Notes under the pieces: generated by a model
What the model was told of the DNA's origin: nothing
The model's input: the letters and a program-made list of their open reading frames with translations, nothing else
The model's database searches: none
Made by a program: the position numbers and the translations under genes
Part shown: positions 1 to 64,000 of the stretch, piece by piece
Numbering within the stretch: position 1 is the stretch's first letter
Layout: each line of letters begins with the position of its first letter
Source of the DNA: Natronomonas gomsonensis
Lineage (GTDB): Archaea; Halobacteriota; Halobacteria; Halobacteriales; Haloarculaceae
NCBI RefSeq assembly: GCF_013391635.1
Contig: NZ_JACAWU010000002.1
Span: forward strand, 1,488,001-1,552,000
Length of the DNA: 64,000 bases
Reading direction: 5' to 3'

Positions 1-1341
1 AGCCCCGAAGACGACGGCGGCAACGGCCAGATACGCGACCGCGAGGGGGGCCGAGAACAGAAGCGTCAACCCCGGCCGCCGTCGCAGCGGCTTCAACGGA
101 CTCGACAGGAACTCGTCGAGCCGGCGACGGAGCCGGATTCGTCGGATAATGGTGTGCTGTGTTTCGTCGTCGAACCACTCGGTCGGCGAAGAGAGGTCCG
201 AATCCGTGGTCACGCTGTGGTTCGGCGAGCGGTACGGCTCCGAGAGCATCGACACGAGGACGATGAACCCCAGCATCCCGAGCGGGATCACCAAGTACAC
301 GATGGCGAACAGCATGCTGAACCCTGCAGAGCCGAGGAACGTCATCATGATGAGCGTGATGATGAGAAACAGCGGCGCGGCGACGAAGGCGACGATGAAC
401 ACTTCGCTGAGCATCGCCAGCGTCTCGAGGAACCGCTTCTGTTCCTCTTGGCTCCGCTGCATGTACTTGTCACTCTCGTCGCGGAGGAACTCGGTGACGT
501 TCCCGCCGCTGTCGAGGACGCTGAGCATGTCGTCGAGGAACGTCTCCATGTTCTCGCTGGCCGTGAGGTTCCGGGCGTTGCGTATCGCCGTGAACAGGTC
601 GTTGCCGAACACCTCCACGTCGCGGACGACCATGTCGAACTCGTGGGCCACCTCACCGTAGGTGTCTTCGGCCTCGGCCATCCGCTTCAGCACCGTGATG
701 AAGTCCATCCCACCGTAGGAGAGCGCGTACATGTAGACGATGGCGTGCGGCAGCATTACGTCGATGTTCCGCCGTCGACTGTCGACCAGAATGTAGGGGT
801 AGTAATACTGCGCAATCCACGTCACCATTGCACCGAGGAACATCAACAGGAGCGTCGCGGTCGCCCCGAAAAAGAACACCCGGTTGGCGGCGACGAACAA
901 CACGACATCGGACAGCACCGACCCGCTGGAGACCGAGATGGGCGATTCGATGCCCGCGAGGACACCCAACCGCGACAGCGCGACCGTCAAGCCGAGGCCC
1001 AACAGCGCACACAGCAACCCCACGAGGACCGAGTACAGCACGGTTCGCGTCAGGTACACGTCGTAGGACAGTCCGAGACGGGCCTGATTGAGACGACGCT
1101 GGAGACCGAAGTGATCGTCCGGGCGGGCTTTGAAGTACGTTCGGACTGGGCCGAACTTCTCGACCAACACCTTGCGTCGTGCGGTCGGAAGGCCGCTCGT
1201 GGGGAGGTACTGCTTTCGTTCGTACTCCGGCACCGGCAGTCGCTCTTCGGTTCCGCCGTCGCTGAGTGTGGTTCCGTCAGCCGCCTCATCCGACCCCTTC
1301 GGTCGGTCCGGCGCGTCTCTCTCGGAGTCGTCGTGGCTCAT
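1..1341 (-). CDS. TadC/PilC-like pilus assembly membrane protein (type II secretion system F domain), 3' part beyond window
   Basis: The minus-strand frame is open from an ATG at 1341 to position 1 (447 codons, no stop), so the C-terminal end lies outside the window. The protein has an acidic N-terminus, then hydrophobic segments (near residues 115-145 and 165-185), a soluble stretch with the T2SF-type pattern 'ALSYGGMDFITVLKRMAE', and further paired membrane segments near residues 330-380. This is the layout of the archaeal TadC/FlaJ platform protein, which anchors the pilus motor in the membrane. Its ATG overlaps the stop of the upstream ATPase gene (ATGA), so the two are probably translationally coupled. 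The family is clear; which of the several haloarchaeal pilus systems it belongs to is not. Confidence 0.85.
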   Translation of the reverse strand, partial: MSHDDSERDAPDRPKGSDEAADGTTLSDGGTEERLPVPEYERKQYLPTSGLPTARRKVLVEKFGPVRTYFKARPDDHFGLQRRLNQARLGLSYDVYLTRTVLYSVLVGLLCALLGLGLTVALSRLGVLAGIESPISVSSGSVLSDVVLFVAANRVFFFGATATLLLMFLGAMVTWIAQYYYPYILVDSRRRNIDVMLPHAIVYMYALSYGGMDFITVLKRMAEAEDTYGEVAHEFDMVVRDVEVFGNDLFTAIRNARNLTASENMETFLDDMLSVLDSGGNVTEFLRDESDKYMQRSQEEQKRFLETLAMLSEVFIVAFVAAPLFLIITLIMMTFLGSAGFSMLFAIVYLVIPLGMLGFIVLVSMLSEPYRSPNHSVTTDSDLSSPTEWFDDETQHTIIRRIRLRRRLDEFLSSPLKPLRRRPGLTLLFSAPLAVAYLAVAAVVFGA

Positions 1342-3260
1342 CGTCCGTCCTCGAATATTCCCTCGTCGGAGACCCCCTCTTCGAGCGTTCCCGCCGGCTG
1401 GAGTTCCCCGTTTTCGATGGCCTCCAACACGCGCTCTTCGTTTTCGATGAACGAGTGGATGACGCGGGCGACGTCCTCCCACCACGTGATGTCGTTCTCC
1501 AGGAGGTACTCCAGAACCCGCTTTCGGCCGTCGATAGCCGACTGCAGTTGCTTGGCCGACCACCCACGGTCGGCCGCGATTTCGTCGAGAACGTTCGAAT
1601 CGAACTTCTCGTTGTAGCTGTCGTCTCTGGGATTCCACTCGAACACCTCGTTTGCGAGGATGTCGTCGCCCTCGCCGCCGCTGATTAACTCGGTGATGTT
1701 CTGGTTGCGCCGGACGCGCTCGTCGCCCAACAGCACCTGTTTTTGAATCGAGATGATGTCGAGTTCCTTTATCATCTGGGTCGGAACGCTGAGCGGTTCG
1801 TTCTCCAGTCGGTTGATGACGCCCATCACGGACTCGGAGTGAACCGTCGTGTACGCCGTGTGTCCGGTCGCCATCGCCTGGAAGAACGTGAGCGCGACCC
1901 GGGATTCGGTCCGAATCTCACCGACCAGCAGGTACTCGGGGCGTTGCCGGAGGGCGGTCTGGAGCTGTTGGTACATCGTCACCTCCCCGGAACCGTCGGC
2001 GGTCGCCGACTCCCGCGTCAGCGACTGCACCCAGTTTTCGTGCGGCAGCGACACCTCCTGAGTGTCCTCGATGGAGACGATTTTACTCTTCTTGGGGATG
2101 AAAAACGACACCGCGTTCAGCGAGGTGGTTTTGCCGGCGCCGGTCCCCCCGGCGAACATCAACGAGCGGTTGTTCTCGATGGCGAGCCACAGATACGCCA
2201 TTTGCTCGACGGAGAACGTCCCCCAGTTGATGAGGTCGATCGGCGTATCCGGCACCGACGAGAACTGCCGAATCGTGAAGTTCGGTCCCCGGGTGGCGAT
2301 TTCGCCGCCGAAGGTCAACTGCACCCGAGAACCGTCCGGTAGCGACGCGTCGACGAGTGGGTTCGACACCGAGAGGTGTTTGCCGGCCCGCTGGGCCAGT
2401 CGGGTGACGAACGAGCGTAGATCGGACTCGCCGAACGTGATGTTCGTATCCAGGTCGCGGTAATCCCGGTGGTAGACGAACACGGGCAGGTTCCGCCCGT
2501 CACAGGAGATGTCCTCGACCGCATCGTCCGACAGCAACGGGTCGATTCGCTCGTAGCCGACGAAGTCCCGACGGAGGTAGTAGGCGAGTTTGTGAATCGA
2601 CAGCGCCGACAGCGACGCCGTGTGGTCGTCGATGAGTTCGATGACCCGCCGGTCGAACGTCGAGGCGCGTTCGGCCTCGTTGCCGAGGTCCTCGTACATC
2701 AGGTTGTTCCGAAGGATGCGCGTCAACTCCTCGAGGATGTACTCCTCGAAGGCCCCCAACGCCGGTTCCGTCACCCGGTAGTGGAGTTCGCCGTCGACGT
2801 CGCTCCGAAGAATCGACACGTACGCGTACGGCTCGTTGACCCAGTAGCGTTCCACTTCCTCGTGAGCGCGGAGATAACTGAAATCGAACCACTCCTCGCG
2901 AAGGGCGTCGGGGTCGGGCGTCTCGATCGGGAGTTCGTTCGTGATACCCGAGAACTCCACCACGTCGGCGATGACCTCGATTCGCGTCGGGTGGTCCCGA
3001 ATCGGGTCGTCCATCGGAAGTCGGTCGACGCCCGTCCCGGGAACCTCCGAGAGGGAATCGTCACCACCGACGACGAGGTCGATGTAGTCCCTGAAGATGC
3101 GAGACGCTTCCCTGAGTCCGCTACGGTCCGACTTCGGAGTATGCGTTACGGACAGCTTTCCGGTGGATTCACTGTCAGTTACGCCCCCGTCGGAGGCTGT
3201 TTCGAACCCCTCCTCACCTGTACGACTCTCCGAGTCCCCCTCGCTGTCGTCACCCCACAT
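1338..3260 (-). CDS. PilB/TadA-type secretion ATPase (type II/IV secretion system)
   Basis: This 640-residue P-loop ATPase would power assembly of type IV pilus-like fibres together with the adjacent TadC-like protein. The Walker A motif GGTGAGKTT lies near residue 373, followed by the Asp box 'IVSIEDTQEVSLPHENW' and the Walker B/His-box region 'RPEYLLVGEIRTESR ... MATGHTAYTTVHSES', all typical of GspE/TadA ATPases. The N-terminal 70 residues are acidic and low in complexity, as in other haloarchaeal PilB proteins. The start ATG at 3260 abuts a 17-bp palindrome. The gene is divergent from a pilin-like gene at 3399. Confidence 0.92.
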   Translation of the reverse strand: MWGDDSEGDSESRTGEEGFETASDGGVTDSESTGKLSVTHTPKSDRSGLREASRIFRDYIDLVVGGDDSLSEVPGTGVDRLPMDDPIRDHPTRIEVIADVVEFSGITNELPIETPDPDALREEWFDFSYLRAHEEVERYWVNEPYAYVSILRSDVDGELHYRVTEPALGAFEEYILEELTRILRNNLMYEDLGNEAERASTFDRRVIELIDDHTASLSALSIHKLAYYLRRDFVGYERIDPLLSDDAVEDISCDGRNLPVFVYHRDYRDLDTNITFGESDLRSFVTRLAQRAGKHLSVSNPLVDASLPDGSRVQLTFGGEIATRGPNFTIRQFSSVPDTPIDLINWGTFSVEQMAYLWLAIENNRSLMFAGGTGAGKTTSLNAVSFFIPKKSKIVSIEDTQEVSLPHENWVQSLTRESATADGSGEVTMYQQLQTALRQRPEYLLVGEIRTESRVALTFFQAMATGHTAYTTVHSESVMGVINRLENEPLSVPTQMIKELDIISIQKQVLLGDERVRRNQNITELISGGEGDDILANEVFEWNPRDDSYNEKFDSNVLDEIAADRGWSAKQLQSAIDGRKRVLEYLLENDITWWEDVARVIHSFIENEERVLEAIENGELQPAGTLEEGVSDEGIFEDGR

Positions 3261-3277
3261 ACGTACATGATGTACGT
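3261..3277. promoter_or_regulatory. 17-bp perfect palindrome abutting the pilB-like start codon
   Basis: ACGTACAT-G-ATGTACGT is an exact 8-1-8 inverted repeat lying directly upstream of the ATG of the PilB-like gene, in the divergent region shared with the pilin-like gene. Its position would suit a repressor operator or an RNA element that affects initiation. No regulator is identified; the palindrome is seen, its function is inferred. Confidence 0.4.
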
Positions 3278-3363
3278 TACCACACCTAAACTTTTGCTGT
3301 TGGTTTCACGTTCAGAAAACGGTCAATCGCGTTTAACGGCGTCCTACCACCCTGACAGTTGAA

Positions 3364-3374
3364 ACATTTATGTA
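3364..3374 (+). promoter_or_regulatory. TATA-like box of the pilin-like gene
   Basis: CATTTATGTAT lies about 30 bases upstream of the ATG at 3399. That places transcription start within a few bases of the start codon, as is common for haloarchaeal leaderless or short-leader transcripts. Confidence 0.45.
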
Positions 3375-3398
3375 TCACCACTGTAGAATTAGACTGGT

Positions 3399-4625
3399 AT
3401 GGGGTGGGGTAACAATCGTGCGGTATCGGAAGTACTGGGAGCGATACTGCTGTTCGGCATCGTCGTCCTCGCATTGGGGAGCTATCAGGCGTTCGTCGTG
3501 CCACAGCAGAACGCCGAAATCGAATCGAACCACGACGCACAGGTGAGCAACGAGTTCGCCGAGATACAGCCCGCGATTAGCAACGCCGCCGCAAGCGGCA
3601 GGACGCGGACGACTTCGGTGACGTTGGGGACTCGGTATCCGGTTCGGGCCGCCGCGCTCAATCCGCCGACCGTTTCGGGGCAGTTGTCGACGGGTCCATC
3701 TGGGGATGTAGTCGTTGAGAATGATGGAAGCCCGGTCGATGCATGTGCATTAGATGATAGTAGAGAAGACAACACCGTACTTCGTTACAAAGCGAACTAC
3801 AACGAACTAGGTGGTACCGGAGCGTTGGTCTACGAAAACGGGATTACCTATCGAGAGACGGATGGAAATCGACCGCTCGTAAAAAACGACCAACAACTTA
3901 TCGACGAAAACACGATTAGACTGTTCCCACTCGTCTCTAAGGAATTTTCGACCGCTAGTTCGGGTAGTGAGTCATTACAATTCTACCCCGGAGAAACCGG
4001 TATTCAGACCTTTGAAGTGGCATCTGGTGACCAACTAAATATCTCCTTCCCATCGCAACTCAGTGATACAGAGTGGGAGAGAATTCTCGAGGATGCAGAT
4101 GCCACCAAGTCCGGAAATACGATTACCGTGACACTCACACCGAGCGATGACACCGAATACACGGTTCGGTGTACACCAGTAGGGCTGGGGAGTTCACCAA
4201 AACAAAATGACCCCCCAGAAGAGAGAGCATACCCCAACCCATCCGGCGAAATAAACCCGGCCGGGACGGTGAAGCTCGAAGGACAAAGCTTAGACAAACC
4301 TAATAGTGCAATCGAAATGACTTTCAAGGCTGTTGATGAGAGCGTGAACTTTAGTGAAACTCGGTACAGTTTCTTTTACGCAGGTCCCGGTGGAGGGAAT
4401 ATTTCAACGATGACCAATATGACTGGCAACGGAGACGGCGGCTTGAGTGAAAATGCAGTCGTCGGAGAAGGATACGTGAATCTCAATTCGAGTATCGAAA
4501 TCACGGAAAGTGGGACAACTGTGACTGCTAAATTCGATAACAATCCCAATCAAAAGAACCTCTTCGGCATCACGTTTATTATCGAAGAGACGGGCGAGCG
4601 TGCTCAGTACATCATCGGGGTCTAA
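3399..4625 (+). CDS. Type IV pilin-like secreted protein with haloarchaeal 'RAVSEVLG' N-terminus
   Basis: The 408-residue protein begins MGWGNNRAVSEVLGAILLFG, the class III (prepilin-like) N-terminus used by haloarchaeal pilins and pilin-like surface proteins: short charged leader, then one hydrophobic helix at about residues 8-30. The rest is an extracellular-looking domain rich in Ser, Thr, Asn and Gly, with several N-glycosylation sequons (for example NIS, NMT, NFS). It is much longer than a major pilin, so it may be a minor pilin or adhesin. The gene diverges from the PilB/TadC-like pair, which suggests it is a client of that machinery. Base composition falls towards AT after about position 3700, so the distal domain may have been exchanged. 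Confidence 0.75.
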   Translation: MGWGNNRAVSEVLGAILLFGIVVLALGSYQAFVVPQQNAEIESNHDAQVSNEFAEIQPAISNAAASGRTRTTSVTLGTRYPVRAAALNPPTVSGQLSTGPSGDVVVENDGSPVDACALDDSREDNTVLRYKANYNELGGTGALVYENGITYRETDGNRPLVKNDQQLIDENTIRLFPLVSKEFSTASSGSESLQFYPGETGIQTFEVASGDQLNISFPSQLSDTEWERILEDADATKSGNTITVTLTPSDDTEYTVRCTPVGLGSSPKQNDPPEERAYPNPSGEINPAGTVKLEGQSLDKPNSAIEMTFKAVDESVNFSETRYSFFYAGPGGGNISTMTNMTGNGDGGLSENAVVGEGYVNLNSSIEITESGTTVTAKFDNNPNQKNLFGITFIIEETGERAQYIIGV

Positions 4626-4634
4626 TCTAAGCGA

Positions 4635-5579
4635 TTAGAGGAAAAGTTCTTCGAGCAGAATATTGAATCGCTGTTTCACCCTTTTTACCTCGATGTCCGT
4701 AACTGGGCCAGATTTGTGATGGGCCATCCAGATTCGCTCGGTGTTCATCGTATGTAGTGCCTCTGAGGTCGTTTGTGACACTGCCCCCGTCTCCTCTACT
4801 TCATCTATCAGTTTTCTAAATTCAAGCCCTCGGTCATATCCCTCCTCCTCTACGATGTCTCTACCCTCCGAATCCGCGATATAACAGATAATAGCCCACT
4901 CTATTCCATGAACATAGGCGCACAGAGCGGGTCGCATGAGGGAGTATCGGAATGCTTCATCTGCCTCGTCTGCGAAGTTGACAACGTAGGACCCATAATT
5001 GGTTTCTCGAAGTTGCTGGCGTAGATGTGATTCGAGAGTGTCCCGATAGTTCTCCGAGCGCGTGAAGGGTCTACGGGAGATGCTGACCCCGACCTCAGTA
5101 GCGATATCCTTCAGAAATCGCTTATTCGTCCGAACGACGCTTTTGAGATTCGCGTCCTGAAAATCGCCATTGAGCCGGTCGATTTTCTCACTTAATGCAG
5201 GGATAGATTCTACCTCAAGGCTATACCCTTCAGAACCGTCCTCCCATACAACTCGGACAAATCGAAACGTCAGTCGATATGGTTGATTATTTCTTGTCTG
5301 ATTCAGCGACTCTAAAGACTCGCGTGTGCGTAGGTTCGACCTCTCGGCTAAACCGGTTCTCTCCTTGACCCGCCACCAAAGTGATGGGTTTGGCTGAGGT
5401 TGACGAAAAATGAACTCCAGCACGCGGTCACCATTATTCAGTATCTCGAATCCCCTCTCAGTCATCACTTCGAGGAGCCGCATTTGTTTTGAACTCAGAG
5501 ATGGGGTTCCATCTTCCTGCTTGAAGTAGAACTCTGCCTCGACCTCGATTTGGTCAGGGTCAATCGAACTTTCCGGCAT
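4635..5579 (-). CDS. Uncharacterised protein with a possible C-terminal HEPN-like domain
   Basis: This 314-residue protein is convergent with the pilin-like gene (9-bp gap) and AT-richer than the backbone. I do not recognise the N-terminal 180 residues. The last 120 look helical: '..LCAYVHGIEWAIICYI..' and '..GLEFRKLIDEVEETGAVSQTT..', then 'RIWMAH' near residue 283, which fits the R-x4-H motif of HEPN RNase-like domains (DUF4145-type helical bundle), and a final helix. This is inference from pattern only. The gene lies 260 bp outside the left end of the integrated element, so it may be an older insertion or a neighbour of the same integration hot spot. Confidence 0.55.
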   Translation of the reverse strand: MPESSIDPDQIEVEAEFYFKQEDGTPSLSSKQMRLLEVMTERGFEILNNGDRVLEFIFRQPQPNPSLWWRVKERTGLAERSNLRTRESLESLNQTRNNQPYRLTFRFVRVVWEDGSEGYSLEVESIPALSEKIDRLNGDFQDANLKSVVRTNKRFLKDIATEVGVSISRRPFTRSENYRDTLESHLRQQLRETNYGSYVVNFADEADEAFRYSLMRPALCAYVHGIEWAIICYIADSEGRDIVEEEGYDRGLEFRKLIDEVEETGAVSQTTSEALHTMNTERIWMAHHKSGPVTDIEVKRVKQRFNILLEELFL

Positions 5580-5903
5580 CGAATCGTTTGGGTGGTGAAC
5601 CTACTCGGCCTTATTTTTGGCCGGCCCTTCCCGCTGATTTCAACGATAAGGCCGGGGAATCTCCCTCATTTCGATAAATCGCCTGATAACGAGGGTTGAT
5701 TGCGCTTACGGATCCAATTGACGTGCTAAACTGCCGGTGAATCCTGCCGCCTACCGGGTAGAATTGACGAGCACAATACGGCACAAAAGTTATACTAAAT
5801 CCTCTATGAACGGTGATTTCGATGGTACAGTAGGGGAAAGCCTAGGCCGGGACACAACCCAAAGGTTCAATGTCCCATGTATTAAAGATGGGGTATCCCA
5901 AAA
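5580..5903. other. Non-coding stretch holding the left attachment site
   Basis: These 324 bases between the HEPN-like gene and the integrase carry the attL copy at 5838-5852. No convincing gene is seen. Short GC-rich boxes (TTGGCCGGCCC near 5620, AAGGCCGGGGA near 5649) resemble the boxes found at 7484-7970. Confidence 0.5.
5838..5852 (+). other. attL: 15-bp copy of the tRNA-Thr 3' end
   Basis: AAGCCTAGGCCGGGA here is identical, in the same orientation, to 30511-30525, which is the acceptor stem and distal T-stem strand of the tRNA-Thr gene. The integrase start codon is 52 bp downstream. A 3' tRNA fragment beside an integrase, with the intact tRNA at the far end, is the standard signature of tRNA-targeted integration. 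Confidence 0.88.
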
Positions 5904-7148
5904 GTGGCAGACATCAGAAAGCAAATCACAAACCTGCAAGACAGAATCGAAGAGTCTAGTGACATTAGTCGGGAAGATAAGGATCTTCTCCTGGAATTCA
6001 GTAACAAAATCGAACTCCTGAGATCGAAGTATACGGATCACCGACACAATAAGCTCCTCCGTCATTGCACTATCATGGCAGAGAATGTTGGCGGTCTGGC
6101 TGACGCCCTCGAGGACCGGGACGCTGCCGAGGAGATCGTCCTCTGGATTCACGAAAACTACGAAAACGAAAATACCAACCATGACTACCGGACCGCTCTT
6201 CGTGTATTCGGGAAGCATGTCTCCGAAGGCGAAGGTCACCCTCCTGGCATTGAATGGATTCCGTCCGGCACCTCGAATAGCCACGACCCGGTTCCGGATC
6301 CTGCTGAAATGCTGGACTGGAAGGACGACGTTCTTCCTATGATAGACGCCACTCGAAACTCCCGAGATGCGGCTCTTATCGCAGTTGCGTTCGACTCCGG
6401 GGCTCGAAGCGGAGAACTCCAAGGTCTCACCGTTGGTGATGTGAGTGACCACGACCACGGCCTCATGCTTCGAGTCGATGGCAAGACCGGACAACGATCG
6501 GTAACACTCGTCCCGAGCGTCCCCTACCTTCAGCGATGGCTGAGTGACCACCCAGATCCGGATAATCCAGATTCGCCTCTTTGGTCGAAGCTTAGCAAAG
6601 CAGAGGGACTCAGTTATCGTCAGTTCAAGAATTGCTTCGAGGACTCGGCAGAACGTGCAGGGGTTACGAAGCCGGTCACCCCGACCAACTTTCGTAAGTC
6701 TAATGCGACGTACTTGGCTCGGGAAGGGCTTGGTCAGGCCCAAATCGAGGACCGACAGGGACGAAAGCGTGGGAGCGAAGCGACCGCCCATTATATTGCC
6801 AAGTTTGCCGGCGAAGAAGACGATCAATACGCGCGTTTGCACGGGATGGATATCGAGGAGGAAGAGTCGGAACCCATAGGACCTGTCACGTGCCCCCGTT
6901 GTGACAAAGATACGCCGCGAGAGCGGGAAACTTGCGTCTGGTGTAATCAGCCCCTCGACTACGGTGCGATCGAGTCTATCGAACAAGACGAACGGGATGT
7001 TAGAGATGCGGTCTTTCGGTTCGCCAAGGAAAACCCCGAACTCCTCGACGACCTCGAACAATCTCGGACCTTCTCCGAGCTTATCGAAGACCACCCGGAA
7101 TTGGTCGGTGATGCGCAGGAATTCGTGGACGCCCTGTCGAACGAATAG
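5904..7148 (+). CDS. Tyrosine recombinase (integrase) with C-terminal zinc ribbon
   Basis: This 414-residue XerC/D-type site-specific recombinase is predicted to join the element to the tRNA-Thr site. Residues 1-120 form an N-terminal helical (SAM-like) DNA-binding region. The catalytic domain has the first Arg in 'GARSGELQGL' (near 167), Lys in 'DGKTGQRSV', Arg in 'NFRKSNATYLA' (near 263) and the probable Tyr nucleophile in 'AHYIAKF' (near 296). Box II lacks the usual H-x-x-R histidine (T-x-x-R here). A CxxC...CxxC zinc ribbon ('CPRCDK...CVWCNQ', about 328-347) follows, then an acidic tail. The start chosen is GTG; no in-frame upstream ATG is apparent. Confidence 0.9.
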   Translation: MADIRKQITNLQDRIEESSDISREDKDLLLEFSNKIELLRSKYTDHRHNKLLRHCTIMAENVGGLADALEDRDAAEEIVLWIHENYENENTNHDYRTALRVFGKHVSEGEGHPPGIEWIPSGTSNSHDPVPDPAEMLDWKDDVLPMIDATRNSRDAALIAVAFDSGARSGELQGLTVGDVSDHDHGLMLRVDGKTGQRSVTLVPSVPYLQRWLSDHPDPDNPDSPLWSKLSKAEGLSYRQFKNCFEDSAERAGVTKPVTPTNFRKSNATYLAREGLGQAQIEDRQGRKRGSEATAHYIAKFAGEEDDQYARLHGMDIEEEESEPIGPVTCPRCDKDTPRERETCVWCNQPLDYGAIESIEQDERDVRDAVFRFAKENPELLDDLEQSRTFSELIEDHPELVGDAQEFVDALSNE

Positions 7149-7150
7149 CT

Positions 7151-7345
7151 TCATCGACGAACTTCACGCCGAATTTTGTCCAATTCCGCTTGGACCTGAT
7201 CGATTGCTTCCACAGAACCCGTGTTCGCAAGTAGAGCAAGTGCATATGCTCGAGCCTCTTCGTCACCGTAGGCGAGTACTCGCGATAGAAACTCTGTGTT
7301 TCTACGAGCGTATTCTTCCAGTCCAGAAGGTATTTCACTACTCAT
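7151..7345 (-). CDS. Small uncharacterised protein (64 aa)
   Basis: This short acidic helical protein lies tail to tail with the integrase (2-bp gap). The start is well supported: a strong Shine-Dalgarno GGGAGGTG sits about 9 bases upstream of the ATG, unusual enough in haloarchaea to suggest internal translation in a short operon with the 29-codon frame upstream. The sequence ('YGDEEARAYALALLANTGSVEAI') looks like one or two helical hairpins. A regulatory or excision role would fit its place beside an integrase, but no family is recognised. Confidence 0.6.
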   Translation of the reverse strand: MSSEIPSGLEEYARRNTEFLSRVLAYGDEEARAYALALLANTGSVEAIDQVQAELDKIRREVRR

Positions 7346-7427
7346 CGACAGCCACCTCCCGTTGAGATTGGTCGATGAGACTGGTAGTACGATCGAGAGA
7401 CCGGATGCTGACGGTGTGCGCTGACAT
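7338..7427 (-). CDS. Possible 29-codon leader/small ORF upstream of the 64-aa gene
   Basis: Starting MSAHTVSIRSLDRTT, this frame overlaps the start of the 64-aa gene by 8 bases, and its end contains that gene's Shine-Dalgarno. It could be a small protein coupled to the downstream gene, or simply its leader. It has no clear Shine-Dalgarno of its own. Weak support. Confidence 0.3.
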   Translation of the reverse strand: MSAHTVSIRSLDRTTSLIDQSQREVAVDE

Positions 7428-8095
7428 GATTTAGTTGATATGTTGGTTGTTATCCGAGAACACCGGGGTCAGTAGACGAAATCAACCGACCAACTGTAGC
7501 GCCAATGTTGAGATGGAGCCCAACTGGACAGCAGAGTGTTGGTCGGGGATCGGTTGAAGAGAACCTGGTGAATTCCCTCAATCGATTTGCCCCGGTGCGG
7601 GATTCTCGTGTCTGGTGCTGAACTTCTACTGCTGTATTTTGGGTTGTGGATGGAAGATATATAAAATTCAGTTCTGTCTGAGTTCCCCAACCGTTCCGGA
7701 AAACCCCAAGAGGGAAAGCTGAAATTGGCTAAATTGCACTCTAGAAATAATAGAATTATACTCTTAACCGAGCGTTTCTATATTTGAATCAGAGCGTTCT
7801 ATAGCATGAGACACTCGCAATTCTCTTACTAAGATTGGCCGGGATTGTTCGGGTAAAGTATTCGAATTGGCCGGAAGAAACGATGGAAACTCAAAGCCAC
7901 CAATCGAGCGTGCTGGATAAATTTTCTACAATATGCTAATTGGTCGGGAGAAAGGCAGATATTGGTCGGTTATCATCCACATTATCTGCCGATATTCTTA
8001 ATTCATAACCCAGGAACTACGGTTACGAAGCCAATCAGATTTACACATTAGTTTATATTTTGCCGTTTCAAAAACAGGATTAAAAATCTCAGTAC
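7428..8095. other. AT-rich non-coding region of the element
   Basis: These 668 bases lie downstream of dptH and upstream of the small-gene pair. The stretch is clearly AT-richer than its surroundings (for example AATAATAGAATTATAC near 7745). I see no credible gene. It holds the ATTGGYCGG boxes listed separately and would be a candidate for an origin, a partition site or a control region of the element. Confidence 0.5.
7484..7970. repeat. Dispersed TTGGYCGG boxes (iteron-like)
   Basis: Six copies of TTGGYCGG occur: 7539-7549, 7834-7844, 7866-7875, 7939-7949 and 7961-7970 on the plus strand, and one inverted copy (AACCGACCAA) at 7484-7493. The last four share the longer form ATTGGYCGG and lie within 140 bases of AT-rich DNA. 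Repeated short boxes in AT-rich DNA of a mobile element suggest binding sites for a replication or control protein. Spacing is irregular, so this is tentative. Confidence 0.4.
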
Positions 8096-11000
8096 TTATG
8101 ACGACCCACTGTCCCCAGACAATTGCTTCCGAACTGTAATCGCGTCTTCGGGTAGCAACCGATACGCCTGGAGGTGATACTCATCCCCTGCAGAGGTCAA
8201 CGCAATCATGTCTCCAGCCCCCTCAAGTTCCTCCGCACCGGGTTGATCAAGAATCACGCGAGAATCCGTATTCGAGGGTAGCTCGAAACTTACACGACAG
8301 TTGAAATTCGTCTTGATACTTCCGGACACAATATCTGCATCTGGACGCTGGGTAGCCAGTAAAATTGAGTAACCTAGAGCACGACCAATTTGTGCTAAGC
8401 GCCCAACAGCGTCCTCGAACTCATCCTGATTGTCCGAGAGAGACATAATTAGATCAGCGAACTCATCGATCACAATCACTCGATATGGGATCGGTTCAAG
8501 ATCCTGCATTGCGGCAAGTTTATTGAACTCTTGAACTGATGCCGCACCATGTTCACGGAGAGTCGCCCGCCGCTCTTCGAGTTCCCCCTCGAGTAGTGAG
8601 CGCAGATAGCCAACACAATCCTCGGCGTCATCGAGGTACGTGTCGATTTGAGGGAGAGATGCAAATCGGCCGAAGTCAATCCCTTTCGGGTCTAAGAGAC
8701 TCAACCGAACCCGAGTTGGAGGTTGGCAGGCGGCCAGACTACAGATACAACTGGCTAGAAAATTCGATTTTCCGGATCCAGTCGCGCCACCGATGAGCAT
8801 ATGATGTTCCTCAAGTAGATCCACAATGATGTGGTCATTCTCAGTATTAACCCCAAGCGGAATGTGGAGTGGCTCTCGAAGGGTTTCTCCCTGCTGTTCG
8901 AATGCTTCTCGGAGGTAGATATCCCGAGGTTCACCATGCGGGATCTCCAGACGGATTGCCCCTTCTGCAGGATTCGCAACACCGGTAATTGTCCCTGAGG
9001 CCTGCAGGTGCACACTAATCGAATCAAGTGCGTTGAGAATGCCACCAATCTTCTGACCAGATTTTGGCCGAACGTTCACTCCGAGTTTTCGTGGCCCGAT
9101 CGAGACATCAGCAGGATTCGGCTCATGAATATCTACACCAAGTGAGCCAAATTGCTCTTTGAGATCAGTGGTCAGACGAGAAATGTCAATCGTGATCGCA
9201 GTATCGGGACTCTGCGTCAGCGATCCCGTAAGCGACTCAAAGTCGGCTTCTCCCCAATCGAAGTCCAGACCCTGACCGTAATCTGTCTCGTCTTCAACGG
9301 TGGTACTACTACTCTCCGTATCTTCGCCCCGCTTCGTAGCATCGTCAGAGTCGGTCTCAGAATTCACGGAGTCAATTTCATCCTCCGAGTCTTCCGTCTC
9401 ATCACCATCTGTCCCAGTCTCACCAGAATGGTCTGCACTACCGGATTCTTGGACGATATCTGTCGCGGTGCCTAATTCGGATCCAGTTTGTGCGCGTTCG
9501 GAGGGGGAAACAGACTCCTCATCGTCGTCTGGTGAATCATCTGGCTCAACATCAGTTGTGGACGAGTCGTCCACGTCGGAATCAATTCCTTCATCGTCAT
9601 TATCAGCTGTCCCAGTCGATTCCACGTCTGACCCCGACGCAGGAGCTAGATTATACGAATCAAACACGAGCGGCCCCGTATCGAGATCGGGATGAATCTC
9701 GTTCTCACCAGTCGGTGGGTCGTTAATTAATGAAAGAACTGACGTTGGTAATTTGAGCACCCGAACACCGTCGCGGACACTTAACTCGGGAAGCGCAATA
9801 TTCTGCTGGATACGGATAACTTCACCCTTGTTCCCCGCAGCATCTGTAACCAGATCAATAGTATAATCGCCATCAATCAGCGCATTGGAGTGTTGTTCGA
9901 CGGTTTCGAGCCGCTCACTACTGAGAACGTCGTAGTGGTAGAGTCGGCGTGCAATCTTGGTGATAACATCGCCAAATTCGCTACGGAGCACCGATGTGTC
10001 CGCGTATGCCTCATCAGGCTCGAACAAATCGGTCAATTTCTCGCACGCACCGATGACCTGATCCACGCCCTTGCCGATACCTGCCGACCCACCCTTCGTT
10101 TCGACAACCCACATTTTCAGCGACAGATTCTCCGCTGTCTCATCCTTGGGAACGCCGATAAAGCAGAGATCATCCGATGCTTTACCGTCACCGAAGTACT
10201 GCAACAGTCCTTCTTCGTCGCTTCGGTAGCGCCGGTCATGGCGAGCGAACTCGGCGAGACTAATTGGGATCCACTCGTAAGCCGGAAGTTCACGTGCGAG
10301 CAGTTCGGCGCTCACGGCGAGCCCGCCGACTAACCCGAGCAGTTCTATAGTTGAGCTCCCCGTCGCCTGTTGGATATCAAGGGCCAGCTCGCCATCAATC
10401 GCTACCAAGCGGGTAAGGACGGTCTCAGGCGAGACGTCATCTAGTCCGGGCGTGTCATCCAGAACCTGTTGGAGTGACTGCAGATATGGGTCACGTTTGT
10501 CCGTGGTTGTGATCACGTCAAAGCCGGGGGAGGCTGCATCATACTGATCGCTGTAGTGAATCATCAACGTCTGGTCCGATACAGTCCCAGCCTGTGAAGT
10601 GGTACGCACGTAGAAGTCGAGGTCAACCTTCGGCTCAACATGTAGGACCCACAGTGACTCATCCCAGATACGAGGAAGATTCGTCTGGTCTGACGATGTA
10701 ATTACTTTACTCAGAGTCCGATCCGACGCAAATCCTTGGTCTCTCACACCTGCCTCCAATGCATTCACTGCAGCTCCAACACGGTTGAGCAAGTTGTCAT
10801 CGGATCCATTGAATGCCGCTCCAGACCGAGAAACGATATCACCACCACTGGAGTCAACCTCAATCTGGTCATGGGGCAATAGTCCATCCATACGGACCGC
10901 GCTGGGGAAGGTGTCGACTTCCATTGTCCCGGATTGTTCTTTTAGAATTCCTCGGAACAACGTTAAGTGAGCTGGTCTCCGTGTATCTTCATCAAATTGC

Positions 11001-13744
11001 TCGTCCGCATGGATGTAGGTGACGCGACGGTCAAGCAGATCAACAATATCTGTTTCATGAGACCGACTCCGGAGTGAATCACGGAGGGATGAATCCGTGG
11101 AATCCAAGGAGAAAAATCGTTCCAGCGTCTCTCCGTCGCCTGGGTCACCATAGATTTGGAGTGTGACCTGCGGTACATGCAATTCAGGGTGGTCAACCAT
11201 GAACTCGAAGAAATCAAACAGACCCTCGATTACTGGGCCGAGGTCACCCATATTTATTAGATTGATTTTCAACTGCCGTTCCTCATGAAGGGTAAACAGC
11301 AGTGGAAACGCCCTAGCAAAGGCCTCTAACTTGTCCGCAACGACATCTGAGATGTAATCTGGGGTCGTTGATCCAGGACCTTCTATCGGGGCATAAGCCG
11401 CCCAAAGGTGGTTGTTCCCTATTTGCAAACCTGAAAAAATATCATCAGCCGCTTGGCTCCACCGATACGGATTAAAGCCAGCCGGATTAAACACTGATTT
11501 GAACCGCGCGAATCGAAATCCCTCCGTCTGGCCGTTTGTAACCAGCTCTTCGCGCCACTCACTGAGTCGGAGACCGTACGCGAGCATCAACGGATGGAAT
11601 GGCGTCAGATACTCCACATCACCAGATGATGATCGGATCGTCCCAAGATCGCGGTAGGGGTTAAACGTGATTACTGCTGCTCCCTGATCAAGGCGTTCGA
11701 CAGCCCGTAGATACGTCGATAGTACCTGCTCAACAGTCGCCTGGGTTTCGTCGTCCCACGGATCCGTGGATGGGATCGTCCCTCTGTCCTCGAAGTGGGC
11801 AAACAGTTGTGTGTACGCGTCAATGAGATCCGCAGCCACGTGTTCAAGTTCGTCCTTTTGCGGAATCCCGGTACCTACACCTGTTTCTTCGGTCACACGA
11901 GGGGCTATCGTACCATCATTGACCATCAGCTCTTCAAGCTGTAACAATCGCTGGTCAGTCTCTGGAAGCTCAATCAGTCCACCGTTTGGCGAGTGGAACT
12001 CACCACTATCCAGATCAGTCACAACCGCAGAGTCAACTAAGAGGCCATCGTCAGCCCAATTGTCTGAATCGGTAATTGCTGCAAACGACAGCGGGAGTGG
12101 CACCTCCCCTCGGTTAGCTTCCTCAATTTCCGAGAGGAAGTCAATCGCGACCGGAACGGGGGTATCTTCCGATTCGATGATCTGACATCGTAAACGATCG
12201 ACTTTCGGTGGTGCTTTCGGTCGTAACAATACCGGCCGTGAGAGCGTGATCGTTTGCGATTCGTTTTGAATATCTTCGACAATCCGGTCTGCATCAGATT
12301 CGCGCGACGGATCGAGCGGAATTGCACTCTCATTTCGAACTATGAGTGCTTCATTTTCAACGTCGACAGCAAACGTGTCGTCCCCAATGGAATCGAAGAA
12401 CCACGTCGGAACGATCGCGATGTCGAATTGGTTCTGGGGTGTCCCACGACGTTCCTTGTGACCGACATAGACCTTGAGACTGTAATAATGCGGAGCCTCA
12501 GGATCTAGTCCAGAGAGCGAAATATGGATTTCATCATCATTAACGGAGACACCGTCGGTCCGCTCTCCAGCGCTGTTTACGAATTCTAATGGTTCGTCTG
12601 ATACATCAACATCGTATGTGATCGTGGCGCCGAAGGAACCACCAGGGGCAGTTGCAACAATACTCCGGTCGCCCGCTGTCTCTGATCCGGAGCCATAGAC
12701 GTTTACTGCGTCTGTTTCAACGTCTAACGATTCAAATTCCGGCTCCTTAGTTTCCTCTCGGCCGCCTCCACCGGATCCAGAACGGATAGGTCCACCACGA
12801 TCACCGTCATCACCACCATCTTCGCCAGGTTCAGGCGATGAACTTAGTTCTCCCTCCTTTGCTTCGGACCTAGTGACCGCTGCCCAATCCGTTCGGCTCA
12901 GAATGTCATTAATGAAGTCCTCATCATAGTAGGCAGCCAATTCGGACCGAGTATCCTTTGTGACAGCCATTGCGTCCTGAATCCGCTCGGCATGAGTGCT
13001 GTTCTGATCCAGAATTTGCTCTGCTTGACTAACGAGGTTGTCTTCGTCCTCGGATTTTTCGAACCAGTCATTATTGAATTCCGTCTCGGTCAGGTACGTA
13101 CCGAGTTCGGGGATGAGCCCAGATAACTGTCCTCCGTCTTCGTTGGCACAGGCATCATAAATGCGACAATAGATACGCAGTGGCTCAAGGTTTTCCATGG
13201 GGTCATCTGGGAAATTCAGCTCTGATTCGATCGCCCGTATAAGCGCCCGTCCAGGGGTGTTAAGCGGAGACAAGTCAGACCGGATTCGGTCTTCAAATTC
13301 TGACAACGGTAGCTGCCCATCTGCGGTAAACAAGGCATGAGTCGTATCAAGCGTCTCAATTCCGACACCCGCCTCATAGATCATCAATAGGGCTGCATTC
13401 GATTCTGTACGCCCGCGTTCAGCTAACACATTCCGGATCGTCGTTGCATACCAGCGAGACACTTCGTACGACTCGGTTACATCATCACCAGAGGCACGTA
13501 CAAGGACGATATGAAGCGGTGTTCCGGCCACCTCAATAGTCGGGATTGATTGGGTTACCCCCTCGTACTCGACTTCTTGATTAGTGAACTCAGATGCCAG
13601 TTCATCAATGATGGCTTCACAGACATTTTTAGCGGTCTCATCATTCGGGAATTCTGCCTCATATCGATCTCCGGGCTGAGGATCTAGTGTCGATGTTTGG
13701 GTATGAAACCACTTGGCTAGCGCGTCTTCAAATTGCCTGGACAT
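8096..13744 (-). CDS. dptH: DptH/DndH-like protein: FtsK-type translocase with nuclease-like core
   Basis: This giant protein (1,882 aa from the chosen start) resembles DptH, the large subunit of the Dnd phosphorothioate-dependent restriction module. The C-terminal quarter is FtsK-like: a beta-domain-type stretch ending 'RDIYLREAFEQQG', Walker A GGATGSGKS near residue 1655, Walker B 'VIVIDEFADLIM' near 1758, and 'ILLATQRPDADIVSGSIKTN'. Near residue 1215 'LCFIGV...KMWVVETKGGS' has the spacing of a PD-(D/E)xK nuclease core (E-x-K). An Asp/Ser/Glu-rich linker covers about 1370-1490. The ATG at 13744 was preferred over the upstream one at 13804 because GGGGAGG lies 8 bases before it; it overlaps dptG by 17 bp. 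The assignment rests on operon layout and motifs. Confidence 0.72.
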   Translation of the reverse strand: MSRQFEDALAKWFHTQTSTLDPQPGDRYEAEFPNDETAKNVCEAIIDELASEFTNQEVEYEGVTQSIPTIEVAGTPLHIVLVRASGDDVTESYEVSRWYATTIRNVLAERGRTESNAALLMIYEAGVGIETLDTTHALFTADGQLPLSEFEDRIRSDLSPLNTPGRALIRAIESELNFPDDPMENLEPLRIYCRIYDACANEDGGQLSGLIPELGTYLTETEFNNDWFEKSEDEDNLVSQAEQILDQNSTHAERIQDAMAVTKDTRSELAAYYDEDFINDILSRTDWAAVTRSEAKEGELSSSPEPGEDGGDDGDRGGPIRSGSGGGGREETKEPEFESLDVETDAVNVYGSGSETAGDRSIVATAPGGSFGATITYDVDVSDEPLEFVNSAGERTDGVSVNDDEIHISLSGLDPEAPHYYSLKVYVGHKERRGTPQNQFDIAIVPTWFFDSIGDDTFAVDVENEALIVRNESAIPLDPSRESDADRIVEDIQNESQTITLSRPVLLRPKAPPKVDRLRCQIIESEDTPVPVAIDFLSEIEEANRGEVPLPLSFAAITDSDNWADDGLLVDSAVVTDLDSGEFHSPNGGLIELPETDQRLLQLEELMVNDGTIAPRVTEETGVGTGIPQKDELEHVAADLIDAYTQLFAHFEDRGTIPSTDPWDDETQATVEQVLSTYLRAVERLDQGAAVITFNPYRDLGTIRSSSGDVEYLTPFHPLMLAYGLRLSEWREELVTNGQTEGFRFARFKSVFNPAGFNPYRWSQAADDIFSGLQIGNNHLWAAYAPIEGPGSTTPDYISDVVADKLEAFARAFPLLFTLHEERQLKINLINMGDLGPVIEGLFDFFEFMVDHPELHVPQVTLQIYGDPGDGETLERFFSLDSTDSSLRDSLRSRSHETDIVDLLDRRVTYIHADEQFDEDTRRPAHLTLFRGILKEQSGTMEVDTFPSAVRMDGLLPHDQIEVDSSGGDIVSRSGAAFNGSDDNLLNRVGAAVNALEAGVRDQGFASDRTLSKVITSSDQTNLPRIWDESLWVLHVEPKVDLDFYVRTTSQAGTVSDQTLMIHYSDQYDAASPGFDVITTTDKRDPYLQSLQQVLDDTPGLDDVSPETVLTRLVAIDGELALDIQQATGSSTIELLGLVGGLAVSAELLARELPAYEWIPISLAEFARHDRRYRSDEEGLLQYFGDGKASDDLCFIGVPKDETAENLSLKMWVVETKGGSAGIGKGVDQVIGACEKLTDLFEPDEAYADTSVLRSEFGDVITKIARRLYHYDVLSSERLETVEQHSNALIDGDYTIDLVTDAAGNKGEVIRIQQNIALPELSVRDGVRVLKLPTSVLSLINDPPTGENEIHPDLDTGPLVFDSYNLAPASGSDVESTGTADNDDEGIDSDVDDSSTTDVEPDDSPDDDEESVSPSERAQTGSELGTATDIVQESGSADHSGETGTDGDETEDSEDEIDSVNSETDSDDATKRGEDTESSSTTVEDETDYGQGLDFDWGEADFESLTGSLTQSPDTAITIDISRLTTDLKEQFGSLGVDIHEPNPADVSIGPRKLGVNVRPKSGQKIGGILNALDSISVHLQASGTITGVANPAEGAIRLEIPHGEPRDIYLREAFEQQGETLREPLHIPLGVNTENDHIIVDLLEEHHMLIGGATGSGKSNFLASCICSLAACQPPTRVRLSLLDPKGIDFGRFASLPQIDTYLDDAEDCVGYLRSLLEGELEERRATLREHGAASVQEFNKLAAMQDLEPIPYRVIVIDEFADLIMSLSDNQDEFEDAVGRLAQIGRALGYSILLATQRPDADIVSGSIKTNFNCRVSFELPSNTDSRVILDQPGAEELEGAGDMIALTSAGDEYHLQAYRLLPEDAITVRKQLSGDSGSS

Positions 13745-15197
13745 ACATTGCCTCCCCACTGTCACTCTGTTTCTGTAGCAGTCCCATCTCCTCGAGCTGC
13801 TCAATCAATTCCTGCTTGGACCGATGGTCAAATTGTATTCCTCGTTGTAACATGTATTGCCAGAATTCGTCGATGTGACCACGCTCTTTTTGCGCGTCAA
13901 AAAGGCGAGCAAACATGCGAAGGCTCGCCCGATCCAACCGAAGAATCGTTCCGACGCGCTGCCGGCGTTCAATGTACCGCCGTTCAGTTCCACGACCAAG
14001 TTGATACACAGCCTTGAATCCCATCGTGTAGGCAGTCTGGGATTCCGGGGACTTCCCCATATTTTCGTAGTACCGACGTACAGCGTGGGAGAATCGGATT
14101 GCAGCATCGTCAAGCTCGAACTCCTCATCGGGCCGCTGTTCCTCGGGGAATTCGTCAAGAAGGCGTGAGACAACCTCTGCTTGAAGATCCACTGGGAACT
14201 CGTTCAGCGCTTCTGTGAGAGTGTATGGCCGTGATTCGACCTCGTTCGATTCGTCTAAGCCGATGTCAACTACATGACTAAGCACTGCCAACCGCCCCCA
14301 AGAGTCGTATAAATGGCGTTCAATACCACCGCCCCCCCACTCTGTCGCAAATTGTCGTGATTTCGACGCGGCCTCATTTTCCATCCCGAAATAGAGGGGT
14401 TGGAGTTCGAATTTATACTCGAAGGGGGGCCCATCTTGTATCGAATCATATTCTTCAGCCAACGTAACGCTCACCTGCAAAAAATACATCATATAGTGAT
14501 AACACAATAGGTCACGGAGCCCCCGCATCCAACGAGATGACGACTCTGTTGACTGTAAATCAAGCCATGCTTCCAAATCGGCCTGAAACGCAGACGCACA
14601 TTCCGGCACAAGGGTCGGAATAATATTGTACTGATCCTCGGTCAATAATTCGTTCGCACCCATGTCCGTCGTGTCATCCTCAAGATTTTTCGCTGCCTCG
14701 ATAGCCAACTTTTCAACGAGGTTTGAGTACGGCATCTCGAACAGTTCATGAACAAACCGTTCATGCAATTCTTCATTAATCCGATTTTCCTCCGGTTCAG
14801 TCATCAACATCCAGTACCATCGCCACCAATTCCGCGGCTGATCCACCTCTAAGACCGTCGCCATCACCCGGTGAAACGGAATAACGTACGGTCGTGTTGC
14901 CGCGCCCGACCGACGTACACCTCGTTCACCGGTTGTAATGTAGCTTGCTTCAAAGGCCTTCCAGAGTTCAGATGCAGTCTGCTCAATCTCCGACAGATAT
15001 GATAAGTTCTTGAATTCCTCTTCTAATTCGTATGGTGTATGCTCAGGATCAGCTCCGAGGACACCTGCTAATGTCTCTGATAGCGTCGCCTCACGGAGAG
15101 TCCCGGATGGCGAGGCTGGGAAGAATGCTTGCTGGTTCGTGCGGTCAGGTGCGCGATTTGAACGACCCCAGTCAGGTACAAACCCGAAGTCTCTCAT
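13728..15197 (-). CDS. dptG: DptG/DndG-like protein of a three-gene restriction-like operon
   Basis: The 489-residue protein has no motif I can name. It is assigned as DptG-like from its place between a DptF-like ATPase and a DptH-like FtsK protein and from its length (the DptG family is about 400-450 aa). It is largely helical and soluble. Its ATG overlaps the DptF-like stop (TAATG), with GGAGGG about 8 bases upstream, and its end overlaps dptH, so the three genes form one translationally coupled operon. In known Dnd systems DptF, DptG and DptH act together to restrict unmodified DNA. The order dptF-dptG-dptH is the canonical one. Confidence 0.65.
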   Translation of the reverse strand: MRDFGFVPDWGRSNRAPDRTNQQAFFPASPSGTLREATLSETLAGVLGADPEHTPYELEEEFKNLSYLSEIEQTASELWKAFEASYITTGERGVRRSGAATRPYVIPFHRVMATVLEVDQPRNWWRWYWMLMTEPEENRINEELHERFVHELFEMPYSNLVEKLAIEAAKNLEDDTTDMGANELLTEDQYNIIPTLVPECASAFQADLEAWLDLQSTESSSRWMRGLRDLLCYHYMMYFLQVSVTLAEEYDSIQDGPPFEYKFELQPLYFGMENEAASKSRQFATEWGGGGIERHLYDSWGRLAVLSHVVDIGLDESNEVESRPYTLTEALNEFPVDLQAEVVSRLLDEFPEEQRPDEEFELDDAAIRFSHAVRRYYENMGKSPESQTAYTMGFKAVYQLGRGTERRYIERRQRVGTILRLDRASLRMFARLFDAQKERGHIDEFWQYMLQRGIQFDHRSKQELIEQLEEMGLLQKQSDSGEAMYVQAI

Positions 15198-16924
15198 TAG
15201 ATTCCCTCCGATTCGACGGTGATTCCAAGATCTCCCTCTTTGACAGTAATACTCCGAGAGCCAGTTCGGTTCTCAATAGTCACAGATTGACGCTTCTCTG
15301 TAAAATCATCTAGTCGTGAGTGGAGCATTCTAATTGCGTGTGACCTATTTAGATCGGTCGCATTGGGGGTGTAGCCATCTCTAATTTGGGTCATCAATCG
15401 ATACGTCTGGAAGGATAGTGGAATCGGGACTGGCGAGTCCATCTCCGGTGGTGGTTCCGCAATCAGTTTGATTCGGCCTGGAACGACTAGAGACCGTGAT
15501 TCCTTACCTGATTTGTCTGTATCAATGTTCGGCTCGTTCCATTGGGAGAGAAAACGATAGTCAGGAGACCGATATCCGTCAACGAATTCCACGAGATCGT
15601 CATCACGTTGTCTTCCCGTCCAGCTACTAAGGGCGGTTTTCGTCGTGTTAAGCAATGTTTTGACGTCTTCTATGAGATCTGGGTGATCCTCTTCCTGTCC
15701 AAAGTATGTGATGCCAGCAACGAACTGGTCGAACGGCGGATCATCAAGGACCGTGTCGCCAGCCTCCAATGTCATATACTGCTTCCTCAGCAGCGTTCGG
15801 ACCTTTTTTGTCGTCGATTTGAATTCGATTGCCGGGATTTCCGAGAGTTGGCCGTCAAGCTCTGACTTATCGGCCCCCCAGCTCAGTGCTTTTTGATCAG
15901 TGCTGAAGCTCGTATAGCTAGCTGGGTCAAGGGAACTAACACTTGCGTCTTGGTGGCTCTGGATAGATTCGAATAATGAGTTCCAAACGATATCGGATTC
16001 TGTAGCCTCTAGGTGCCCATCGGCAATTGCGGCGCCGACTGGACAGCTTTCATGACCAGGGAGGTCGTGCAGTCCCGTCGGGAGGAGCAATGAGGCGATA
16101 TTATCGATAATTGTTCGTGGGTTCAGGTAGGATCCCGTGGTTACACTCCAGCCTGCTAGAAGGCGGGCTATTTGATCTTTGACAGCCGTTTGTGTGAGTT
16201 GGCGTATGTTATACTGTAAGAGGCATTCGTCGCCAGCAGGACACCTCTCCATTTCATGCTCAAATGCGTCAGTAAAGGGGCTCTCTTCGTTTGTCGGATC
16301 AAATCGGTCTAGGAGATCGCGGACTAATCCCTCGCCGAGATGATCCGGGTGTGTCCGATAGGTTCGGCGATGGCTTAAGTTGATTACCGTAATGTTTGAC
16401 GCTCCCGAGTTGTGTATCGGCACACTTTGCGAGGTTTTTAACGCCTCCCAGACTGGCTGGAATTCTTCTGGTGTATCTCGACGTTCAAAGTAATCCACAG
16501 CAAGCCCATAATTGATTGCAAGAGCGCTTCGCTGTCCGGCCCCTGTCTCTACATCACCAACGACATCGTCGAAGAAGGATGTTAGGCGATCTGCATAATC
16601 ACCGTCCCGGCGTCGAGACTCCGTTGCGTCCATATTAACGCGTTCTTGTGGAAGTTCGTCGGTGTGCTCAAAACCGCGTGCGAGGAGCGCGCTCTTTCCG
16701 TCACCGGCGCTTCCCGTTAGGATGAGGAGTTGTCCATCTTCTGTGTCGGCCTCTTTAAAAAATGAGGAAACGTGTTCGTCCTCCTCTTGTTCGATATAGA
16801 GTTGGTTCCGGAGAGGATCATCATCCGTATGTCCACCAACGATTGCAACCTGTTGTCCGCGTTGGCAGGCGTACAACAACTCGTAGAGAGTTTCGGTTTC
16901 TTCAGGACCGGGATCAGGAGCCAT
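15197..16924 (-). CDS. dptF: DptF/DndF-like P-loop ATPase
   Basis: This 575-residue AAA/STAND-like ATPase is the first gene of the operon. Walker A is 'LTGSAGDGKSALL' (GSAGDGKS at residues 71-78), the G-x-x-GDGKS form seen in DptF proteins. A Cys pair at 'RCPAGDECLL' (near 230) and another Cys at 'ESCPVGAAI' (near 300) may bind metal. The ATG at 16924 has no Shine-Dalgarno; a TATA-like ATATTAAAA about 15-25 bases upstream suggests a short or leaderless transcript. No DndA-E modification genes are adjacent, which is unusual for a module that needs host DNA to be marked. Confidence 0.7.
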   Translation of the reverse strand: MAPDPGPEETETLYELLYACQRGQQVAIVGGHTDDDPLRNQLYIEQEEDEHVSSFFKEADTEDGQLLILTGSAGDGKSALLARGFEHTDELPQERVNMDATESRRRDGDYADRLTSFFDDVVGDVETGAGQRSALAINYGLAVDYFERRDTPEEFQPVWEALKTSQSVPIHNSGASNITVINLSHRRTYRTHPDHLGEGLVRDLLDRFDPTNEESPFTDAFEHEMERCPAGDECLLQYNIRQLTQTAVKDQIARLLAGWSVTTGSYLNPRTIIDNIASLLLPTGLHDLPGHESCPVGAAIADGHLEATESDIVWNSLFESIQSHQDASVSSLDPASYTSFSTDQKALSWGADKSELDGQLSEIPAIEFKSTTKKVRTLLRKQYMTLEAGDTVLDDPPFDQFVAGITYFGQEEDHPDLIEDVKTLLNTTKTALSSWTGRQRDDDLVEFVDGYRSPDYRFLSQWNEPNIDTDKSGKESRSLVVPGRIKLIAEPPPEMDSPVPIPLSFQTYRLMTQIRDGYTPNATDLNRSHAIRMLHSRLDDFTEKRQSVTIENRTGSRSITVKEGDLGITVESEGI

Positions 16925-17046
16925 ATGTGGTGGGTTGAGTTTTAATATCTAGATACATATACCTGTGTGAACTACTGATCTACAATGTGTATATACCTAC
17001 GGGCTCTTTTTTAGCCAGTTATATCGGGAGATAGATGCAGTGCGTA

Positions 17047-17206
17047 GAAGCAGCCTACTCAGATGCCGGTTGAAACTGAAATTCGATGTCGTATATCGCG
17101 TTCTCGGCCTTGCTTCAACCGCCTACGGGTCCATCTGAAACGAGTCTCATCAGACTGCCAACGACCGGCAGAACTCGCTTCAACCGCCCAAGGGTCCATC
17201 TGAAAC
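17047..17206 (-). CRISPR. Inverted CRISPR mini-array (two repeats plus one degraded)
   Basis: Repeats at 17112-17141 and 17177-17206 read GCTTCAACCGCC..GGGTCC, the reverse complement of the main array's repeat, so this array runs on the minus strand. A badly degraded third repeat (about 16/30 matches) occupies 17047-17076 at its distal end. The two spacers (17142-17176 and 17077-17111) are 35 bases each. The spacer at 17077-17111 matches spacer 44 of the main array at 31 of 35 positions. Its leader would lie to the right, in the cas6 promoter region. Confidence 0.88.
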
Positions 17207-17400
17207 CATGCCCAATTCAGGACATGGAGCGTCTATCGGCCATGTTTTCTATAAGCCTATTCCATCGACCCTCAATAGCAGTGTAACGTATAAAAGTCGA
17301 TGAACTAAGAAATCGATTCGTCGAATAGGGTGCGAGTATTATCAGGTGATTCCCATTCAACCGTGGCGATACGGTTCTACTTTCACCTCGCTGGGTAAGG

Positions 17401-17410
17401 ATATAAATAT
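17401..17410 (+). promoter_or_regulatory. TATA-like box upstream of cas6
   Basis: ATATAAATAT lies 66 bases before the cas6 ATG; a start site about 25 bases downstream would leave a leader of roughly 45 nt. A second candidate (TATAAAAG, 17289-17296) lies further upstream. One of them probably drives the cas operon. Confidence 0.4.
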
Positions 17411-17475
17411 CTCCCCGAGGACGGAGTGGACGCAATGCCTCCTGAATATATTGGGGTTGGTGGGTGATCGTATAG

Positions 17476-18243
17476 ATGCGTATACTAGTGCGCCTCCGAG
17501 CGCGCATGGACGCAGCTTACGACAACCGATACCACAACAAGCTCCGCGGTCGGATATGGAACGCTCTCGAAGGGACGGAATATGGCGAAATCCACGATGA
17601 AAACCGCCCGAAACCATTCACCTACAGTAACCCATTTCCACCGGGTGATATGGAGGAAGGCGATGAGCGAACGCTTCTAGTTGCCTCCACAGACGAGGAG
17701 TTACTTGCTCACGTGGCGGCCGACCTCCAAGATAATCCAGAGCTGAATATCGGAGAGATGCCCTTCACCGTCACAGACGTGAGCGCGCTCTCACCGGATG
17801 TTGGTGAACCAGGGACATCGGGCACCATCGAAACTGGAACTGGCCTCCTTGTTCGCATACCCCCCTGGCGATTCGAGGAATACGGTATTGATACCGAGCA
17901 CGACGAAGCTGAGTTCTGGCGCCCCGAACACACAATGGAACCGCTTCAGAACCAACTTGAAGCGAACCTCGATAAGAAACACGGCCTGTTCTGTCCGGAC
18001 TACCTCCCGGGGCCATCCGATGTCGATGGTGATCTGTTCGACGGATACGAACTCATCAAGACGTTCGCGATTCCGGTCACCGTAACAGAAGGCCGCGAAG
18101 AGACATGGGTGTTGAGCAAGTGGCGGTTCGATTACACAGTCAGAGATGACGATCATCGGCGACACCTGAATCTCGCCTTAGACGTTGGAATCGGGGAGCG
18201 GAACTCCCTCGGATTCGGGTTCGTAAACAAGGTGGAAGCATGA
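17476..18243 (+). CDS. cas6: Cas6 CRISPR RNA endoribonuclease (type I-B)
   Basis: The 255-residue protein should cut the array transcript within each repeat to release crRNAs with an 8-nt 5' handle. The C-terminus carries the Cas6 glycine-rich loop ('GIGERNSLGFGFVNKV', from residue 238), and a candidate catalytic His lies at residue 20 in 'NRYHNKLRG'. It is the first gene of the operon; its stop overlaps the cas8b start (ATGA). A partial Shine-Dalgarno (GGTGGGTGAT) lies about 10 bases upstream. Confidence 0.88.
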   Translation: MRILVRLRARMDAAYDNRYHNKLRGRIWNALEGTEYGEIHDENRPKPFTYSNPFPPGDMEEGDERTLLVASTDEELLAHVAADLQDNPELNIGEMPFTVTDVSALSPDVGEPGTSGTIETGTGLLVRIPPWRFEEYGIDTEHDEAEFWRPEHTMEPLQNQLEANLDKKHGLFCPDYLPGPSDVDGDLFDGYELIKTFAIPVTVTEGREETWVLSKWRFDYTVRDDDHRRHLNLALDVGIGERNSLGFGFVNKVEA

Positions 18244-20459
18244 CGGCTGACTCCCACGCTGCAACGGCCGTCAGCCGAATGCAGAATCGAATCCCGGCGT
18301 CACTCTACGAAGTCGCGTGGCAGTACTCACTGCTCGGGTGGTACTCAGCGGTCGAGTCCGATGTCATCGATTGGGACCTTGACCCAAAGCACCTCACGTA
18401 TCTCACCCCTCGTGCGAAGAGTGAATTGTTCGGGGAGGAAGACAGCCTCATCGTCGCGTATGTGGACCTGAGTGACCCGGAGAACCCTTCGCTTCGGGCT
18501 GAAGAGGATGGGGGGCCTGTCGAGATTACAACCTATACAGCCGATGATCGATTCCGAATCGGCTATTCCCGTCCAATCGACAAAACGAATCAGACCGCTC
18601 ATTCGATAACGACTCATCAAGACACAGAGGCATACCGCATCGCTGGCTTGGAAGATGCCTGGTACGGAAGGGGGAACCTCCAAGATCGATTCAATCGTTG
18701 GATCGATAGCGAGTACGCCGAAACGGTTAGAGAGGAAGCGAAGCCCGAAAATCGGCAGATTCTCGATGCGTTGTCAGAGCTCGGTGACAATGAAAATGAG
18801 ATGGACCGCCTCGCGGATCGGTTCCTTCAGCTGGCTGGTGGCGAAGATGCTGAATACGACGCCTTACTCACAGTTGCAATTCGGACCCCCGGTGGATCCG
18901 AATACAGGTTCCCCGGCGAGATTGAGGTCCTGAATGAGGTGATGTACGAAAAGAAGCTCAATCGCTTGGACAGCATCTCAGTCGAGGATGCAAGTGGTGA
19001 TGGTACAGGCTACGTGACCGGAGACGCCAATGAGGTCACGGGAGGTTCGCCGGGATTGCTCGGGATGAACGGGAAGAAGCAACGCGAACACTTCGCTGAT
19101 TTGGATACAACCGGCGGAAATGCATGGAATGCACGGCCTCTGGAATTCGATACGGCGGCCGCAATCGCCTCCGCGGGGTCACTATTCAACGACTTCTACC
19201 GTGGGTTGCGTTACAACCGACGAATCTACATCCTACCCTACATCGCTGCCCGACGCGATGAAATCTCGCCGGAGACATTCGAATGGTTCTATCGGCGTAT
19301 CTATGCTCGACTACAGGCAGCAGAGCATGGTGCTGATGGAACGTTCGATGACGTACTCGAGGAACTATTCATCGAAGCGTCCCAAGCAAGGTTGGAGGCA
19401 AGTGACTCTGCTGATGAATCGGCAACTGGCCTCCTCGAAGCGACACCCGGCGTCTCGTGGGATGATGTGAGATTCGCCGTTGTCCATCAGGTCACAGGTA
19501 ACCCCGAACGGGTCTACTTCGATACCTTGGACGGGATGGCACCCGCAACAGAACTCGAAGACGCCCACAACCAAGCGACGAGTAGTCCACTGTTCGAAAG
19601 TGGCGGGATTTTCCACAACAATCCTACGCCCGACTCCAGCCCGCTACTAGGAGTTGGACTCAAACTTGCCCGATACATCCTCTATGGCGGGTATTTTCGC
19701 CGAACAACCGAACCGACTAGGAGTAGCCGCGAAGCAAATGAACCCCCGGGAACAGGGTCGCTTGACGACAGTCAGATGCGACCTGTTCGAAACCTACTCA
19801 CCGGGACACAAATCGACGCACGTTCGCTTCTGGAGGAGTACATCCATCAACTGGTCCAAGACCAGCGCGATCAATTCGGAGATGATTCCGGATTCATGCC
19901 CTTCCCGAAGCGAAGTGTCGTTGAGCAGTACGTGCAGCTCCGGGCACTCGACGATATCGGAGCGCTCGATACGACCAATACACTCGAATTCACAACCACA
20001 CAAATGACAACTGAATATGAAGACCGCAGCGCGCGCCTGACCGATTTCATCGAGAACCACGACGCACTAGATGGAATGACTGAGGAGGCTGTTTTTGTTC
20101 TCGGTGGCCTCGTCGGGCGTATCTCGGCGTACCAAGACTACAAGAACGTCTCATCGACACTCATCCGTCGCTATCCGGTCGATTATCTCACCAAACAGAC
20201 GGTCAAGGAGGTGACTAAGGAGGTGTTACAGATGAATAATTCGTACGCTGAAGCAGACGAGAAACGGTCCTACCGTACCAATGGTCGGTATACTGAGCGG
20301 CTGACAGACACGATGCTCGCTGCCGATCCGAACACGTGGGAACTCAACGAGTCCGAACTCCAGTGGCTCTACAGTCTCGGTATTGCCTACGGGTTGAGCG
20401 ACTACTCGCTTGAAAGTGAAGAACCGGACGACGACCAGACGACTGAATCCGATACATAA
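18240..20459 (+). CDS. cas8b: Cas8b (Csh1-type) large subunit of type I-B Cascade
   Basis: This 739-residue protein is the large Cascade subunit of haloarchaeal I-B systems, which recognises the PAM and stabilises the R-loop. Length and position between cas6 and cas7 match the haloarchaeal type (about 720 aa). No nuclease motif is evident. The gene is complete, overlaps cas6 by 4 bp and is 2 bp from cas7. The C-terminal part is helical and highly charged with an acidic tail, consistent with a small-subunit-like domain fused to Cas8. Confidence 0.85.
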   Translation: MTADSHAATAVSRMQNRIPASLYEVAWQYSLLGWYSAVESDVIDWDLDPKHLTYLTPRAKSELFGEEDSLIVAYVDLSDPENPSLRAEEDGGPVEITTYTADDRFRIGYSRPIDKTNQTAHSITTHQDTEAYRIAGLEDAWYGRGNLQDRFNRWIDSEYAETVREEAKPENRQILDALSELGDNENEMDRLADRFLQLAGGEDAEYDALLTVAIRTPGGSEYRFPGEIEVLNEVMYEKKLNRLDSISVEDASGDGTGYVTGDANEVTGGSPGLLGMNGKKQREHFADLDTTGGNAWNARPLEFDTAAAIASAGSLFNDFYRGLRYNRRIYILPYIAARRDEISPETFEWFYRRIYARLQAAEHGADGTFDDVLEELFIEASQARLEASDSADESATGLLEATPGVSWDDVRFAVVHQVTGNPERVYFDTLDGMAPATELEDAHNQATSSPLFESGGIFHNNPTPDSSPLLGVGLKLARYILYGGYFRRTTEPTRSSREANEPPGTGSLDDSQMRPVRNLLTGTQIDARSLLEEYIHQLVQDQRDQFGDDSGFMPFPKRSVVEQYVQLRALDDIGALDTTNTLEFTTTQMTTEYEDRSARLTDFIENHDALDGMTEEAVFVLGGLVGRISAYQDYKNVSSTLIRRYPVDYLTKQTVKEVTKEVLQMNNSYAEADEKRSYRTNGRYTERLTDTMLAADPNTWELNESELQWLYSLGIAYGLSDYSLESEEPDDDQTTESDT

Positions 20460-20461
20460 CA

Positions 20462-21508
20462 ATGTCCAGTGACGAATCCACGGCCGACATCGATGGAACC
20501 GACTCCGTAGAGAACCGCTCGGAAATCGTCTTTGCGTACGATGCAGAAGACACGAATCCGAACGGGAATCCACTCTCCGCGAACGACAAGCCGCGAATCG
20601 ACGAGACGACCGGTAAAGCAGTCGTCACCGACGTACGGCTGAAACGATACCTTCGAGACCAACTCGACGACGACGATTTCGATATTTACATCAAGAACCC
20701 AACCAAGGCCGAGGAAGATACCGTTCTCGACCGTGACGACCTCTTCACTCAGGTCACCGGCTACGAGGAGGACGATCTTGATGATGTGTCGGGGAGTGAA
20801 GCTGCCAACGCGTTCCTACAAAACTCTACTGACGTTCGATATTTCGGTGCGACGGCCTCGTTTAGTAGTGGGTTCCAAAGCTCACTTGGTGAGGGATTCC
20901 CCGGCCAGTTCATCGGTCCCGTCCAGTTCTCCCACGCCCGGAGTCTGAACACCGTCGTGCAAAAGAGCGAGTCGAAGCAGCTGTCGACGGTCGTCTCTAG
21001 TGGTGGTGACGCCGAACAAGGGACCTTCGCAACCGACAACCGCTTGCAATACGCCTTCATTCCGTTCCATGGAATCGTCAACGAGGTTGGCGCAAACGAT
21101 ACCAAACTCAGCCAGACCGACGTGGAGCGTCTCGATACGCTCTGCTGGCGCGCACTAAAGAACCAGACGCTGACGCGGTCGAAGATGGGACATCAGCCTC
21201 GACTGTATCTTCGTGTCGAATACGAAACAGATGCGTTCCATATCGGAACATTAGACGACGGGCTGGAACTAGTGCAGGACCGGCCCGATGCGGAGCTGCG
21301 GAACATTGCAGATGTCGTTGTCGGAATCGACGAGGTTCTCACCGATCTCGAAGCAAATAGTGACCACGTCGCGTCGATTAGCGTCATCGCAGATCGCCAT
21401 CTAACAGTCGAAGCAGACGGTGAACGCGGTGGTCCAGAATATCTTGTCGAGGCCCTTGAATCCGCAGTGGGTCCCGAGAAGGTGACCGAGGTTGACCCCT
21501 ACGCCTGA
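20462..21508 (+). CDS. cas7: Cas7 (Csh2-type) Cascade backbone protein
   Basis: The 348-residue RAMP protein polymerises along the crRNA. Its N-terminal region 'FAYDAEDTNPNGNPL' with 'DVRLKRYLRDQL' shortly after is the Csh2/Cas7 signature. The gene looks intact and shares one base with cas5 (TGATG), showing tight translational coupling. Confidence 0.93.
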   Translation: MSSDESTADIDGTDSVENRSEIVFAYDAEDTNPNGNPLSANDKPRIDETTGKAVVTDVRLKRYLRDQLDDDDFDIYIKNPTKAEEDTVLDRDDLFTQVTGYEEDDLDDVSGSEAANAFLQNSTDVRYFGATASFSSGFQSSLGEGFPGQFIGPVQFSHARSLNTVVQKSESKQLSTVVSSGGDAEQGTFATDNRLQYAFIPFHGIVNEVGANDTKLSQTDVERLDTLCWRALKNQTLTRSKMGHQPRLYLRVEYETDAFHIGTLDDGLELVQDRPDAELRNIADVVVGIDEVLTDLEANSDHVASISVIADRHLTVEADGERGGPEYLVEALESAVGPEKVTEVDPYA

Positions 21509-22272
21509 TGTCGGTGACATCACTGGATGTGAGCGGTCGTGAATGCCTCTCGTTCACTGTGAGTGGTCCATGGGCGCATTTCCGACGTATCGACACCACC
21601 ACGGAGAAATTGACGTATCGGATTATCCCACGGACGACTGTTGCTGGGCTTCTTGCCGCCGTTCTCGGACTGCCGCGCAACTCCTATTATGACCTATTCA
21701 GTCAAGATTCGTCTGCAATGGCAATCTCTCCACAGTGCCAACTTGAGACGCAGTCTATCCCAATACTGACCTTACCGACCACGGCGAGCGATATCAAGAC
21801 TGCAGACGGGGTCTCTGGGAAAACAGTGGTTGACCCTGAAACCATCGCCGAGGAGCGGAAGCGGCGTACGTTCGAGTATATTGTTGATCCGTCCTACCGA
21901 ATTGACCTCGTCCTTGATGATGATGACAAGTTTGAGGAATTGACAGAGTATCTTCAGTCTGGGCGGGCAGTCTACACACCAGCCTTAGGAAAGTCAGAGT
22001 GTTTGGCAAACTTCTCCGAGGTGAAACGAACTACCGTGGCAGACGGTGGAGATTTGCAGTCGATTACGTCAACGGTTCCCGAAGAACACGTCGTTCCAAG
22101 TCCAGGCCAACCCCTCAGAATGGAACGAACACCAGCGTACATGCAAGCAACCGATGGTGGTCGCAAGACTACTGGATTCATTTCGTATGCCTATCCAACT
22201 GAGCAGCATCAACTGTCGGCACCTGATGCTGATGTCATGACGGTTGACGGCCGATCCGTCTGCTTCATCTAA
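21508..22272 (+). CDS. cas5: Cas5 (Cas5h-type) Cascade subunit
   Basis: The 254-residue RAMP protein caps the 5' handle of the crRNA in type I-B Cascade. The N-terminal 'ECLSFTVSGPWAHFRR' followed by 'YRIIPRTTVAGLLAAVLGL' is characteristic of Cas5. It overlaps cas7 and cas3 by one base each, within the uninterrupted operon cas6-cas8b-cas7-cas5-cas3. Confidence 0.92.
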   Translation: MSVTSLDVSGRECLSFTVSGPWAHFRRIDTTTEKLTYRIIPRTTVAGLLAAVLGLPRNSYYDLFSQDSSAMAISPQCQLETQSIPILTLPTTASDIKTADGVSGKTVVDPETIAEERKRRTFEYIVDPSYRIDLVLDDDDKFEELTEYLQSGRAVYTPALGKSECLANFSEVKRTTVADGGDLQSITSTVPEEHVVPSPGQPLRMERTPAYMQATDGGRKTTGFISYAYPTEQHQLSAPDADVMTVDGRSVCFI

Positions 22273-24878
22273 TGGCCAACCAACCTCTCGAATCGTACGA
22301 TGCACGCCCCGGCCAATCTCTCGCAGAACACATCGAAGGCGTCGCGGCTGGTGCCGAGGCACTCACCACTGACGCAGGAATGAATCCGTACGGTGACGAT
22401 TGGTCCGGGGTCTTGCAGACGTTAGCCTGGACACACGATATCGGGAAACTCACGGGGTACTTTCAGACCTACCTCAAAACAGGCGATAGACAGAGTGCCC
22501 CGCGGCCAGAATTGACCTATCACGGGACGTTCGGTGCCCTCGTCACGAGTCTCGCAATGGTCCGTACAGGTTATGCGCCAGAGACGGCAGCAGCAGGGTT
22601 CTATGCCGTCGCAAAGCATCACTCCGTCATCCAGAACATCCCGACCGATATTCGTCGATACCATCTCGATAAAGAGGCGGTCGATGCACGCTTCGAACTT
22701 GCCGAACAACAACTTTCGAACATCGACGCGACAGGATCTCCTGCAGCAGACGAGGCATTACGACAGGCGACAAATGGTGCGTACTCGTGGGATGAATTGC
22801 TAACTGATGGACTATCACGTGCACGGGCCACAATCAAGCAAATGGGCGAGCGGATTCCCGACGAAACCTTCTATGGATGTGTTCTACGCATGTGGTCGAC
22901 TCTCGTCACGGCGGACAAGTTCGATGCAAGTGGGATAACGACACGGGATGATGTCACTGGAGCCACCGAGATCTCACGTCCTGCTCCGAATCGGCTTACA
23001 TCCGAGGTTCGGAAGATAGCTGAAACGAAACTCTCTGACGGAGAACCCGCATCGGCGTATCTCGATACCCCCGACCGACCGTTACCCGCTCAATCGGCAT
23101 CTATCAAACAACGCCTCGACGGGCTTCGGACCGCTGCCAATGCTCGGACGACAGAGAACGTACTCAACGAATTCTCGGCCGGTAATCGCGTCTTCGAATT
23201 GACGCTACCGACCGGATTTGGGAAGACGTACACCGGCCTTCGCGCCGGGTTGTCACTTGCAGACCACCGGAATTCCCGACTCATCTACGCACTGCCGTAC
23301 ACTTCCATCATCGACCAAGTCGGATCGAATATCGAAGATGTCTTCGACATCAGTGAGACCGACCCGGCGTTCACGAAACACCATCACTTGGCAGATACGC
23401 GAACGGTTCAACACGAGGGAGACGACTTCGCAGATAGCGCGAGTTCTGGCCGAGAGACCCTCCACGCCGAAGCGTGGCGATCCGGCCTCATTCTGACCAC
23501 GTTTACGCAGCTATTGGAGAGTGTGGCTGGCCCAGGGAACGTCCAGTCGATGAAACTCCCTGCGCTTCAGGATAGTGTCATCATCCTCGACGAACCGCAA
23601 GCAATTCCGCTTCAGTGGTGGGAACTCGTCGGTCGATTGACCCGCTATCTCGTCTCAGAGTACGATGCGACCGTCCTGTTCATGACAGCAACGCAGCCGC
23701 GTATCCTCAACCAGATGGACCATGTACCCTCACCGACCCCAGTCGGGGGACTGCACGAGGACTGTATCGATCTCATCGACGACTATCCACGGGTTTCGTT
23801 CCGGTTACACGAGAGCCTCCAGCGGCACATCGAATCACCTGGCGGGCGGCCATATTCGCTCGCCTCTGCAGCCGACGAACTCCTCGAGGCGACGACTTCG
23901 CCGATGAACACTGCAGCAATCGTCAACACGGTGGATTCCGCGACGACACTAGCTACCCAATTAGACACGAGAGAAGATGTCGTCTTCTTAGGAAGCGAGC
24001 TACTATCGTATCATCAGGCATCCGAAGGTGACTCGTTCGATGCTTGTACGTATCTTGAATATCTTGCTGAGACCGTTGACGAGGACGCCCTCCTCGTTGC
24101 CACCCTGACGACTCGGCTTCGTCCGGTTGACCGAGTGTGTCTCATCGAAAGCCTGCGTGCGATTCTCGATGGGAAAATCGAGACCCCGTTCGATACCTCG
24201 CGAACGATTACTGTGACGACACAGTTACTTGAGGCAGGCGTCGATATCAGCTTCGACCGCTTGTACCGCGATCTCGCCCCGCTTCCGGCCATTGTTCAAG
24301 CTGCTGGTCGATGTAACCGGAGCTTCAGTGCTGACCCAAGCGAAGTGGTCATCTGGCGGCTCGACAGCCAGCCATCGGAGACGTTCGTTCCCAGTCAACT
24401 CATCTATGGCGATCACTCGCTACTCCGCCCAACGTTGACCGCGTTGGAGGCACTCCGAACGAAACATGGAGCTGAGGAACTGCCCGAAGGCGCAGTTATC
24501 TCGACGGGGATATCGGAGTACTACGACGCACTTCACGACCAGCGACAGACCGGACAGCGACAGGACCGACTCACGGCCGCGTTCGATACTGCGAAGGGGA
24601 AACTACTGCGGGAAGCATCGTTGATTGAGGAGACACAGTCGTCCAAGGAGGTTCTCGTATTAGTAACCGAAGAGGACACTACTCACTACGACGAGTACGT
24701 TGCCGCGAAGGCGGCTGATGAATGGGAGACAGCGAGACAGAAGTTCAACCAACTCAAAGAGTGTCTTGTGACCGTCTCTGACGAGTCTCAATCTGACGAG
24801 GACAAACTGGATGCCGTGCGTCCGGATGAAATCCACGAAAAGTACGATATCGAGACAGGAAGTGGTGTCCAGTTGTAA
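22272..24878 (+). CDS. cas3: Cas3 helicase-nuclease (HD domain fused to SF2 helicase)
   Basis: This 868-residue effector degrades DNA recognised by Cascade. The N-terminal HD nuclease has H20 in 'LAEHIEG', H55-D56 in 'WTHDIGK', and downstream 'TYHGTFGAL' and 'KHHSVIQ'. Helicase motifs are complete: Walker A 'LPTGFGKTYTG' (near 316), Walker B 'IILDEPQA' (near 440), 'FMTATQP' (near 470) and motif VI 'QAAGRCNRSF' (near 680). All catalytic positions look intact, so interference should be active. It is the last gene of the operon: cas4, cas1 and cas2, which usually follow in haloarchaea, are absent. Confidence 0.95.
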   Translation: MANQPLESYDARPGQSLAEHIEGVAAGAEALTTDAGMNPYGDDWSGVLQTLAWTHDIGKLTGYFQTYLKTGDRQSAPRPELTYHGTFGALVTSLAMVRTGYAPETAAAGFYAVAKHHSVIQNIPTDIRRYHLDKEAVDARFELAEQQLSNIDATGSPAADEALRQATNGAYSWDELLTDGLSRARATIKQMGERIPDETFYGCVLRMWSTLVTADKFDASGITTRDDVTGATEISRPAPNRLTSEVRKIAETKLSDGEPASAYLDTPDRPLPAQSASIKQRLDGLRTAANARTTENVLNEFSAGNRVFELTLPTGFGKTYTGLRAGLSLADHRNSRLIYALPYTSIIDQVGSNIEDVFDISETDPAFTKHHHLADTRTVQHEGDDFADSASSGRETLHAEAWRSGLILTTFTQLLESVAGPGNVQSMKLPALQDSVIILDEPQAIPLQWWELVGRLTRYLVSEYDATVLFMTATQPRILNQMDHVPSPTPVGGLHEDCIDLIDDYPRVSFRLHESLQRHIESPGGRPYSLASAADELLEATTSPMNTAAIVNTVDSATTLATQLDTREDVVFLGSELLSYHQASEGDSFDACTYLEYLAETVDEDALLVATLTTRLRPVDRVCLIESLRAILDGKIETPFDTSRTITVTTQLLEAGVDISFDRLYRDLAPLPAIVQAAGRCNRSFSADPSEVVIWRLDSQPSETFVPSQLIYGDHSLLRPTLTALEALRTKHGAEELPEGAVISTGISEYYDALHDQRQTGQRQDRLTAAFDTAKGKLLREASLIEETQSSKEVLVLVTEEDTTHYDEYVAAKAADEWETARQKFNQLKECLVTVSDESQSDEDKLDAVRPDEIHEKYDIETGSGVQL

Positions 24879-25006
24879 ACGAACAGGTTATGTTCTCTGA
24901 GATTGGAATTCATCGACCCGTTAATGATTGGCGGCTATTGGAGGTCGACGGAAATGTTGATGTGATTTCCGCCGGAAGATGACCTATGGCTGCAGGAGTT
25001 GCCATG
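24879..25006 (+). other. Presumed leader of the main CRISPR array
   Basis: These 128 bases separate cas3 from the first repeat. The repeat orientation (ending ..TTGAAGC, the expected crRNA 5' handle) places the leader here. No clear TATA box or leader motif stands out, and the first repeat is itself variant, so the leader may be short or degraded. The array might be co-transcribed with the cas operon. Confidence 0.4.
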
Positions 25007-25892
25007 GTTTCAGGTGGACCCTTGGGCGGTTGAAGCTCGAGTTGCTAAGGATGCAATCACCGGATAAAAGAGCGTTTCAGACGGACCCTTGGGCGGTTAA
25101 AGCACCTGTACGAACCGCTGCGGCAGTTGCGGTGCGAACGGTTTCAGACGGACCCGTTGGCGGTTGAAGCTCGCCACCGACATAATCCAATGAACGACCT
25201 AATCCGCGTTTCAGACGGACCCGTGGGAGGTTGAAGCTGCACCCTCGTATTTGAGTCGGTGCTCATCAACCCAGTTTCAAGTGGACCCTTGGGCGGTTGA
25301 AGCAGCACGACCGTCCCGCAGACGGTCGCTGTTCCGATGGTTTCAGACGGACCTCTTGGGCGGTTGAAGCTCCCAGACGAAGATTAGTTGGCCGTGGATT
25401 TGGTCGTTTCAGACGGACCCGCGGGCGGTTGAAGCGTCCATCCCGCCGAGTGGCCCGAGCCCTTTGGTCGCGTTTCAGACGGACCCGTGGGCGGTTGAAG
25501 CAGCCGTATGCAGTGCATACACCACGTATGCGCTTTGTTTCAGACGGACCCGTGGGCGGTTGAAGCCGCTCGATCCCCGACGTGATCTCGACGTCGGAGA
25601 GTGTTTCAGACGGCCCCGTGGGCGGTTGAAGTGAGGCCGACGCCATCACGCCGAAGCTCGTCGTCGACGTTTCAGACGGATCCTTGGGCGGTTGAAGCCC
25701 GGCCCCCGAATACGATGTGAGTTAGTCGGAGGGTTTCAGACGGACCCATAGGTGGTTGAAGCGCCGGCCTGATTGAAGACCGGGAAACCCTCAATTTGTT
25801 TCAGACGGACTCTTGGGCGGTTGAAGCTACGGCGACCCAGGAACTGCCGGGGAAGCGGACCTATTTCAGACGTACCCTTGGGCGGTTGAAGT

Positions 25893-25990
25893 ATGGTTCT
25901 TATCATGGGTGCCATTGCGCTAGTCGTGTTTCAGATGGACTCCCGTAGGGTTGAAGCACTTGACGACGGTAAGGGCATCCAAGAGATTTC
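25893..25990 (+). repeat. CRISPR segment (spacers 14-15) duplicated at 27323-27421
   Basis: Spacer 14 (25893-25927), repeat 15 and spacer 15 (25958-25990) correspond to spacer 36, repeat 37 and spacer 37. Spacers 14 and 36 match at 33 of 35 bases; spacers 15 and 37 differ by a few substitutions and a one-base length change; repeats 15 and 37 share the odd form GGACTCC...TAGGGTTGAAG. Confidence 0.9.
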
Positions 25991-27322
25991 GTTTCAGATA
26001 AATCCTTGGGCGGTTGAAGCGAGCGCATCTGTACGCAGATGGAGAGCGTCACCGAGTTTCAGACGGACCCTTGGGCGGTTGAAGCAGACACTCGTTGGCG
26101 TCGAGCAGAGTGTCCTGAATTGTTTCAGACGGACCATGGGCGGTTGAAACATCATTGACGGGACAACGTTCGTCCTCGGGACCGCGTTTCAGACGGACCC
26201 TTGGGCGGTTGAAGCGACACCCGAACGAATCGCTATGAAATCGACAGCCAAGTTTCAGACGGACCCGTGGGCGGTTGAAGCAGAACACAGCACGCGACAG
26301 ACGGAGTTATAGACGTAGTTTCAGACGGCGCCTTGGGCGGTGGAAGCCTGAACAGCGGCGCCGAGATGCTTCGGGCATCCGGGTTTCAGAAGGACCATTA
26401 GGCGGTTGAATCGACCGCGAGGGCGACGGCTTCCGCGTGTCCCTCCCGTTTCAGACGGCGCCTTGGGCGGTGGAAGCCCGAATCACGATCTCCCGAAAGA
26501 GGTGAAGCACTAGTTTCAGACGGACCCTTCGGTGGTTGAAGCACGCGCGGGCTGAAGAAACTCGGTGACATCGAGATCAGTTTCAGATGGACTCTAGGGC
26601 GGTTGAAGCATCGAGAGACCGATCGTTATCTTGAGTCAGACGTGTATCAGATGGGCCCTCGTGGGATTGAAACATGACGGTCGCGTACATGATATGAGAG
26701 GCGATTGAATTTCAGACGGACTGCGTGGGTTTGAAGCCACATCTCGAAGTCTGCGCAGTGCTGCGCGTAGAGGTTTCAGATGGTCCCGTGGGCGGTTGAA
26801 GCGACCTCGTCACGTACAAGATGTATCCGTGGCTCCCCGTTTCAGACGGACTCATTGACGGTTGAACCAACCCGAACGATAGCCCCCTCCGGGCTGACAG
26901 CGAGTTTCAGACGGATTCATGGACGGTTGAAGTAACACCCCGGACCGGGACAACCCCGTAATTGAGTGGGTTTCAGAAGGACCCTCGGGTGCTTATAGTG
27001 CTGGACCGGCAGAGGAATTTATGAGCTACAAAGAGTTTCAGGCGGACCCCTGGGTGGTTGAAGCTCGAGGTACTTCTGCGGGTTCCTATGGGCGGCTTGT
27101 TTCAAACGGACGCGTGGGCGGTTGAAGCGGGACTGACAGCGACCCGGACGCGTACCGCTTCGAGTTCCAGACGGATTCTTGGGCGGTTGAAGCGGCACAA
27201 CCAAGATCGCGTCCACGCGTGTCTCGCATTTCAGACGGACCCATGAGCGGTTGAAGCATCCACCCAAACAGCAGCCCTGGGGGACCGGCAGCGGTTTCAG
27301 ACGGACCCGTAGGGGTTGAAGT

Positions 27323-27421
27323 ATGGTACTTATCATGGGTGCCATTGCGCTCGTCGTGTTTCAGATGGACTCCTATAGGGTTGAAGGACTTGACGACGGT
27401 AAGAACATCTCAAGAGATTAC
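27323..27421 (+). repeat. Second copy of the duplicated CRISPR segment (spacers 36-37)
   Basis: This is the counterpart of 25893-25990, 1.43 kb further along the array in the same orientation. Consecutive units recur in the same order, so it arose by segmental duplication rather than by two unrelated acquisitions. Confidence 0.9.
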
Positions 27422-28086
27422 GTTTCAGATGGACTTTTGGGCGGTTGAAGAGATGATCTGACCAAGGTTGACACATCGAACGACAACGTTTCAGATGGAC
27501 CCGTGGGCGGTTGAAGCTGGGACGCCCGCCACTGGTCCAATGGTCGGAAGGTGGTTTCAGACGGACCCATAGGCGGTTGAAGCAACCACTACCCGGAGGA
27601 CGGCCGTGTTGCGGTCACTGTTTCAGACGGACTCATGGGCGGTTGAAGCACCAAGACGCTCTTTGACACGGCGGAGAACAACGCGTTTCAGACGGACCCT
27701 TGGGCGGTTGAAGCACGGTCCCGCGTGACGAACTCCTCGCCAAAATTGAGGGTTTCAGACGGCCCCGTGGGCGGTTGAAGCGATCCACGGCACGCCATCG
27801 CCGGCCACCGAAAGCAGTTTCAGACGGATCCTTGGGCGGTTGAAGCAAGGCCGAGAACGCGATGTACGACATCGAACCCCAGTTTCAGACGGACCCGTGG
27901 GCGGTTGAAGCGGCCGCGCGTACGTCTTTGAGGGAGGTGGGTTCTGGTTTCAGACGGACCCACGGGCAGTTAAAATTGCGACCACTATCTCATCCAGTTC
28001 TTACCCCAAGGTGCTTCAAACGAACTCGTGCGATTGATCTCCCTATAGCAGGAGAGTACTTTTTGCCGTTGTGGTGCTGTACCGGA

Positions 28087-28131
28087 GGGCCGAAGGCCCG
28101 TAGGTGTCCTTTGTTGGGTGCCTTTAGGCAC
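28087..28131. other. Tandem short hairpins downstream of the array
   Basis: In the 327-base gap 27977-28303, GGGCC-GAA-GGCCC (28087-28099) is followed by GTGCCT-TT-AGGCAC (28118-28131). They may be part of a transcript end, a small RNA or a decayed transposon end. A fragment GCTTCAAACGAACTCG near 28015 weakly resembles an inverted CRISPR repeat. No gene is seen in the gap. Confidence 0.35.
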
Positions 28132-28236
28132 ACCCCCTAAACGGAAAGTAGGGCTGGGTAGTCGAATTCTACAGCGTCAACGAACCGCCGGCTGAGTACC
28201 AAAGCAACAAACCGCAGAAACCACCGCTGAGTAGGG

Positions 28237-28262
28237 CCAAAAAGCAGCTATTTTTGCTGCTT
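28237..28262 (-). terminator. Terminator-like hairpin after the DUF7845-like gene
   Basis: Read on the minus strand, AAGCAGC-AAAAATA-GCTGCTT is followed by more T residues (run of five). It lies about 40 bases beyond the stop of the minus-strand gene ending at 28304, the place expected for its transcription end. Confidence 0.5.
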
Positions 28263-28303
28263 AACACTGCCCAGAATAGTGATGCCTCTCAGCAGGCAGC
28301 CGG

Positions 28304-30433
28304 TTAGCTCACGGTCGGCGCAAACTCCATATGGACGTTCGTCCCATCGGTGAGATTCACGACAGCCTGGCCGTGTCGCGCCAACTGGGAAGCGTCCGCA
28401 TCCTTGCCACCGAAGGCTGCCCGGAGCTTCGAGAGACCGTCTGTGAGGATCTCCCGGGCTTCTTGGCTGCTCTCGGGCCGGTATCCCATTCGGAGATACA
28501 GCCGTGGGTCACCGTCGGGATCGTCAACGCCCTCGAGATACCGCTGGACCCATCGGTCGAAGGGCGAGTCCCCATCAGTATCAGCCCCAGCCACGAACTG
28601 AGCGGCTTTGTCGGCAAGCCGGTCGACATGCTCTTGCCATCGGCCAAAGTCGCCCAGCAGGTCACCAGCGCGTTCTGCTAGCCGTTGAGCCAAGTGATGC
28701 GACTTCAACTCGACCGAGCCGTAGGAATGCTCAACAACATCCTCGAGCCGTTCCAACGATCGAAGGATCGTCTCGTAGTGCTTGCCCAGATCGGCTGCAA
28801 GCCCCTTCGGAGATGTTTCGCCACCGTCTGCGAGCAGCCGGTTGATGACTTTCGCATCAGTATCGTACCGTTCGGGGTTGCACATCTTCGTCACCGCCCG
28901 CGTTACCATATGCTCCTGTTCTCGTTCCAATTCGGGCAGTGGATCCGCAACCAGCGTCCGCTCACGGCGGCGGGGCTCAACCGTGAACACCGCGTCGTCG
29001 ACGAACACCTGGCGATCCGGCCGCGTCGGCAACCCTGCCCATCGGAGCGTGTTCAGCAGCTGCTCATCCAGCTCCCGTGCCATGTCGTTCAATCCAATCG
29101 CGTCCGCGTCGGCCTGCCGGTCGAATTCCAGCGCCTCGGGGTTCCAGTAGACTTTCGTATCCGAACGAGACCGTTGGTAGGAGACCCCCAGCTTAGGGTG
29201 CCGGAGAGGATCGTCTTCCTCGAGACTCTCCGGATGCTTGACGTGGTAGTGTTTCACCTCCTTCGCAAGCTGGTGCCCGGCCAGAATTTTTCGCGCCCGC
29301 ATCGAGCCGAAGGTTGCCGTATGATAGTAGCCGGCGACCTCTTGGTCGTCAGCGACGCGCTTGCGGTACCCAGAGCGTTCGCCGGCTAGTACCAAGTTCA
29401 TCCGCTCCAGCGGACCGTTGACGCCGAATAACGGCCCAGAGTAGTCCTCATCAATGCGGACATACTGCTCACCGTCGATGACGAGACTCCAGGGCTCGAC
29501 GTTCGGCGCCGACAAATAACGGTCACTTGCCGCGTTTGCGCCACCGTTCACTTCGAAGGCTTGCATCGCATGGTCCAACAGCTCGGGATAGGCACCCGGC
29601 TGGTGGTTCGCTCCCTGGGTGTCGACATCAATGCCGATGAAATCTCGCGGGTTTGAGGGCGTTGAGATCCCTTCTTCAGATTCGAGATTGGGCCATCGCG
29701 GCCGAATGTGGAAGTTCGCTTTTCGAATTCCATCAGCCGTCTCGACATGCAGCCGGAACTCTCGTACCTTCTCAATCCGGAACGACTCGTCATCCCAGGG
29801 CAACAGCTTCGACTCGTCAAACGTGAGAGTCACCTCATATTTCCGATCCTGGTACTCGATAACCCGGGTTGGCGGGCCATCACTCCAGTCAATCCGGCGC
29901 ATCAGCGAATGCAGCGCATAGTAGGGATCGAGACCGTGCTCGCCGAATTTCAGATATGCCCGAAACTCGTGCCACTGCGTGTCGACCAGGAACGTCCGCT
30001 GTTCCCCAGGGGTCTCACCACCGGCTTCGGGAGCCGGTGACTCTTCGTTTTCCTCTTCCTGACCCCGTTCGTCGACTGGCTTCTCGTCGTCGGTCCAGTG
30101 CGTATCCCGGTAGTGTTGAGAGTCCGGACATGTGGCGTGATGGGCGACCACGCCATCCGGATTTCGGCGTTCAGTTTCGCAAAAGCGACACACCCACCGG
30201 CCGGTGGTCGTCTCTTCGACGCAATCGTCAGCCTCGGCTTCATTGTCGATAGCGTCGTCAACGCTTTTCGACGTTGGAATATCGTCATGCTTTGCGATAT
30301 CTGCTCTTAGAAGTCCCTCAAGGAGGTCACTGGTTCGCTCTGACTCTGTACGTTCAGAGTCCTCATGAATTTCCTCCAGTCCAGGGACATCCGCATCGTC
30401 GCCCGTATGACGGTGGTCCGTCACAGGCGACAC
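28304..30433 (-). CDS. Large haloarchaeal element-associated protein (DUF7845-like) with zinc-finger and winged-helix-like parts
   Basis: This 709-residue protein is of a type often found in haloarchaeal plasmids and integrated elements; I recall it as DUF7845-like, without certainty. After an acidic N-terminus comes a CxxC...HxxxC finger ('CRFCETERR...HHATC', residues 82-102). The middle contains 'FIGIDVDTQGANHQPGAYPELLDHAM' and 'FGSMRARKILAGHQLAKEVKHYHVKHP'. The C-terminal part has a helix-turn-helix-like segment ('TSPKGLAADLGKHYETILRSL', near 530-550). DNA binding is likely; a role in replication or maintenance of the element is a guess. GTG start at 30433. It lies 79 bp from the tRNA-Thr end of the element. 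Confidence 0.7.
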   Translation of the reverse strand: MSPVTDHRHTGDDADVPGLEEIHEDSERTESERTSDLLEGLLRADIAKHDDIPTSKSVDDAIDNEAEADDCVEETTTGRWVCRFCETERRNPDGVVAHHATCPDSQHYRDTHWTDDEKPVDERGQEEENEESPAPEAGGETPGEQRTFLVDTQWHEFRAYLKFGEHGLDPYYALHSLMRRIDWSDGPPTRVIEYQDRKYEVTLTFDESKLLPWDDESFRIEKVREFRLHVETADGIRKANFHIRPRWPNLESEEGISTPSNPRDFIGIDVDTQGANHQPGAYPELLDHAMQAFEVNGGANAASDRYLSAPNVEPWSLVIDGEQYVRIDEDYSGPLFGVNGPLERMNLVLAGERSGYRKRVADDQEVAGYYHTATFGSMRARKILAGHQLAKEVKHYHVKHPESLEEDDPLRHPKLGVSYQRSRSDTKVYWNPEALEFDRQADADAIGLNDMARELDEQLLNTLRWAGLPTRPDRQVFVDDAVFTVEPRRRERTLVADPLPELEREQEHMVTRAVTKMCNPERYDTDAKVINRLLADGGETSPKGLAADLGKHYETILRSLERLEDVVEHSYGSVELKSHHLAQRLAERAGDLLGDFGRWQEHVDRLADKAAQFVAGADTDGDSPFDRWVQRYLEGVDDPDGDPRLYLRMGYRPESSQEAREILTDGLSKLRAAFGGKDADASQLARHGQAVVNLTDGTNVHMEFAPTVS

Positions 30434-30510
30434 CCCATTTTATGAGGTTTGAACTGTGAAGTACAAGGCGTATTCTCCCTATAATCGGGAGAATTTGAAC
30501 GAATCGTACC

Positions 30511-30525
30511 AAGCCTAGGCCGGGA
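30511..30525 (+). other. attR: tRNA-Thr 3' end joined to the element
   Basis: AAGCCTAGGCCGGGA, identical to 5838-5852. It covers the discriminator base, the 3' acceptor strand and the start of the T-stem of the minus-strand tRNA-Thr, so recombination here leaves the tRNA gene whole. Confidence 0.88.
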
Positions 30526-30583
30526 TTTGAACCCGGGCTCTCGTCCTTACCAAGGACGCGCTTTACCGCTAAGCTACCCAGGC
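30512..30583 (-). tRNA. tRNA-Thr (anticodon GGT)
   Basis: The minus-strand sequence folds as a full cloverleaf: acceptor GCCTGGG/CCTAGGC, D-arm GCTTAGCGGTAAAGC, anticodon stem CGTCC/GGACG with loop TTGGTAA (anticodon GGT, reading ACC/ACU), T-arm CCGGG-TTCAAAT-CCCGG. No intron is seen and CCA is not encoded. Its 3' end is the attachment site of the integrated element. Confidence 0.95.
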
Positions 30584-30612
30584 AGGCACTTCTCCGTAGC
30601 CGGGTTGCCCCG

Positions 30613-31266
30613 TTAATCGTTTCGATTCAGCGGCCGCCCGCTATCGATTGACAGGCCTGCCAGGCGGTCGCGTCGTCCGTCGTCGAAAAACGCCTCCGCA
30701 GGGTCGAACGGCGAGTTATCGGGCGCGAAATCGTCGGCGAGACCGGCGGCGTCGTCGGTTCGGCCGCCGGAGGCCGAGACGCCGGTGCGGATGGCGAGTT
30801 CGAGTACGTCCGTTTCGAGGTTCCCGTCGAGAGCGGCGGCTTGGTCGGGGGCGGCCGATTCGCGGACGGTCTGGTCGCGGCCGAAGGCGCGGACGACGCC
30901 CACGGCGTCCTCGGCGGCGTCGGTGCGGGCGAGCAGGTAGAACCCGCGGGCGACCAACACGTCGGCGGCGAGAATCGCCATGTTGGCGGCGTCGCGGTCG
31001 CCGCCGTTCCAGGGGTCGTCCTGTGCGAGGTCCCGCGTGAGTCGCAGGCCGTCGTAGATGAGTTGGACGCCGGCGGCCTGTTCGACGAGGTCCTCGGGAT
31101 GTTCGTCGGTGACGGCGCGGGCGCTCAGAAGCGTCAACACGCCGGGGACGACGGATCCGTCTGCGACGTACTCGTCGATGGTCCGACGGAGTTCCTCGGG
31201 GGCGACGTCCGCGACCGACTCGGACGCTGCCCGCCGGACCGCGGCGGCTTCCTCCATTGCCGACAT
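30613..31266 (-). CDS. Uncharacterised haloarchaeal protein (DUF7114-like)
   Basis: This 217-residue, Ala/Asp-rich, all-helical protein is typical of a conserved haloarchaeal family that I recall as DUF7114, though not with certainty. The segment 'DLVEQAAGVQLIYDGLRLTRDLAQDDPW' is reminiscent of the first helices of polyprenyl synthases, but the aspartate-rich catalytic motifs (DDxxD) are not present, so enzyme activity is doubtful. Divergent from the enoyl-CoA hydratase gene. Confidence 0.6.
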   Translation of the reverse strand: MSAMEEAAAVRRAASESVADVAPEELRRTIDEYVADGSVVPGVLTLLSARAVTDEHPEDLVEQAAGVQLIYDGLRLTRDLAQDDPWNGGDRDAANMAILAADVLVARGFYLLARTDAAEDAVGVVRAFGRDQTVRESAAPDQAAALDGNLETDVLELAIRTGVSASGGRTDDAAGLADDFAPDNSPFDPAEAFFDDGRRDRLAGLSIDSGRPLNRND

Positions 31267-31316
31267 GTTGGGGAGCGAAGGGCAAAGACCTTTGGAAACG
31301 GTGGCAATCTCACCGT

Positions 31317-32024
31317 ATGATACGCGTCGAAGACGGCGACGACGTGCGCGTCGTCACGCTCGACCGGCCGGAGCGCCGCAACGCTCTGACGCCTGCAGCG
31401 CTGGAGGAACTGGCGGCCGTGGTCACCGACTGTGCCGCGCCAGTGGTGTATCTCCGCGGAGCAGGGGAGGCCTTCTGTGCCGGTGCGGACCTCTCGACGG
31501 TCGCGACGGTTGCCGAAAGTGACCCCGAATCAGTGGAGCCGTTCGTTCGTCGCGGGCAGGCCGTCGCCGACGCCATCGAGAGTTCCTCGTCGGTCGTCGT
31601 CGCCGGCATCGACGGCCCGGCCCGCGGCGGTGGCGTCGAGTTGGCGCTCGCCTGCGACATGCGGCTGGCGACTCCGGAGGCCACCTTCGGGGAACCGGGC
31701 GTGACGTTCGGTCTCTTCGGCGCGTGGGGCGGCACCGTCCGGCTCCCCGAAGTCGTCGGAATGGGCGACGCGCTGGATTTCTCGCTCTCCGGTCGCGTCA
31801 TCGACGCCGAGGAGGCCCTCCGCATCGGGTTGGTCTCCCGCGTCGTCGAGTCACCGCGCGCCGTTGCCGAACAGGTGGCCGGAAACGACCGCCTCGCGCT
31901 CGAACACGTCAAAGAGCGGATTCGAGACCGGGCTCCGAAATCCGAACAGGAAGACGCCGAGGTGGCGGCCTTCGAGGCACTCGTCGACGCACACGCCGAC
32001 GACCTCCGGGATTTGGGTCAGTGA
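31317..32024 (+). CDS. Enoyl-CoA hydratase/isomerase family protein
   Basis: The 235-residue crotonase-fold enzyme has the oxyanion-hole segment 'AFCAGADLSTV', 'GPARGGGVELALACDMRLA' and 'FGEPGVTFGLFGAWGGTVRLP'. These proteins hydrate or isomerise enoyl-CoA esters in fatty-acid or amino-acid breakdown; the exact substrate cannot be told. The ATG at 31317 is chosen because the longer frame would run into the divergent gene and lacks family similarity. Confidence 0.88.
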   Translation: MIRVEDGDDVRVVTLDRPERRNALTPAALEELAAVVTDCAAPVVYLRGAGEAFCAGADLSTVATVAESDPESVEPFVRRGQAVADAIESSSSVVVAGIDGPARGGGVELALACDMRLATPEATFGEPGVTFGLFGAWGGTVRLPEVVGMGDALDFSLSGRVIDAEEALRIGLVSRVVESPRAVAEQVAGNDRLALEHVKERIRDRAPKSEQEDAEVAAFEALVDAHADDLRDLGQ

Positions 32025-32094
32025 GTCGAGCCTCACTCGGTTCGTTTCAGTTACCGTAACAGTTGAAAGCCTCGACGGATAAGGGGTGGTAGAA

Positions 32095-32682
32095 ATGCCA
32101 GAGTGCGACTACTGTGGTGCCTCCCACGACACCGAGGAGGCACACCTCGAACACCTGAAGTCCGCCCACGCCGACGAACTCGGTCCCATCGACAAGCGCC
32201 GAGTCGGCGGTGTCGACGGCGACGACGGCCTCCCGACCGGCCCCATCGCCCTCGGCGTCGTTCTGCTCGCCTCCCTCGGCATCGTCGGCTACGTCGTCTT
32301 CGTCGCCGGCAGCGGGAGCGCCGCCGGTGACATCGGACAGGCAGGAAGCGCCCACTACCACGGGACTATCAACGTCACCATCACCGGCGAGACGTTCGAT
32401 TTCTCACAGGCACGATGGAAACAGCCCCAGGAGTACCCCCGGTTCCACTTCGAGGGGAGTACCGACGACCGGTGGCACTCACACGCGACCGGCATGACGC
32501 TGGAGTACGGCATGGACACCCTCGGATTCGAGATTACGGATAATTCGGTGACCTACGACGGCACGGAGTACGTCGACGGCGAGGGGTACGAGGTCGTCGT
32601 GGAGGTCAGCGGCGAAGACGTGCAACCCGATTACGTCCTCCAAGAAGGCGACCACATCCGCATCGTCGTCAGCGAAGCCTGA
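32095..32682 (+). CDS. Membrane-anchored protein with N-terminal C2H2 zinc finger
   Basis: The 195-residue protein starts with 'CDYCGASHDTEEAHLEHLKSAH', a C2H2 finger (Cys4, Cys7, His20, His25), then an acidic stretch, one membrane helix (about 50-73) and an extracytoplasmic beta-rich domain of about 110 residues with several His ('HYHGTINVTITGETFDF', 'DRWHSHATGMTLEYGM'). The family is haloarchaeal and unnamed to me; the outer domain could bind metal. The ATG at 32095 is preferred to a GTG nine bases upstream. Confidence 0.65.
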   Translation: MPECDYCGASHDTEEAHLEHLKSAHADELGPIDKRRVGGVDGDDGLPTGPIALGVVLLASLGIVGYVVFVAGSGSAAGDIGQAGSAHYHGTINVTITGETFDFSQARWKQPQEYPRFHFEGSTDDRWHSHATGMTLEYGMDTLGFEITDNSVTYDGTEYVDGEGYEVVVEVSGEDVQPDYVLQEGDHIRIVVSEA

Positions 32683-32685
32683 TTC

Positions 32686-33513
32686 TCACAGCGGTTCCGG
32701 CGCGGGCGGCATCGACCGCTTGTGTTCGCTCTTTTCGTAGAGGCCGACGACGCGTTCGACGGCCTCCTCGGGCAGTCCGAGCGTCCGCACGGTGGCGTCC
32801 TTCGAGAACGGCCCGTCGACGTGGAGTGCGAGAATCGCGTCGAGTTCGTCGTATCCGAGTCCCATCTCCTCTTCGTCGGTTTGGCCCTCCCACATCCCCG
32901 CAGTCGGCGTCCGGGTGACGAGATCTTCGGGGACGCCGACCTCGCGGGCGAGTTGCCGGACCTGACACTTGTAGAGGTTGCCGATGGGGTTGCAGTCGAC
33001 GGCTTGGTCGCCGTACTTCGTGAAGTAGCCCGTCGCGGCCTCCGAGCGATTGCCGGTGCCGAGGACGACCCGACTCTCGGCGTTGGCGACGAAGTAGTTC
33101 AACACGCCGCGAGTCCGCACCCGGACGTTCCCGAGCGCCATCCGGTCGTCGGCGGCGTGGTCGGGCGCCGCCTCGACGAAGGAGTCAACGATGGGGTTGA
33201 TGTCGATTACGTCGTATGCGATACCGAGGTTCTCGGCGACCCGTTCGGCGTCGGTCTTGTCGGCCTCGGGATTGGATTCGCTCGGCATGAGCAGACCGTG
33301 TAGTCCGTCGGTTCCCAGGGCCTCGACGGCGAGGTGAGCCGTCAGCGTCGAGTCGATGCCGCCCGAGAGTCCGAGAACGGCTCCCTCGGCACCCGCGTCC
33401 TCGACGACGTTCTCGATGAACTCGACGATGTGTTCCCGGTGCGCGTCGAGTTCCGCCTCGGAGAACAGCAAGTCCACGTTCGTCCCCTCGACCAGTGGTG
33501 AAGCACTCGTCAT
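32686..33513 (-). CDS. nadE: NAD+ synthase (NadE)
   Basis: The 275-residue N-type ATP pyrophosphatase makes NAD from deamido-NAD. The PP-loop SGGIDST lies at residues 50-56, and 'LGTGNRSEAATGYFTKYGDQAVDCNPIGNLYK' is the conserved NadE segment. There is no glutaminase domain, so it should use ammonia. It is 3 bp from the end of the zinc-finger protein gene, convergent. Confidence 0.95.
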   Translation of the reverse strand: MTSASPLVEGTNVDLLFSEAELDAHREHIVEFIENVVEDAGAEGAVLGLSGGIDSTLTAHLAVEALGTDGLHGLLMPSESNPEADKTDAERVAENLGIAYDVIDINPIVDSFVEAAPDHAADDRMALGNVRVRTRGVLNYFVANAESRVVLGTGNRSEAATGYFTKYGDQAVDCNPIGNLYKCQVRQLAREVGVPEDLVTRTPTAGMWEGQTDEEEMGLGYDELDAILALHVDGPFSKDATVRTLGLPEEAVERVVGLYEKSEHKRSMPPAPEPL

Positions 33514-33758
33514 CGACGGTCCGTTCGCTCGCTCGTGACTAATAACCTCCCGTCATCGGGGGTTTCTTGGACGGCCGTCCGGTTCCGATGGCGACACCGA
33601 GGCGCTACGTTCAAGTGCGGGCGTCAGGTACGTTCTTTTGAGCTCCGGTGGTGAGCGACCCCGTCGCGAGCCGCGGAGCGCGAACGAAGTGAGCGCGCCG
33701 TTGGTGAGCGAACCGGAACGTTCGCGATACGCGGGGCGTGAGGAGAGAAGCGACGAAC
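33514..33758. other. Non-coding GAGCG-rich stretch upstream of tRNA-Gly
   Basis: Part of a 589-base gap between nadE and the CBS protein. It contains GCG/GAG-rich inverted repeats and an 11-base copy of the tRNA-Gly 5' end (GCGCCGTTGGT, 33695-33705). No gene is seen. Confidence 0.5.
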
Positions 33759-33829
33759 GCGCCGTTGGTCCAGTGGTAGGACATTAGCTTCCCAAGCTAA
33801 TAGCCCGGGTTCAATTCCCGGACGGCGCA
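33759..33829 (+). tRNA. tRNA-Gly (anticodon CCC)
   Basis: Acceptor GCGCCGT/ACGGCGC, D-arm with GGTCCAGTGGTAGGAC, anticodon stem TTAGC/GCTAA with loop TTCCCAA (anticodon CCC, reading GGG), T-arm CCGGG-TTCAATT-CCCGG. A complete cloverleaf without intron; CCA not encoded. Confidence 0.95.
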
Positions 33830-33946
33830 TAGCGAGGCCGAACGGAGTGAGGCCTCGGGAATGTGAACGGGGAGCGGAGCGACCCGTGAACGCACTTCCT
33901 GTCGTCGTGCGCCGCCCGTAGTTCGAAAACGCTTCGCGTTTTCTCA

Positions 33947-33961
33947 TCCCGGACGGCGCAT
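33947..33961 (+). repeat. Partial copy of the tRNA-Gly 3' end
   Basis: TCCCGGACGGCGCAT repeats 33816-33830 exactly, 131 bases downstream. In both places the copy is followed by a GCGAGGC...GCCTCG hairpin (33832-33855 and 33963-33990). This may be an attachment-site scar or a local duplication. The rest of the stretch to 34102 is non-coding. Confidence 0.6.
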
Positions 33962-34102
33962 TGCGAGGCGCGACCGAAGGGAGCGCCTCGTACAGTCGAG
34001 CGACCCCGTGAACACTTTTTTCGACGAGACAGCCGAACACCGCGGCGTCTCCTGTCGTTCCGCGACGACAATGCTTAACACACGGCACGGGGAAGAGAAG
34101 GT

Positions 34103-34507
34103 ATGGACGACATCTTTGTCGCACGGTTGATGTCCACGGATTTACACACTGTCACCCCGGACACGCTCGTCGAAGACGCCGCGACCGTGATGCGCGAACA
34201 CGACATTGGCTCCGTACTCGTCGTCGACGAGTCGGGCCATCTGGAGGGGATTCTCACTTCGACCGACTTCGTCGACATCGTCGCCGAGCGGAAGCCGAAA
34301 GACCGGACGCCCGTCTCGGAGTACATGTCGACGGGGCTCACCACGGCGTCGGCACAGGACCCGATTCGGGAGGCCGCCGATACGATGCTCGAGGAGGGCA
34401 TCCACCACCTGCCGGTCGTCGACGAGACGGAGGGCGTCATCGGGATACTCACGACGACCGACCTCACGGCCTACGTCTCCGAACTTCGGTCGCCGGTGTC
34501 CGCCTAA
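34103..34507 (+). CDS. CBS-domain pair protein
   Basis: The 134-residue protein consists of two CBS domains (about 8-60 and 70-128), with typical segments 'GSVLVVDESGHLEGILTSTDFVDIV' and 'HHLPVVDETEGVIGILTTTDLTAYV'. Such pairs bind adenosine nucleotides and act as energy sensors. It is convergent with, and one base from, the K+ channel-like gene. Confidence 0.9.
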   Translation: MDDIFVARLMSTDLHTVTPDTLVEDAATVMREHDIGSVLVVDESGHLEGILTSTDFVDIVAERKPKDRTPVSEYMSTGLTTASAQDPIREAADTMLEEGIHHLPVVDETEGVIGILTTTDLTAYVSELRSPVSA

Positions 34508-34508
34508 T

Positions 34509-36140
34509 TTAGCCGAACCGTTCGGTGAACGCGCTGGTCCCCTCGTCGGTGCCGGCGATAATCAGTTCGTCGCCGTCCTCGATTCGGAAATCCGGGCCGA
34601 TTTCAGTCCGGACATCGCCGTTCCGTTCGACAGCGATGACCGTACAGTTCGTCTCCGAGCGGACCTCTGCTTCGCCGATGGTCGTGCCGACGAGCCCCGG
34701 TGCCTCGGTCTGGACGATGTCGACCTGCTTGTCGAAGGAGATGACTTCCTCGTCGAGAATCGTCGAGGCCAACATCCGGCCGCTGACGGTCGCAAGCGAG
34801 AGGACGTAGTCCGCCCCAGCGCGGTAGATTTTGGTGACGTTCTCGTTCTCCTCGGCGCGGGCGAGGATTTCGATATCCGGCGAGAGGTCGCGAGCGACGA
34901 GCGTGGCGAACTCGGTCGTCGTGTCGTCCGACAGCGCGAGGACGGCGGTGTTTGCCTCCTGGATGCCGGCCGCTTCGAGTTCCTCGGGGTCGGTCGCATC
35001 CCCGACACGGTCGACGCCGGGTTTCTCGACGAGGTCGAGCGTCGTGTAGGGGATACCCTCCTCGTCGAGTCTGCTGGCGACGGAGTCGCCGACCTCGCCG
35101 CGGCCGATGAGAAGCGTCTGACTGCTTCGGAAGTGCCGGATGTCCGATAGCGTGAGGTTCTTCAGCCGTTCGAGTTGCGGTTCCTGACCGGTGACGAGCA
35201 GGACCGTTCCGGAGTCGATGACCGCGTCCGGCGACGGCGGCGTCTCGAACTGCCCCCGGAACCACGCGCCGATGACGTTCGCGCCGGTCCGCTGTCGGAT
35301 GCCGATTTCGTCGATGGTCTTCCCGATGAGTTCGCTACCGTGGTGGATTGGCAGTTCGACGATTTCGAACTGGTCGCCCGCTGCGATGGTGTCGGACAGC
35401 GACGTGGAGATACTGGTCGTGATTTTCGAAGCGAGACTCCGACCCAAAAGCGCCCGCGGGGAAAACACCGTGTCTGCGCCGGCGAGATGGTGATACCGCT
35501 CGCGGGAGGGGTCTTCGGCGAAACTGATGACCTCGACGTCTCCCGCGAGTTCCTTCGCCGTCAAGATGATGCTCGTGTTGATTTGGTCGGTGTCGTCGGC
35601 GACGAGCGCCCGGGCAGACGGGAGCTCCGCCGCGCGAAGCCCGTCGAGGGTTTTCGGGTCGGCGTGGATGACCGAATACTCCGCCTCGTGGAGTTCCTCC
35701 GCGACTTCGCGGTCCTGCTCAACGACGACGTAGCCGACGCCGTTCGATTCGAGTTCGTCGATGAGAGTTTCGCCGCGGGACGTGAGGTTGCAGATGACGA
35801 CGTGGTCTTCGAAGTCCTCGACGCTCGTCGGCGCAGTCGTCGAAATAGCCTCCTCGAACAGCGGGAACACCAACACTGGCAGCGCGATGAAGATGAGCAG
35901 AACCCCGGTCAGGTCCATGACGACGATTAACACGAGCATCTCCGTCGAGGACCACCCCGCCGAATCGGAGCCGAAGCCGGTCGTCGTGAACGTCTCGACG
36001 ACGATTTGGAACGATTCGAGGAACGTCCGTGGGTCGTTCTCGAAGGCCGACATCCCGTAGTCGTAGGCGAGAGTGTACGCGAACATCACGGCCAGCAAGC
36101 CGAGGAGATAGTAGAACGTGCGATGCCGCCAACTGTCCAT
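34509..36140 (-). CDS. K+ channel/TrkA-type protein with two RCK regions
   Basis: The 543-residue membrane protein has two N-terminal helices (about 9-27 and 70-90) flanking a pore loop 'TTTGFGS' (residues 52-58), a variant K+ selectivity filter. Two Rossmann TrkA-N domains (starting 'HVVICNLTSRGETLIDEL' and 'QTLLIGRGEVGDSVAS'), each followed by a TrkA-C-like domain, gate the pore through nucleotides. Potassium handling is central in salt-in haloarchaea. Confidence 0.88.
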   Translation of the reverse strand: MDSWRHRTFYYLLGLLAVMFAYTLAYDYGMSAFENDPRTFLESFQIVVETFTTTGFGSDSAGWSSTEMLVLIVVMDLTGVLLIFIALPVLVFPLFEEAISTTAPTSVEDFEDHVVICNLTSRGETLIDELESNGVGYVVVEQDREVAEELHEAEYSVIHADPKTLDGLRAAELPSARALVADDTDQINTSIILTAKELAGDVEVISFAEDPSRERYHHLAGADTVFSPRALLGRSLASKITTSISTSLSDTIAAGDQFEIVELPIHHGSELIGKTIDEIGIRQRTGANVIGAWFRGQFETPPSPDAVIDSGTVLLVTGQEPQLERLKNLTLSDIRHFRSSQTLLIGRGEVGDSVASRLDEEGIPYTTLDLVEKPGVDRVGDATDPEELEAAGIQEANTAVLALSDDTTTEFATLVARDLSPDIEILARAEENENVTKIYRAGADYVLSLATVSGRMLASTILDEEVISFDKQVDIVQTEAPGLVGTTIGEAEVRSETNCTVIAVERNGDVRTEIGPDFRIEDGDELIIAGTDEGTSAFTERFG

Positions 36141-36218
36141 GTGACTGCTGCTGTGTCCGGAGGCGATAAAGTATCATCGACAGAGACGGGTCGTCAGCGG
36201 CGGCCCGAGGGCTGCCGA

Positions 36219-36776
36219 TTACTCTTCGACCCAGTGACGTTCGCCGCGTTCGTTCCCGTCGGTCACGTCCATCACGTGGTCGGTGAGCAGCTCCGTCACG
36301 GGCGTCCAACAGCGATACAGTCGCCGGGCGAAGGCACCGACGACGAGCAGTCCGACTGCCAAGAAGCCGAGGTGATAGAAGCCGCCGATGCCGAACGCTT
36401 CGAACGACGGCGTCACGACGACCTCGAAGCCGTGGTATCCGACGGTGACCGCGAGGAAACCGACGAGGAGCTTTGCGGCCACCGCGGCGTTCTCCACTAC
36501 GGCATCGGGGCCGTCGAGCGCCTGTCCGACGGCGCGTTCGACCGACGGAGCGAGCCACACCAGCGCGACGACGACGAGAAGCGTCAGGACGGCCACGACG
36601 GCGTCCCACAGCGACACCGACAGGCCCGCGACCAGGCGGTCGACTGCGGGTGTGACAGCCAAGAGTCCGACCAACAGTATCGAGCCGGCAACCGCGAGAC
36701 AGCCGCCGACGATGCGTCTGACGGTCCGCTGTTCGAACGACGGGACGAACCGAAGCGGTCCGGTTGTATCACTCAT
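36219..36776 (-). CDS. Uncharacterised membrane protein
   Basis: The 185-residue protein has four or five predicted membrane helices (near 23-40, 55-75, 98-117 and 130-150) and charged ends. The family is unknown to me. The ATG at 36776 (MSDTTGP..) is preferred to a TTG six bases upstream. Lies between the K+ channel-like gene and the Nmad3-like gene on the same strand. Confidence 0.6.
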   Translation of the reverse strand: MSDTTGPLRFVPSFEQRTVRRIVGGCLAVAGSILLVGLLAVTPAVDRLVAGLSVSLWDAVVAVLTLLVVVALVWLAPSVERAVGQALDGPDAVVENAAVAAKLLVGFLAVTVGYHGFEVVVTPSFEAFGIGGFYHLGFLAVGLLVVGAFARRLYRCWTPVTELLTDHVMDVTDGNERGERHWVEE

Positions 36777-36823
36777 AGGCAATCGTGGCGGTATCCGGCG
36801 GTCGGAGATAAGCTTCGTGGCCG

Positions 36824-37546
36824 TCAGCGGAACGCCCGTTCGTGGGCGCGAGCGTCGTGTATCTCAAGCAGTTCTTCGGTCCCTTCGGCGTCGAATTTCA
36901 TCGGGCGGCGCCACCACGGCCCCTTTCCGGAGTCACTCGAACAGTCGGTGACGAGCCGGTTGGCGTCGACGCCGGCCGCACGCGAGGACAGGGGCACCGC
37001 GATGTCGTACAGTTCCGAGCCCATTCCGTCGCCGTACAGCAGCACCTCGGCGTCGAAGCGCTCGCGCTTACAGTGGGCGTTCTCCGAGAACACCTCCTTG
37101 CCGTACGGCGGGAGGTCGTGGTAGTCGGCTGCCGACAGCGGGTCCCGGCCGAGACGGAAGTGGCCGATGACGTAGGTGCCCCACTCGGGAGCAATCCAGT
37201 TGGTGGGGTCCGAGCCGGCCGTCGAGAGCGTCGCATAGAAGAACACGAAATCACCCGCCTCAAGTTCCAGTAGCGGACGGGCCTTCACGCCGTGGGGGTC
37301 GCCGTAGGTGTACAGCTCCGAGCCGTGGACGCCGGCGAAGGTGGGGTCGAGGTGGACCGGTACGTCGGCGACCGAACCCACGTCGACGTGCAAATCGAGG
37401 TCGCCGTAGGTCGGCACGGTGGCCTCTGTGTCGGTGGGTTCGGATTCGGGGATTGGGACGTACTCGAAGCGGCCGTCGTCGTAAATCGGGCCGCGGAACC
37501 CCGGTTCGTTCGTGTTGGCTCCGACGTTGATGGCGACGCTCCGCAT
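36824..37546 (-). CDS. Conserved protein resembling the Nmad3 putative nucleotide-modification family
   Basis: From the ATG at 37546 the 240-residue protein begins 'MRSVAINVGANTNEPGFRGP' and has 'YVPIPESEPTD', 'LDPTFAGVHGSELYTYGDP' and 'GDFVFFYATL', which I associate with the Nmad3 family (predicted DNA or nucleotide base modification). The biochemistry is unproven. A longer frame upstream is antisense to the next gene and is rejected. Confidence 0.55.
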   Translation of the reverse strand: MRSVAINVGANTNEPGFRGPIYDDGRFEYVPIPESEPTDTEATVPTYGDLDLHVDVGSVADVPVHLDPTFAGVHGSELYTYGDPHGVKARPLLELEAGDFVFFYATLSTAGSDPTNWIAPEWGTYVIGHFRLGRDPLSAADYHDLPPYGKEVFSENAHCKRERFDAEVLLYGDGMGSELYDIAVPLSSRAAGVDANRLVTDCSSDSGKGPWWRRPMKFDAEGTEELLEIHDARAHERAFR

Positions 37547-37637
37547 ATCCCTACTTCGAGTCGGTGGGGAAAAGCCGAGCGGATGGCGGCGACGAAAGAC
37601 CGTCAAAGATTTGCACGGCGACGCGAACACCGTGGGT

Positions 37638-38978
37638 ATGAGAAAGCGACGCGTCGTCGTCCTGACGGCAATCTTCCTCGTGTGTCTCGGCGTTCTCGGC
37701 GTTCTCGCGGTCACCGCCGGTGACCCCGTCGAAACCGACGGTGACACGGACGAACGGTTCCCGGGGAACACGCTGGTGACGATTCAAACCTACGGCTGGT
37801 TCGGCAACTACAACGGCGACGTGTTCGTTCTCGACGAGAGCGGCGAGCGGGTCTGGGAGTATCAGCCCGACGACGCCGCGGTGTTCGACGGCGAGATGCT
37901 CGACAACGGCAACGTGATGGTCTCCTACGGACAGCGCGTCCCCAACAGCGAGTGCCCCGAGGAGTTCAAGGACGCCGGTCCCGAGGGCCAACGCGACCAC
38001 TGCGTCCAGAACGTCGTCGAGGAAGTCGACCCCGACACCAACGAGCGCGTCTGGGCCTACACGTGGTACGACCACTTCGTCACCTACCACGAGGTCCACG
38101 ACGCCGACCGACTGGACAGTGGCGAAACGGTCATCATCGACATGGGCCAACACCGGACGTTCACGGTCGACCAGTCGGGGAACATCACTTGGGAGTGGTC
38201 CGCCATCGAACACCTCGACGAGGGAACGGAGTTCTGGGCAAACCACGTCGAGGGGACCTCACGCGAGGACCACCACTACACCGGCGGCAGTCAGGACTGG
38301 ACCCACATGAACGACGTCGACCAACTCGACAACGGTAACTTCCTGATGTCCATCCGGAACTTCGACGTGCTCATCGAGGTCGACCCCGAAACCGACGACA
38401 TCGTCCGCGTCATCGGGGAACCGGGCAACGAGAACATCATGCACGAACAACACGACCCCGACTACCTCGAGGCTCACGACCACGTCATCGTCTCCGACAG
38501 CGAGAACAACCGCATCGTCGAATACGACGCCGAAACGATGGAGGAGGTCTGGCGCTACGAAGGGACAGGTCCGGGGGCAGACGAACACCTCCAGTGGCCG
38601 CGGGACGCCGAGCGACTGCCGAACGGCAACACGATGATAGCCGACTCCCGGAACTTCCGAATCCTCGAAGTCAACGAGACTGGGAAGGTCGTCTGGGGCC
38701 ACGACTTCAGCGAAGAGCGTGGCATCGTCTACGACGTCGACCCGCTCGGACCGGACGGCGAGTTGGGCGAAGAACCCGAAAACGTCCCGCCGGGCGACGA
38801 CCTCGAAGGCACCTACTACGGCGGCGGCCTTTCCGGCACCATCGCCTTCGCGGAGTCGTGGATTGGCTTCGTGTTCCCCTCGTGGGTCGGCCTGCCGGGG
38901 CTACTCGCGCTGTTGACGATGCTCGGTAGTGTCGTCGGACTCACGTGGGAGGGCGTTCGGACGTATCGCCGAGACTGA
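37638..38978 (+). CDS. Arylsulfotransferase-like (ASST) beta-propeller membrane protein
   Basis: The 446-residue protein has an N-terminal membrane helix (about 5-25), a repeat-rich propeller ('GEMLDNGNVMVSYGQ', 'DADRLDSGETVIIDMG', 'DQLDNGNFLMSIRNFD', 'DAERLPNGNTMIADSR') and a C-terminal helix near 415-435. The repeated 'L.NGN..' blades are typical of ASST-family proteins. Real sulfotransferase activity is uncertain. Divergent from the Nmad3-like gene (91-bp gap). Confidence 0.75.
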   Translation: MRKRRVVVLTAIFLVCLGVLGVLAVTAGDPVETDGDTDERFPGNTLVTIQTYGWFGNYNGDVFVLDESGERVWEYQPDDAAVFDGEMLDNGNVMVSYGQRVPNSECPEEFKDAGPEGQRDHCVQNVVEEVDPDTNERVWAYTWYDHFVTYHEVHDADRLDSGETVIIDMGQHRTFTVDQSGNITWEWSAIEHLDEGTEFWANHVEGTSREDHHYTGGSQDWTHMNDVDQLDNGNFLMSIRNFDVLIEVDPETDDIVRVIGEPGNENIMHEQHDPDYLEAHDHVIVSDSENNRIVEYDAETMEEVWRYEGTGPGADEHLQWPRDAERLPNGNTMIADSRNFRILEVNETGKVVWGHDFSEERGIVYDVDPLGPDGELGEEPENVPPGDDLEGTYYGGGLSGTIAFAESWIGFVFPSWVGLPGLLALLTMLGSVVGLTWEGVRTYRRD

Positions 38979-38981
38979 GAA

Positions 38982-39878
38982 TTACGGTCGGTCGAGGTCC
39001 CGCTGGAACTCGTCGAACACCCTGATGTCGTCTGGAACTTCGTAGGGGATGCGTCGCGATTCGCGGTCGTCGGGATGGTCACTGTCGAGTGGTTCGGCCA
39101 CGTCCTCGAACCCTGGTTTCACGCGGACGCTTTTGGCCGGCATCCCGACCGCGACGTGGTGGTCCGGGATGTCCGACTGGGCGACTCCACGGGAACCGAC
39201 GACGGCGTTCTCGCCGATTCTGACGCCCGCTCGAACCATCGCGTCGTAGGTGATTCGGGCATCGTCGCCGATTATCGTATGGAAGTTCTCGACTTCGGTC
39301 TGGTCGACGATGTCGTGGTCGTGGGAGTAGATGTGGACGCCGTCGGAAATCGAGACGCGGTCGCCGATAGTGAGTTTCCCCCGGTCGTCGAGGTGGACAT
39401 CGTCGTGAACGACGACGTTGTCGCCAACGGAGATGTTGTGGCCGTAAGTGAACGTGATGCCCTTGAAGAACCGACAGTTCTCCCCGCAGGATTCGAAGAG
39501 GTGGTCGGCGAGCATCCGCCGGAACCGAAGCGCGAACTCGACGTTGTCGGCCATCGGCGTGGCGTCGAACTGCCGCCAGAGCCACTGGAGGTGTTTCGAT
39601 TGCTCGAAGGCGTCCTCGTCCTTCTCGGCGTAGTACTCGCTCTCCAGCGTCGAGTTACACGGGTCGTACCCCTGCAAACGGACGCGCTCGGCCGGAGAAA
39701 CGTCGCCGCCGCTCTGCCACCGCTCGTAGGCGTCGCGGTCGCCGTGGAGGTCGATGAGAACGTCCTCGACGACGTCACAGGTGCTCTCGTCGCTCGATAG
39801 CCGGCGGTCGACCTCGTCGATGAAGGTCCGAAGCCCCTCCTCGGCGTCGGCCGGCAGCGAGACGTGTCGCTTCGTCAT
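38982..39878 (-). CDS. Hexapeptide-repeat acyltransferase (maltose/galactoside acetyltransferase-like)
   Basis: The 298-residue protein has a helical N-terminal part of about 140 residues and a left-handed beta-helix made of hexapeptide repeats ('YGHNISVGDNVVVHDDVHL', 'LTIGDRVSISDGVHIYSHDH', 'VRIGENAVVGSRGVAQSDIP', 'HHVAVGMPAKSVRVKPG'). The 'IYSHDH' His is in the usual catalytic place. The acceptor substrate is unknown; sugars or surface glycans are likely. Confidence 0.85.
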   Translation of the reverse strand: MTKRHVSLPADAEEGLRTFIDEVDRRLSSDESTCDVVEDVLIDLHGDRDAYERWQSGGDVSPAERVRLQGYDPCNSTLESEYYAEKDEDAFEQSKHLQWLWRQFDATPMADNVEFALRFRRMLADHLFESCGENCRFFKGITFTYGHNISVGDNVVVHDDVHLDDRGKLTIGDRVSISDGVHIYSHDHDIVDQTEVENFHTIIGDDARITYDAMVRAGVRIGENAVVGSRGVAQSDIPDHHVAVGMPAKSVRVKPGFEDVAEPLDSDHPDDRESRRIPYEVPDDIRVFDEFQRDLDRP

Positions 39879-40086
39879 TGTCAGTTCGAGGGGACCGAGA
39901 GGTGTTAGGGATTGCTGTTGTGACGGGCGCGCACGACCGCGGTTACCTGAAGTGCCGGGAGTCCCCCGCGCGTCGGTGATTCACTCGAAGCCACCGAAAC
40001 CACCGTCGAGCGGTCACGTTCGTTAGCTGTCCCACTCGTTGAGACGAACCACGACCGCTAAGTGTGTCACCTCCCAACGGGATGGT

Positions 40087-41145
40087 ATGAACTATCGGAC
40101 GCTTGGCGACTCCGATGTGGAGGTCAGCGAAATCGGCTTCGGTGCCTGGGTCGTCGGCACTGACTGGTGGGGCGACCGAGGCGAACAGCAGGCCGTCGAG
40201 ATGCTCCAGTACGCCGTCGAACAGGGCATCACCTACTTCGACACCGGCGACGTGTACGGCCACGGCCGCTCCGAGGAGTTGGTTGGTGAGGCACTCGCCG
40301 ACTACCGCGACGAGGTGACCGTCGCTACCAAACTCGGCTACGACTTCTACAACAATCCCCAGGCCGGCCACGGCGAGCTCCCGAAGGAACTGAACCGGGA
40401 GTACCTCGAGGAGGCCTTCGAGAAATCACTCGACCGCCTCGGGATGGACCGCGTCGACGTGTTGCAACTGCACAACGCCAACGTCGAGGAGATGGACGCC
40501 GACGTCTTGGAGTTCCTCGACGAAGTTCGCGAGGACGGCCGCGCCGACGCCATCGGGCTGGCGCTCGGCCCCTCCATCGGCTGGCTCGCGGAGGGCGACC
40601 TCGCCATCGAACAGGAGTTCGACTCCGTGCAGTTGGTGTGGAACCTCCTCGAACAGGAGGTCGGCAACCACTTCCTCGACACCCTCGAACGGACCGGCTC
40701 CTCGACGAGTCTCATCCCCCGCGTGCCGCACTCCTCGGGACTGCTCAACGAGCAGGTCACCCCCGAAACGGAACTCGACGAAGGCGACCACCGCGGTTTC
40801 CGCCCCGACGAGTGGTACGAGACCGGCTGGGAGAAAATCGAGACGCTGCGCTTCCTCGAACGCGACGGCGAGCGCACGATGGCCCAGGCGAGCCTCCAGT
40901 GGCTGCTCTCACAGGACCACGTCGCCTCGGTCACGCCAACGTTCCGCACCCGCGAGGACATCGACGAGTGGGCCGCCGCCAGCGAGGTGCCCGCCCTCAC
41001 CGATGAAGAACTAACGCGCGTCGCTGACCTCTACGAGGACAACTTCGGCATCGACCGCGAGGACGGGATGGACGCCCTCCGCTCGTCGGTCGACGGCGAG
41101 GACATCCAATCGGCGGGACTGGACAAACAGAGCGCCGGAAGCTAA
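40087..41145 (+). CDS. Aldo/keto reductase
   Basis: The 352-residue TIM-barrel oxidoreductase would use NADPH. It has 'MNYRTLGDSDVEVSEIGFGA', the catalytic Asp/Tyr region 'YFDTGDVYGHGRSEELVGEAL', Lys in 'VTVATKLGYDF' and 'DRLGMDRVDVLQLHN'. It is slightly longer than usual at the C-terminus, with an acidic tail. The ATG at 40087 fits the family N-terminus. Confidence 0.9.
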   Translation: MNYRTLGDSDVEVSEIGFGAWVVGTDWWGDRGEQQAVEMLQYAVEQGITYFDTGDVYGHGRSEELVGEALADYRDEVTVATKLGYDFYNNPQAGHGELPKELNREYLEEAFEKSLDRLGMDRVDVLQLHNANVEEMDADVLEFLDEVREDGRADAIGLALGPSIGWLAEGDLAIEQEFDSVQLVWNLLEQEVGNHFLDTLERTGSSTSLIPRVPHSSGLLNEQVTPETELDEGDHRGFRPDEWYETGWEKIETLRFLERDGERTMAQASLQWLLSQDHVASVTPTFRTREDIDEWAAASEVPALTDEELTRVADLYEDNFGIDREDGMDALRSSVDGEDIQSAGLDKQSAGS

Positions 41146-41244
41146 CCGACGGACGCCTCCGTCGTCCTCCCGAGACATATGTACTGCACCGTACAGGTGC
41201 CGACGGGTTTTTACCGACACCTCCTGTAGGCAGACCAAGTTCTC

Positions 41245-41571
41245 ATGCACGGAAACACGCCCCACGCCGGTCGGGTCACGGAGGAGCCCACCACCGAAGC
41301 GCGCAAAGCGCTGCGTCGCAACATCGAGGCCATCACGTCTTCTACCCGCTCGCTGCTCCCGGACACCTTCGTCGTCGGCGCCGAAATCGTCGACGGTGCC
41401 GACGGCCTGCAGGCGACCGTCGCGGTCCAACCCCCCGCCGGCTCCGTCGTCTCCACCGGCTTCACCTTCGACGAGGACGCCGACGAGGTCGAACTCGCCC
41501 GCGAACTCGCCGCTGGCGCCGCGCTCGAAGCCAAACACGCCAGCGACGACGTACCCCAGATAGCGAAGTAA
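41245..41571 (+). CDS. Haloarchaeal DUF5811-family protein
   Basis: The 108-residue conserved protein ('MHGNTPHAGRVTEEPTTEAR' start) is of the type annotated DUF5811. Function unknown. From memory, it is commonly near infB in haloarchaea; here the restriction-modification pair separates the two, which suggests insertion. Confidence 0.7.
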   Translation: MHGNTPHAGRVTEEPTTEARKALRRNIEAITSSTRSLLPDTFVVGAEIVDGADGLQATVAVQPPAGSVVSTGFTFDEDADEVELARELAAGAALEAKHASDDVPQIAK

Positions 41572-41584
41572 CGCGTCTCTCGTT

Positions 41585-41767
41585 TTACTGCGGCGGCACC
41601 AACAGTATCGACACCGTAAGCAACAGCCCCGCGAACAGGCTGCCTGCGGCCATTCCGGCGAGAACGGGAACCGCAAACACCCACCCGACTGCGGCGCCGC
41701 CGGCGACCGACGCCGGCATCGCCGCCAACAGGCCGTCGTATTGGCTCGGAGTGAGCGTCTCCGTCAT
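41585..41767 (-). CDS. Small membrane protein (60 aa)
   Basis: Two predicted helices (about 15-35 and 38-57) joined by a short Gly-rich turn; short polar N-terminus 'MTETLTPSQYDGL'. Convergent with DUF5811. Base composition is like the backbone, unlike the AT-rich methyltransferase gene that follows. Function unknown. Confidence 0.6.
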   Translation of the reverse strand: MTETLTPSQYDGLLAAMPASVAGGAAVGWVFAVPVLAGMAAGSLFAGLLLTVSILLVPPQ

Positions 41768-41844
41768 ACCCGGGACGTGTGGACGGTGGTAATTAAATCT
41801 AATTACTCAGAGCTGCTTTTTTTAAGAGGACACTGCTGGTGGCA

Positions 41845-42960
41845 CTATTTAAATTGACTACCGAGCGTAGCCTGTTTCTGCTGACCGCTTGTATCTGCAT
41901 GAATCGACTCAGATTTATTGTACGGAGAGTGTGCCACTGTATATCCGTTCTCTGCCTGCTCAACATTATCAATCGTATAAAGTTGAAGTGGCTTCTCCTG
42001 CTTCGTCGTCACAGGGAAGTCATAGTTCTCCGCCTCATACTTGAAGTCCTTGCCATCCTCAAGACGCTGTTCCACAAATTCCTCGTGGCGACGAATCCGT
42101 TTTGAAACAGTGCTATGAGCGAGTTTCTTAATGTCGGAAACTTCAGAATCGAATACATCCATGAACTTCTCCTGTAGTTCATATCCAGCGGAATTCCGGC
42201 CTGCAATCATAGCTGCCAGCGAGGTCGTTCCAGTCCCCCAGAATGGGTCAAGGACGGTGTCACCATACACGCTGAACATATTGATGAGACGGTATGGAAC
42301 TTCCAACGGATACGCTGCCGAACGGTCACGGAGATCCTCGTCAGCGTTCTCTAACTGCTGGAATGTTCCCTTGATTCCCTCCCACACGTCAGAAAACCAT
42401 TCGTTACGCTCTTCCCAGAAGTATGCTGATTCATACCGCACATCGTTTCCAGACGAGAAATCTCGACTGTCTTTTCCATTTCGGAAGATGAGTAGATATT
42501 CGTGTTCAAGGGTCGCATAGGCGTTCGGCGGCATCATCCCGCTTCCCATAAATTTAGCTGCCGAATTTGTGGGCTTCCGCCAGAGAATATCTGGGAGTGG
42601 CTCAAACCCCATGTTGTCAAAGTATTCTGTGATGTGGGCGTGGTTCTGGTAGACCCGGAAACTATCTGCGACCTTCCGTGTGGCGTCACCGATGTTGATA
42701 CAGGCGATTCCACCATCCACGAGAACTCGATTTATTTCGTCCCACGTCTTGTTCAGCTCTTCGTGCATCAACTCGAATGCTTCTCGACCGTCGCCGTCTT
42801 CAAGCGCAGTCTCTATATTTGAATTAAGTGAGGAGAATAGGTCGTCCCACATCTCAATCATCGGATACGGCGGCGACGTAACGACAAGCTCAACTTCGTT
42901 ATCCTCTACTTGCGATAGATTGTTCGAGTTACCAATGAAAACCCTGTGCTCAGTCCTCAT
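41845..42960 (-). CDS. DNA methyltransferase, SPPY type, probably CTAG-specific (MthZI/MjaI-like)
   Basis: The 371-residue beta-class methyltransferase has catalytic motif TSPPY (residues 28-32) before the AdoMet-binding motif 'DPFWGTGTTSLAA' (near 236-248), the order of beta-class enzymes; SPPY favours N4-cytosine methylation. Specificity is inferred from the neighbouring MjaI-like endonuclease, a family cutting CTAG. Strongly AT-rich compared with both flanks, so recently acquired. It would protect host DNA from the partner enzyme. Confidence 0.82.
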   Translation of the reverse strand: MRTEHRVFIGNSNNLSQVEDNEVELVVTSPPYPMIEMWDDLFSSLNSNIETALEDGDGREAFELMHEELNKTWDEINRVLVDGGIACINIGDATRKVADSFRVYQNHAHITEYFDNMGFEPLPDILWRKPTNSAAKFMGSGMMPPNAYATLEHEYLLIFRNGKDSRDFSSGNDVRYESAYFWEERNEWFSDVWEGIKGTFQQLENADEDLRDRSAAYPLEVPYRLINMFSVYGDTVLDPFWGTGTTSLAAMIAGRNSAGYELQEKFMDVFDSEVSDIKKLAHSTVSKRIRRHEEFVEQRLEDGKDFKYEAENYDFPVTTKQEKPLQLYTIDNVEQAENGYTVAHSPYNKSESIHADTSGQQKQATLGSQFK

Positions 42961-43016
42961 ACGGACAACCTATCCGTGGAGGTGTTAGTAGTTATTGGTG
43001 GTTCCCCAGCCCGACT

Positions 43017-43655
43017 CTATTTCTCATCTATTGCTTCCGTTAATTCAGAAATATCGACCGTCATCGCCTTGTTTGTCTTGTTCTCGTCGTAGTAGACAAT
43101 CGGGGCATCAAACTCTTCCTGCAAGTTGTCCTTGTGAGTATTCGGTTTAATTTGAACCGCTTGCTCTCCGATATACCCGTCAATACCCTTGCTCTCCTCA
43201 CTTGCAGTTGCCCTACGAACCTCCACATCATACATGTCTCCCAGCTTGCGGAGAATCGTTTCCTGAATATCGAACCCCTCATAGGTTTTGAAGAGAACGA
43301 GATCGCGGATGTATCTCCGAGTCATCTCCTCGTCAATTTGCTCAAACGCATTCCGCATCTTCTCCACCATCGGATACGCTTTTTCTGCCGACTTTTCCAA
43401 TCTTTTTTCGCCGTTATATTCCTCAAAGTAGAATTCAACCGAGTCCTCAAACGTTCCGTCTGGATGTTCTTTTCGGAACTCTTCGATGATATCGCTCATT
43501 TGTCCCACAACCTCGGGGCGGTTCGATTGTGAGAGATTAATAGCGGGATTTAGGAGATACGTCGTATACTTTGGCGTATCAAAGGGGAATTCATCTACAT
43601 CTTCAGCCACAAGCCGTTCTCGCTCTTCTTCTGAAATTCGAAATTCATCTGTCAT
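43017..43655 (-). CDS. MjaI-family type II restriction endonuclease
   Basis: The 212-residue protein resembles MjaI/MthZI restriction enzymes (recognition CTAG). A nuclease core is visible in 'GIDGYIGEQAVQIKP': D159 and the Q-x-K of residues 168-170, a variant of (D/E)-x-K. It lies 56 bp upstream of the methyltransferase on the same strand, giving the order R then M. AT-rich like its partner. Family call from memory and context. Confidence 0.7.
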   Translation of the reverse strand: MTDEFRISEEERERLVAEDVDEFPFDTPKYTTYLLNPAINLSQSNRPEVVGQMSDIIEEFRKEHPDGTFEDSVEFYFEEYNGEKRLEKSAEKAYPMVEKMRNAFEQIDEEMTRRYIRDLVLFKTYEGFDIQETILRKLGDMYDVEVRRATASEESKGIDGYIGEQAVQIKPNTHKDNLQEEFDAPIVYYDENKTNKAMTVDISELTEAIDEK

Positions 43656-43704
43656 ACACGGGGGATCAAAACGTAACGAATTATCTTTTGGTATTATGTG
43701 AGAA

Positions 43705-45513
43705 TCACTTCCCCCAGAACGGGTCCCGCTTGCGGTGTTTGTCGAGGTACATCCCGAGGGCTTCGAGTTCGTCGGTCGGGATATCCTCGGAGAGTTCCTG
43801 TTCGAGAATCTTGGCGTGTTTCTCGGGGATTTCCGTCCACAGTTCGTCGCCCTCCTCGATTTGTCGGCCGACCGTCGGGCCGTCGATGGAGGCGGCGACC
43901 TGCTCGCCGGCGCGGGCCTCGTCGATGTCCTCGCCGGCGTCCTGCAGCGATTTGAGTTCGCCGACGCGGGTGGTGTCGTTGCCCTCCCACTTGACGACGC
44001 GGGAGTTGCGCTTCAGCGTCCCCGAGAGGACTTCGACGCCGACGACGGCGGGACTGGACTGCCGGAAGGTGTGGTCTTCCAGGATGCGGAACCGACAGGG
44101 CCGCTGAATCTTGTCGAGCACCTGCTCCTGTTGGGCGCGCTCGATGCTCTCGACGTGGTTCTCGTACTCCTCGACGAGTTGGTAAATCACGTCGTCGACG
44201 AACAGTTCGACGTCGCTTTCGGCCGCCTCGCGTTCGGCGTCTTCGAGCACGTCGACGTTGAACCCGAGGATGGCCTGGTGTTTGCCCTCCTCGGCGGTGG
44301 AGGCGATAGCCACGTCGCGGGGTGCCACGTCACCGACCTCCGCGCGGACGATGGGGACTTCGGCGTCCTCCAGCGCGGAGGCGATGGCCTCCAGCGACCC
44401 GAGGGTGTCGGCTTTGACGACGACGCCGTCCTCTTCGGTGACCACGTCGATTTCGGCGAGTTCGGCCTGCACTTCCGCGATGACGTCCTCGACGGGGCGG
44501 TCGCGGACGACACGGACGGGTGCGCCTGCCATCGCGTCGTCGAGGTCCGGTGCGGCGATTTTCACGCCGGCCGCGGCGCCGACCTCCTCGACCTGCTCGA
44601 ACTGCTTTTCGGTCCGGATTTCGGCGAGCGGTCGCGGCTGCAACAGCGCCCGCACGTCGGTGACGATGGGGTCGTTCTTCCCGCCGACGACGATGGTGTC
44701 GTCGGCCCGAATCGTCCCGTCGTACAGCACGATGTCGAGCGTCGTCCCGAAGCCGCGTTCCTCCTTGACCTCGAGGACCGTCCCGACGCCGGGACCGCCG
44801 ACGTCGATGGACATCTCCTCTTTGAGATACCGCTGGGACAGTCCCATCAGGACCGTCAGGAGGTCGGGGACGCCCTCGCCGGTTTCCGCGGAGACGGGAA
44901 CGACGCCGATGTTCCCCCGGAAGTCCTGGACTCGCCAGTACATGTCCGCCGAGAAGCCGTTGTCGGAAAGTTCGCCGATGATTTCGTACAGTTGTTGATT
45001 GAGTCGGTCTTCGGCGCGGTCGCTCTGTTTTTCCAGCGTCTGCTGTATCGGCTCGTCGGGGTTGGGGTTCCACCCCGGCACCGTGTCGACTTTGTTCGCC
45101 GCGACGATGAACGGCGTCTGGGTGCGTTTGAGGATGTCGATGGCCTCCAGCGTCTGTGGCTGGAAGCCGTCGTTGACGTCGACGACGAGGATGGCGATGT
45201 CGGCGAGTGCGCCGCCGCGTGACCGAAGCGTCGAAAACGAGTGGTGGCCGGGCGTGTCGATGAACAGCAGTCCGGGCAGGTCGAAGTCGTCGGGGTCGAC
45301 GAGGCGGCCCGCGATGTCCGAAATCGTCGACAGCGGCACGGCCGTCGCGCCGATGTGTTGGGTGATGGCGCCGGCCTCGCCGGCCGTGACCGCCGACCCG
45401 CGGACCTTGTCCAGCAGACTCGTCTTCCCGTGGTCGACGTGGCCCAAGACGGCGACGATAGGCGTCCGTAACTCCGCTTCGTCCCCGGCGTCGGTGGTGT
45501 GAGCGTCAGACAT
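43705..45513 (-). CDS. infB: Translation initiation factor IF-2 (aIF5B)
   Basis: The 602-residue GTPase promotes ribosomal subunit joining and is full length for archaea. G1 'GHVDHGKTS' lies at residues 23-31, followed by 'FIDTPGHHSF' (G3) and 'VAANKVD' (G4), then the two beta-barrel domains and the IF2 domain. The ATG at 45513 is chosen because the longer frame upstream has no family similarity. The restriction pair lies directly downstream. Confidence 0.96.
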   Translation of the reverse strand: MSDAHTTDAGDEAELRTPIVAVLGHVDHGKTSLLDKVRGSAVTAGEAGAITQHIGATAVPLSTISDIAGRLVDPDDFDLPGLLFIDTPGHHSFSTLRSRGGALADIAILVVDVNDGFQPQTLEAIDILKRTQTPFIVAANKVDTVPGWNPNPDEPIQQTLEKQSDRAEDRLNQQLYEIIGELSDNGFSADMYWRVQDFRGNIGVVPVSAETGEGVPDLLTVLMGLSQRYLKEEMSIDVGGPGVGTVLEVKEERGFGTTLDIVLYDGTIRADDTIVVGGKNDPIVTDVRALLQPRPLAEIRTEKQFEQVEEVGAAAGVKIAAPDLDDAMAGAPVRVVRDRPVEDVIAEVQAELAEIDVVTEEDGVVVKADTLGSLEAIASALEDAEVPIVRAEVGDVAPRDVAIASTAEEGKHQAILGFNVDVLEDAEREAAESDVELFVDDVIYQLVEEYENHVESIERAQQEQVLDKIQRPCRFRILEDHTFRQSSPAVVGVEVLSGTLKRNSRVVKWEGNDTTRVGELKSLQDAGEDIDEARAGEQVAASIDGPTVGRQIEEGDELWTEIPEKHAKILEQELSEDIPTDELEALGMYLDKHRKRDPFWGK

Positions 45514-45587
45514 AGAAAGAACTCCGTTGTTGGTGTAGTGGCCGCCCGCGGCATTTAACGGTTTCAGTCTCCGGTCGTCCGGCGTCG

Positions 45588-46106
45588 CTACTCCGTGACG
45601 GTGAACGACCCAGTCATGCCGCTGCTCGCGTGGGGTACGCAGTAGTAGTCGTATTCGCCGGCCGTCTCGAAGGTATGGAAGTGAACGTGGCCCTCGCCGT
45701 AGGTCGTCGTGCGACTGCCCTCGGTACCGGTCCAGTCGGTGCCATCGGGGACGCCGCCGTCGTCGTACTTGATGTTGTGTCCCGCTCCGACCCACTCCCA
45801 GAGGACGGTGTCGCCGACGGAGATTTCGAACGCATCGGGGTCGAAGTTGAGGCCGTCACCGACCGCCACTCGCTGGTCGGGGTCGTCGGGCGGCTCGGGG
45901 GTCGGTGTCGCCGTCTCCATCGGCGTCTCGGTCGGTTCGTCCGTCGGTTCCGCCGTCGGCGTGGCTGTCTCCGTCGGCGTCTCGGTCGGTGTTGCCTCGG
46001 GCGTTCCGTCGCCACCGCCGTTCCCGTTGCCGCCCTCCGTACAGCCCGCGATTCCGAGTGCGGCCCCGGCGAGTGCGGCCGTTCGGAGATACTGTCGTCG
46101 TTGCAT
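45588..46106 (-). CDS. Halocyanin-like blue copper lipoprotein
   Basis: The 172-residue secreted protein has a Tat signal with lipobox 'RRQYLRTAALAGAALGIAGC' near the N-terminus. A Thr/Pro/Glu-rich linker of about 50 residues precedes the cupredoxin domain, with copper ligands His in 'GAGHNIKY' and Cys, His and Met in 'YYCVPHASSGM'. It would carry electrons at the outer face of the membrane. Confidence 0.9.
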   Translation of the reverse strand: MQRRQYLRTAALAGAALGIAGCTEGGNGNGGGDGTPEATPTETPTETATPTAEPTDEPTETPMETATPTPEPPDDPDQRVAVGDGLNFDPDAFEISVGDTVLWEWVGAGHNIKYDDGGVPDGTDWTGTEGSRTTTYGEGHVHFHTFETAGEYDYYCVPHASSGMTGSFTVTE

Positions 46107-46220
46107 ACACGGATTCGAGCGGGCGACACTCTTCAACGTTGACCCAAATTCGACCGTACTCGACGGCCGGGGTCGCGTCCGACCCGAACGTTGATACAGG
46201 ATGACGCTCAAGCGGGGAGT

Positions 46221-46460
46221 ATGTCCGACGTACTCGCCGAGAACCTCTCGGAGAAAGAGGTAATGGGCTCCGACGGTGCGAGCCTCGGAACGCTGTACAA
46301 CATCACGATGGACCTCAAGACCGGGTCGCTACAGGACCTCGTAGTCGACCCCGGCGAGCAGACGGTCAAAACCGAGTTCGACCACGACGAACACGGTAAT
46401 CTCCGCGTGCCGGTCAGCCGAGTACAGGCCGTGAAAGACACCATCGTCGTTGCTCGCTGA
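46221..46460 (+). CDS. PRC-barrel domain protein
   Basis: The 79-residue single PRC-barrel protein ('MGSDGASLGTLYNITMDLKTG..LQDLVV') is of the type found next to nob1 in archaea. PRC barrels bind protein or RNA partners, for example in ribosome maturation. The ATG at 46221 is preferred. It is 6 bp before nob1, probably one operon. Confidence 0.85.
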   Translation: MSDVLAENLSEKEVMGSDGASLGTLYNITMDLKTGSLQDLVVDPGEQTVKTEFDHDEHGNLRVPVSRVQAVKDTIVVAR

Positions 46461-46466
46461 TTTTCG

Positions 46467-46922
46467 ATGCAGATTCTCGATTCGTCGGCCTTCATCCACG
46501 ACTTCACCACCGACAGCGACATCGTCACCATCCCGCTCGTCCGCGAGGAACTCGAAGACGAGGCCGGCTATCGCTTCGACGCCCTCGAAGGTTCCGGGAT
46601 GCAGATACACATCCCCGACCCCAGCACGATAGAGCGGGTCGAACGCGCCGCCCGCGAGACGGGCGACGCGGAGGAACTCTCCCGGACCGACATCCGACTG
46701 CTCGCGGCCGCCTTCGAACTCGACGGAACGCTCGTCACCGACGACTACGCGATGCAGAACGTCGCCGAGAAACTCGACGTGGCCGTCGAGGTCATCGCCC
46801 GCGACGGCATCGACGAGACCAGGGAGTGGCAGTTCCAGTGTCAGGGCTGCGGGCGGACGTTCGACGACCACCGCGAGCGCTGTGAAATCTGCGGGAGCGA
46901 CCTCGAACGCAAGCGGCCCTAG
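46467..46922 (+). CDS. nob1: NOB1-family endoribonuclease (PIN domain plus zinc ribbon)
   Basis: The 151-residue protein trims the 3' end of 16S rRNA precursor. The PIN domain carries the acidic residues in 'ILDSSAFIHDF', 'VREELEDE', 'RTDIRLLAAA' and 'VTDDYAMQNVA'. A CxxC...CxxC zinc ribbon ('CQGCGRTFDDHRERCEICGS') ends the protein. Full length for archaea. Confidence 0.93.
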   Translation: MQILDSSAFIHDFTTDSDIVTIPLVREELEDEAGYRFDALEGSGMQIHIPDPSTIERVERAARETGDAEELSRTDIRLLAAAFELDGTLVTDDYAMQNVAEKLDVAVEVIARDGIDETREWQFQCQGCGRTFDDHRERCEICGSDLERKRP

Positions 46923-47050
46923 TCGAGCTCTTCGAGCCCGACACCGACGAGCTGTTCGAGGACCTCCTGTTCGGTCAGGCCGTACTCGACAGCCAACCCC
47001 TCGATTTGTTGCGCCGTCGTCTCGTCACAGACGAGGGTGTACCGCTCCAT
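46919..47050 (-). CDS. 43-aa ribbon-helix-helix-like small protein
   Basis: A short minus-strand gene: 'MERYTLVCDETTAQQIEGL' then 'YGLTEQEVLEQLVGVGLEEL'. The pattern of one strand and two helices fits a minimal CopG-type DNA-binding protein. Its stop overlaps the nob1 stop by 4 bases, tail to tail. Codon use is like the backbone, which supports it being real. Confidence 0.6.
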   Translation of the reverse strand: MERYTLVCDETTAQQIEGLAVEYGLTEQEVLEQLVGVGLEELD

Positions 47051-47151
47051 GCGACGAACGTATGGTACCGGTTCGCATAAAACTCCGTCAGACGGGCGAC
47101 CGACGGTTCGGACTGATAAGGTTAATCGGTTCGAAGCCCCAACATCAACTA

Positions 47152-47898
47152 ATGAGCGTCTCCGCCGAACGGTCCTCGCCGGCCCTCGCGGTCGGCAGCG
47201 TCGCCTTCCTCGGATTGGTCGGACTCCTCATCGGCGCCGTCGTCGGCCTCATCGTCATCAGCATCGCCAGCGCGTTCATCCCGATTACGAGCGATTCACC
47301 GCTGACCAGCGCCCTCTCGCTGGTCGGACAGGGTATCGGACTCGTCGGCGTCGCGGTCGTGTACCTCCGGTTCAGGGACCTCCCGTGGTCGTACCTCCGT
47401 ATCAGCCGTCCAACGCTCCGGGACCTCGGTTGGGCGGTCGCCGCGACGGTCGGCCTCTTCGCCGTCCTCGCTGGGGCGAGTTTCCTCATCGACCAACTCG
47501 GGTTGACGGCGACGGAACACTCCGTCTCCCAGCAGGCCGAGTCGAACCCCGCGCTGTTGCTCCCGCTCATCCCGCTTTCGGTGCTCGTCACCGGGCCGGC
47601 CGAAGAACTCCTCTATCGGGGCGTCATCCAGACCCGGCTTCGGGAGGTGTTCGGTTCCGCTCCCGCCGTCGCCGTCGCAGCGGTCGTCTTCTCGCTCGTC
47701 CACATCCCAGCCTACGGGGCGACGAGCGGCCTTGACCCCAGCCTCGCGACGACGCTCGGAATCCTCTTCCTGCTGGGGGCTTCACTCGGTGCGGCGTACG
47801 AACACACCGAGAACCTCGTCGTTCCGGCCGTCGCCCACGGCGTCTACAACGCCGTCGTCTTCGGGTCGAGTTACGCCAACGCCGTCGGCCTCGTCTGA
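47152..47898 (+). CDS. CPBP-family intramembrane metalloprotease
   Basis: The 248-residue membrane protein has about seven helices. The Abi/CPBP motifs are visible: 'EELLYRGVIQTRLRE' (EExxxR), 'FSLVHIPAYG' and 'HGVYNAVVF'. It belongs to the type II CAAX-like protease family; the substrate is unknown. The ATG at 47152 begins MSVSAERS. It ends exactly where the pgi stop begins on the other strand. Confidence 0.88.
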   Translation: MSVSAERSSPALAVGSVAFLGLVGLLIGAVVGLIVISIASAFIPITSDSPLTSALSLVGQGIGLVGVAVVYLRFRDLPWSYLRISRPTLRDLGWAVAATVGLFAVLAGASFLIDQLGLTATEHSVSQQAESNPALLLPLIPLSVLVTGPAEELLYRGVIQTRLREVFGSAPAVAVAAVVFSLVHIPAYGATSGLDPSLATTLGILFLLGASLGAAYEHTENLVVPAVAHGVYNAVVFGSSYANAVGLV

Positions 47899-49185
47899 CT
47901 ACTCGACGCGGCGGACCGTCTTGTCCTCGACGGCTTCGGCCTCTTCGAACTCTCCGGCGCCGAGGAGGCCGCGGGCCGCGCGTTTCCCCCACTCGACGGC
48001 CGGCTGTGTGAACGTCGACACGCCGGACAGTTCGCCGGCGAGGATACACGCCGCCTCCATTCCGTACAGCAGTTCACCGACGCCGTGGGCGTCGAGACGG
48101 TCGATTTCGATGCGGACGTTCGGTTGTCCGGCGGCGACGAGCGACGCTTCGGTCGCCTCGAACTCCGCGTCGAGCAGTTCACCAATCGTCTGCCCGCCCA
48201 GATAGGATAGTTCTTCGACGTTCGTTTCCGGGATGTCGATGTCAGTCCGCTCCTGTGGACGGACGAGCGTCACGAGTTTGTCCTTTCGGCCGGCCCGGTA
48301 CAACTGCAGTTGGGAGTGTTGGTCGGTCACACCGAGGGCGCGGGCCGGCGTCTGCCCGAGGCCGTCCTTGCCGAGGCTCTCGGCCCACAGTTGGGCGAAC
48401 CACTCCCCGAAGGCCTCGAGGCCCTCGGCGTAGGGGACGAAGGCGTTCGTCGTCGCGCCGCGCTGTTCGAGCGCGTAGGCGACGGCGCCGTAGGCGTAGG
48501 CCGGACAGTCGAACAGCGACGGTTCCAGCGATGCTCGGCCGTCGGCACCACCGGCGAGAACGGCCTCGATGTCGCCGCCCAGCGCCACCGCCGGAAGCAG
48601 GCCGACCGGCGACAGCGCCGAGAACCGGCCAGGAAGCCCCTCCGGAACGCGACACGTCGGCAGGTCGTGGGTTTCGGCCAACTCCACGAGCGGCCCCGAG
48701 TCGCCGGACGTGATGACTGTCCGGTCGGTCCAATCGACGCCAGCGTCGGCCATCGCCTCCTGAACGACGAGGAAGTTCGCCAGCGTCTCGGCGGTCGTTC
48801 CCGACTTCGAGACGACGTTGACGAGCGTCTCGGACAGCGGGAGTCGGTCGAGTAGCCGTCGGGTGTATTGGGGGTCGATGTTGTCGAGCGTGTGGTGGCC
48901 CTCGAGGCCCAACGCGGCGGTGATGGTGTCGGCGCCGAGCGACGACCCACCGATGCCGACGGTCAACACCGCCTCGGGGTCGAAGCCGTCGACGGCCGCA
49001 CGGATGGCGTCGGTGTCGGTGTCTTCCGGGAGTGCGAGACACGCATAGCCGAACTCGCGGTCCTCGATGCCCGTCTCGATACGGTCGTGGGCGCGGACGA
49101 CGCGTTCGTCGAGGCGCTGTAAGGACTCCTCTGAGACGCCCTGTGCCGTCTCGGCAGCCAAGGCGTTACCAAAGTCGATGTACAT
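47899..49185 (-). CDS. pgi: Glucose-6-phosphate isomerase
   Basis: The 428-residue enzyme interconverts glucose-6-phosphate and fructose-6-phosphate. It has the sugar-phosphate (SIS) motifs 'VGIGGSSLGADTITAALG' and 'VVSKSGTTAETLANFLV', and a C-terminal 'GGQTIGELLDAEFEAT'. The ATG at 49185 (MYIDFGNAL..) is typical. Convergent with the CPBP gene with no gap. Confidence 0.94.
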   Translation of the reverse strand: MYIDFGNALAAETAQGVSEESLQRLDERVVRAHDRIETGIEDREFGYACLALPEDTDTDAIRAAVDGFDPEAVLTVGIGGSSLGADTITAALGLEGHHTLDNIDPQYTRRLLDRLPLSETLVNVVSKSGTTAETLANFLVVQEAMADAGVDWTDRTVITSGDSGPLVELAETHDLPTCRVPEGLPGRFSALSPVGLLPAVALGGDIEAVLAGGADGRASLEPSLFDCPAYAYGAVAYALEQRGATTNAFVPYAEGLEAFGEWFAQLWAESLGKDGLGQTPARALGVTDQHSQLQLYRAGRKDKLVTLVRPQERTDIDIPETNVEELSYLGGQTIGELLDAEFEATEASLVAAGQPNVRIEIDRLDAHGVGELLYGMEAACILAGELSGVSTFTQPAVEWGKRAARGLLGAGEFEEAEAVEDKTVRRVE

Positions 49186-49303
49186 GGTGGTAGCGGCGGG
49201 CCGAACCACAAAGGCGTTGCCGATACCCCTCGGTCGTGTCTGCTCGGCGCAGAGAAGCACCGCAACCGGGCGGTTTATTCGACGGACCCACCTACGGCCG
49301 ACG

Positions 49304-49834
49304 ATGAGCGACGGGTACTCGGGACTGCTCGGTGCGTTCCCCTACGCCTTCAGACGGAGTCGTTCGCGGCTGTTCCGGGCCTACGTCGTCGTTGGGGGAC
49401 TGCTCGCGGCGATTCTCGGCGTGTTCTTCACGTTCGCGCTCGTCGTCGCCATCGCCAACACCGCGGGGTTCGGCGGCGGGACCATCACGTTCGTCCGGTC
49501 GGTGTTCCTGCTTTTGGGGTTCGTCGTCGTGACACCGCTTCTCGCGCCCGTCCTGTTCGTCGCCCGCCACCACCGCCGGGAGGGCGACGACCCACGGTAC
49601 GATTTCGCGCTCGCGGTCACCGGCGCCGTCTACGTCGTGACGCTGTATCTGGGCGCCATCGCCTCGATGCCCGCGGAATTCGAACTCGACGGCGAAGTGA
49701 CGACCCGACCCGATCCGAGCGGGGTCGCCGCCCCGCTCGTGGAGGCGCTGTACGCCCTTCCGGAAGTCCTCTCTTGGACCGTTCCGCTGGCCGGCGCGGC
49801 CCTGATTTATCTGGTCCACCGGTGGCTCCGGTAG
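49304..49834 (+). CDS. Uncharacterised membrane protein
   Basis: The 176-residue protein has four predicted helices (near 22-47, 63-85, 103-122 and 150-172). An N-terminal amphipathic segment 'GLLGAFPYAFRRSRSRLFR' precedes the first. Family unknown to me. Next genes on the same strand are DUF5812-like and secF-secD. Confidence 0.65.
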   Translation: MSDGYSGLLGAFPYAFRRSRSRLFRAYVVVGGLLAAILGVFFTFALVVAIANTAGFGGGTITFVRSVFLLLGFVVVTPLLAPVLFVARHHRREGDDPRYDFALAVTGAVYVVTLYLGAIASMPAEFELDGEVTTRPDPSGVAAPLVEALYALPEVLSWTVPLAGAALIYLVHRWLR

Positions 49835-49874
49835 CCTCGAAACGTGGAAAAGCCCAGAGCGCGTTCATCCATCC

Positions 49875-50339
49875 ATGACAGCGCAGGAAGGTCGGTTCCT
49901 CGTGACCCACGCGGACGCCGAGTCGGCCGTCCTCAAGGACATCGACCGCGGGCAGGTCCACACGCTCGCGGAGAACCCCGGCGTCGAAGAGCAAGAAGTA
50001 ATCGAGGGAACGGTCGCTCCGGAACCGCCGATGGAGGTACAGTACAGACTCGTCGATTTCGAGAGTCGCTGTCGGCTCTCGGTCGAACACAGCGCCGAAC
50101 CGCCGACGAAACAGGAACGCGACATCGCCGCCGAGCAACCCGAAGGCGAGTTGACGACGTGTGAACGAGCCGGAACGGGCGAACTCCACGTCCTGACCGT
50201 CCCCGATACCGAAACCGAGGCCGCAGTCGAGGACGTCCTCGACGACGAGGGGACGCTCGCACGGGCGGCCCGCCTGGGCGTGAACCGCGTAGAGATTCGG
50301 AGCGACGATGGCGTCGTCAGCGTCCGGTATCTCCCGTAG
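49875..50339 (+). CDS. Haloarchaeal DUF5812-family protein
   Basis: The 154-residue acidic protein ('MTAQEGRFLVTHADAESAVLK') is of the type annotated DUF5812. Function unknown. Its last 23 bases overlap the end of the convergent MOSC gene. Confidence 0.7.
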   Translation: MTAQEGRFLVTHADAESAVLKDIDRGQVHTLAENPGVEEQEVIEGTVAPEPPMEVQYRLVDFESRCRLSVEHSAEPPTKQERDIAAEQPEGELTTCERAGTGELHVLTVPDTETEAAVEDVLDDEGTLARAARLGVNRVEIRSDDGVVSVRYLP

Positions 50340-51132
50340 GGTACGGCCGTTCCCCGAGTATCTCGATTTTATCGCCGACCCGGAGGGACTCCCCGACCGT
50401 CGATTCGGGGACGAACGTGTTGACCATCAGTCGGAAGTAGTGGTCGAACCACGCCTCCGAGGCCCACGCCGGAAGCGTCGCTTCGCGTTGTTCGTGGAAC
50501 GTCTCCCGGAACCCGGGCGTCTCCTCCCCTGTTTCGGGGTCCCGGGTGGGGACGACACAGCGCTGACAGGGGTTCGACCCGAGGAACTCACAGTCGCCGA
50601 TTCGGAAACCGATTGCCCTCTCGCGGTCGCGGTACAGGCGGTCTTCCCAGAACGGCTCGACGCCGGAGACGACGAGGTTCGGTCGGAGTCGTCGCTCCAT
50701 CTCTTCGACGTCGATGTCGTCGAACCACCCCGCGACCGTCTCGATGGTCGATTCGGCGATGACGGTCGGTCCCGAGGCGAGCGTGTCGTCCGGAAAGCCC
50801 CCAGCCTCGTCGTGGCGGAGTTCGACGGGCTCCTCGAAGTACCCCGAGAGCCACGCCTCGATGGCGTCGGTGTCATCGAGGTCGAACGCCGTGGGGTCGC
50901 CGTCGTTCGGCCGGAGCGTCAGCCGGCCGGCTTTGGGGTCGAACCACGACCGGAGTCGGTGAACTCGGCGATCGTTCTTCCCGTTGACGTAGTTGCCGTC
51001 GGCGTCGACGATGGCGAACTCGCGGTCGTAGGAGAGGCCGCCGTCCGGCCGAACCGTCGCCCGCTCTATCGTCCCGTGTGGGTCGAGCGACTTGACGGGG
51101 TAGACGACGATGCGCTCCAGCGTCGCGGACAT
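50317..51132 (-). CDS. MOSC-domain protein (MOSC N-terminal beta barrel plus MOSC)
   Basis: The 271-residue protein has the N-terminal barrel ('LERIVVYPVKSLDPHG', 'LSYDREFAIVDADGNYVNGK') and the MOSC domain with the conserved Cys in 'GSNPCQRCVVPTRDPETGE'. The family handles molybdenum cofactor sulfur chemistry or detoxifies N-hydroxylated compounds. ATG at 51132. Confidence 0.9.
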   Translation of the reverse strand: MSATLERIVVYPVKSLDPHGTIERATVRPDGGLSYDREFAIVDADGNYVNGKNDRRVHRLRSWFDPKAGRLTLRPNDGDPTAFDLDDTDAIEAWLSGYFEEPVELRHDEAGGFPDDTLASGPTVIAESTIETVAGWFDDIDVEEMERRLRPNLVVSGVEPFWEDRLYRDRERAIGFRIGDCEFLGSNPCQRCVVPTRDPETGEETPGFRETFHEQREATLPAWASEAWFDHYFRLMVNTFVPESTVGESLRVGDKIEILGERPYPTGDTGR

Positions 51133-51253
51133 GTCCGACGATTGGACCCGGCGGTGTTGAAGGGTGCGGTTGCGGCTACGGGCGCCGACCGCCGAGAACC
51201 CTTTCGAGACACGAACGACAACCCTTATTCGAGGTCCACTCACACCGAACGGC

Positions 51254-52123
51254 ATGGACCTGACGGTACCGACTGTCGATTACGCCGACTACACCAACCG
51301 TCAGTTGATAGCCCTCCCGCTCGGGCTGTTGGCGGTAGCAATCGGCATCCTCGTCGTCGCGACAGCGATAGCGGGGTCACCGGTGTCGCTCGGTATCGAG
51401 TTTACCGGCGGCGCCGAGTTGCAGGTGGAAACGACTGATTCTCCCGAGGAGATACGCGATACCTTCGACGAACCGGTCGACTCCGTCACGCCGGTCGGAA
51501 CGGCGGGGAGTAACTCCTACATCGTGGAGTTCCAAGAGGGCGAGTACGAGGACCTCGAGACGCTCCGGACCCAAGCCGAGGACGAGGGATACACGATAGA
51601 GTCCTCCGGAACCCGGTCGGCGAGTTTCGCCGCCGAATCACAGACGCAGGCGCTCATCGGACTCGCGATAGCCTTCGCGGGGATGGCCGGACTCGTTTTC
51701 CTCCTGTTCCGGACGTTCGTCCCCTCTATCGCCGTGGTCGCTTCCGCGTTCTCCGACATCGTCATCCCCTTGGCGCTGATGCGGCTGTTCAACATCGAGC
51801 TGACCCTCGGTACGGTCGCGGCGCTTCTGATGCTCATCGGGTACTCCGTGGACTCCGACTTGCTGTTGAACAACCACGTCCTGCGGCGACACGGTGACTT
51901 CTACACCTCGACGTTCCGCGCGATGCGGACCGGTGTGACGATGACGGTTACCTCCATCGCGGCGATGATTGTCATGACCGTCGTCGCCAGCCAGTTCGGC
52001 ATCCCGCTGTTGCCCCAAGTCGGCATCGTGCTCGTGTTCGGCCTCACCACCGACCTGATGAACACCTACCTGCTCAACGTGAGCCTGCTTCGCTACTACA
52101 AATACGAGGGGATCGCACAATGA
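51254..52123 (+). CDS. secF: SecF protein-export membrane protein
   Basis: The 289-residue protein has six helices. It shows the SecF signature 'GIEFTGGAELQVE' after helix 1 and the later helices 'LLMLIGYSVDSDLLLNNHVLR' and 'VGIVLVFGLTTDLMNTYLLN'. It forms the proton-driven SecDF accessory of the Sec channel. secF precedes secD here, the archaeal order, overlapping by 4 bp (ATGA). Confidence 0.95.
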   Translation: MDLTVPTVDYADYTNRQLIALPLGLLAVAIGILVVATAIAGSPVSLGIEFTGGAELQVETTDSPEEIRDTFDEPVDSVTPVGTAGSNSYIVEFQEGEYEDLETLRTQAEDEGYTIESSGTRSASFAAESQTQALIGLAIAFAGMAGLVFLLFRTFVPSIAVVASAFSDIVIPLALMRLFNIELTLGTVAALLMLIGYSVDSDLLLNNHVLRRHGDFYTSTFRAMRTGVTMTVTSIAAMIVMTVVASQFGIPLLPQVGIVLVFGLTTDLMNTYLLNVSLLRYYKYEGIAQ

Positions 52124-53718
52124 ACCTAGAACTCAGAGAGAACTGGCGCATCTGGCTGCTGGTCGTGTTCATCCTCGTCAGCACCATCGCCGTGTTCGCA
52201 CCGCTCGGTGGGGGCAGCGGTGGCGCGAACGCGACCGCCGCGAACGCGACCGCCGACTCGACCACCTCCGAATACACGAACCTCCGGTTCGGGCTGGAAC
52301 TCTCCGGCGGGACGCAAGTCCGCGCGCCGCTTGCTGGCATGACCGCAAGCGGCCTCGAGTTCAGCGTCGACGACGAACGGGCCATCGAGCAGACTGTGCG
52401 GGACGAACTCGACCTCGGGGCGGGTGACGTACGCGCCGACGCCGAGGGCAACACCGTCGAGGTGTTCGACGACCGCTTCGTCGGCGATACGAACCAATCG
52501 GAGTTCGCCGCCGCACTCAACGAGGCCGGCTACGAGGTGAGCGAAGACGACATCCGCATGGGTGTAACCGACACCACCCGTGACCGTGCCGAAGACGTGC
52601 TGACGAACAAGATCAGCCAGGGTGGCCTCCCCGGCGGCACCGTCACGCAGGTCGCCTCCCCGGGACAGCAGTTCATGCTCGTCGAGGTGCCGAACGCCAA
52701 CCGCTCTGAGGTCATCGACCTCATCGGCGACCGCGGACAGGTCGAAACCGTCGCGCTGTTCCCGGGCGAGAACGGGACGTACCAGAACGTCTCGCTTTTG
52801 ACCCAGAGCGACTTCGCCAGTATCGGTGGCGCGACACAGGAGCAGGGACGGACGTTCGTCCCCGTGACGCTCACCGAGCAGGCGGGCCCGGAGTTCGGCC
52901 AAGCGATGCGCGATTACGGCTTCGACCAGCAAGGCGGGACGAACTGTAACTACGACCTCAACGAGTCGATGGCCGAGAACAAGGGGGAGAACCCCGGTCG
53001 GTGTCTCCTGACCGTCCTCGACGGCGAAGTCGTCTTCGCCGCAGGGGTCAACCGAGACCTCTCGGCGTCGTTCCGCGACGGCTCCTTCGACGACAACCCG
53101 CAGTACCAGACGACGACGACGAGCCTCGAGGAGGCTCGCGAACTCGAACTCAACATCCGCGCGGGGGCGCTCCCGACGCAACTCGACATCGACAACCGCG
53201 GGACGACGTTCTTCCTGTTGCCGAGTCTCGCCGAGCGGTTCAAGCCGCTGTCGCTCGCCACCGGCGCGGCCGCAGTCGGTGCAGTCGCGCTCGTGGTGTT
53301 CGCCCGATACCGAAGAGCGGAGGTGGCGGCACCGATGCTGCTCACCGCCGCCGCGGAGGTGTACATCCTGCTCGGCTTCGCCGCCGCGGTGGGGTTACCG
53401 CTGGACCTCTCTCACATCGCCGGCTTCATCGCCGTCATCGGGACCGGGGTCGACGACCTCGTGATAATCGCGGACGAAATCATGCAACAGGGTGAGGTTC
53501 GGACTTCACGCGTCTTCGAGTCGCGGTTCAAGAAGGCGTTCTGGGTCATCGGCGCCGCCGCCGCGACGACCATCATCGCCATGTCGCCGCTGGCGGTGCT
53601 GTCGTTGGGTGACCTCCAAGGGTTCGCCATCATCACCATCGTCGGCGTCCTCATCGGCGTCCTCATCACGCGGCCGGCCTACGGCGACATCCTCCGCGTG
53701 CTCGTGTTGGACGACTAA
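52120..53718 (+). CDS. secD: SecD protein-export membrane protein
   Basis: The 532-residue partner of SecF has an N-terminal helix, 'LRFGLELSGGTQVRAPL', a large extracytoplasmic domain of about 340 residues, and five C-terminal helices including 'HIAGFIAVIGTGVDDLVIIADE'. Full length. Confidence 0.95.
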   Translation: MNLELRENWRIWLLVVFILVSTIAVFAPLGGGSGGANATAANATADSTTSEYTNLRFGLELSGGTQVRAPLAGMTASGLEFSVDDERAIEQTVRDELDLGAGDVRADAEGNTVEVFDDRFVGDTNQSEFAAALNEAGYEVSEDDIRMGVTDTTRDRAEDVLTNKISQGGLPGGTVTQVASPGQQFMLVEVPNANRSEVIDLIGDRGQVETVALFPGENGTYQNVSLLTQSDFASIGGATQEQGRTFVPVTLTEQAGPEFGQAMRDYGFDQQGGTNCNYDLNESMAENKGENPGRCLLTVLDGEVVFAAGVNRDLSASFRDGSFDDNPQYQTTTTSLEEARELELNIRAGALPTQLDIDNRGTTFFLLPSLAERFKPLSLATGAAAVGAVALVVFARYRRAEVAAPMLLTAAAEVYILLGFAAAVGLPLDLSHIAGFIAVIGTGVDDLVIIADEIMQQGEVRTSRVFESRFKKAFWVIGAAAATTIIAMSPLAVLSLGDLQGFAIITIVGVLIGVLITRPAYGDILRVLVLDD

Positions 53719-53743
53719 CCACCCCTTTTCACCCCCTTCTGAT

Positions 53744-54760
53744 TCAGTCGGCGCGTCGGCGAAGTCCCAGCGCCACGAACAGCGCCACGACGCCGGCGAC
53801 CGTGAAGCCGAACCCGGCCCCGTCGGCCGCCGCTGGCGAGGCGTCGTCAGTGTCGGTGGGGTCGTCGTCGGTCGTCGGCGTTTCCGGCGGTTCCGTCGGG
53901 AGTGGCGTGAACGTCTCTGTCGGCGTCGTTTCCGGCGTCACAGTCGGTGTTACCGTCCGTGTCGCCGTCGGCGTCGAAGTCGCTGTCGCGGTTGGGGTTG
54001 CCGTGGGAGTCGCCGTCGCTGTCGGCGTCGGAGTCCAGGGCCCCGACATCGGGCCCAACTTCAGTTGGGCGTCGCTCTCGTTGTCGCACTCACAGACGTA
54101 CGTTTCGTTCGTTTCGACGGTGAAGCCGAAGGACTCACTTTCCGTGTCGGTTTCCTGCGGGCCGGTGCCGTTGAGGAACACATCCGCGGCGTACCAGCCG
54201 GGTTCGTCGGTGGTGTCGGCACAGGCGCCGCCCGGCGCCTCGTCGCTCAACTCGAGGACGAGTCGGTCCTCGCGCTCGACGTGCGGCGGGTTGCCACCGA
54301 AATCGCTGCCGTTGTAGAACTCGACTTCGATGCGGTCCCCGAAGCGCATCTGACCCCCGTCTTCGAGAAACTCCCGTTCGGTCTCGCCGTCGTTGTCCTC
54401 GTCAATGCCGAACGTCGCGACGTTCGTCGGGTCGCAGTCGCTGTGGTCGACCGCGTCCGTTTCGACGATGAGTTGGTCCGGGGCGATGCCGTCCGATGCG
54501 CCGATGTCCTCGAAGACATCGCCACCCCGTAGCGTGTATCTGACGCTGGCGTTATCGGTTCCGGGGTGGTGGTCTTCCGCTTCGAGGAACTCGAACGTCG
54601 CGTTGCCCGCTTCCTCGGGCTCGTAGTGTGGTGCGTCGGATTGGGCCGTGCCATCCGCGGAGGCGAAGCCGACGGCTGCAACCGAGGCCACGCCGACGCA
54701 GACGACGGCGACGAGGACGGCACGTCGGACCGACACCTGACCACAACCGAGTCGGAACAT
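53744..54760 (-). CDS. Secreted surface protein with Thr/Pro stalk and C-terminal PGF-CTERM-like anchor
   Basis: The 338-residue protein has a signal peptide (about 1-35), a beta-rich domain with four Cys (including 'CECDN'), then a (T-P-T)-rich stalk of about 70 residues (O-glycosylation likely) and the terminal 'GFGFTVAGVVALFVALGLRRR', the helix-plus-Arg anchor processed by archaeosortase-type enzymes. Ligand unknown. Convergent with secD, 25-bp gap. Confidence 0.8.
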   Translation of the reverse strand: MFRLGCGQVSVRRAVLVAVVCVGVASVAAVGFASADGTAQSDAPHYEPEEAGNATFEFLEAEDHHPGTDNASVRYTLRGGDVFEDIGASDGIAPDQLIVETDAVDHSDCDPTNVATFGIDEDNDGETEREFLEDGGQMRFGDRIEVEFYNGSDFGGNPPHVEREDRLVLELSDEAPGGACADTTDEPGWYAADVFLNGTGPQETDTESESFGFTVETNETYVCECDNESDAQLKLGPMSGPWTPTPTATATPTATPTATATSTPTATRTVTPTVTPETTPTETFTPLPTEPPETPTTDDDPTDTDDASPAAADGAGFGFTVAGVVALFVALGLRRRAD

Positions 54761-54862
54761 GGCCGCTGTCACGACGACGGCCCACTAAACGGAACCGCCG
54801 GCAATCCGCTACGGTTTTTCGCACTTCGAAGCGCTTTCCCCCACCGGACCGAAAGGACAGCC

Positions 54863-56476
54863 ATGACCTTCCGAGACGGCACGCTCGTCGACTGGCACGA
54901 GTGGGGACCCTCCCCGTTCGAGACCGCCGACCGTGCCGGCAAACCCGTGCTGTGTTCGCTGACGGCGCCGTGGTGTGAGTGGTGCCACCGGATGGACGAG
55001 GAGACGTACTCGGACCCCAAACTGGCCGCCAACATCGGCGACAGTTTCGTCCCCGTTCGCGTCGACATCGACCGCAACCCCCGCGTCCGGGAGCGGTACA
55101 ACATGGGGGGGTTCCCGACGACGGTGTTCCTAACGCCCGACGGCGAGGTCCTGTCGGGAGCGACGTATCTCGGTCTCGATGGGATGCGACAGGTACTCGA
55201 CAGCGTTCGGGAATCTTGGGACGCGAAGGGCGCGACCGCGGGGAGCGTCCCGCGGGCGCTGTCCGGCGAAGACCTGCCGAGCGGCGAGGTGACCGCCGAC
55301 ATCGAAGCCCACATGGTCGAACAGGTCGCCGCCGCCTTCGACGAGGAGTTCGGCGGCTGGGGCACCGGCGCGAAGTTCCCGCTTCCGCAAACCATCGAGT
55401 TCGCGCTCAAACGCGACCGTCAGCGGGCGACGCGAACGCTCGAAGCGGTTCAAACGCACCTCTACGACACCTACGACGGCGGATTCTACCGATTCGCGGA
55501 GAACCGGAGTTGGGGCGAACCCCACCGCGAGAAACTCACAGACGAGAACGCCGCTCTCCTCGGAGCGTTCACCTCGGGATACCTCTACACCGGCCAGGAA
55601 TCCTACCACGCCGCCGCCGAGGGCACGGTCGATTATTTGACGACGACGGCGTGGACCGGCGAGGCCTTCGCCGCCAGCCAGGCCGGCAGCGACTACTACC
55701 TGCTCGAACCGACCGAACGCGAGGAGGCCGACCCGCCGCACGTCGATACGACGGCCTTCGCGGACCGAAACGGGATGGCCGCCGAGGCGCTGTTCCGCTT
55801 CGCCGCGGTCACCGATCACGAAGGAGCGACCCGCTACGCCGAACGGGCTCTGGAGTTCGTCCTCGAAACGCTCGTCGATGACGGCCACGTCGCACACTTC
55901 GACGGTGAGGATAGCGAAACCGGACTGCTCGCCGACCACGCGCGAGTGCTGTCGGGACTCACCGCCGCCGCACAGGTAACCGGCCCCGACGGCTGGCTCG
56001 CGCCGGCCCGGGCAGTCGCCGACGACGCCATCGACCGCCTCGTCGACGACGGCGCGTTCCTCGACGGCGACGCGGAGGGGGCCGGACTGCTCGACCGACC
56101 CCTCCGGCCGCTGGAGACCAATGCGGAGATGGCCGACGCGCTCCTCGATTTGTGGGCGCTGACCGACGAGGACCGCTACCGTGCCGCCGCGACCGATGCG
56201 CTCGCGTCGTTCGCCGGTGCCTACGACCGAATGGGCGTCGAGGTGGCCGGCTACGCGGCCGCCTGTGCCCGCGCCCACTACGACCCGCTCGTCGTCCGGA
56301 CGCCCGCCGCCGGGACGGACCTCCACCGGGCCGCCCTCCGCATCGCCGACCACGAGAAGGTGGTCGTCCCCGCGGACCGCGAAAACGCCGTCGTCGTTCG
56401 GAGCGGAACCGAGACGGTACCGGCTGAGACGCCCGACGAACTCCTCGAGCGCGCTTCTGAGGGCCCGAGTCCCTGA
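54863..56476 (+). CDS. Thioredoxin-domain protein of the DUF255/YyaL (spermatogenesis-associated 20-like) family
   Basis: The 537-residue protein has an N-terminal thioredoxin-like domain with CxxC in 'APWCEWCHRMDEETY' and 'MGGFPTTVFLTPDGE', followed by a helical alpha/alpha-barrel domain ('HMVEQVAAAFDEEFGGWG', 'YDTYDGGFYRFAEN'). The family's role is unclear. The start at 54863 gives the typical 'TFRDGTLVDWHEWG' opening. Confidence 0.88.
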   Translation: MTFRDGTLVDWHEWGPSPFETADRAGKPVLCSLTAPWCEWCHRMDEETYSDPKLAANIGDSFVPVRVDIDRNPRVRERYNMGGFPTTVFLTPDGEVLSGATYLGLDGMRQVLDSVRESWDAKGATAGSVPRALSGEDLPSGEVTADIEAHMVEQVAAAFDEEFGGWGTGAKFPLPQTIEFALKRDRQRATRTLEAVQTHLYDTYDGGFYRFAENRSWGEPHREKLTDENAALLGAFTSGYLYTGQESYHAAAEGTVDYLTTTAWTGEAFAASQAGSDYYLLEPTEREEADPPHVDTTAFADRNGMAAEALFRFAAVTDHEGATRYAERALEFVLETLVDDGHVAHFDGEDSETGLLADHARVLSGLTAAAQVTGPDGWLAPARAVADDAIDRLVDDGAFLDGDAEGAGLLDRPLRPLETNAEMADALLDLWALTDEDRYRAAATDALASFAGAYDRMGVEVAGYAAACARAHYDPLVVRTPAAGTDLHRAALRIADHEKVVVPADRENAVVVRSGTETVPAETPDELLERASEGPSP

Positions 56477-56543
56477 GCCGCGTGCCGTGGGGACGTGTGA
56501 CTATCCCAACAACAACTCCAACCGTTCCTAAACTTACGATGTG

Positions 56544-56550
56544 TTTATAT
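56544..56550 (+). promoter_or_regulatory. TATA box of the TrmB-like gene
   Basis: TTTATAT lies about 27 bases before the ATG at 56574, so the transcript is probably leaderless. This favours 56574 over in-frame starts at 56541 and 56565. Confidence 0.5.
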
Positions 56551-56573
56551 CCCCCGAGGGTGAGATGCGAGTA

Positions 56574-57380
56574 ATGGCAAGTCTCAGAGACCTCGGGTTG
56601 TCGGAGTACGAGGCTCGGGCGTACCGAGCACTGCTGAAAACCGGACCCACAACCGCCAAAGAGTTGTCACGGGTCAGCGACGTCCCGATGGGCCGGATTT
56701 ACGACGTGCTCAACAGCATCGAGCAGTACAACCTCGTCCGCTCGCAGTCGGCTTCGCGTCCGAAGAAGTACGTCGCCGTCGAGCCGACGACCGCACTCGA
56801 CCGCCTTTTGGACGACAAGAAGCGCGAGCTCAACGAGAAGGCCAGCCAGTACGAGGACATCGTCGACGAACTCACCGGCGAACTCGAAACCGCCGAACCG
56901 GTCGAGGAGACCTTCTGGACCGCCGCCGTCGGCCCCGAGGAGACCGTCGACCTCCTCGTCGAACGACTCTCCGCGGCCGATTCGAGGGTCGTGATGGTAC
57001 TGTCGACGTACACCGAGCAGTTCTTCGACATCGACAAGGTCGGCACGCTCATCGTCGACGAGTTGAGCGAGGCACTCGACCGCGGCGTCGACGTACAGTT
57101 GCTGATGCGGCCCGACCTCGTTCCCATCCTTCCGGAGTCCATCGGCGAACGCTACCGGAGTTCGCTGACGGAACACGACGCCTTTTCCGTCCGAACCAGC
57201 GAGAACGTCTCCGGAACGTTCACCCTCGTCGACGAGAACGAGGTCGTCATCGAGGTGCCGCACCCGCTGAAGAGCCAAGAGGTGTTCGCCATGATAGACC
57301 TCAAAGACCGCGAGTTCGCCGGGAACGTTCGCACCGAATTCGAGCCCCGGTGGGAGAAAGCCGAGGAGTTGGCGTTCTAG
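56574..57380 (+). CDS. TrmB-family transcriptional regulator
   Basis: The 268-residue protein has a winged helix at the N-terminus ('LRDLGLSEYEARAYRALLKT', 'TTAKELSRVSDVPMGRIYDV', recognition helix 'DVLNSIEQYNLVRSQ'), a coiled-coil linker near 85-110, and a C-terminal PLD-like effector domain ('LLVERLSAADSRVVMVLSTY'). TrmB proteins typically respond to sugars. Target genes are unknown. Confidence 0.88.
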   Translation: MASLRDLGLSEYEARAYRALLKTGPTTAKELSRVSDVPMGRIYDVLNSIEQYNLVRSQSASRPKKYVAVEPTTALDRLLDDKKRELNEKASQYEDIVDELTGELETAEPVEETFWTAAVGPEETVDLLVERLSAADSRVVMVLSTYTEQFFDIDKVGTLIVDELSEALDRGVDVQLLMRPDLVPILPESIGERYRSSLTEHDAFSVRTSENVSGTFTLVDENEVVIEVPHPLKSQEVFAMIDLKDREFAGNVRTEFEPRWEKAEELAF

Positions 57381-57465
57381 TCGTTCGGGTCGACGGACAC
57401 AACTTTCCACTCGAAACAGCCGGAACGAACTTCCGTCTCGGTGTCGAACCCTCGGGAAGGACCGA

Positions 57466-58860
57466 ATGGACGACCCCGAGAAACTGAAAGCTCTCCTCGA
57501 CCACGCCCAAGACAAAATCGTCGTCGTCGACGAGAACGGCGTGTATCGGTACGTCAACGCCGCCGTCGAACGACTGTTGGGGTACTCACCCGAGGAGTTC
57601 GTCGGGACCAACACCTTCGGATACATGCACCCTGACGACCGCGAGGACGTTCGGGAGGCCTTCAGTCGACTGCTCGAGGGAGCCGTCGACGACATCGAGA
57701 CCATCGAATACCGCCACCAGGCCAAGGATGGCTCGTGGGTGTGGCTGGAGAGCCGCGTCGAGAATCACGCCGACTCGACGCTCGGCGGCTACGTCGTCAG
57801 TTCCCGCGACATTACCGACCGCAAGCGGGCCGAACGCCGGCAGCGCGAGACCGAGATTCGACTCGAGGAACTCGCGGCGAACACCGACGACGTGCTGTGG
57901 ACGTTCTCCGAGGACTGGAGCGAGTTGCTGTTCGTCAACGACGCCTTCGAGGACCTCTGGGGGATGTCAGTCGAACGCGTCAAGGCAGACCCGACGAGCT
58001 TCCTCGACGGCATCCACCCGGACGACAGGGACCGCGTCGTCGAGGGAATGCACCAACTCTCGAACGGGACCCCGCGAGCCATGGAGTACCGCGTGAACCC
58101 CGAGAAGGGGTATCGTCGGTGGGTCTGGGTGCAGGCACGCCCCGTCGTCGAGAACGGTTCGGTCGCCCGCATCGTCGGCTTCGCACGGGACGTCACCGAC
58201 CGCCGCCGCCGGGAACGGCAACTACAGGTGATGGACAACCTCCTCCGACACAACCTCCGCAACGACATGAACGTCATCCTCGGGCACGCGGAGTTGGCAC
58301 GGAAACGGGCCGACGGGACGGTCGTGGAGGGGATGGAGACGATACTGGAGACGGGGTGGAAACTACTCGAAACCGCCGATAAGGAGCGGGAAATCGTCGA
58401 CGTGCTCGTCGGGGTCGGCGACGTGGGGCGCGTCGACCTCGCTTCGACCCTCCGGGCCAAAGTCGAGGAGTTCGGAGCGGAGGTGGGGCCGGAGGCCACC
58501 ATCACCGCCGATACGCCCGCCTCGGCCGAAGTCGTCTCGCTACCGGAGATCGACCGCGCCGTCCACGAGTTGCTCGAAAACGCGATCAGACACGCCGACG
58601 GTCCACCGGAGATCGAGGCCGAACTCCACGTCGAATCGGAGTGCGTCGTCCTGAAAATCCTCGACAACGCCTCACCGATTCCTCGAAATGAGTTCGAGCC
58701 GCTGTTCGGCGACGAAGAGCCAAGCGACCTGTATCACGGCACCGGTCTCGGCCTGTGGCTGGTCTACTGGATAGTCGACCTCTCGGACGGCACGCTCGAG
58801 TTCGAGTACGTCCCCGACTGCGGCAACTGCGTGACGGTGCGACTTCCGCGAGCGGAGTGA
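57466..58860 (+). CDS. PAS-domain sensor histidine kinase
   Basis: The 464-residue soluble kinase has two PAS domains with PAC regions (about 5-120 and 125-240), then the phospho-acceptor helix 'MDNLLRHNLRNDMNVILGHAE' (His near 261) in two pieces, and an ATPase domain with N box 'LLENAIRHAD', 'DNASPIPRNEFEPLF' and 'GTGLGLWLVYWIV'. No membrane segment, so it senses a cytoplasmic signal such as redox or ligand. No response regulator is adjacent. Confidence 0.9.
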   Translation: MDDPEKLKALLDHAQDKIVVVDENGVYRYVNAAVERLLGYSPEEFVGTNTFGYMHPDDREDVREAFSRLLEGAVDDIETIEYRHQAKDGSWVWLESRVENHADSTLGGYVVSSRDITDRKRAERRQRETEIRLEELAANTDDVLWTFSEDWSELLFVNDAFEDLWGMSVERVKADPTSFLDGIHPDDRDRVVEGMHQLSNGTPRAMEYRVNPEKGYRRWVWVQARPVVENGSVARIVGFARDVTDRRRRERQLQVMDNLLRHNLRNDMNVILGHAELARKRADGTVVEGMETILETGWKLLETADKEREIVDVLVGVGDVGRVDLASTLRAKVEEFGAEVGPEATITADTPASAEVVSLPEIDRAVHELLENAIRHADGPPEIEAELHVESECVVLKILDNASPIPRNEFEPLFGDEEPSDLYHGTGLGLWLVYWIVDLSDGTLEFEYVPDCGNCVTVRLPRAE

Positions 58861-58866
58861 GGCCGG

Positions 58867-59796
58867 TCAGTCGCCGTTGACTTCCGCCTTCAGTTGGCCG
58901 AATTCGGCGACTCGCTCGGCGTGGGCGTTGTGCTGGTGGATGGACTCGTCGTTGGACTGTTCCATGTAGACGACGGCGTCGTCGGGGAGGTCCGGATACG
59001 CTTCGACCAGTCCGTCGGCCATCGCGCGGACGCAGTCCTCGACGAACTTCGCGTCGCTGTGGCTCTCGAAGGTCATGTGGTCCTCGTCGGGGCGCTTGGC
59101 GAGGTTGTAGATGCGTGCACTCATCGAGTCACGGGCTACCTCGATGAGTCGGTTGAGGTCGACGCTCGGATCGCCCGCGGTCTCGACGGTCAACGTCGCG
59201 TGGCCGCGCTGGGAGTGACCGGGTTGGGGAACCTCCTCGAGGAACGCATCGACCGTCTCGCGGTCGACATCGAGGTCGGCGAGTACGTCGCGAGCGCGTG
59301 ATTCGCTCATGCCCTGCGAGCAGGGACACACCGTCATGCCGACGACGTGACAGCCGATTTCCTCGCGGGTGCCGTCCTCGGTGGCGGTCGCCGAAGCGAT
59401 GATGTCCGCCGTCGCCTGCGTCGGCCGATTCGTCGCCGGTGTCTCCTCACGAATCATGTACTCCGCCTCCATCCGCACCTCGGCTTTCGTCGTGTAGTCG
59501 TGTTTTTCGAGCAGGCGTTCGGCCACGTCGCCGCAGACGTCCTCGACGCGCATCGCCGGTTCGGAGACGGCCTCCTCCAGCATCTCGTCGACGACCTCCA
59601 TGTTCCGGCTCATGTCGGCGCCTTTCCGCCAACTCGGCAGGTCGACGAACACCTCGAACTCCGCCATCAACACGATGGGACGGTCCTCCTCGCGGTGGAG
59701 TTTCACGAGTTTCTCGACGCCGGTCACGCCCACGCGGTTGAGACCGACGCTCACGTCGGGACTCGACGCCTGTACGTCCGGCAGCTGCTGACTCAT
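58867..59796 (-). CDS. mptA: GTP cyclohydrolase MptA (type IV, archaeal)
   Basis: The 309-residue FolE2/MptA-type enzyme opens GTP to a cyclic phosphate in archaeal pterin synthesis. Landmarks are '[21 protein letters not shown]', '[21 protein letters not shown]', the metal-binding Cys region '[13 protein letters not shown]' and His in '[10 protein letters not shown]'. Full length. Confidence 0.93.
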
Positions 59797-59858
59797 TGGT
59801 ACTTAAAACGTCGGGGACGCCGTTAGGGCTTTCGAAAGGGGCATTCGGTCGGTTGCCG

Positions 59859-60671
59859 CTACTCCAGTTTCCCGAGTGCGGTGAAGAACTCCAGCGGCGG
59901 TCCCGCGATTCTGACGGGGTCGTCGGCGCGGCGCAGTCGGACGTTCGTCGGCGGGTCGACCCGCTCTCGTGTTCGGCCGTCGGCGACGACGAAGGCGTGG
60001 TCGGCCTCCTCGACTCGGACGACGATGTCGGCGTCCAGCGGCGCGGCGAGGGAGGGCATCGGCCCCTCCGCACACATCTCGGTGACGACGAGCGTCGCCA
60101 CGTCGGGGTGGACCAACGGCCCGCCCTCGCTGAGGTTGTACGCCGTCGACCCGGTCGGCGTCGACACCAACACGCCGTCGGCTCGGCTCCCGGAGTACAG
60201 CTGTCCGTCGACGCGCACCTCGATGCCGACACCGTTGTTTCGGCCGCGCTGTGGCCCGAGAATCGACACCTCGTTGACCGCTGCCGGCAGCGACCACCCC
60301 TCGCCTTCGGCCTGGACCTGCGGCAGTTCCTGGTACGTTCGGTCACCGCTCTCGAACCGCTCGACCTCACGCTTGACGGTCTCGACGGCCTCTTCGGGCG
60401 AAACCGCATTGAGGAAGCCGACCTCGCCGAGATTGACGCCCATGACGGGCGTCGGCGTCACCTCGCGGGCGGCAAACAGGAACGTTCCATCGCCACCGAT
60501 GGAGACGACGAGGTCACAGTCGACGAACTCGCCGACGGCCATCCCCTCGCGGTCGAGGCTTGCCGCCGTCGCCGCGTCCAGCGAAACCGAGGCGTCGGCG
60601 TTTCGGCGTATCCGGTCGGCGAGCTCGGCGGCCCGGGGGTTGTCCTGTTGGGCGACGACGCCGACGTGCAT
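59859..60671 (-). CDS. nadK: NAD(H) kinase
   Basis: The 270-residue enzyme phosphorylates NAD to NADP. It has GGDGT in 'VVSIGGDGTFLFAAR', 'GVNLGEVGFLNAV', and the substrate-binding 'GVLVSTPTGSTAYNLSEGGP'. The ATG at 60671 (MHVGVVAQQ..) is chosen over an upstream start. It precedes mptA on the same strand (62 bp gap). Confidence 0.92.
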   Translation of the reverse strand: MHVGVVAQQDNPRAAELADRIRRNADASVSLDAATAASLDREGMAVGEFVDCDLVVSIGGDGTFLFAAREVTPTPVMGVNLGEVGFLNAVSPEEAVETVKREVERFESGDRTYQELPQVQAEGEGWSLPAAVNEVSILGPQRGRNNGVGIEVRVDGQLYSGSRADGVLVSTPTGSTAYNLSEGGPLVHPDVATLVVTEMCAEGPMPSLAAPLDADIVVRVEEADHAFVVADGRTRERVDPPTNVRLRRADDPVRIAGPPLEFFTALGKLE

Positions 60672-60785
60672 CGGCGGTGCTTCGCCACCCGACGACAAAA
60701 AGCCCCACGGACTGCGATTCGACGGGTAACATTAACGTTGTAGCGAAATAACACGCTGATGTATGCGTGAGTCGCGGGGGCGAAC

Positions 60786-61619
60786 ATGAGCGACGAAGAC
60801 GACTGGTTCGAGAGCGCCAGCGACGAACCGTTCGAGGACGGCGACGACGAACTGTTCGAGGACGACTTCGCGACCGCCTTCGAAGGCGGCGACGGCGACG
60901 GCTTCGAGGAGGAGTTCGAATCCGAGATTCCCCGCCTCGATCTCGGCATCGAGGGACTCGACGACATGATTCAGGGCGGCGTTCCCGAACGGTCGCTGCT
61001 CGTGGTCATGGGCGCCGCCGGGACCGGGAAAACCACGTTCGGCCTCCAGTTCCTCCAGCGCGGCATCGAAGACGGTGAGAAAGCCATCTACATCACGCTC
61101 GAAGAAGACAAGGAAGCCGTCGTACAGGCCGCAACCGAGAAGGGATGGCCCTTCGACGAGTACATCGAGGACGACAAACTCGCCATCGTCGATTTGGACC
61201 CCATCGAGATGGCCAACAGTCTCGCCTCCATCCGCGGTGACCTCCCCCGACTCGTCGACGAGTTCGACGCCCAGCGACTCGTTCTCGACTCCGTATCGCT
61301 GCTGGAGATGATGTACGACAACCAAGCCGAGCGCCGTACCGAGGTGTTCGACTTCACCCGGTCACTGAAGAAGGCTGGCGTCACTACGATGCTGACCAGC
61401 GAAGCCAGCGAGGGCAACCCCTACGCCTCCCGCCACGGCATCATCGAATACCTCACCGACGGCGTGTTCGTCCTCCAGTACGTCCGCTCGGAGTTCCGCG
61501 AAACCCGACTCGCCGTCGAGATTCAGAAGATACGGAACGCCAACCACTCCCGAGAGACGAAACCCTACGAAATCACGGGCGACGGGATTTCGGTGTACCA
61601 GCAGGCGAATATTTTCTAA
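60786..61619 (+). CDS. KaiC-domain RecA-like ATPase
   Basis: The 277-residue protein has a 45-residue acidic N-terminal tail and a KaiC/RadA-like core: 'LDLGIEGLDDMIQGGVPERS', Walker A 'GAAGTGKTT' (about 76-84) and 'QRLVLDSVSLLEMM' (Walker B). Single-domain KaiC-like proteins are common in haloarchaea; roles in signalling are suspected. Confidence 0.88.
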   Translation: MSDEDDWFESASDEPFEDGDDELFEDDFATAFEGGDGDGFEEEFESEIPRLDLGIEGLDDMIQGGVPERSLLVVMGAAGTGKTTFGLQFLQRGIEDGEKAIYITLEEDKEAVVQAATEKGWPFDEYIEDDKLAIVDLDPIEMANSLASIRGDLPRLVDEFDAQRLVLDSVSLLEMMYDNQAERRTEVFDFTRSLKKAGVTTMLTSEASEGNPYASRHGIIEYLTDGVFVLQYVRSEFRETRLAVEIQKIRNANHSRETKPYEITGDGISVYQQANIF

Positions 61620-61639
61620 GCCGAACTTTTTACGCCTCG

Positions 61640-61664
61640 GGTTGCGGGCCGCAGGCCCGCAACC
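61640..61664. terminator. Strong hairpin between convergent genes
   Basis: GGTTGCGGGC-CGCAG-GCCCGCAACC is a perfect 10-bp stem in the gap between the KaiC-like gene and uspA-like gene. No long T-run follows directly; it may act as a bidirectional barrier or RNA 3' end. A second GC-rich inverted region continues to 61745. Confidence 0.5.
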
Positions 61665-61760
61665 GCTCGGCGCAAAAACTTCGATGAAAAAGGCGGCGAC
61701 TCGCTTCGCTCGTCACCGTGAACCGCTCGCGCCTCCGGCGCTCGCGGATGCTAGCAGCGA

Positions 61761-62177
61761 TTACCGAACGACCGTCACGGGCACCGGCGACCGGCGGACC
61801 ACGCTCTCGGCGACGCTGCCAAGCAAGATTCGGGACACTCCCTCCCGACCGTGGCTCCCGATGACGACGTGGTCGCAGTCCTCAGCGACATCGGTGATAG
61901 AGCGGACGGGCCGACCGGTTTCGGTTGTCGTCTCGACGGTGACGCCGGCTTCCTCGGCGCGTTCCTCGACATCTTCGAACATCCGCTCGGCCGCTTCCTG
62001 TTGAGCCTCGAGCCACTCCCCGGCCGCCGCGGCCTCGCCGACACCGATGCCGTACCCCGCCTGTACCGGGTCGATGACCCGCAGACAGACGATGGTCTCC
62101 TCGGGGAACTGCTCGGCCGCGTACTCGAAGGCTCGCCACGACTGCTCGGAACCGTCCATCGGCACTAGGACACGCAT
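61761..62177 (-). CDS. Universal stress protein (UspA family)
   Basis: The 138-residue single UspA domain has 'MRVLVPMDGSEQSWRAFEYA' and the ATP-binding motif 'DHVVIGSHGREGVSRILLGS' followed by 'VVRRSPVPVTVVR'. The G-x2-G-x9-G(S) pattern indicates an ATP-binding type. ATG at 62177. Confidence 0.93.
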   Translation of the reverse strand: MRVLVPMDGSEQSWRAFEYAAEQFPEETIVCLRVIDPVQAGYGIGVGEAAAAGEWLEAQQEAAERMFEDVEERAEEAGVTVETTTETGRPVRSITDVAEDCDHVVIGSHGREGVSRILLGSVAESVVRRSPVPVTVVR

Positions 62178-62209
62178 ACGAGAACCGACGACGGCACCGG
62201 TGATAAAGG

Positions 62210-63988
62210 TCAGTCTCGCCCGTGGCGAGTCAGACACTTCGGAAGGCCGATTAGTTCGACCGGTTCGGAGTTATCGGGCGAGTAGACGACCATCTGTCCC
62301 TTCTCCATGTACGGCACCTTCCCTTCGAGGTTCGAGGGGATGTTGACGGCCTTGATGGCGTCTTCGTCACCGAGGTTGAGCACGACCGTCGTGTTCACCT
62401 GCTTGAAGATTGGGTCGGCGATGTCTTGAGGGTCCTGCGTGATGAGAAACAGGCCGAGCCGCTCCTTGCGGCCCTGCTTTGCGGCCTCGGAGAACTTCCC
62501 GATGACCTTGTCGGCCTGGACGCTGTCGGCGTCGGTGAGGAAGTTGTGCGCCTCGTCCATCCCCAAGACGAGCGGCGTCTCCTTGATGCGCTCGAAGGAG
62601 GGGTCGTTCGACAGTTTCTCGTCGACCAGCAGCGAGGCGACGGCGAGGACGACCGTCGTAGTCGCCCGCGAGTCGTTGAGGTGATAGGTCGGCACCGTCG
62701 TCAGGCCACCGGGGCGGACGAACTCCCGTACGAGGTCGGTAATCGGGCGGGCGTCCTGGTCGAACACGTTGTCGAAGCCGAACGCCCGCCGCCGGACCGC
62801 ATCGAAGGTGGCCTCGTGGACGCGACCGGACTCGTCGAGTTCCTCCTTCAGCGCCGGGTCGTCGAGGAACGACATGAACTGACTGTACGTGTCGCCGGAG
62901 CCGTGCCGGTCGAAGAAGCGCTTCAAAAGGTACTGCAACGCCCCGTACTGGTTGTCGTTGAGCTTCGACCCGGCGATGAGCCACGGTCGGTTCCGAACCA
63001 TCGAAAACGGAATCGTGAACTCGACCTGCTCGGCGTGGTGGTGGGAGGCGGCGTACGTCGCGTCGCCAACTGTCGGGACGAACGCCTTCGTGTCCGCGAC
63101 GCCGCCGTGGGCGACGCCCTCCCGTTCGAGTCGCCGCTCGTAGTCGGCGTCGATAGTGGGGTTGTCGTCGTGCATCTGGGCGTACTCGTCTTGGGGGTCG
63201 AACTGGACGACAGCGGGCGCCACGTCGCGGCCGTCCTCGATGGGGTAGCGGCGGTCCTGGGAGAGATACTGTCGGAGGACGTTCTTCGCGGCGTGGGTCT
63301 TCCCCGACCCCGTCCCGCCAGCGACGAGTGTGTGTCGGAAAACGAGTGGGTCGCCGGCCTCGTAGTCGTCTTTCAGGCGGTAGTCGATGGTCGGCGGTTC
63401 GGCCGCAGTGCGGACCTTCTCGCCGCCGACCGAGAGGTGCCCGAGGAAGACGCCCTCGGACGGGATTTTCAGCCCCGTCTTGATTTCCTCGTCGTCCTCG
63501 GCTTGTCGGACGACCGTCTCCGGTTTCGGAACCCGGTCGGTCATTCGGCGTTTGAGTTCGCCGCCCTCCGAGTACAGCACCGCGACCGGTTCGAGCGACG
63601 CCATGAACTTGTAGTCCTGTTCGTCGACCTCCTCGCGGCGCATCGCTCGCCGGGCGTGGATTTCCGTCGCGTCGTCGGAGCGGAACTCTTGGGCGTACTC
63701 CAGTGCGACGATACGGCAGAACAGCCGTTCGCCGTCAGGATAGGCGGCGATAAGGTAACTGCCGATGCGGACCGAAGAGCGGTTCGCGACCGTGATGTAG
63801 GCTCTGAGCCGCGTCTCGTCGTCGTCCTCGCTGATGACCAGCCCCTCAGAGGCCGACAGCGTCCCGATTCCCCTGTCGGAACCGACCGGCGTCACCGAGA
63901 CGGCCTCGAAATCGTCCTCGTCGGTGGCCGGCTCCTCCCCGCCGGCGTCGTCGGGGTCGTGGTCGGCGAAGTCGCCCAAATCGGACAT
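62210..63988 (-). CDS. herA: HerA-like DNA-translocating ATPase
   Basis: The 592-residue HerA/FtsK-type ATPase has an N-terminal HAS-barrel-like domain (about 60-130), Walker A 'VAGGTGSGKTHAAKNVL' (near 226), 'PLVLGMDEAHNFLTD' (Walker B) and the arginine-finger region 'SEAAKQGRKERLGLFLITQDP'. HerA acts in end resection with NurA; no nurA gene is within the window, though it could lie beyond the right edge. Confidence 0.88.
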   Translation of the reverse strand: MSDLGDFADHDPDDAGGEEPATDEDDFEAVSVTPVGSDRGIGTLSASEGLVISEDDDETRLRAYITVANRSSVRIGSYLIAAYPDGERLFCRIVALEYAQEFRSDDATEIHARRAMRREEVDEQDYKFMASLEPVAVLYSEGGELKRRMTDRVPKPETVVRQAEDDEEIKTGLKIPSEGVFLGHLSVGGEKVRTAAEPPTIDYRLKDDYEAGDPLVFRHTLVAGGTGSGKTHAAKNVLRQYLSQDRRYPIEDGRDVAPAVVQFDPQDEYAQMHDDNPTIDADYERRLEREGVAHGGVADTKAFVPTVGDATYAASHHHAEQVEFTIPFSMVRNRPWLIAGSKLNDNQYGALQYLLKRFFDRHGSGDTYSQFMSFLDDPALKEELDESGRVHEATFDAVRRRAFGFDNVFDQDARPITDLVREFVRPGGLTTVPTYHLNDSRATTTVVLAVASLLVDEKLSNDPSFERIKETPLVLGMDEAHNFLTDADSVQADKVIGKFSEAAKQGRKERLGLFLITQDPQDIADPIFKQVNTTVVLNLGDEDAIKAVNIPSNLEGKVPYMEKGQMVVYSPDNSEPVELIGLPKCLTRHGRD

Positions 63989-64000
63989 ACGGTAGCTGTG

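Follow-up and report, generated by a model that had tools for sequence, protein, structure and literature searches.

A probable integrative plasmid-like element with predicted antiviral cargo at a tRNA-Thr gene of Natronomonas gomsonensis

INTRODUCTION

In a stretch of 64,000 nucleotides from Natronomonas gomsonensis (here called the window), the exact 15-bp direct repeat AAGCCTAGGCCGGGA occurs at positions 5838-5852 and 30511-30525. This raises the question of whether the repeat delimits an integrated mobile element and, if so, what kind of element it is and what it carries. We conclude, with a probability of about 0.93, that 5838-30510 is a 24,673-bp integrative element in the 3′ end of tRNA-Thr(GGT) that is best described as plasmid-like. 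The conclusion is based on sequence features, on empty sites in relatives, and on recurrence of the layout at other loci.

RESULTS

The repeat coincides with a tRNA 3′ end and adjoins an integrase gene

The two ends of the region comprise the following features.

5838-5852, + strand: integrase-proximal attachment core, reverse complement of the tRNA-Thr 3′ end
5904-7148, + strand: 414-aa tyrosine recombinase (integrase) whose C-terminal tail has a zinc-ribbon-like CxxC...CxxC pattern (PF00589, E 3.4e-14)
7151-7345, − strand: 64-aa ORF adjoining the integrase gene, candidate accessory factor (tblastn matches in G034, G168, G115, and G103)
30511-30525, + strand: tRNA-proximal attachment core
30512-30583, − strand: intact tRNA-Thr(GGT), the integration target (ARAGORN; Rfam, 70.4 bits)

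The right core copy contributes 14 of its 15 bp to the 3′ end of the tRNA gene, which spans 30512-30583. The left copy ends 51 bp ahead of the GTG start of the recombinase gene. ARAGORN, Rfam, and PF00589 confirmed a preliminary description of this locus, which had reported an exact repeat, an intact tRNA-Thr 3′ end, and an adjoining tyrosine recombinase gene. The DUF7114 gene next to the tRNA (30613-31266) has its orthologue beside the tRNA in relatives as well. An SSV-type element, in which the integrase gene is split by the attachment site, was rejected because the integrase ORF is intact and begins 51 bp past the core.

A chance match had been considered very unlikely. A given 15-mer is indeed expected only about 1.2e-4 times in 64 kb (both strands, uniform bases), and the window contains just two exact copies of the core and no third copy at up to three mismatches; even so, outside the CRISPR array, 34 distinct 15-mers are repeated when those that overlap are counted separately. 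The 15-bp repeat by itself therefore means little. What matters is its position, with one copy on a tRNA 3′ end and the other next to an integrase gene.

This arrangement recurs within the integrase family. A 13- to 23-bp copy of a tRNA 3′ end was found at most 250 bp upstream of the gene in 20 of 40 family members (window included) compared to 0 of 231 control windows, and the same core recurs at the same place and in the same orientation next to related integrases from other genera and families. The link between enzyme and site, which the preliminary description had only inferred, is thus backed comparatively. We therefore rejected a chance repeat within an ordinary variable island built by homologous recombination; even though 15-bp repeats as such are not rare in this window, the probability of this explanation is practically nil. 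Residues R168, K194, R264, and Y297 and the four cysteines were identical in all 40 members, and the usual H of the HxxR motif was replaced by T in 39 of them.

The full layout (a tRNA, an integrase of the family, and a 13- to 24-bp copy of the tRNA 3′ end beside the integrase start) was displayed by 9 of the 23 other loci examined, namely, 4 of 12 in a first set (G109, G213, G260, and G017) and 5 of 11 in a second (G168, G115, G199a, G199b, and G071); each of the other 14 lacked at least one of integrase, tRNA, and copy in the stretch examined. At two loci (G039 and G030), the integrase gene lies directly behind a whole tRNA-Thr(CGT) with the core in the other orientation. The examined stretches of these two and of G044, G029, G020, G028, G013, and G280 yielded no second tRNA-end copy, and neither did the locus of a paralogous integrase in the own genome. 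The integrase of the element itself is present once at 100% identity in that genome, and no sign of a free circle was found. The 64-aa ORF is kept in four related elements (G034, G168, G115, and G103) with 53 to 68% identity and had no match in Pfam or PHROG.

Empty sites in relatives contain a single core

Two genomes of the same genus (G001 and G010; right flank 94 to 96% identical) lack 5838-30510. In both, the left-flank genes come directly after the tRNA, and a single copy of the core is present. The core common to the element and these empty sites is 14 bp, AGCCTAGGCCGGGA; the preceding base is G in the relatives and A in the window, so that the 15-bp core described earlier is exact in the window with 14 bp of it common to the empty sites. 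Both relatives also lack about 1.2 to 2.2 kb immediately left of 5838. For this reason, the proposed alignment across an empty site gave a single core and an absent insert without showing 5837 joined directly to 30511, and the 5838 boundary does not represent the whole insertion history. Neither of the two observations that would have contradicted integration was made: the insert-less relatives have a single repeat copy, and the DndG-like gene of the insert (see below), detected in 4 of 96 genomes including the own, sits at other places elsewhere rather than at this site without the repeat.

The claim that all AT-richer and defense genes lie between the copies proved wrong. The segment 3399-5837 has a GC content of 0.504 compared to 0.538 in the element, and 41845-43655, outside both copies, has a GC content of 0.475 and contains genes for a DNA methylase and an MjaI-type restriction enzyme. 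The mobile unit or its history might be larger than 5838-30510, with the 24.7-kb element adjoining an older insertion (4626-5837) at a tRNA hotspot. We regard the chance of such a composite island as just short of even. It is suggested by the pilin-like gene that in G001 ends 14 bp ahead of the core, where the window has 1.2 kb extra, by the low GC content of 3399-5837, and by further copies of this tRNA 3′ end at separate insertions, one of 35 bp in G011 (at 1.8 kb) and one of 20 bp in G005 (at 4.2 kb); however, the lack of a third core copy at up to three mismatches argues against it, and the relatives could instead have lost the gene. A possible HEPN-type ORF is located at 4635-5579, inside the putative older insertion.

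A Rep-Arvir-type gene suggests a plasmid-like life style

The gene closest to the tRNA on the element is the following.

28304-30433, − strand: 709-aa DUF7845 protein, a rolling-circle initiator of the Rep-Arvir type, with its start facing the tRNA 3′ end (PF25227, 2.2e-96)

In 2026, DUF7845 was described as a family of rolling-circle initiators named Rep-Arvir (PMC13107129, PMC8371274). The protein contains a KHY motif at residues 394 to 396 and shares 33.7% identity with its SNJ2 homolog across 74% of the query. A tRNA was present at 22 of 30 DUF7845 loci and lay on the same strand and upstream in all 22, as in the window, with several of these loci being one site in one genus and thus not independent. 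Among the listed pairs of integrase and DUF7845 genes at most 60 kb apart on one contig, 10 of 12 faced inward in a visual count that includes the window; tblastn found no DUF7845 in G017 and G071.

Integration would have occurred when the tyrosine recombinase joined the 14- to 15-bp core of the circular form (attP) to the identical tRNA core (attB). The tRNA would have stayed whole because the element brought its own core copy. Excision would reconstitute the circle, on which the genes for DUF7845 (Rep) and integrase would lie head to head with a 143-bp region containing attP between them, and Rep would then replicate the circle by a rolling-circle mode, by analogy with the virus SNJ2.

According to PMC13107129 and PMC8371274, the betapleolipovirus SNJ2 resembles the element in short-core integration at a tRNA 3′ end (a 13-bp core is reported in a review for an SNJ2-like provirus of Halovivax), in an initiator of the same DUF7845 family, and in having Rep and integrase at opposite ends that would meet upon excision. 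In SNJ2, however, both genes form one operon according to these sources, whereas they would be divergent in the element, which further differs in its defense cargo and in the lack of recognized virion genes. Its integrase, with the C-terminal cysteine tail, is not homologous to that of SNJ2 in BLASTP (best local match of only 28 aa, E 0.043), and membership in the IntSNJ2 group was rejected on these grounds; SNJ2 was also absent among the tblastn hits of the integrase at E 1e-3.

Alternatively, the locus could stem from a pleolipovirus or tailed virus whose provirus became defective by losing its virion genes and acquired defense cargo. DUF7845 relatives occur in the pleolipoviruses SNJ2 and LSV-48N, and the nearest viral integrases belong to the tailed viruses BJ1 (38.6%) and Humcor1 (40.9%). 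We nevertheless consider this improbable, as no virion gene was recognized among the named large ORFs, hardly any room is left in a span filled by the integrase, DndFGH-like, cas, and DUF7845 genes and the array, and the integrase is not homologous to that of SNJ2 in BLASTP. Since conjugation genes were not recognized on the element either and the tRNA-proximal gene is of the Rep-Arvir type, we favor an integrative plasmid-like element.

The cargo is predicted to be antiviral

Judged from its genes, the cargo is presumably antiviral, combining a DndFGH-like module with a type I-B interference machinery and stored spacers.

8096-13804, − strand: DndH/DptH-like protein, 1902 aa, C-terminal FtsK-type ATPase (PADLOC DndH, 3.9e-81; TIGR03237, 5.1e-69, under the curated cut-off)
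13728-15197, − strand: DndG/DptG-like protein, 489 aa (PADLOC DndG, 2.6e-21; TIGR03236, above cut-off)
15197-16924, − strand: DndF/DptF-like protein, 575 aa (PADLOC DndF, 2.4e-32; TIGR03238, above cut-off)
17476-18243, + strand: cas6b (PADLOC Cas6b, 2e-140)
18240-20459, + strand: cas8b (Pfam TM1802, 7.7e-14; Cas8b, 1.2e-20)
20462-21508, + strand: cas7b (profile matches)
21508-22272, + strand: cas5b (profile matches)
22272-24878, + strand: cas3, HD and helicase (profile matches)

The Dnd restriction genes DndF, DndG, and DndH are all present, with DndH under the NCBIfam cut-off. DndC had no match in the genome, but none of 14 control genomes exceeded the cut-off either; for DndD, nothing in the genome was above the cut-off, with weak matches in an 896-aa frame. 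The module resembles the stand-alone DndFGH systems of PMC10853773, described there as complete F-G-H operons without phosphorothioation genes and, decoupled from DndABCDE, reported in archaea too. Compared with these descriptions, the module of the element differs in being tRNA integrated and adjoining CRISPR-Cas, and in its DndH falling under the cut-off.

The type I-B set of cas6, cas8b, cas7, cas5, and cas3 is complete, and all five ORFs are full length compared with relatives. Cas1 and Cas2 were not found anywhere in the genome, whereas a Haloferax volcanii control was positive for both; the spacer array could therefore not be extended by the host genome alone. Known provirus-borne CRISPR loci likewise have the order cas6-cas8b-cas7-cas5-cas3 without cas1, cas2, and cas4 on an integrated mobile element with antivirus spacers. 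However, those proviruses have viral genes, whereas no virion gene was recognized here, and their repeats are described as nearly identical, in contrast to the largely distinct repeats of the element (see below).

The repeats of the array are divergent, with their ends spared

Two CRISPR features are present.

17112-17206, − strand: two-repeat CRISPR fragment upstream of cas6 (Rfam RF01337)
25007-27976, + strand: CRISPR array with 46 repeats, 39 of them distinct; three spacers match haloviruses

Six control arrays contained only 2 to 5 distinct repeats each, compared to the 39 of 46 here. A search of the array against plasmids mainly returned matches driven by the repeats. Mutations at repeat positions 1 to 8 and 23 to 30 numbered 23 versus 51.7 expected, the lowest of 20,000 simulations being 33; the repeats are not fully independent. 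The repeat ends bound by Cas6 and Cas5 are thus spared, which would be expected of a memory that is in use but not updated.

Plain neutral decay of a dead locus would be another cause of the divergence. It would agree with the missing Cas1 and Cas2, with 6 of 46 repeats that depart from the consensus at no fewer than 8 aligned positions (in some, clearly through an insertion or deletion), and with a duplicated segment in which the spacers differ too. We consider it rather unlikely, since mutations avoid positions 1 to 8 and 23 to 30 and all five cas genes retain full-length ORFs.

Loss of adaptation genes alone does not explain the pattern. Halobacterium GSL-19 has a sole CRISPR locus without adaptation genes (PMC12596717), and its repeats were exact in 19/20 and 6/7 cases in two arrays and in 2/7 and 4/4 in two others. 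The simple rule that absence of cas1 leads to degenerate repeats was therefore rejected, and time or selection must be needed as well. Among five Cas8b relatives, a Cas1 match was found in the three with near-uniform arrays (81/82, 56/58, and 11/14 exact), one match being partial. No Cas1 match was found in L187, which combines a near-uniform run (14/15 exact) with three degenerate ones, and the array of L190 is degenerate.

CreTA repeats offer a parallel. According to PMC9458426, their adaptation anchors (nucleotides 11 to 15 and 18 to 22) are degenerate in repeats that still serve Cascade, as we propose for the element, and the degenerate repeats resist recombination. In contrast to the 46-repeat array with virus-matching spacers, CreTA there comprises one or two ectopic repeats that guard Cas genes. 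In the two-repeat fragment, the second repeat is followed by a sequence nearly identical to the spacer at 27847 in the main array. A creA-like role of this fragment was rejected, as nowhere else in the window does its spacer, read from the 5′ end, match over at least 9 nt; a match of 8 nt at 19556 with TTC beside it was regarded as chance, and no creT-like target of the spacer was found.

DISCUSSION

We tentatively propose that the integrative element is a mobile, acquisition-locked immune memory: after loss of the adaptation genes, repeat positions required only for acquisition may have diversified, with selection maintaining the binding positions of Cas6 and Cas5, and the diversity may keep recombination between repeats from deleting any of the 45 spacers during passage between hosts. 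Rep-Arvir replication, stand-alone DndFGH, and adaptation-less CRISPR, which were reported separately, are united here on one element with mapped ends. The family of elements recurs over haloarchaeal families and several tRNA genes; its integrase could therefore become a defined tool with attachment sites that are predictable from sequence. The array itself offers a natural test of which repeat parts interference still requires in the absence of acquisition and of whether diversified repeats stabilize immune memory.

Integration at the tRNA-Thr gene

The 15-bp repeat was found to be exact at both claimed coordinates, and no further exact copy was present in the window. As claimed, its right copy falls at the 3′ end of a tRNA-Thr(GGT) gene, which is intact, and its left copy adjoins a tyrosine recombinase gene; the distance to that gene, which lies downstream, is 51 bp.

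Features of the region
4635-5579, minus strand: ORF of 314 aa just outside the left core copy, absent from G001 and G010 (genomes of the same genus)
5838-5852: left core copy
5904-7148, plus strand: tyrosine recombinase (integrase)
7151-7345: 64-aa ORF adjoining the integrase gene
8096-16924: three genes matching DndH, DndG and DndF
28304-30433, minus strand: DUF7845 protein
30511-30525: right core copy
30512-30583, minus strand: tRNA-Thr(GGT)

Outside the CRISPR array, 34 15-mers occur repeatedly in the window (overlapping ones counted apart); 15-bp repeats are thus not rare per se, and the case depends on the placement of the copies and on comparison. The 1.4-kb right flank was searched against 20 same-genus genomes and matched in all of them, many matches being weak or covering the tRNA only. 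In G001 and G010, the right flank was 96% and 94% identical, respectively, and the left-flank genes were colinear too (window 1-4193 at 93.0% for G001; 1-3360 at 91.4% and 3530-3615 at 88.4% for G010). At this site both genomes have a single core copy, AGCCTAGGCCGGGA, preceded by G, and no DNA-level match to 5838-30510 was found in the stretches compared. The preliminary description had predicted an empty site with one repeat copy, joined directly to the left flank; the missing insert and the single core were borne out in these two genomes, but the simple left junction was not, since the window has extra DNA on that side too. A pilin-like gene of G001 (58% identical to window 3399-4625) ends 14 bp short of the core, while the window holds 1.2 kb of additional DNA between the pilin-like gene and the left core. 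The 314-aa ORF, possibly the leftover of a different insertion, had no family match in Pfam, PADLOC or PHROG; an RxxxxH motif, as found in HEPN nucleases, was spotted in it by eye. Judged by these alignments, the insert is genuine. Its reading as an element integrated at tRNA-Thr was correct. Elsewhere in the window, an AT-rich stretch outside the element (41845-43655; GC 0.475) codes for a restriction endonuclease of the MjaI type and for an N6/N4 DNA methylase.

An integrase family associated with tRNA 3′ ends

A survey of 60 relatives at E 1e-3 detected related integrases in 31, and a survey across the order at E 1e-100 detected them in 55 of 194 genomes. Nine of 23 further loci examined displayed both ends, with a copy of the core beside the start of the integrase gene; in the other 14, the integrase, tRNA or copy was missing within the stretch examined.

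Two-ended loci in other genomes (genome or locus, tRNA, copy at integrase start)
G109, tRNA-Thr GGT, 21 bp
G213, tRNA-Thr CGT, 15 bp
G260, tRNA-Phe, 15 bp
G017, tRNA-Thr GGT, 14 bp; ends ~56 kb apart
G168, tRNA-Thr GGT, 14 bp
G115, tRNA-Thr GGT, 13 bp
G199b, tRNA-Thr GGT, 17 bp
G071, tRNA-Thr GGT, 24 bp
G199a, tRNA-Phe, 15 bp

DUF7845 occupied the tRNA end in seven of these nine loci and was not found by tblastn in those of G017 and G071.

Forty integrases with loci and an identity of at least about 44% (the window's, 14 from the E 1e-3 survey and 25 from the order survey; weaker loci L003, L004 and L018-L033 excluded) were tested for at least 12 bp of any of 34 distinct tRNA 3′ ends within 250 bp upstream. 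Such a copy was present in 20 of the 40 (window included; six of the 20 are elements already among the nine two-ended loci), compared to 0 of 231 control windows. All 20 copies had the same orientation and began 62 to 137 bp before the position taken as the gene start, and their targets were Thr(GGT) (10), Thr(CGT) (6) and Phe (4). Two of the misses, G039 (L068) and G030 (L074), have a whole tRNA-Thr(CGT) directly upstream of the integrase, reversed relative to other members; the tRNA-end-copy picture does not explain this arrangement. The tRNA of the window is also hit by other insertions, with a 35-bp copy at 1.8 kb in G011 and a 20-bp copy at 4.2 kb in G005. The window's own genome encodes a second integrase of the family (C1:364453-365664, L002/L076; 51% identity). 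This integrase adjoins a different core-like sequence, AAGCCAAGGGCCGGCTTT, and behind it lies a convergent integrase-like fragment that contains a stop.

Residues R168, K194, R264 and Y297 and four cysteines of the C-terminal tail were invariant in all 40 integrases, and the usual catalytic H of HxxR was replaced by T in 39. The 64-aa ORF, conserved in four related elements, is a candidate recombination accessory factor. Work on virus SNJ2 from 2026 (PMC13107129) describes DUF7845 as a family of rolling-circle initiators, named Rep-Arvir. Across 74% of its length, the window protein shares 33.7% identity with the SNJ2 homolog, and KHY of the catalytic motif is kept in it and in 30/30 other loci; BLASTP revealed no relationship between the integrase and IntSNJ2. 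Across the order, 157 of 243 genomes contain DUF7845. A tRNA was present in 22 of 30 fetched loci, upstream and on the same strand in all 22, as in the window, several of the loci being one site in one genus. Where integrase and DUF7845 lay within 60 kb, they faced inward in 10 of 12 pairs among the matches listed (by eye, window included). Excision would make the two genes divergent, separated by 143 bp containing attP. SNJ2 likewise restores its replication region only upon excision; however, the rejoined region is one operon there, whereas the end genes of the window element would be divergent.

DndFGH-like genes and a diverged CRISPR array as cargo

Within the family, 4 of 96 genomes carry a DndG-like gene. 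DndC had no match in the window's genome, its model exceeding the cut-off in 0 of 14 control genomes too, and DndD was above cut-off in none of the four trio-bearing genomes (own, G119, G280 and G027). DndFGH without modification genes has been published, archaea included (PMC10853773). In G280 (L166/L167, C1), the trio lies behind a DUF7845 gene, ~3 kb from tRNA-Thr(CGT); a second core copy was sought over 60 kb and not found. The DndG-like gene is present twice there, with identical scores. In G119, a methyltransferase gene precedes the trio.

The element also carries full-length cas6, cas8b, cas7, cas5 and cas3. Cas1 and Cas2 had no match in the window's genome (99% complete), while both models were positive in Haloferax volcanii; type I-B loci that likewise lack adaptation genes have been published from proviruses of haloarchaea (PMC12596717). 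The array has 39 distinct repeats out of 46, and 3 repeats are identical to the consensus; six haloarchaeal plasmid arrays of 24 to 61 repeats have 2 to 5 distinct ones. Matches to tailed haloviruses were found for three of the 45 spacers (BLv36, 32/35; HSTV-1, 31/36; CGphi46, 31/35), with TTC adjacent to the first two protospacers and TAC to the third. Two repeats and two spacers were duplicated within the array (25863-25990 and 27294-27421), and the copies have since diverged, repeats and spacers alike.

Repeat changes were concentrated centrally: positions 9-20 held 73 of 104 changes (41.5 expected; maximum of 10,000 simulations, 61) in the 40 repeats that had no more than 7 differences, the 6 that diverged further being excluded. 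Positions 1-8 plus 23-30 held 23 changes (51.7 expected; minimum of 20,000 simulations, 33) when each distinct nonconsensus repeat was taken once (n = 32). Both sets of simulations overstate independence because repeats arise from one another by duplication. Two further degenerate arrays, L190 and L187, had 6/28/11 and 6/23/18 changes at positions 1-8, 9-20 and 21-30. For Haloarcula hispanica, PMC9458426 reports that Cas6 binds mainly nucleotides 2-8, Cas5 the last 8 nucleotides, and that adaptation anchors lie at 11-15 and 18-22. The most altered sites, 16-17, fall outside both the binding regions and the anchors. A simple rule by which loss of adaptation genes leads to degenerate repeats was rejected, since the repeats of GSL-19, whose sole CRISPR locus is reported to be adaptation deficient (PMC12596717), are mostly uniform. 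Open-access titles and abstracts on CRISPR, repeat degeneration and missing cas1 described no array diverged like this one.

As a mobile element, 5838-30510 belongs to an already known kind; the combination it presents, together with the condition its CRISPR array is in, sets it apart as an unusual variant that merits experiment.
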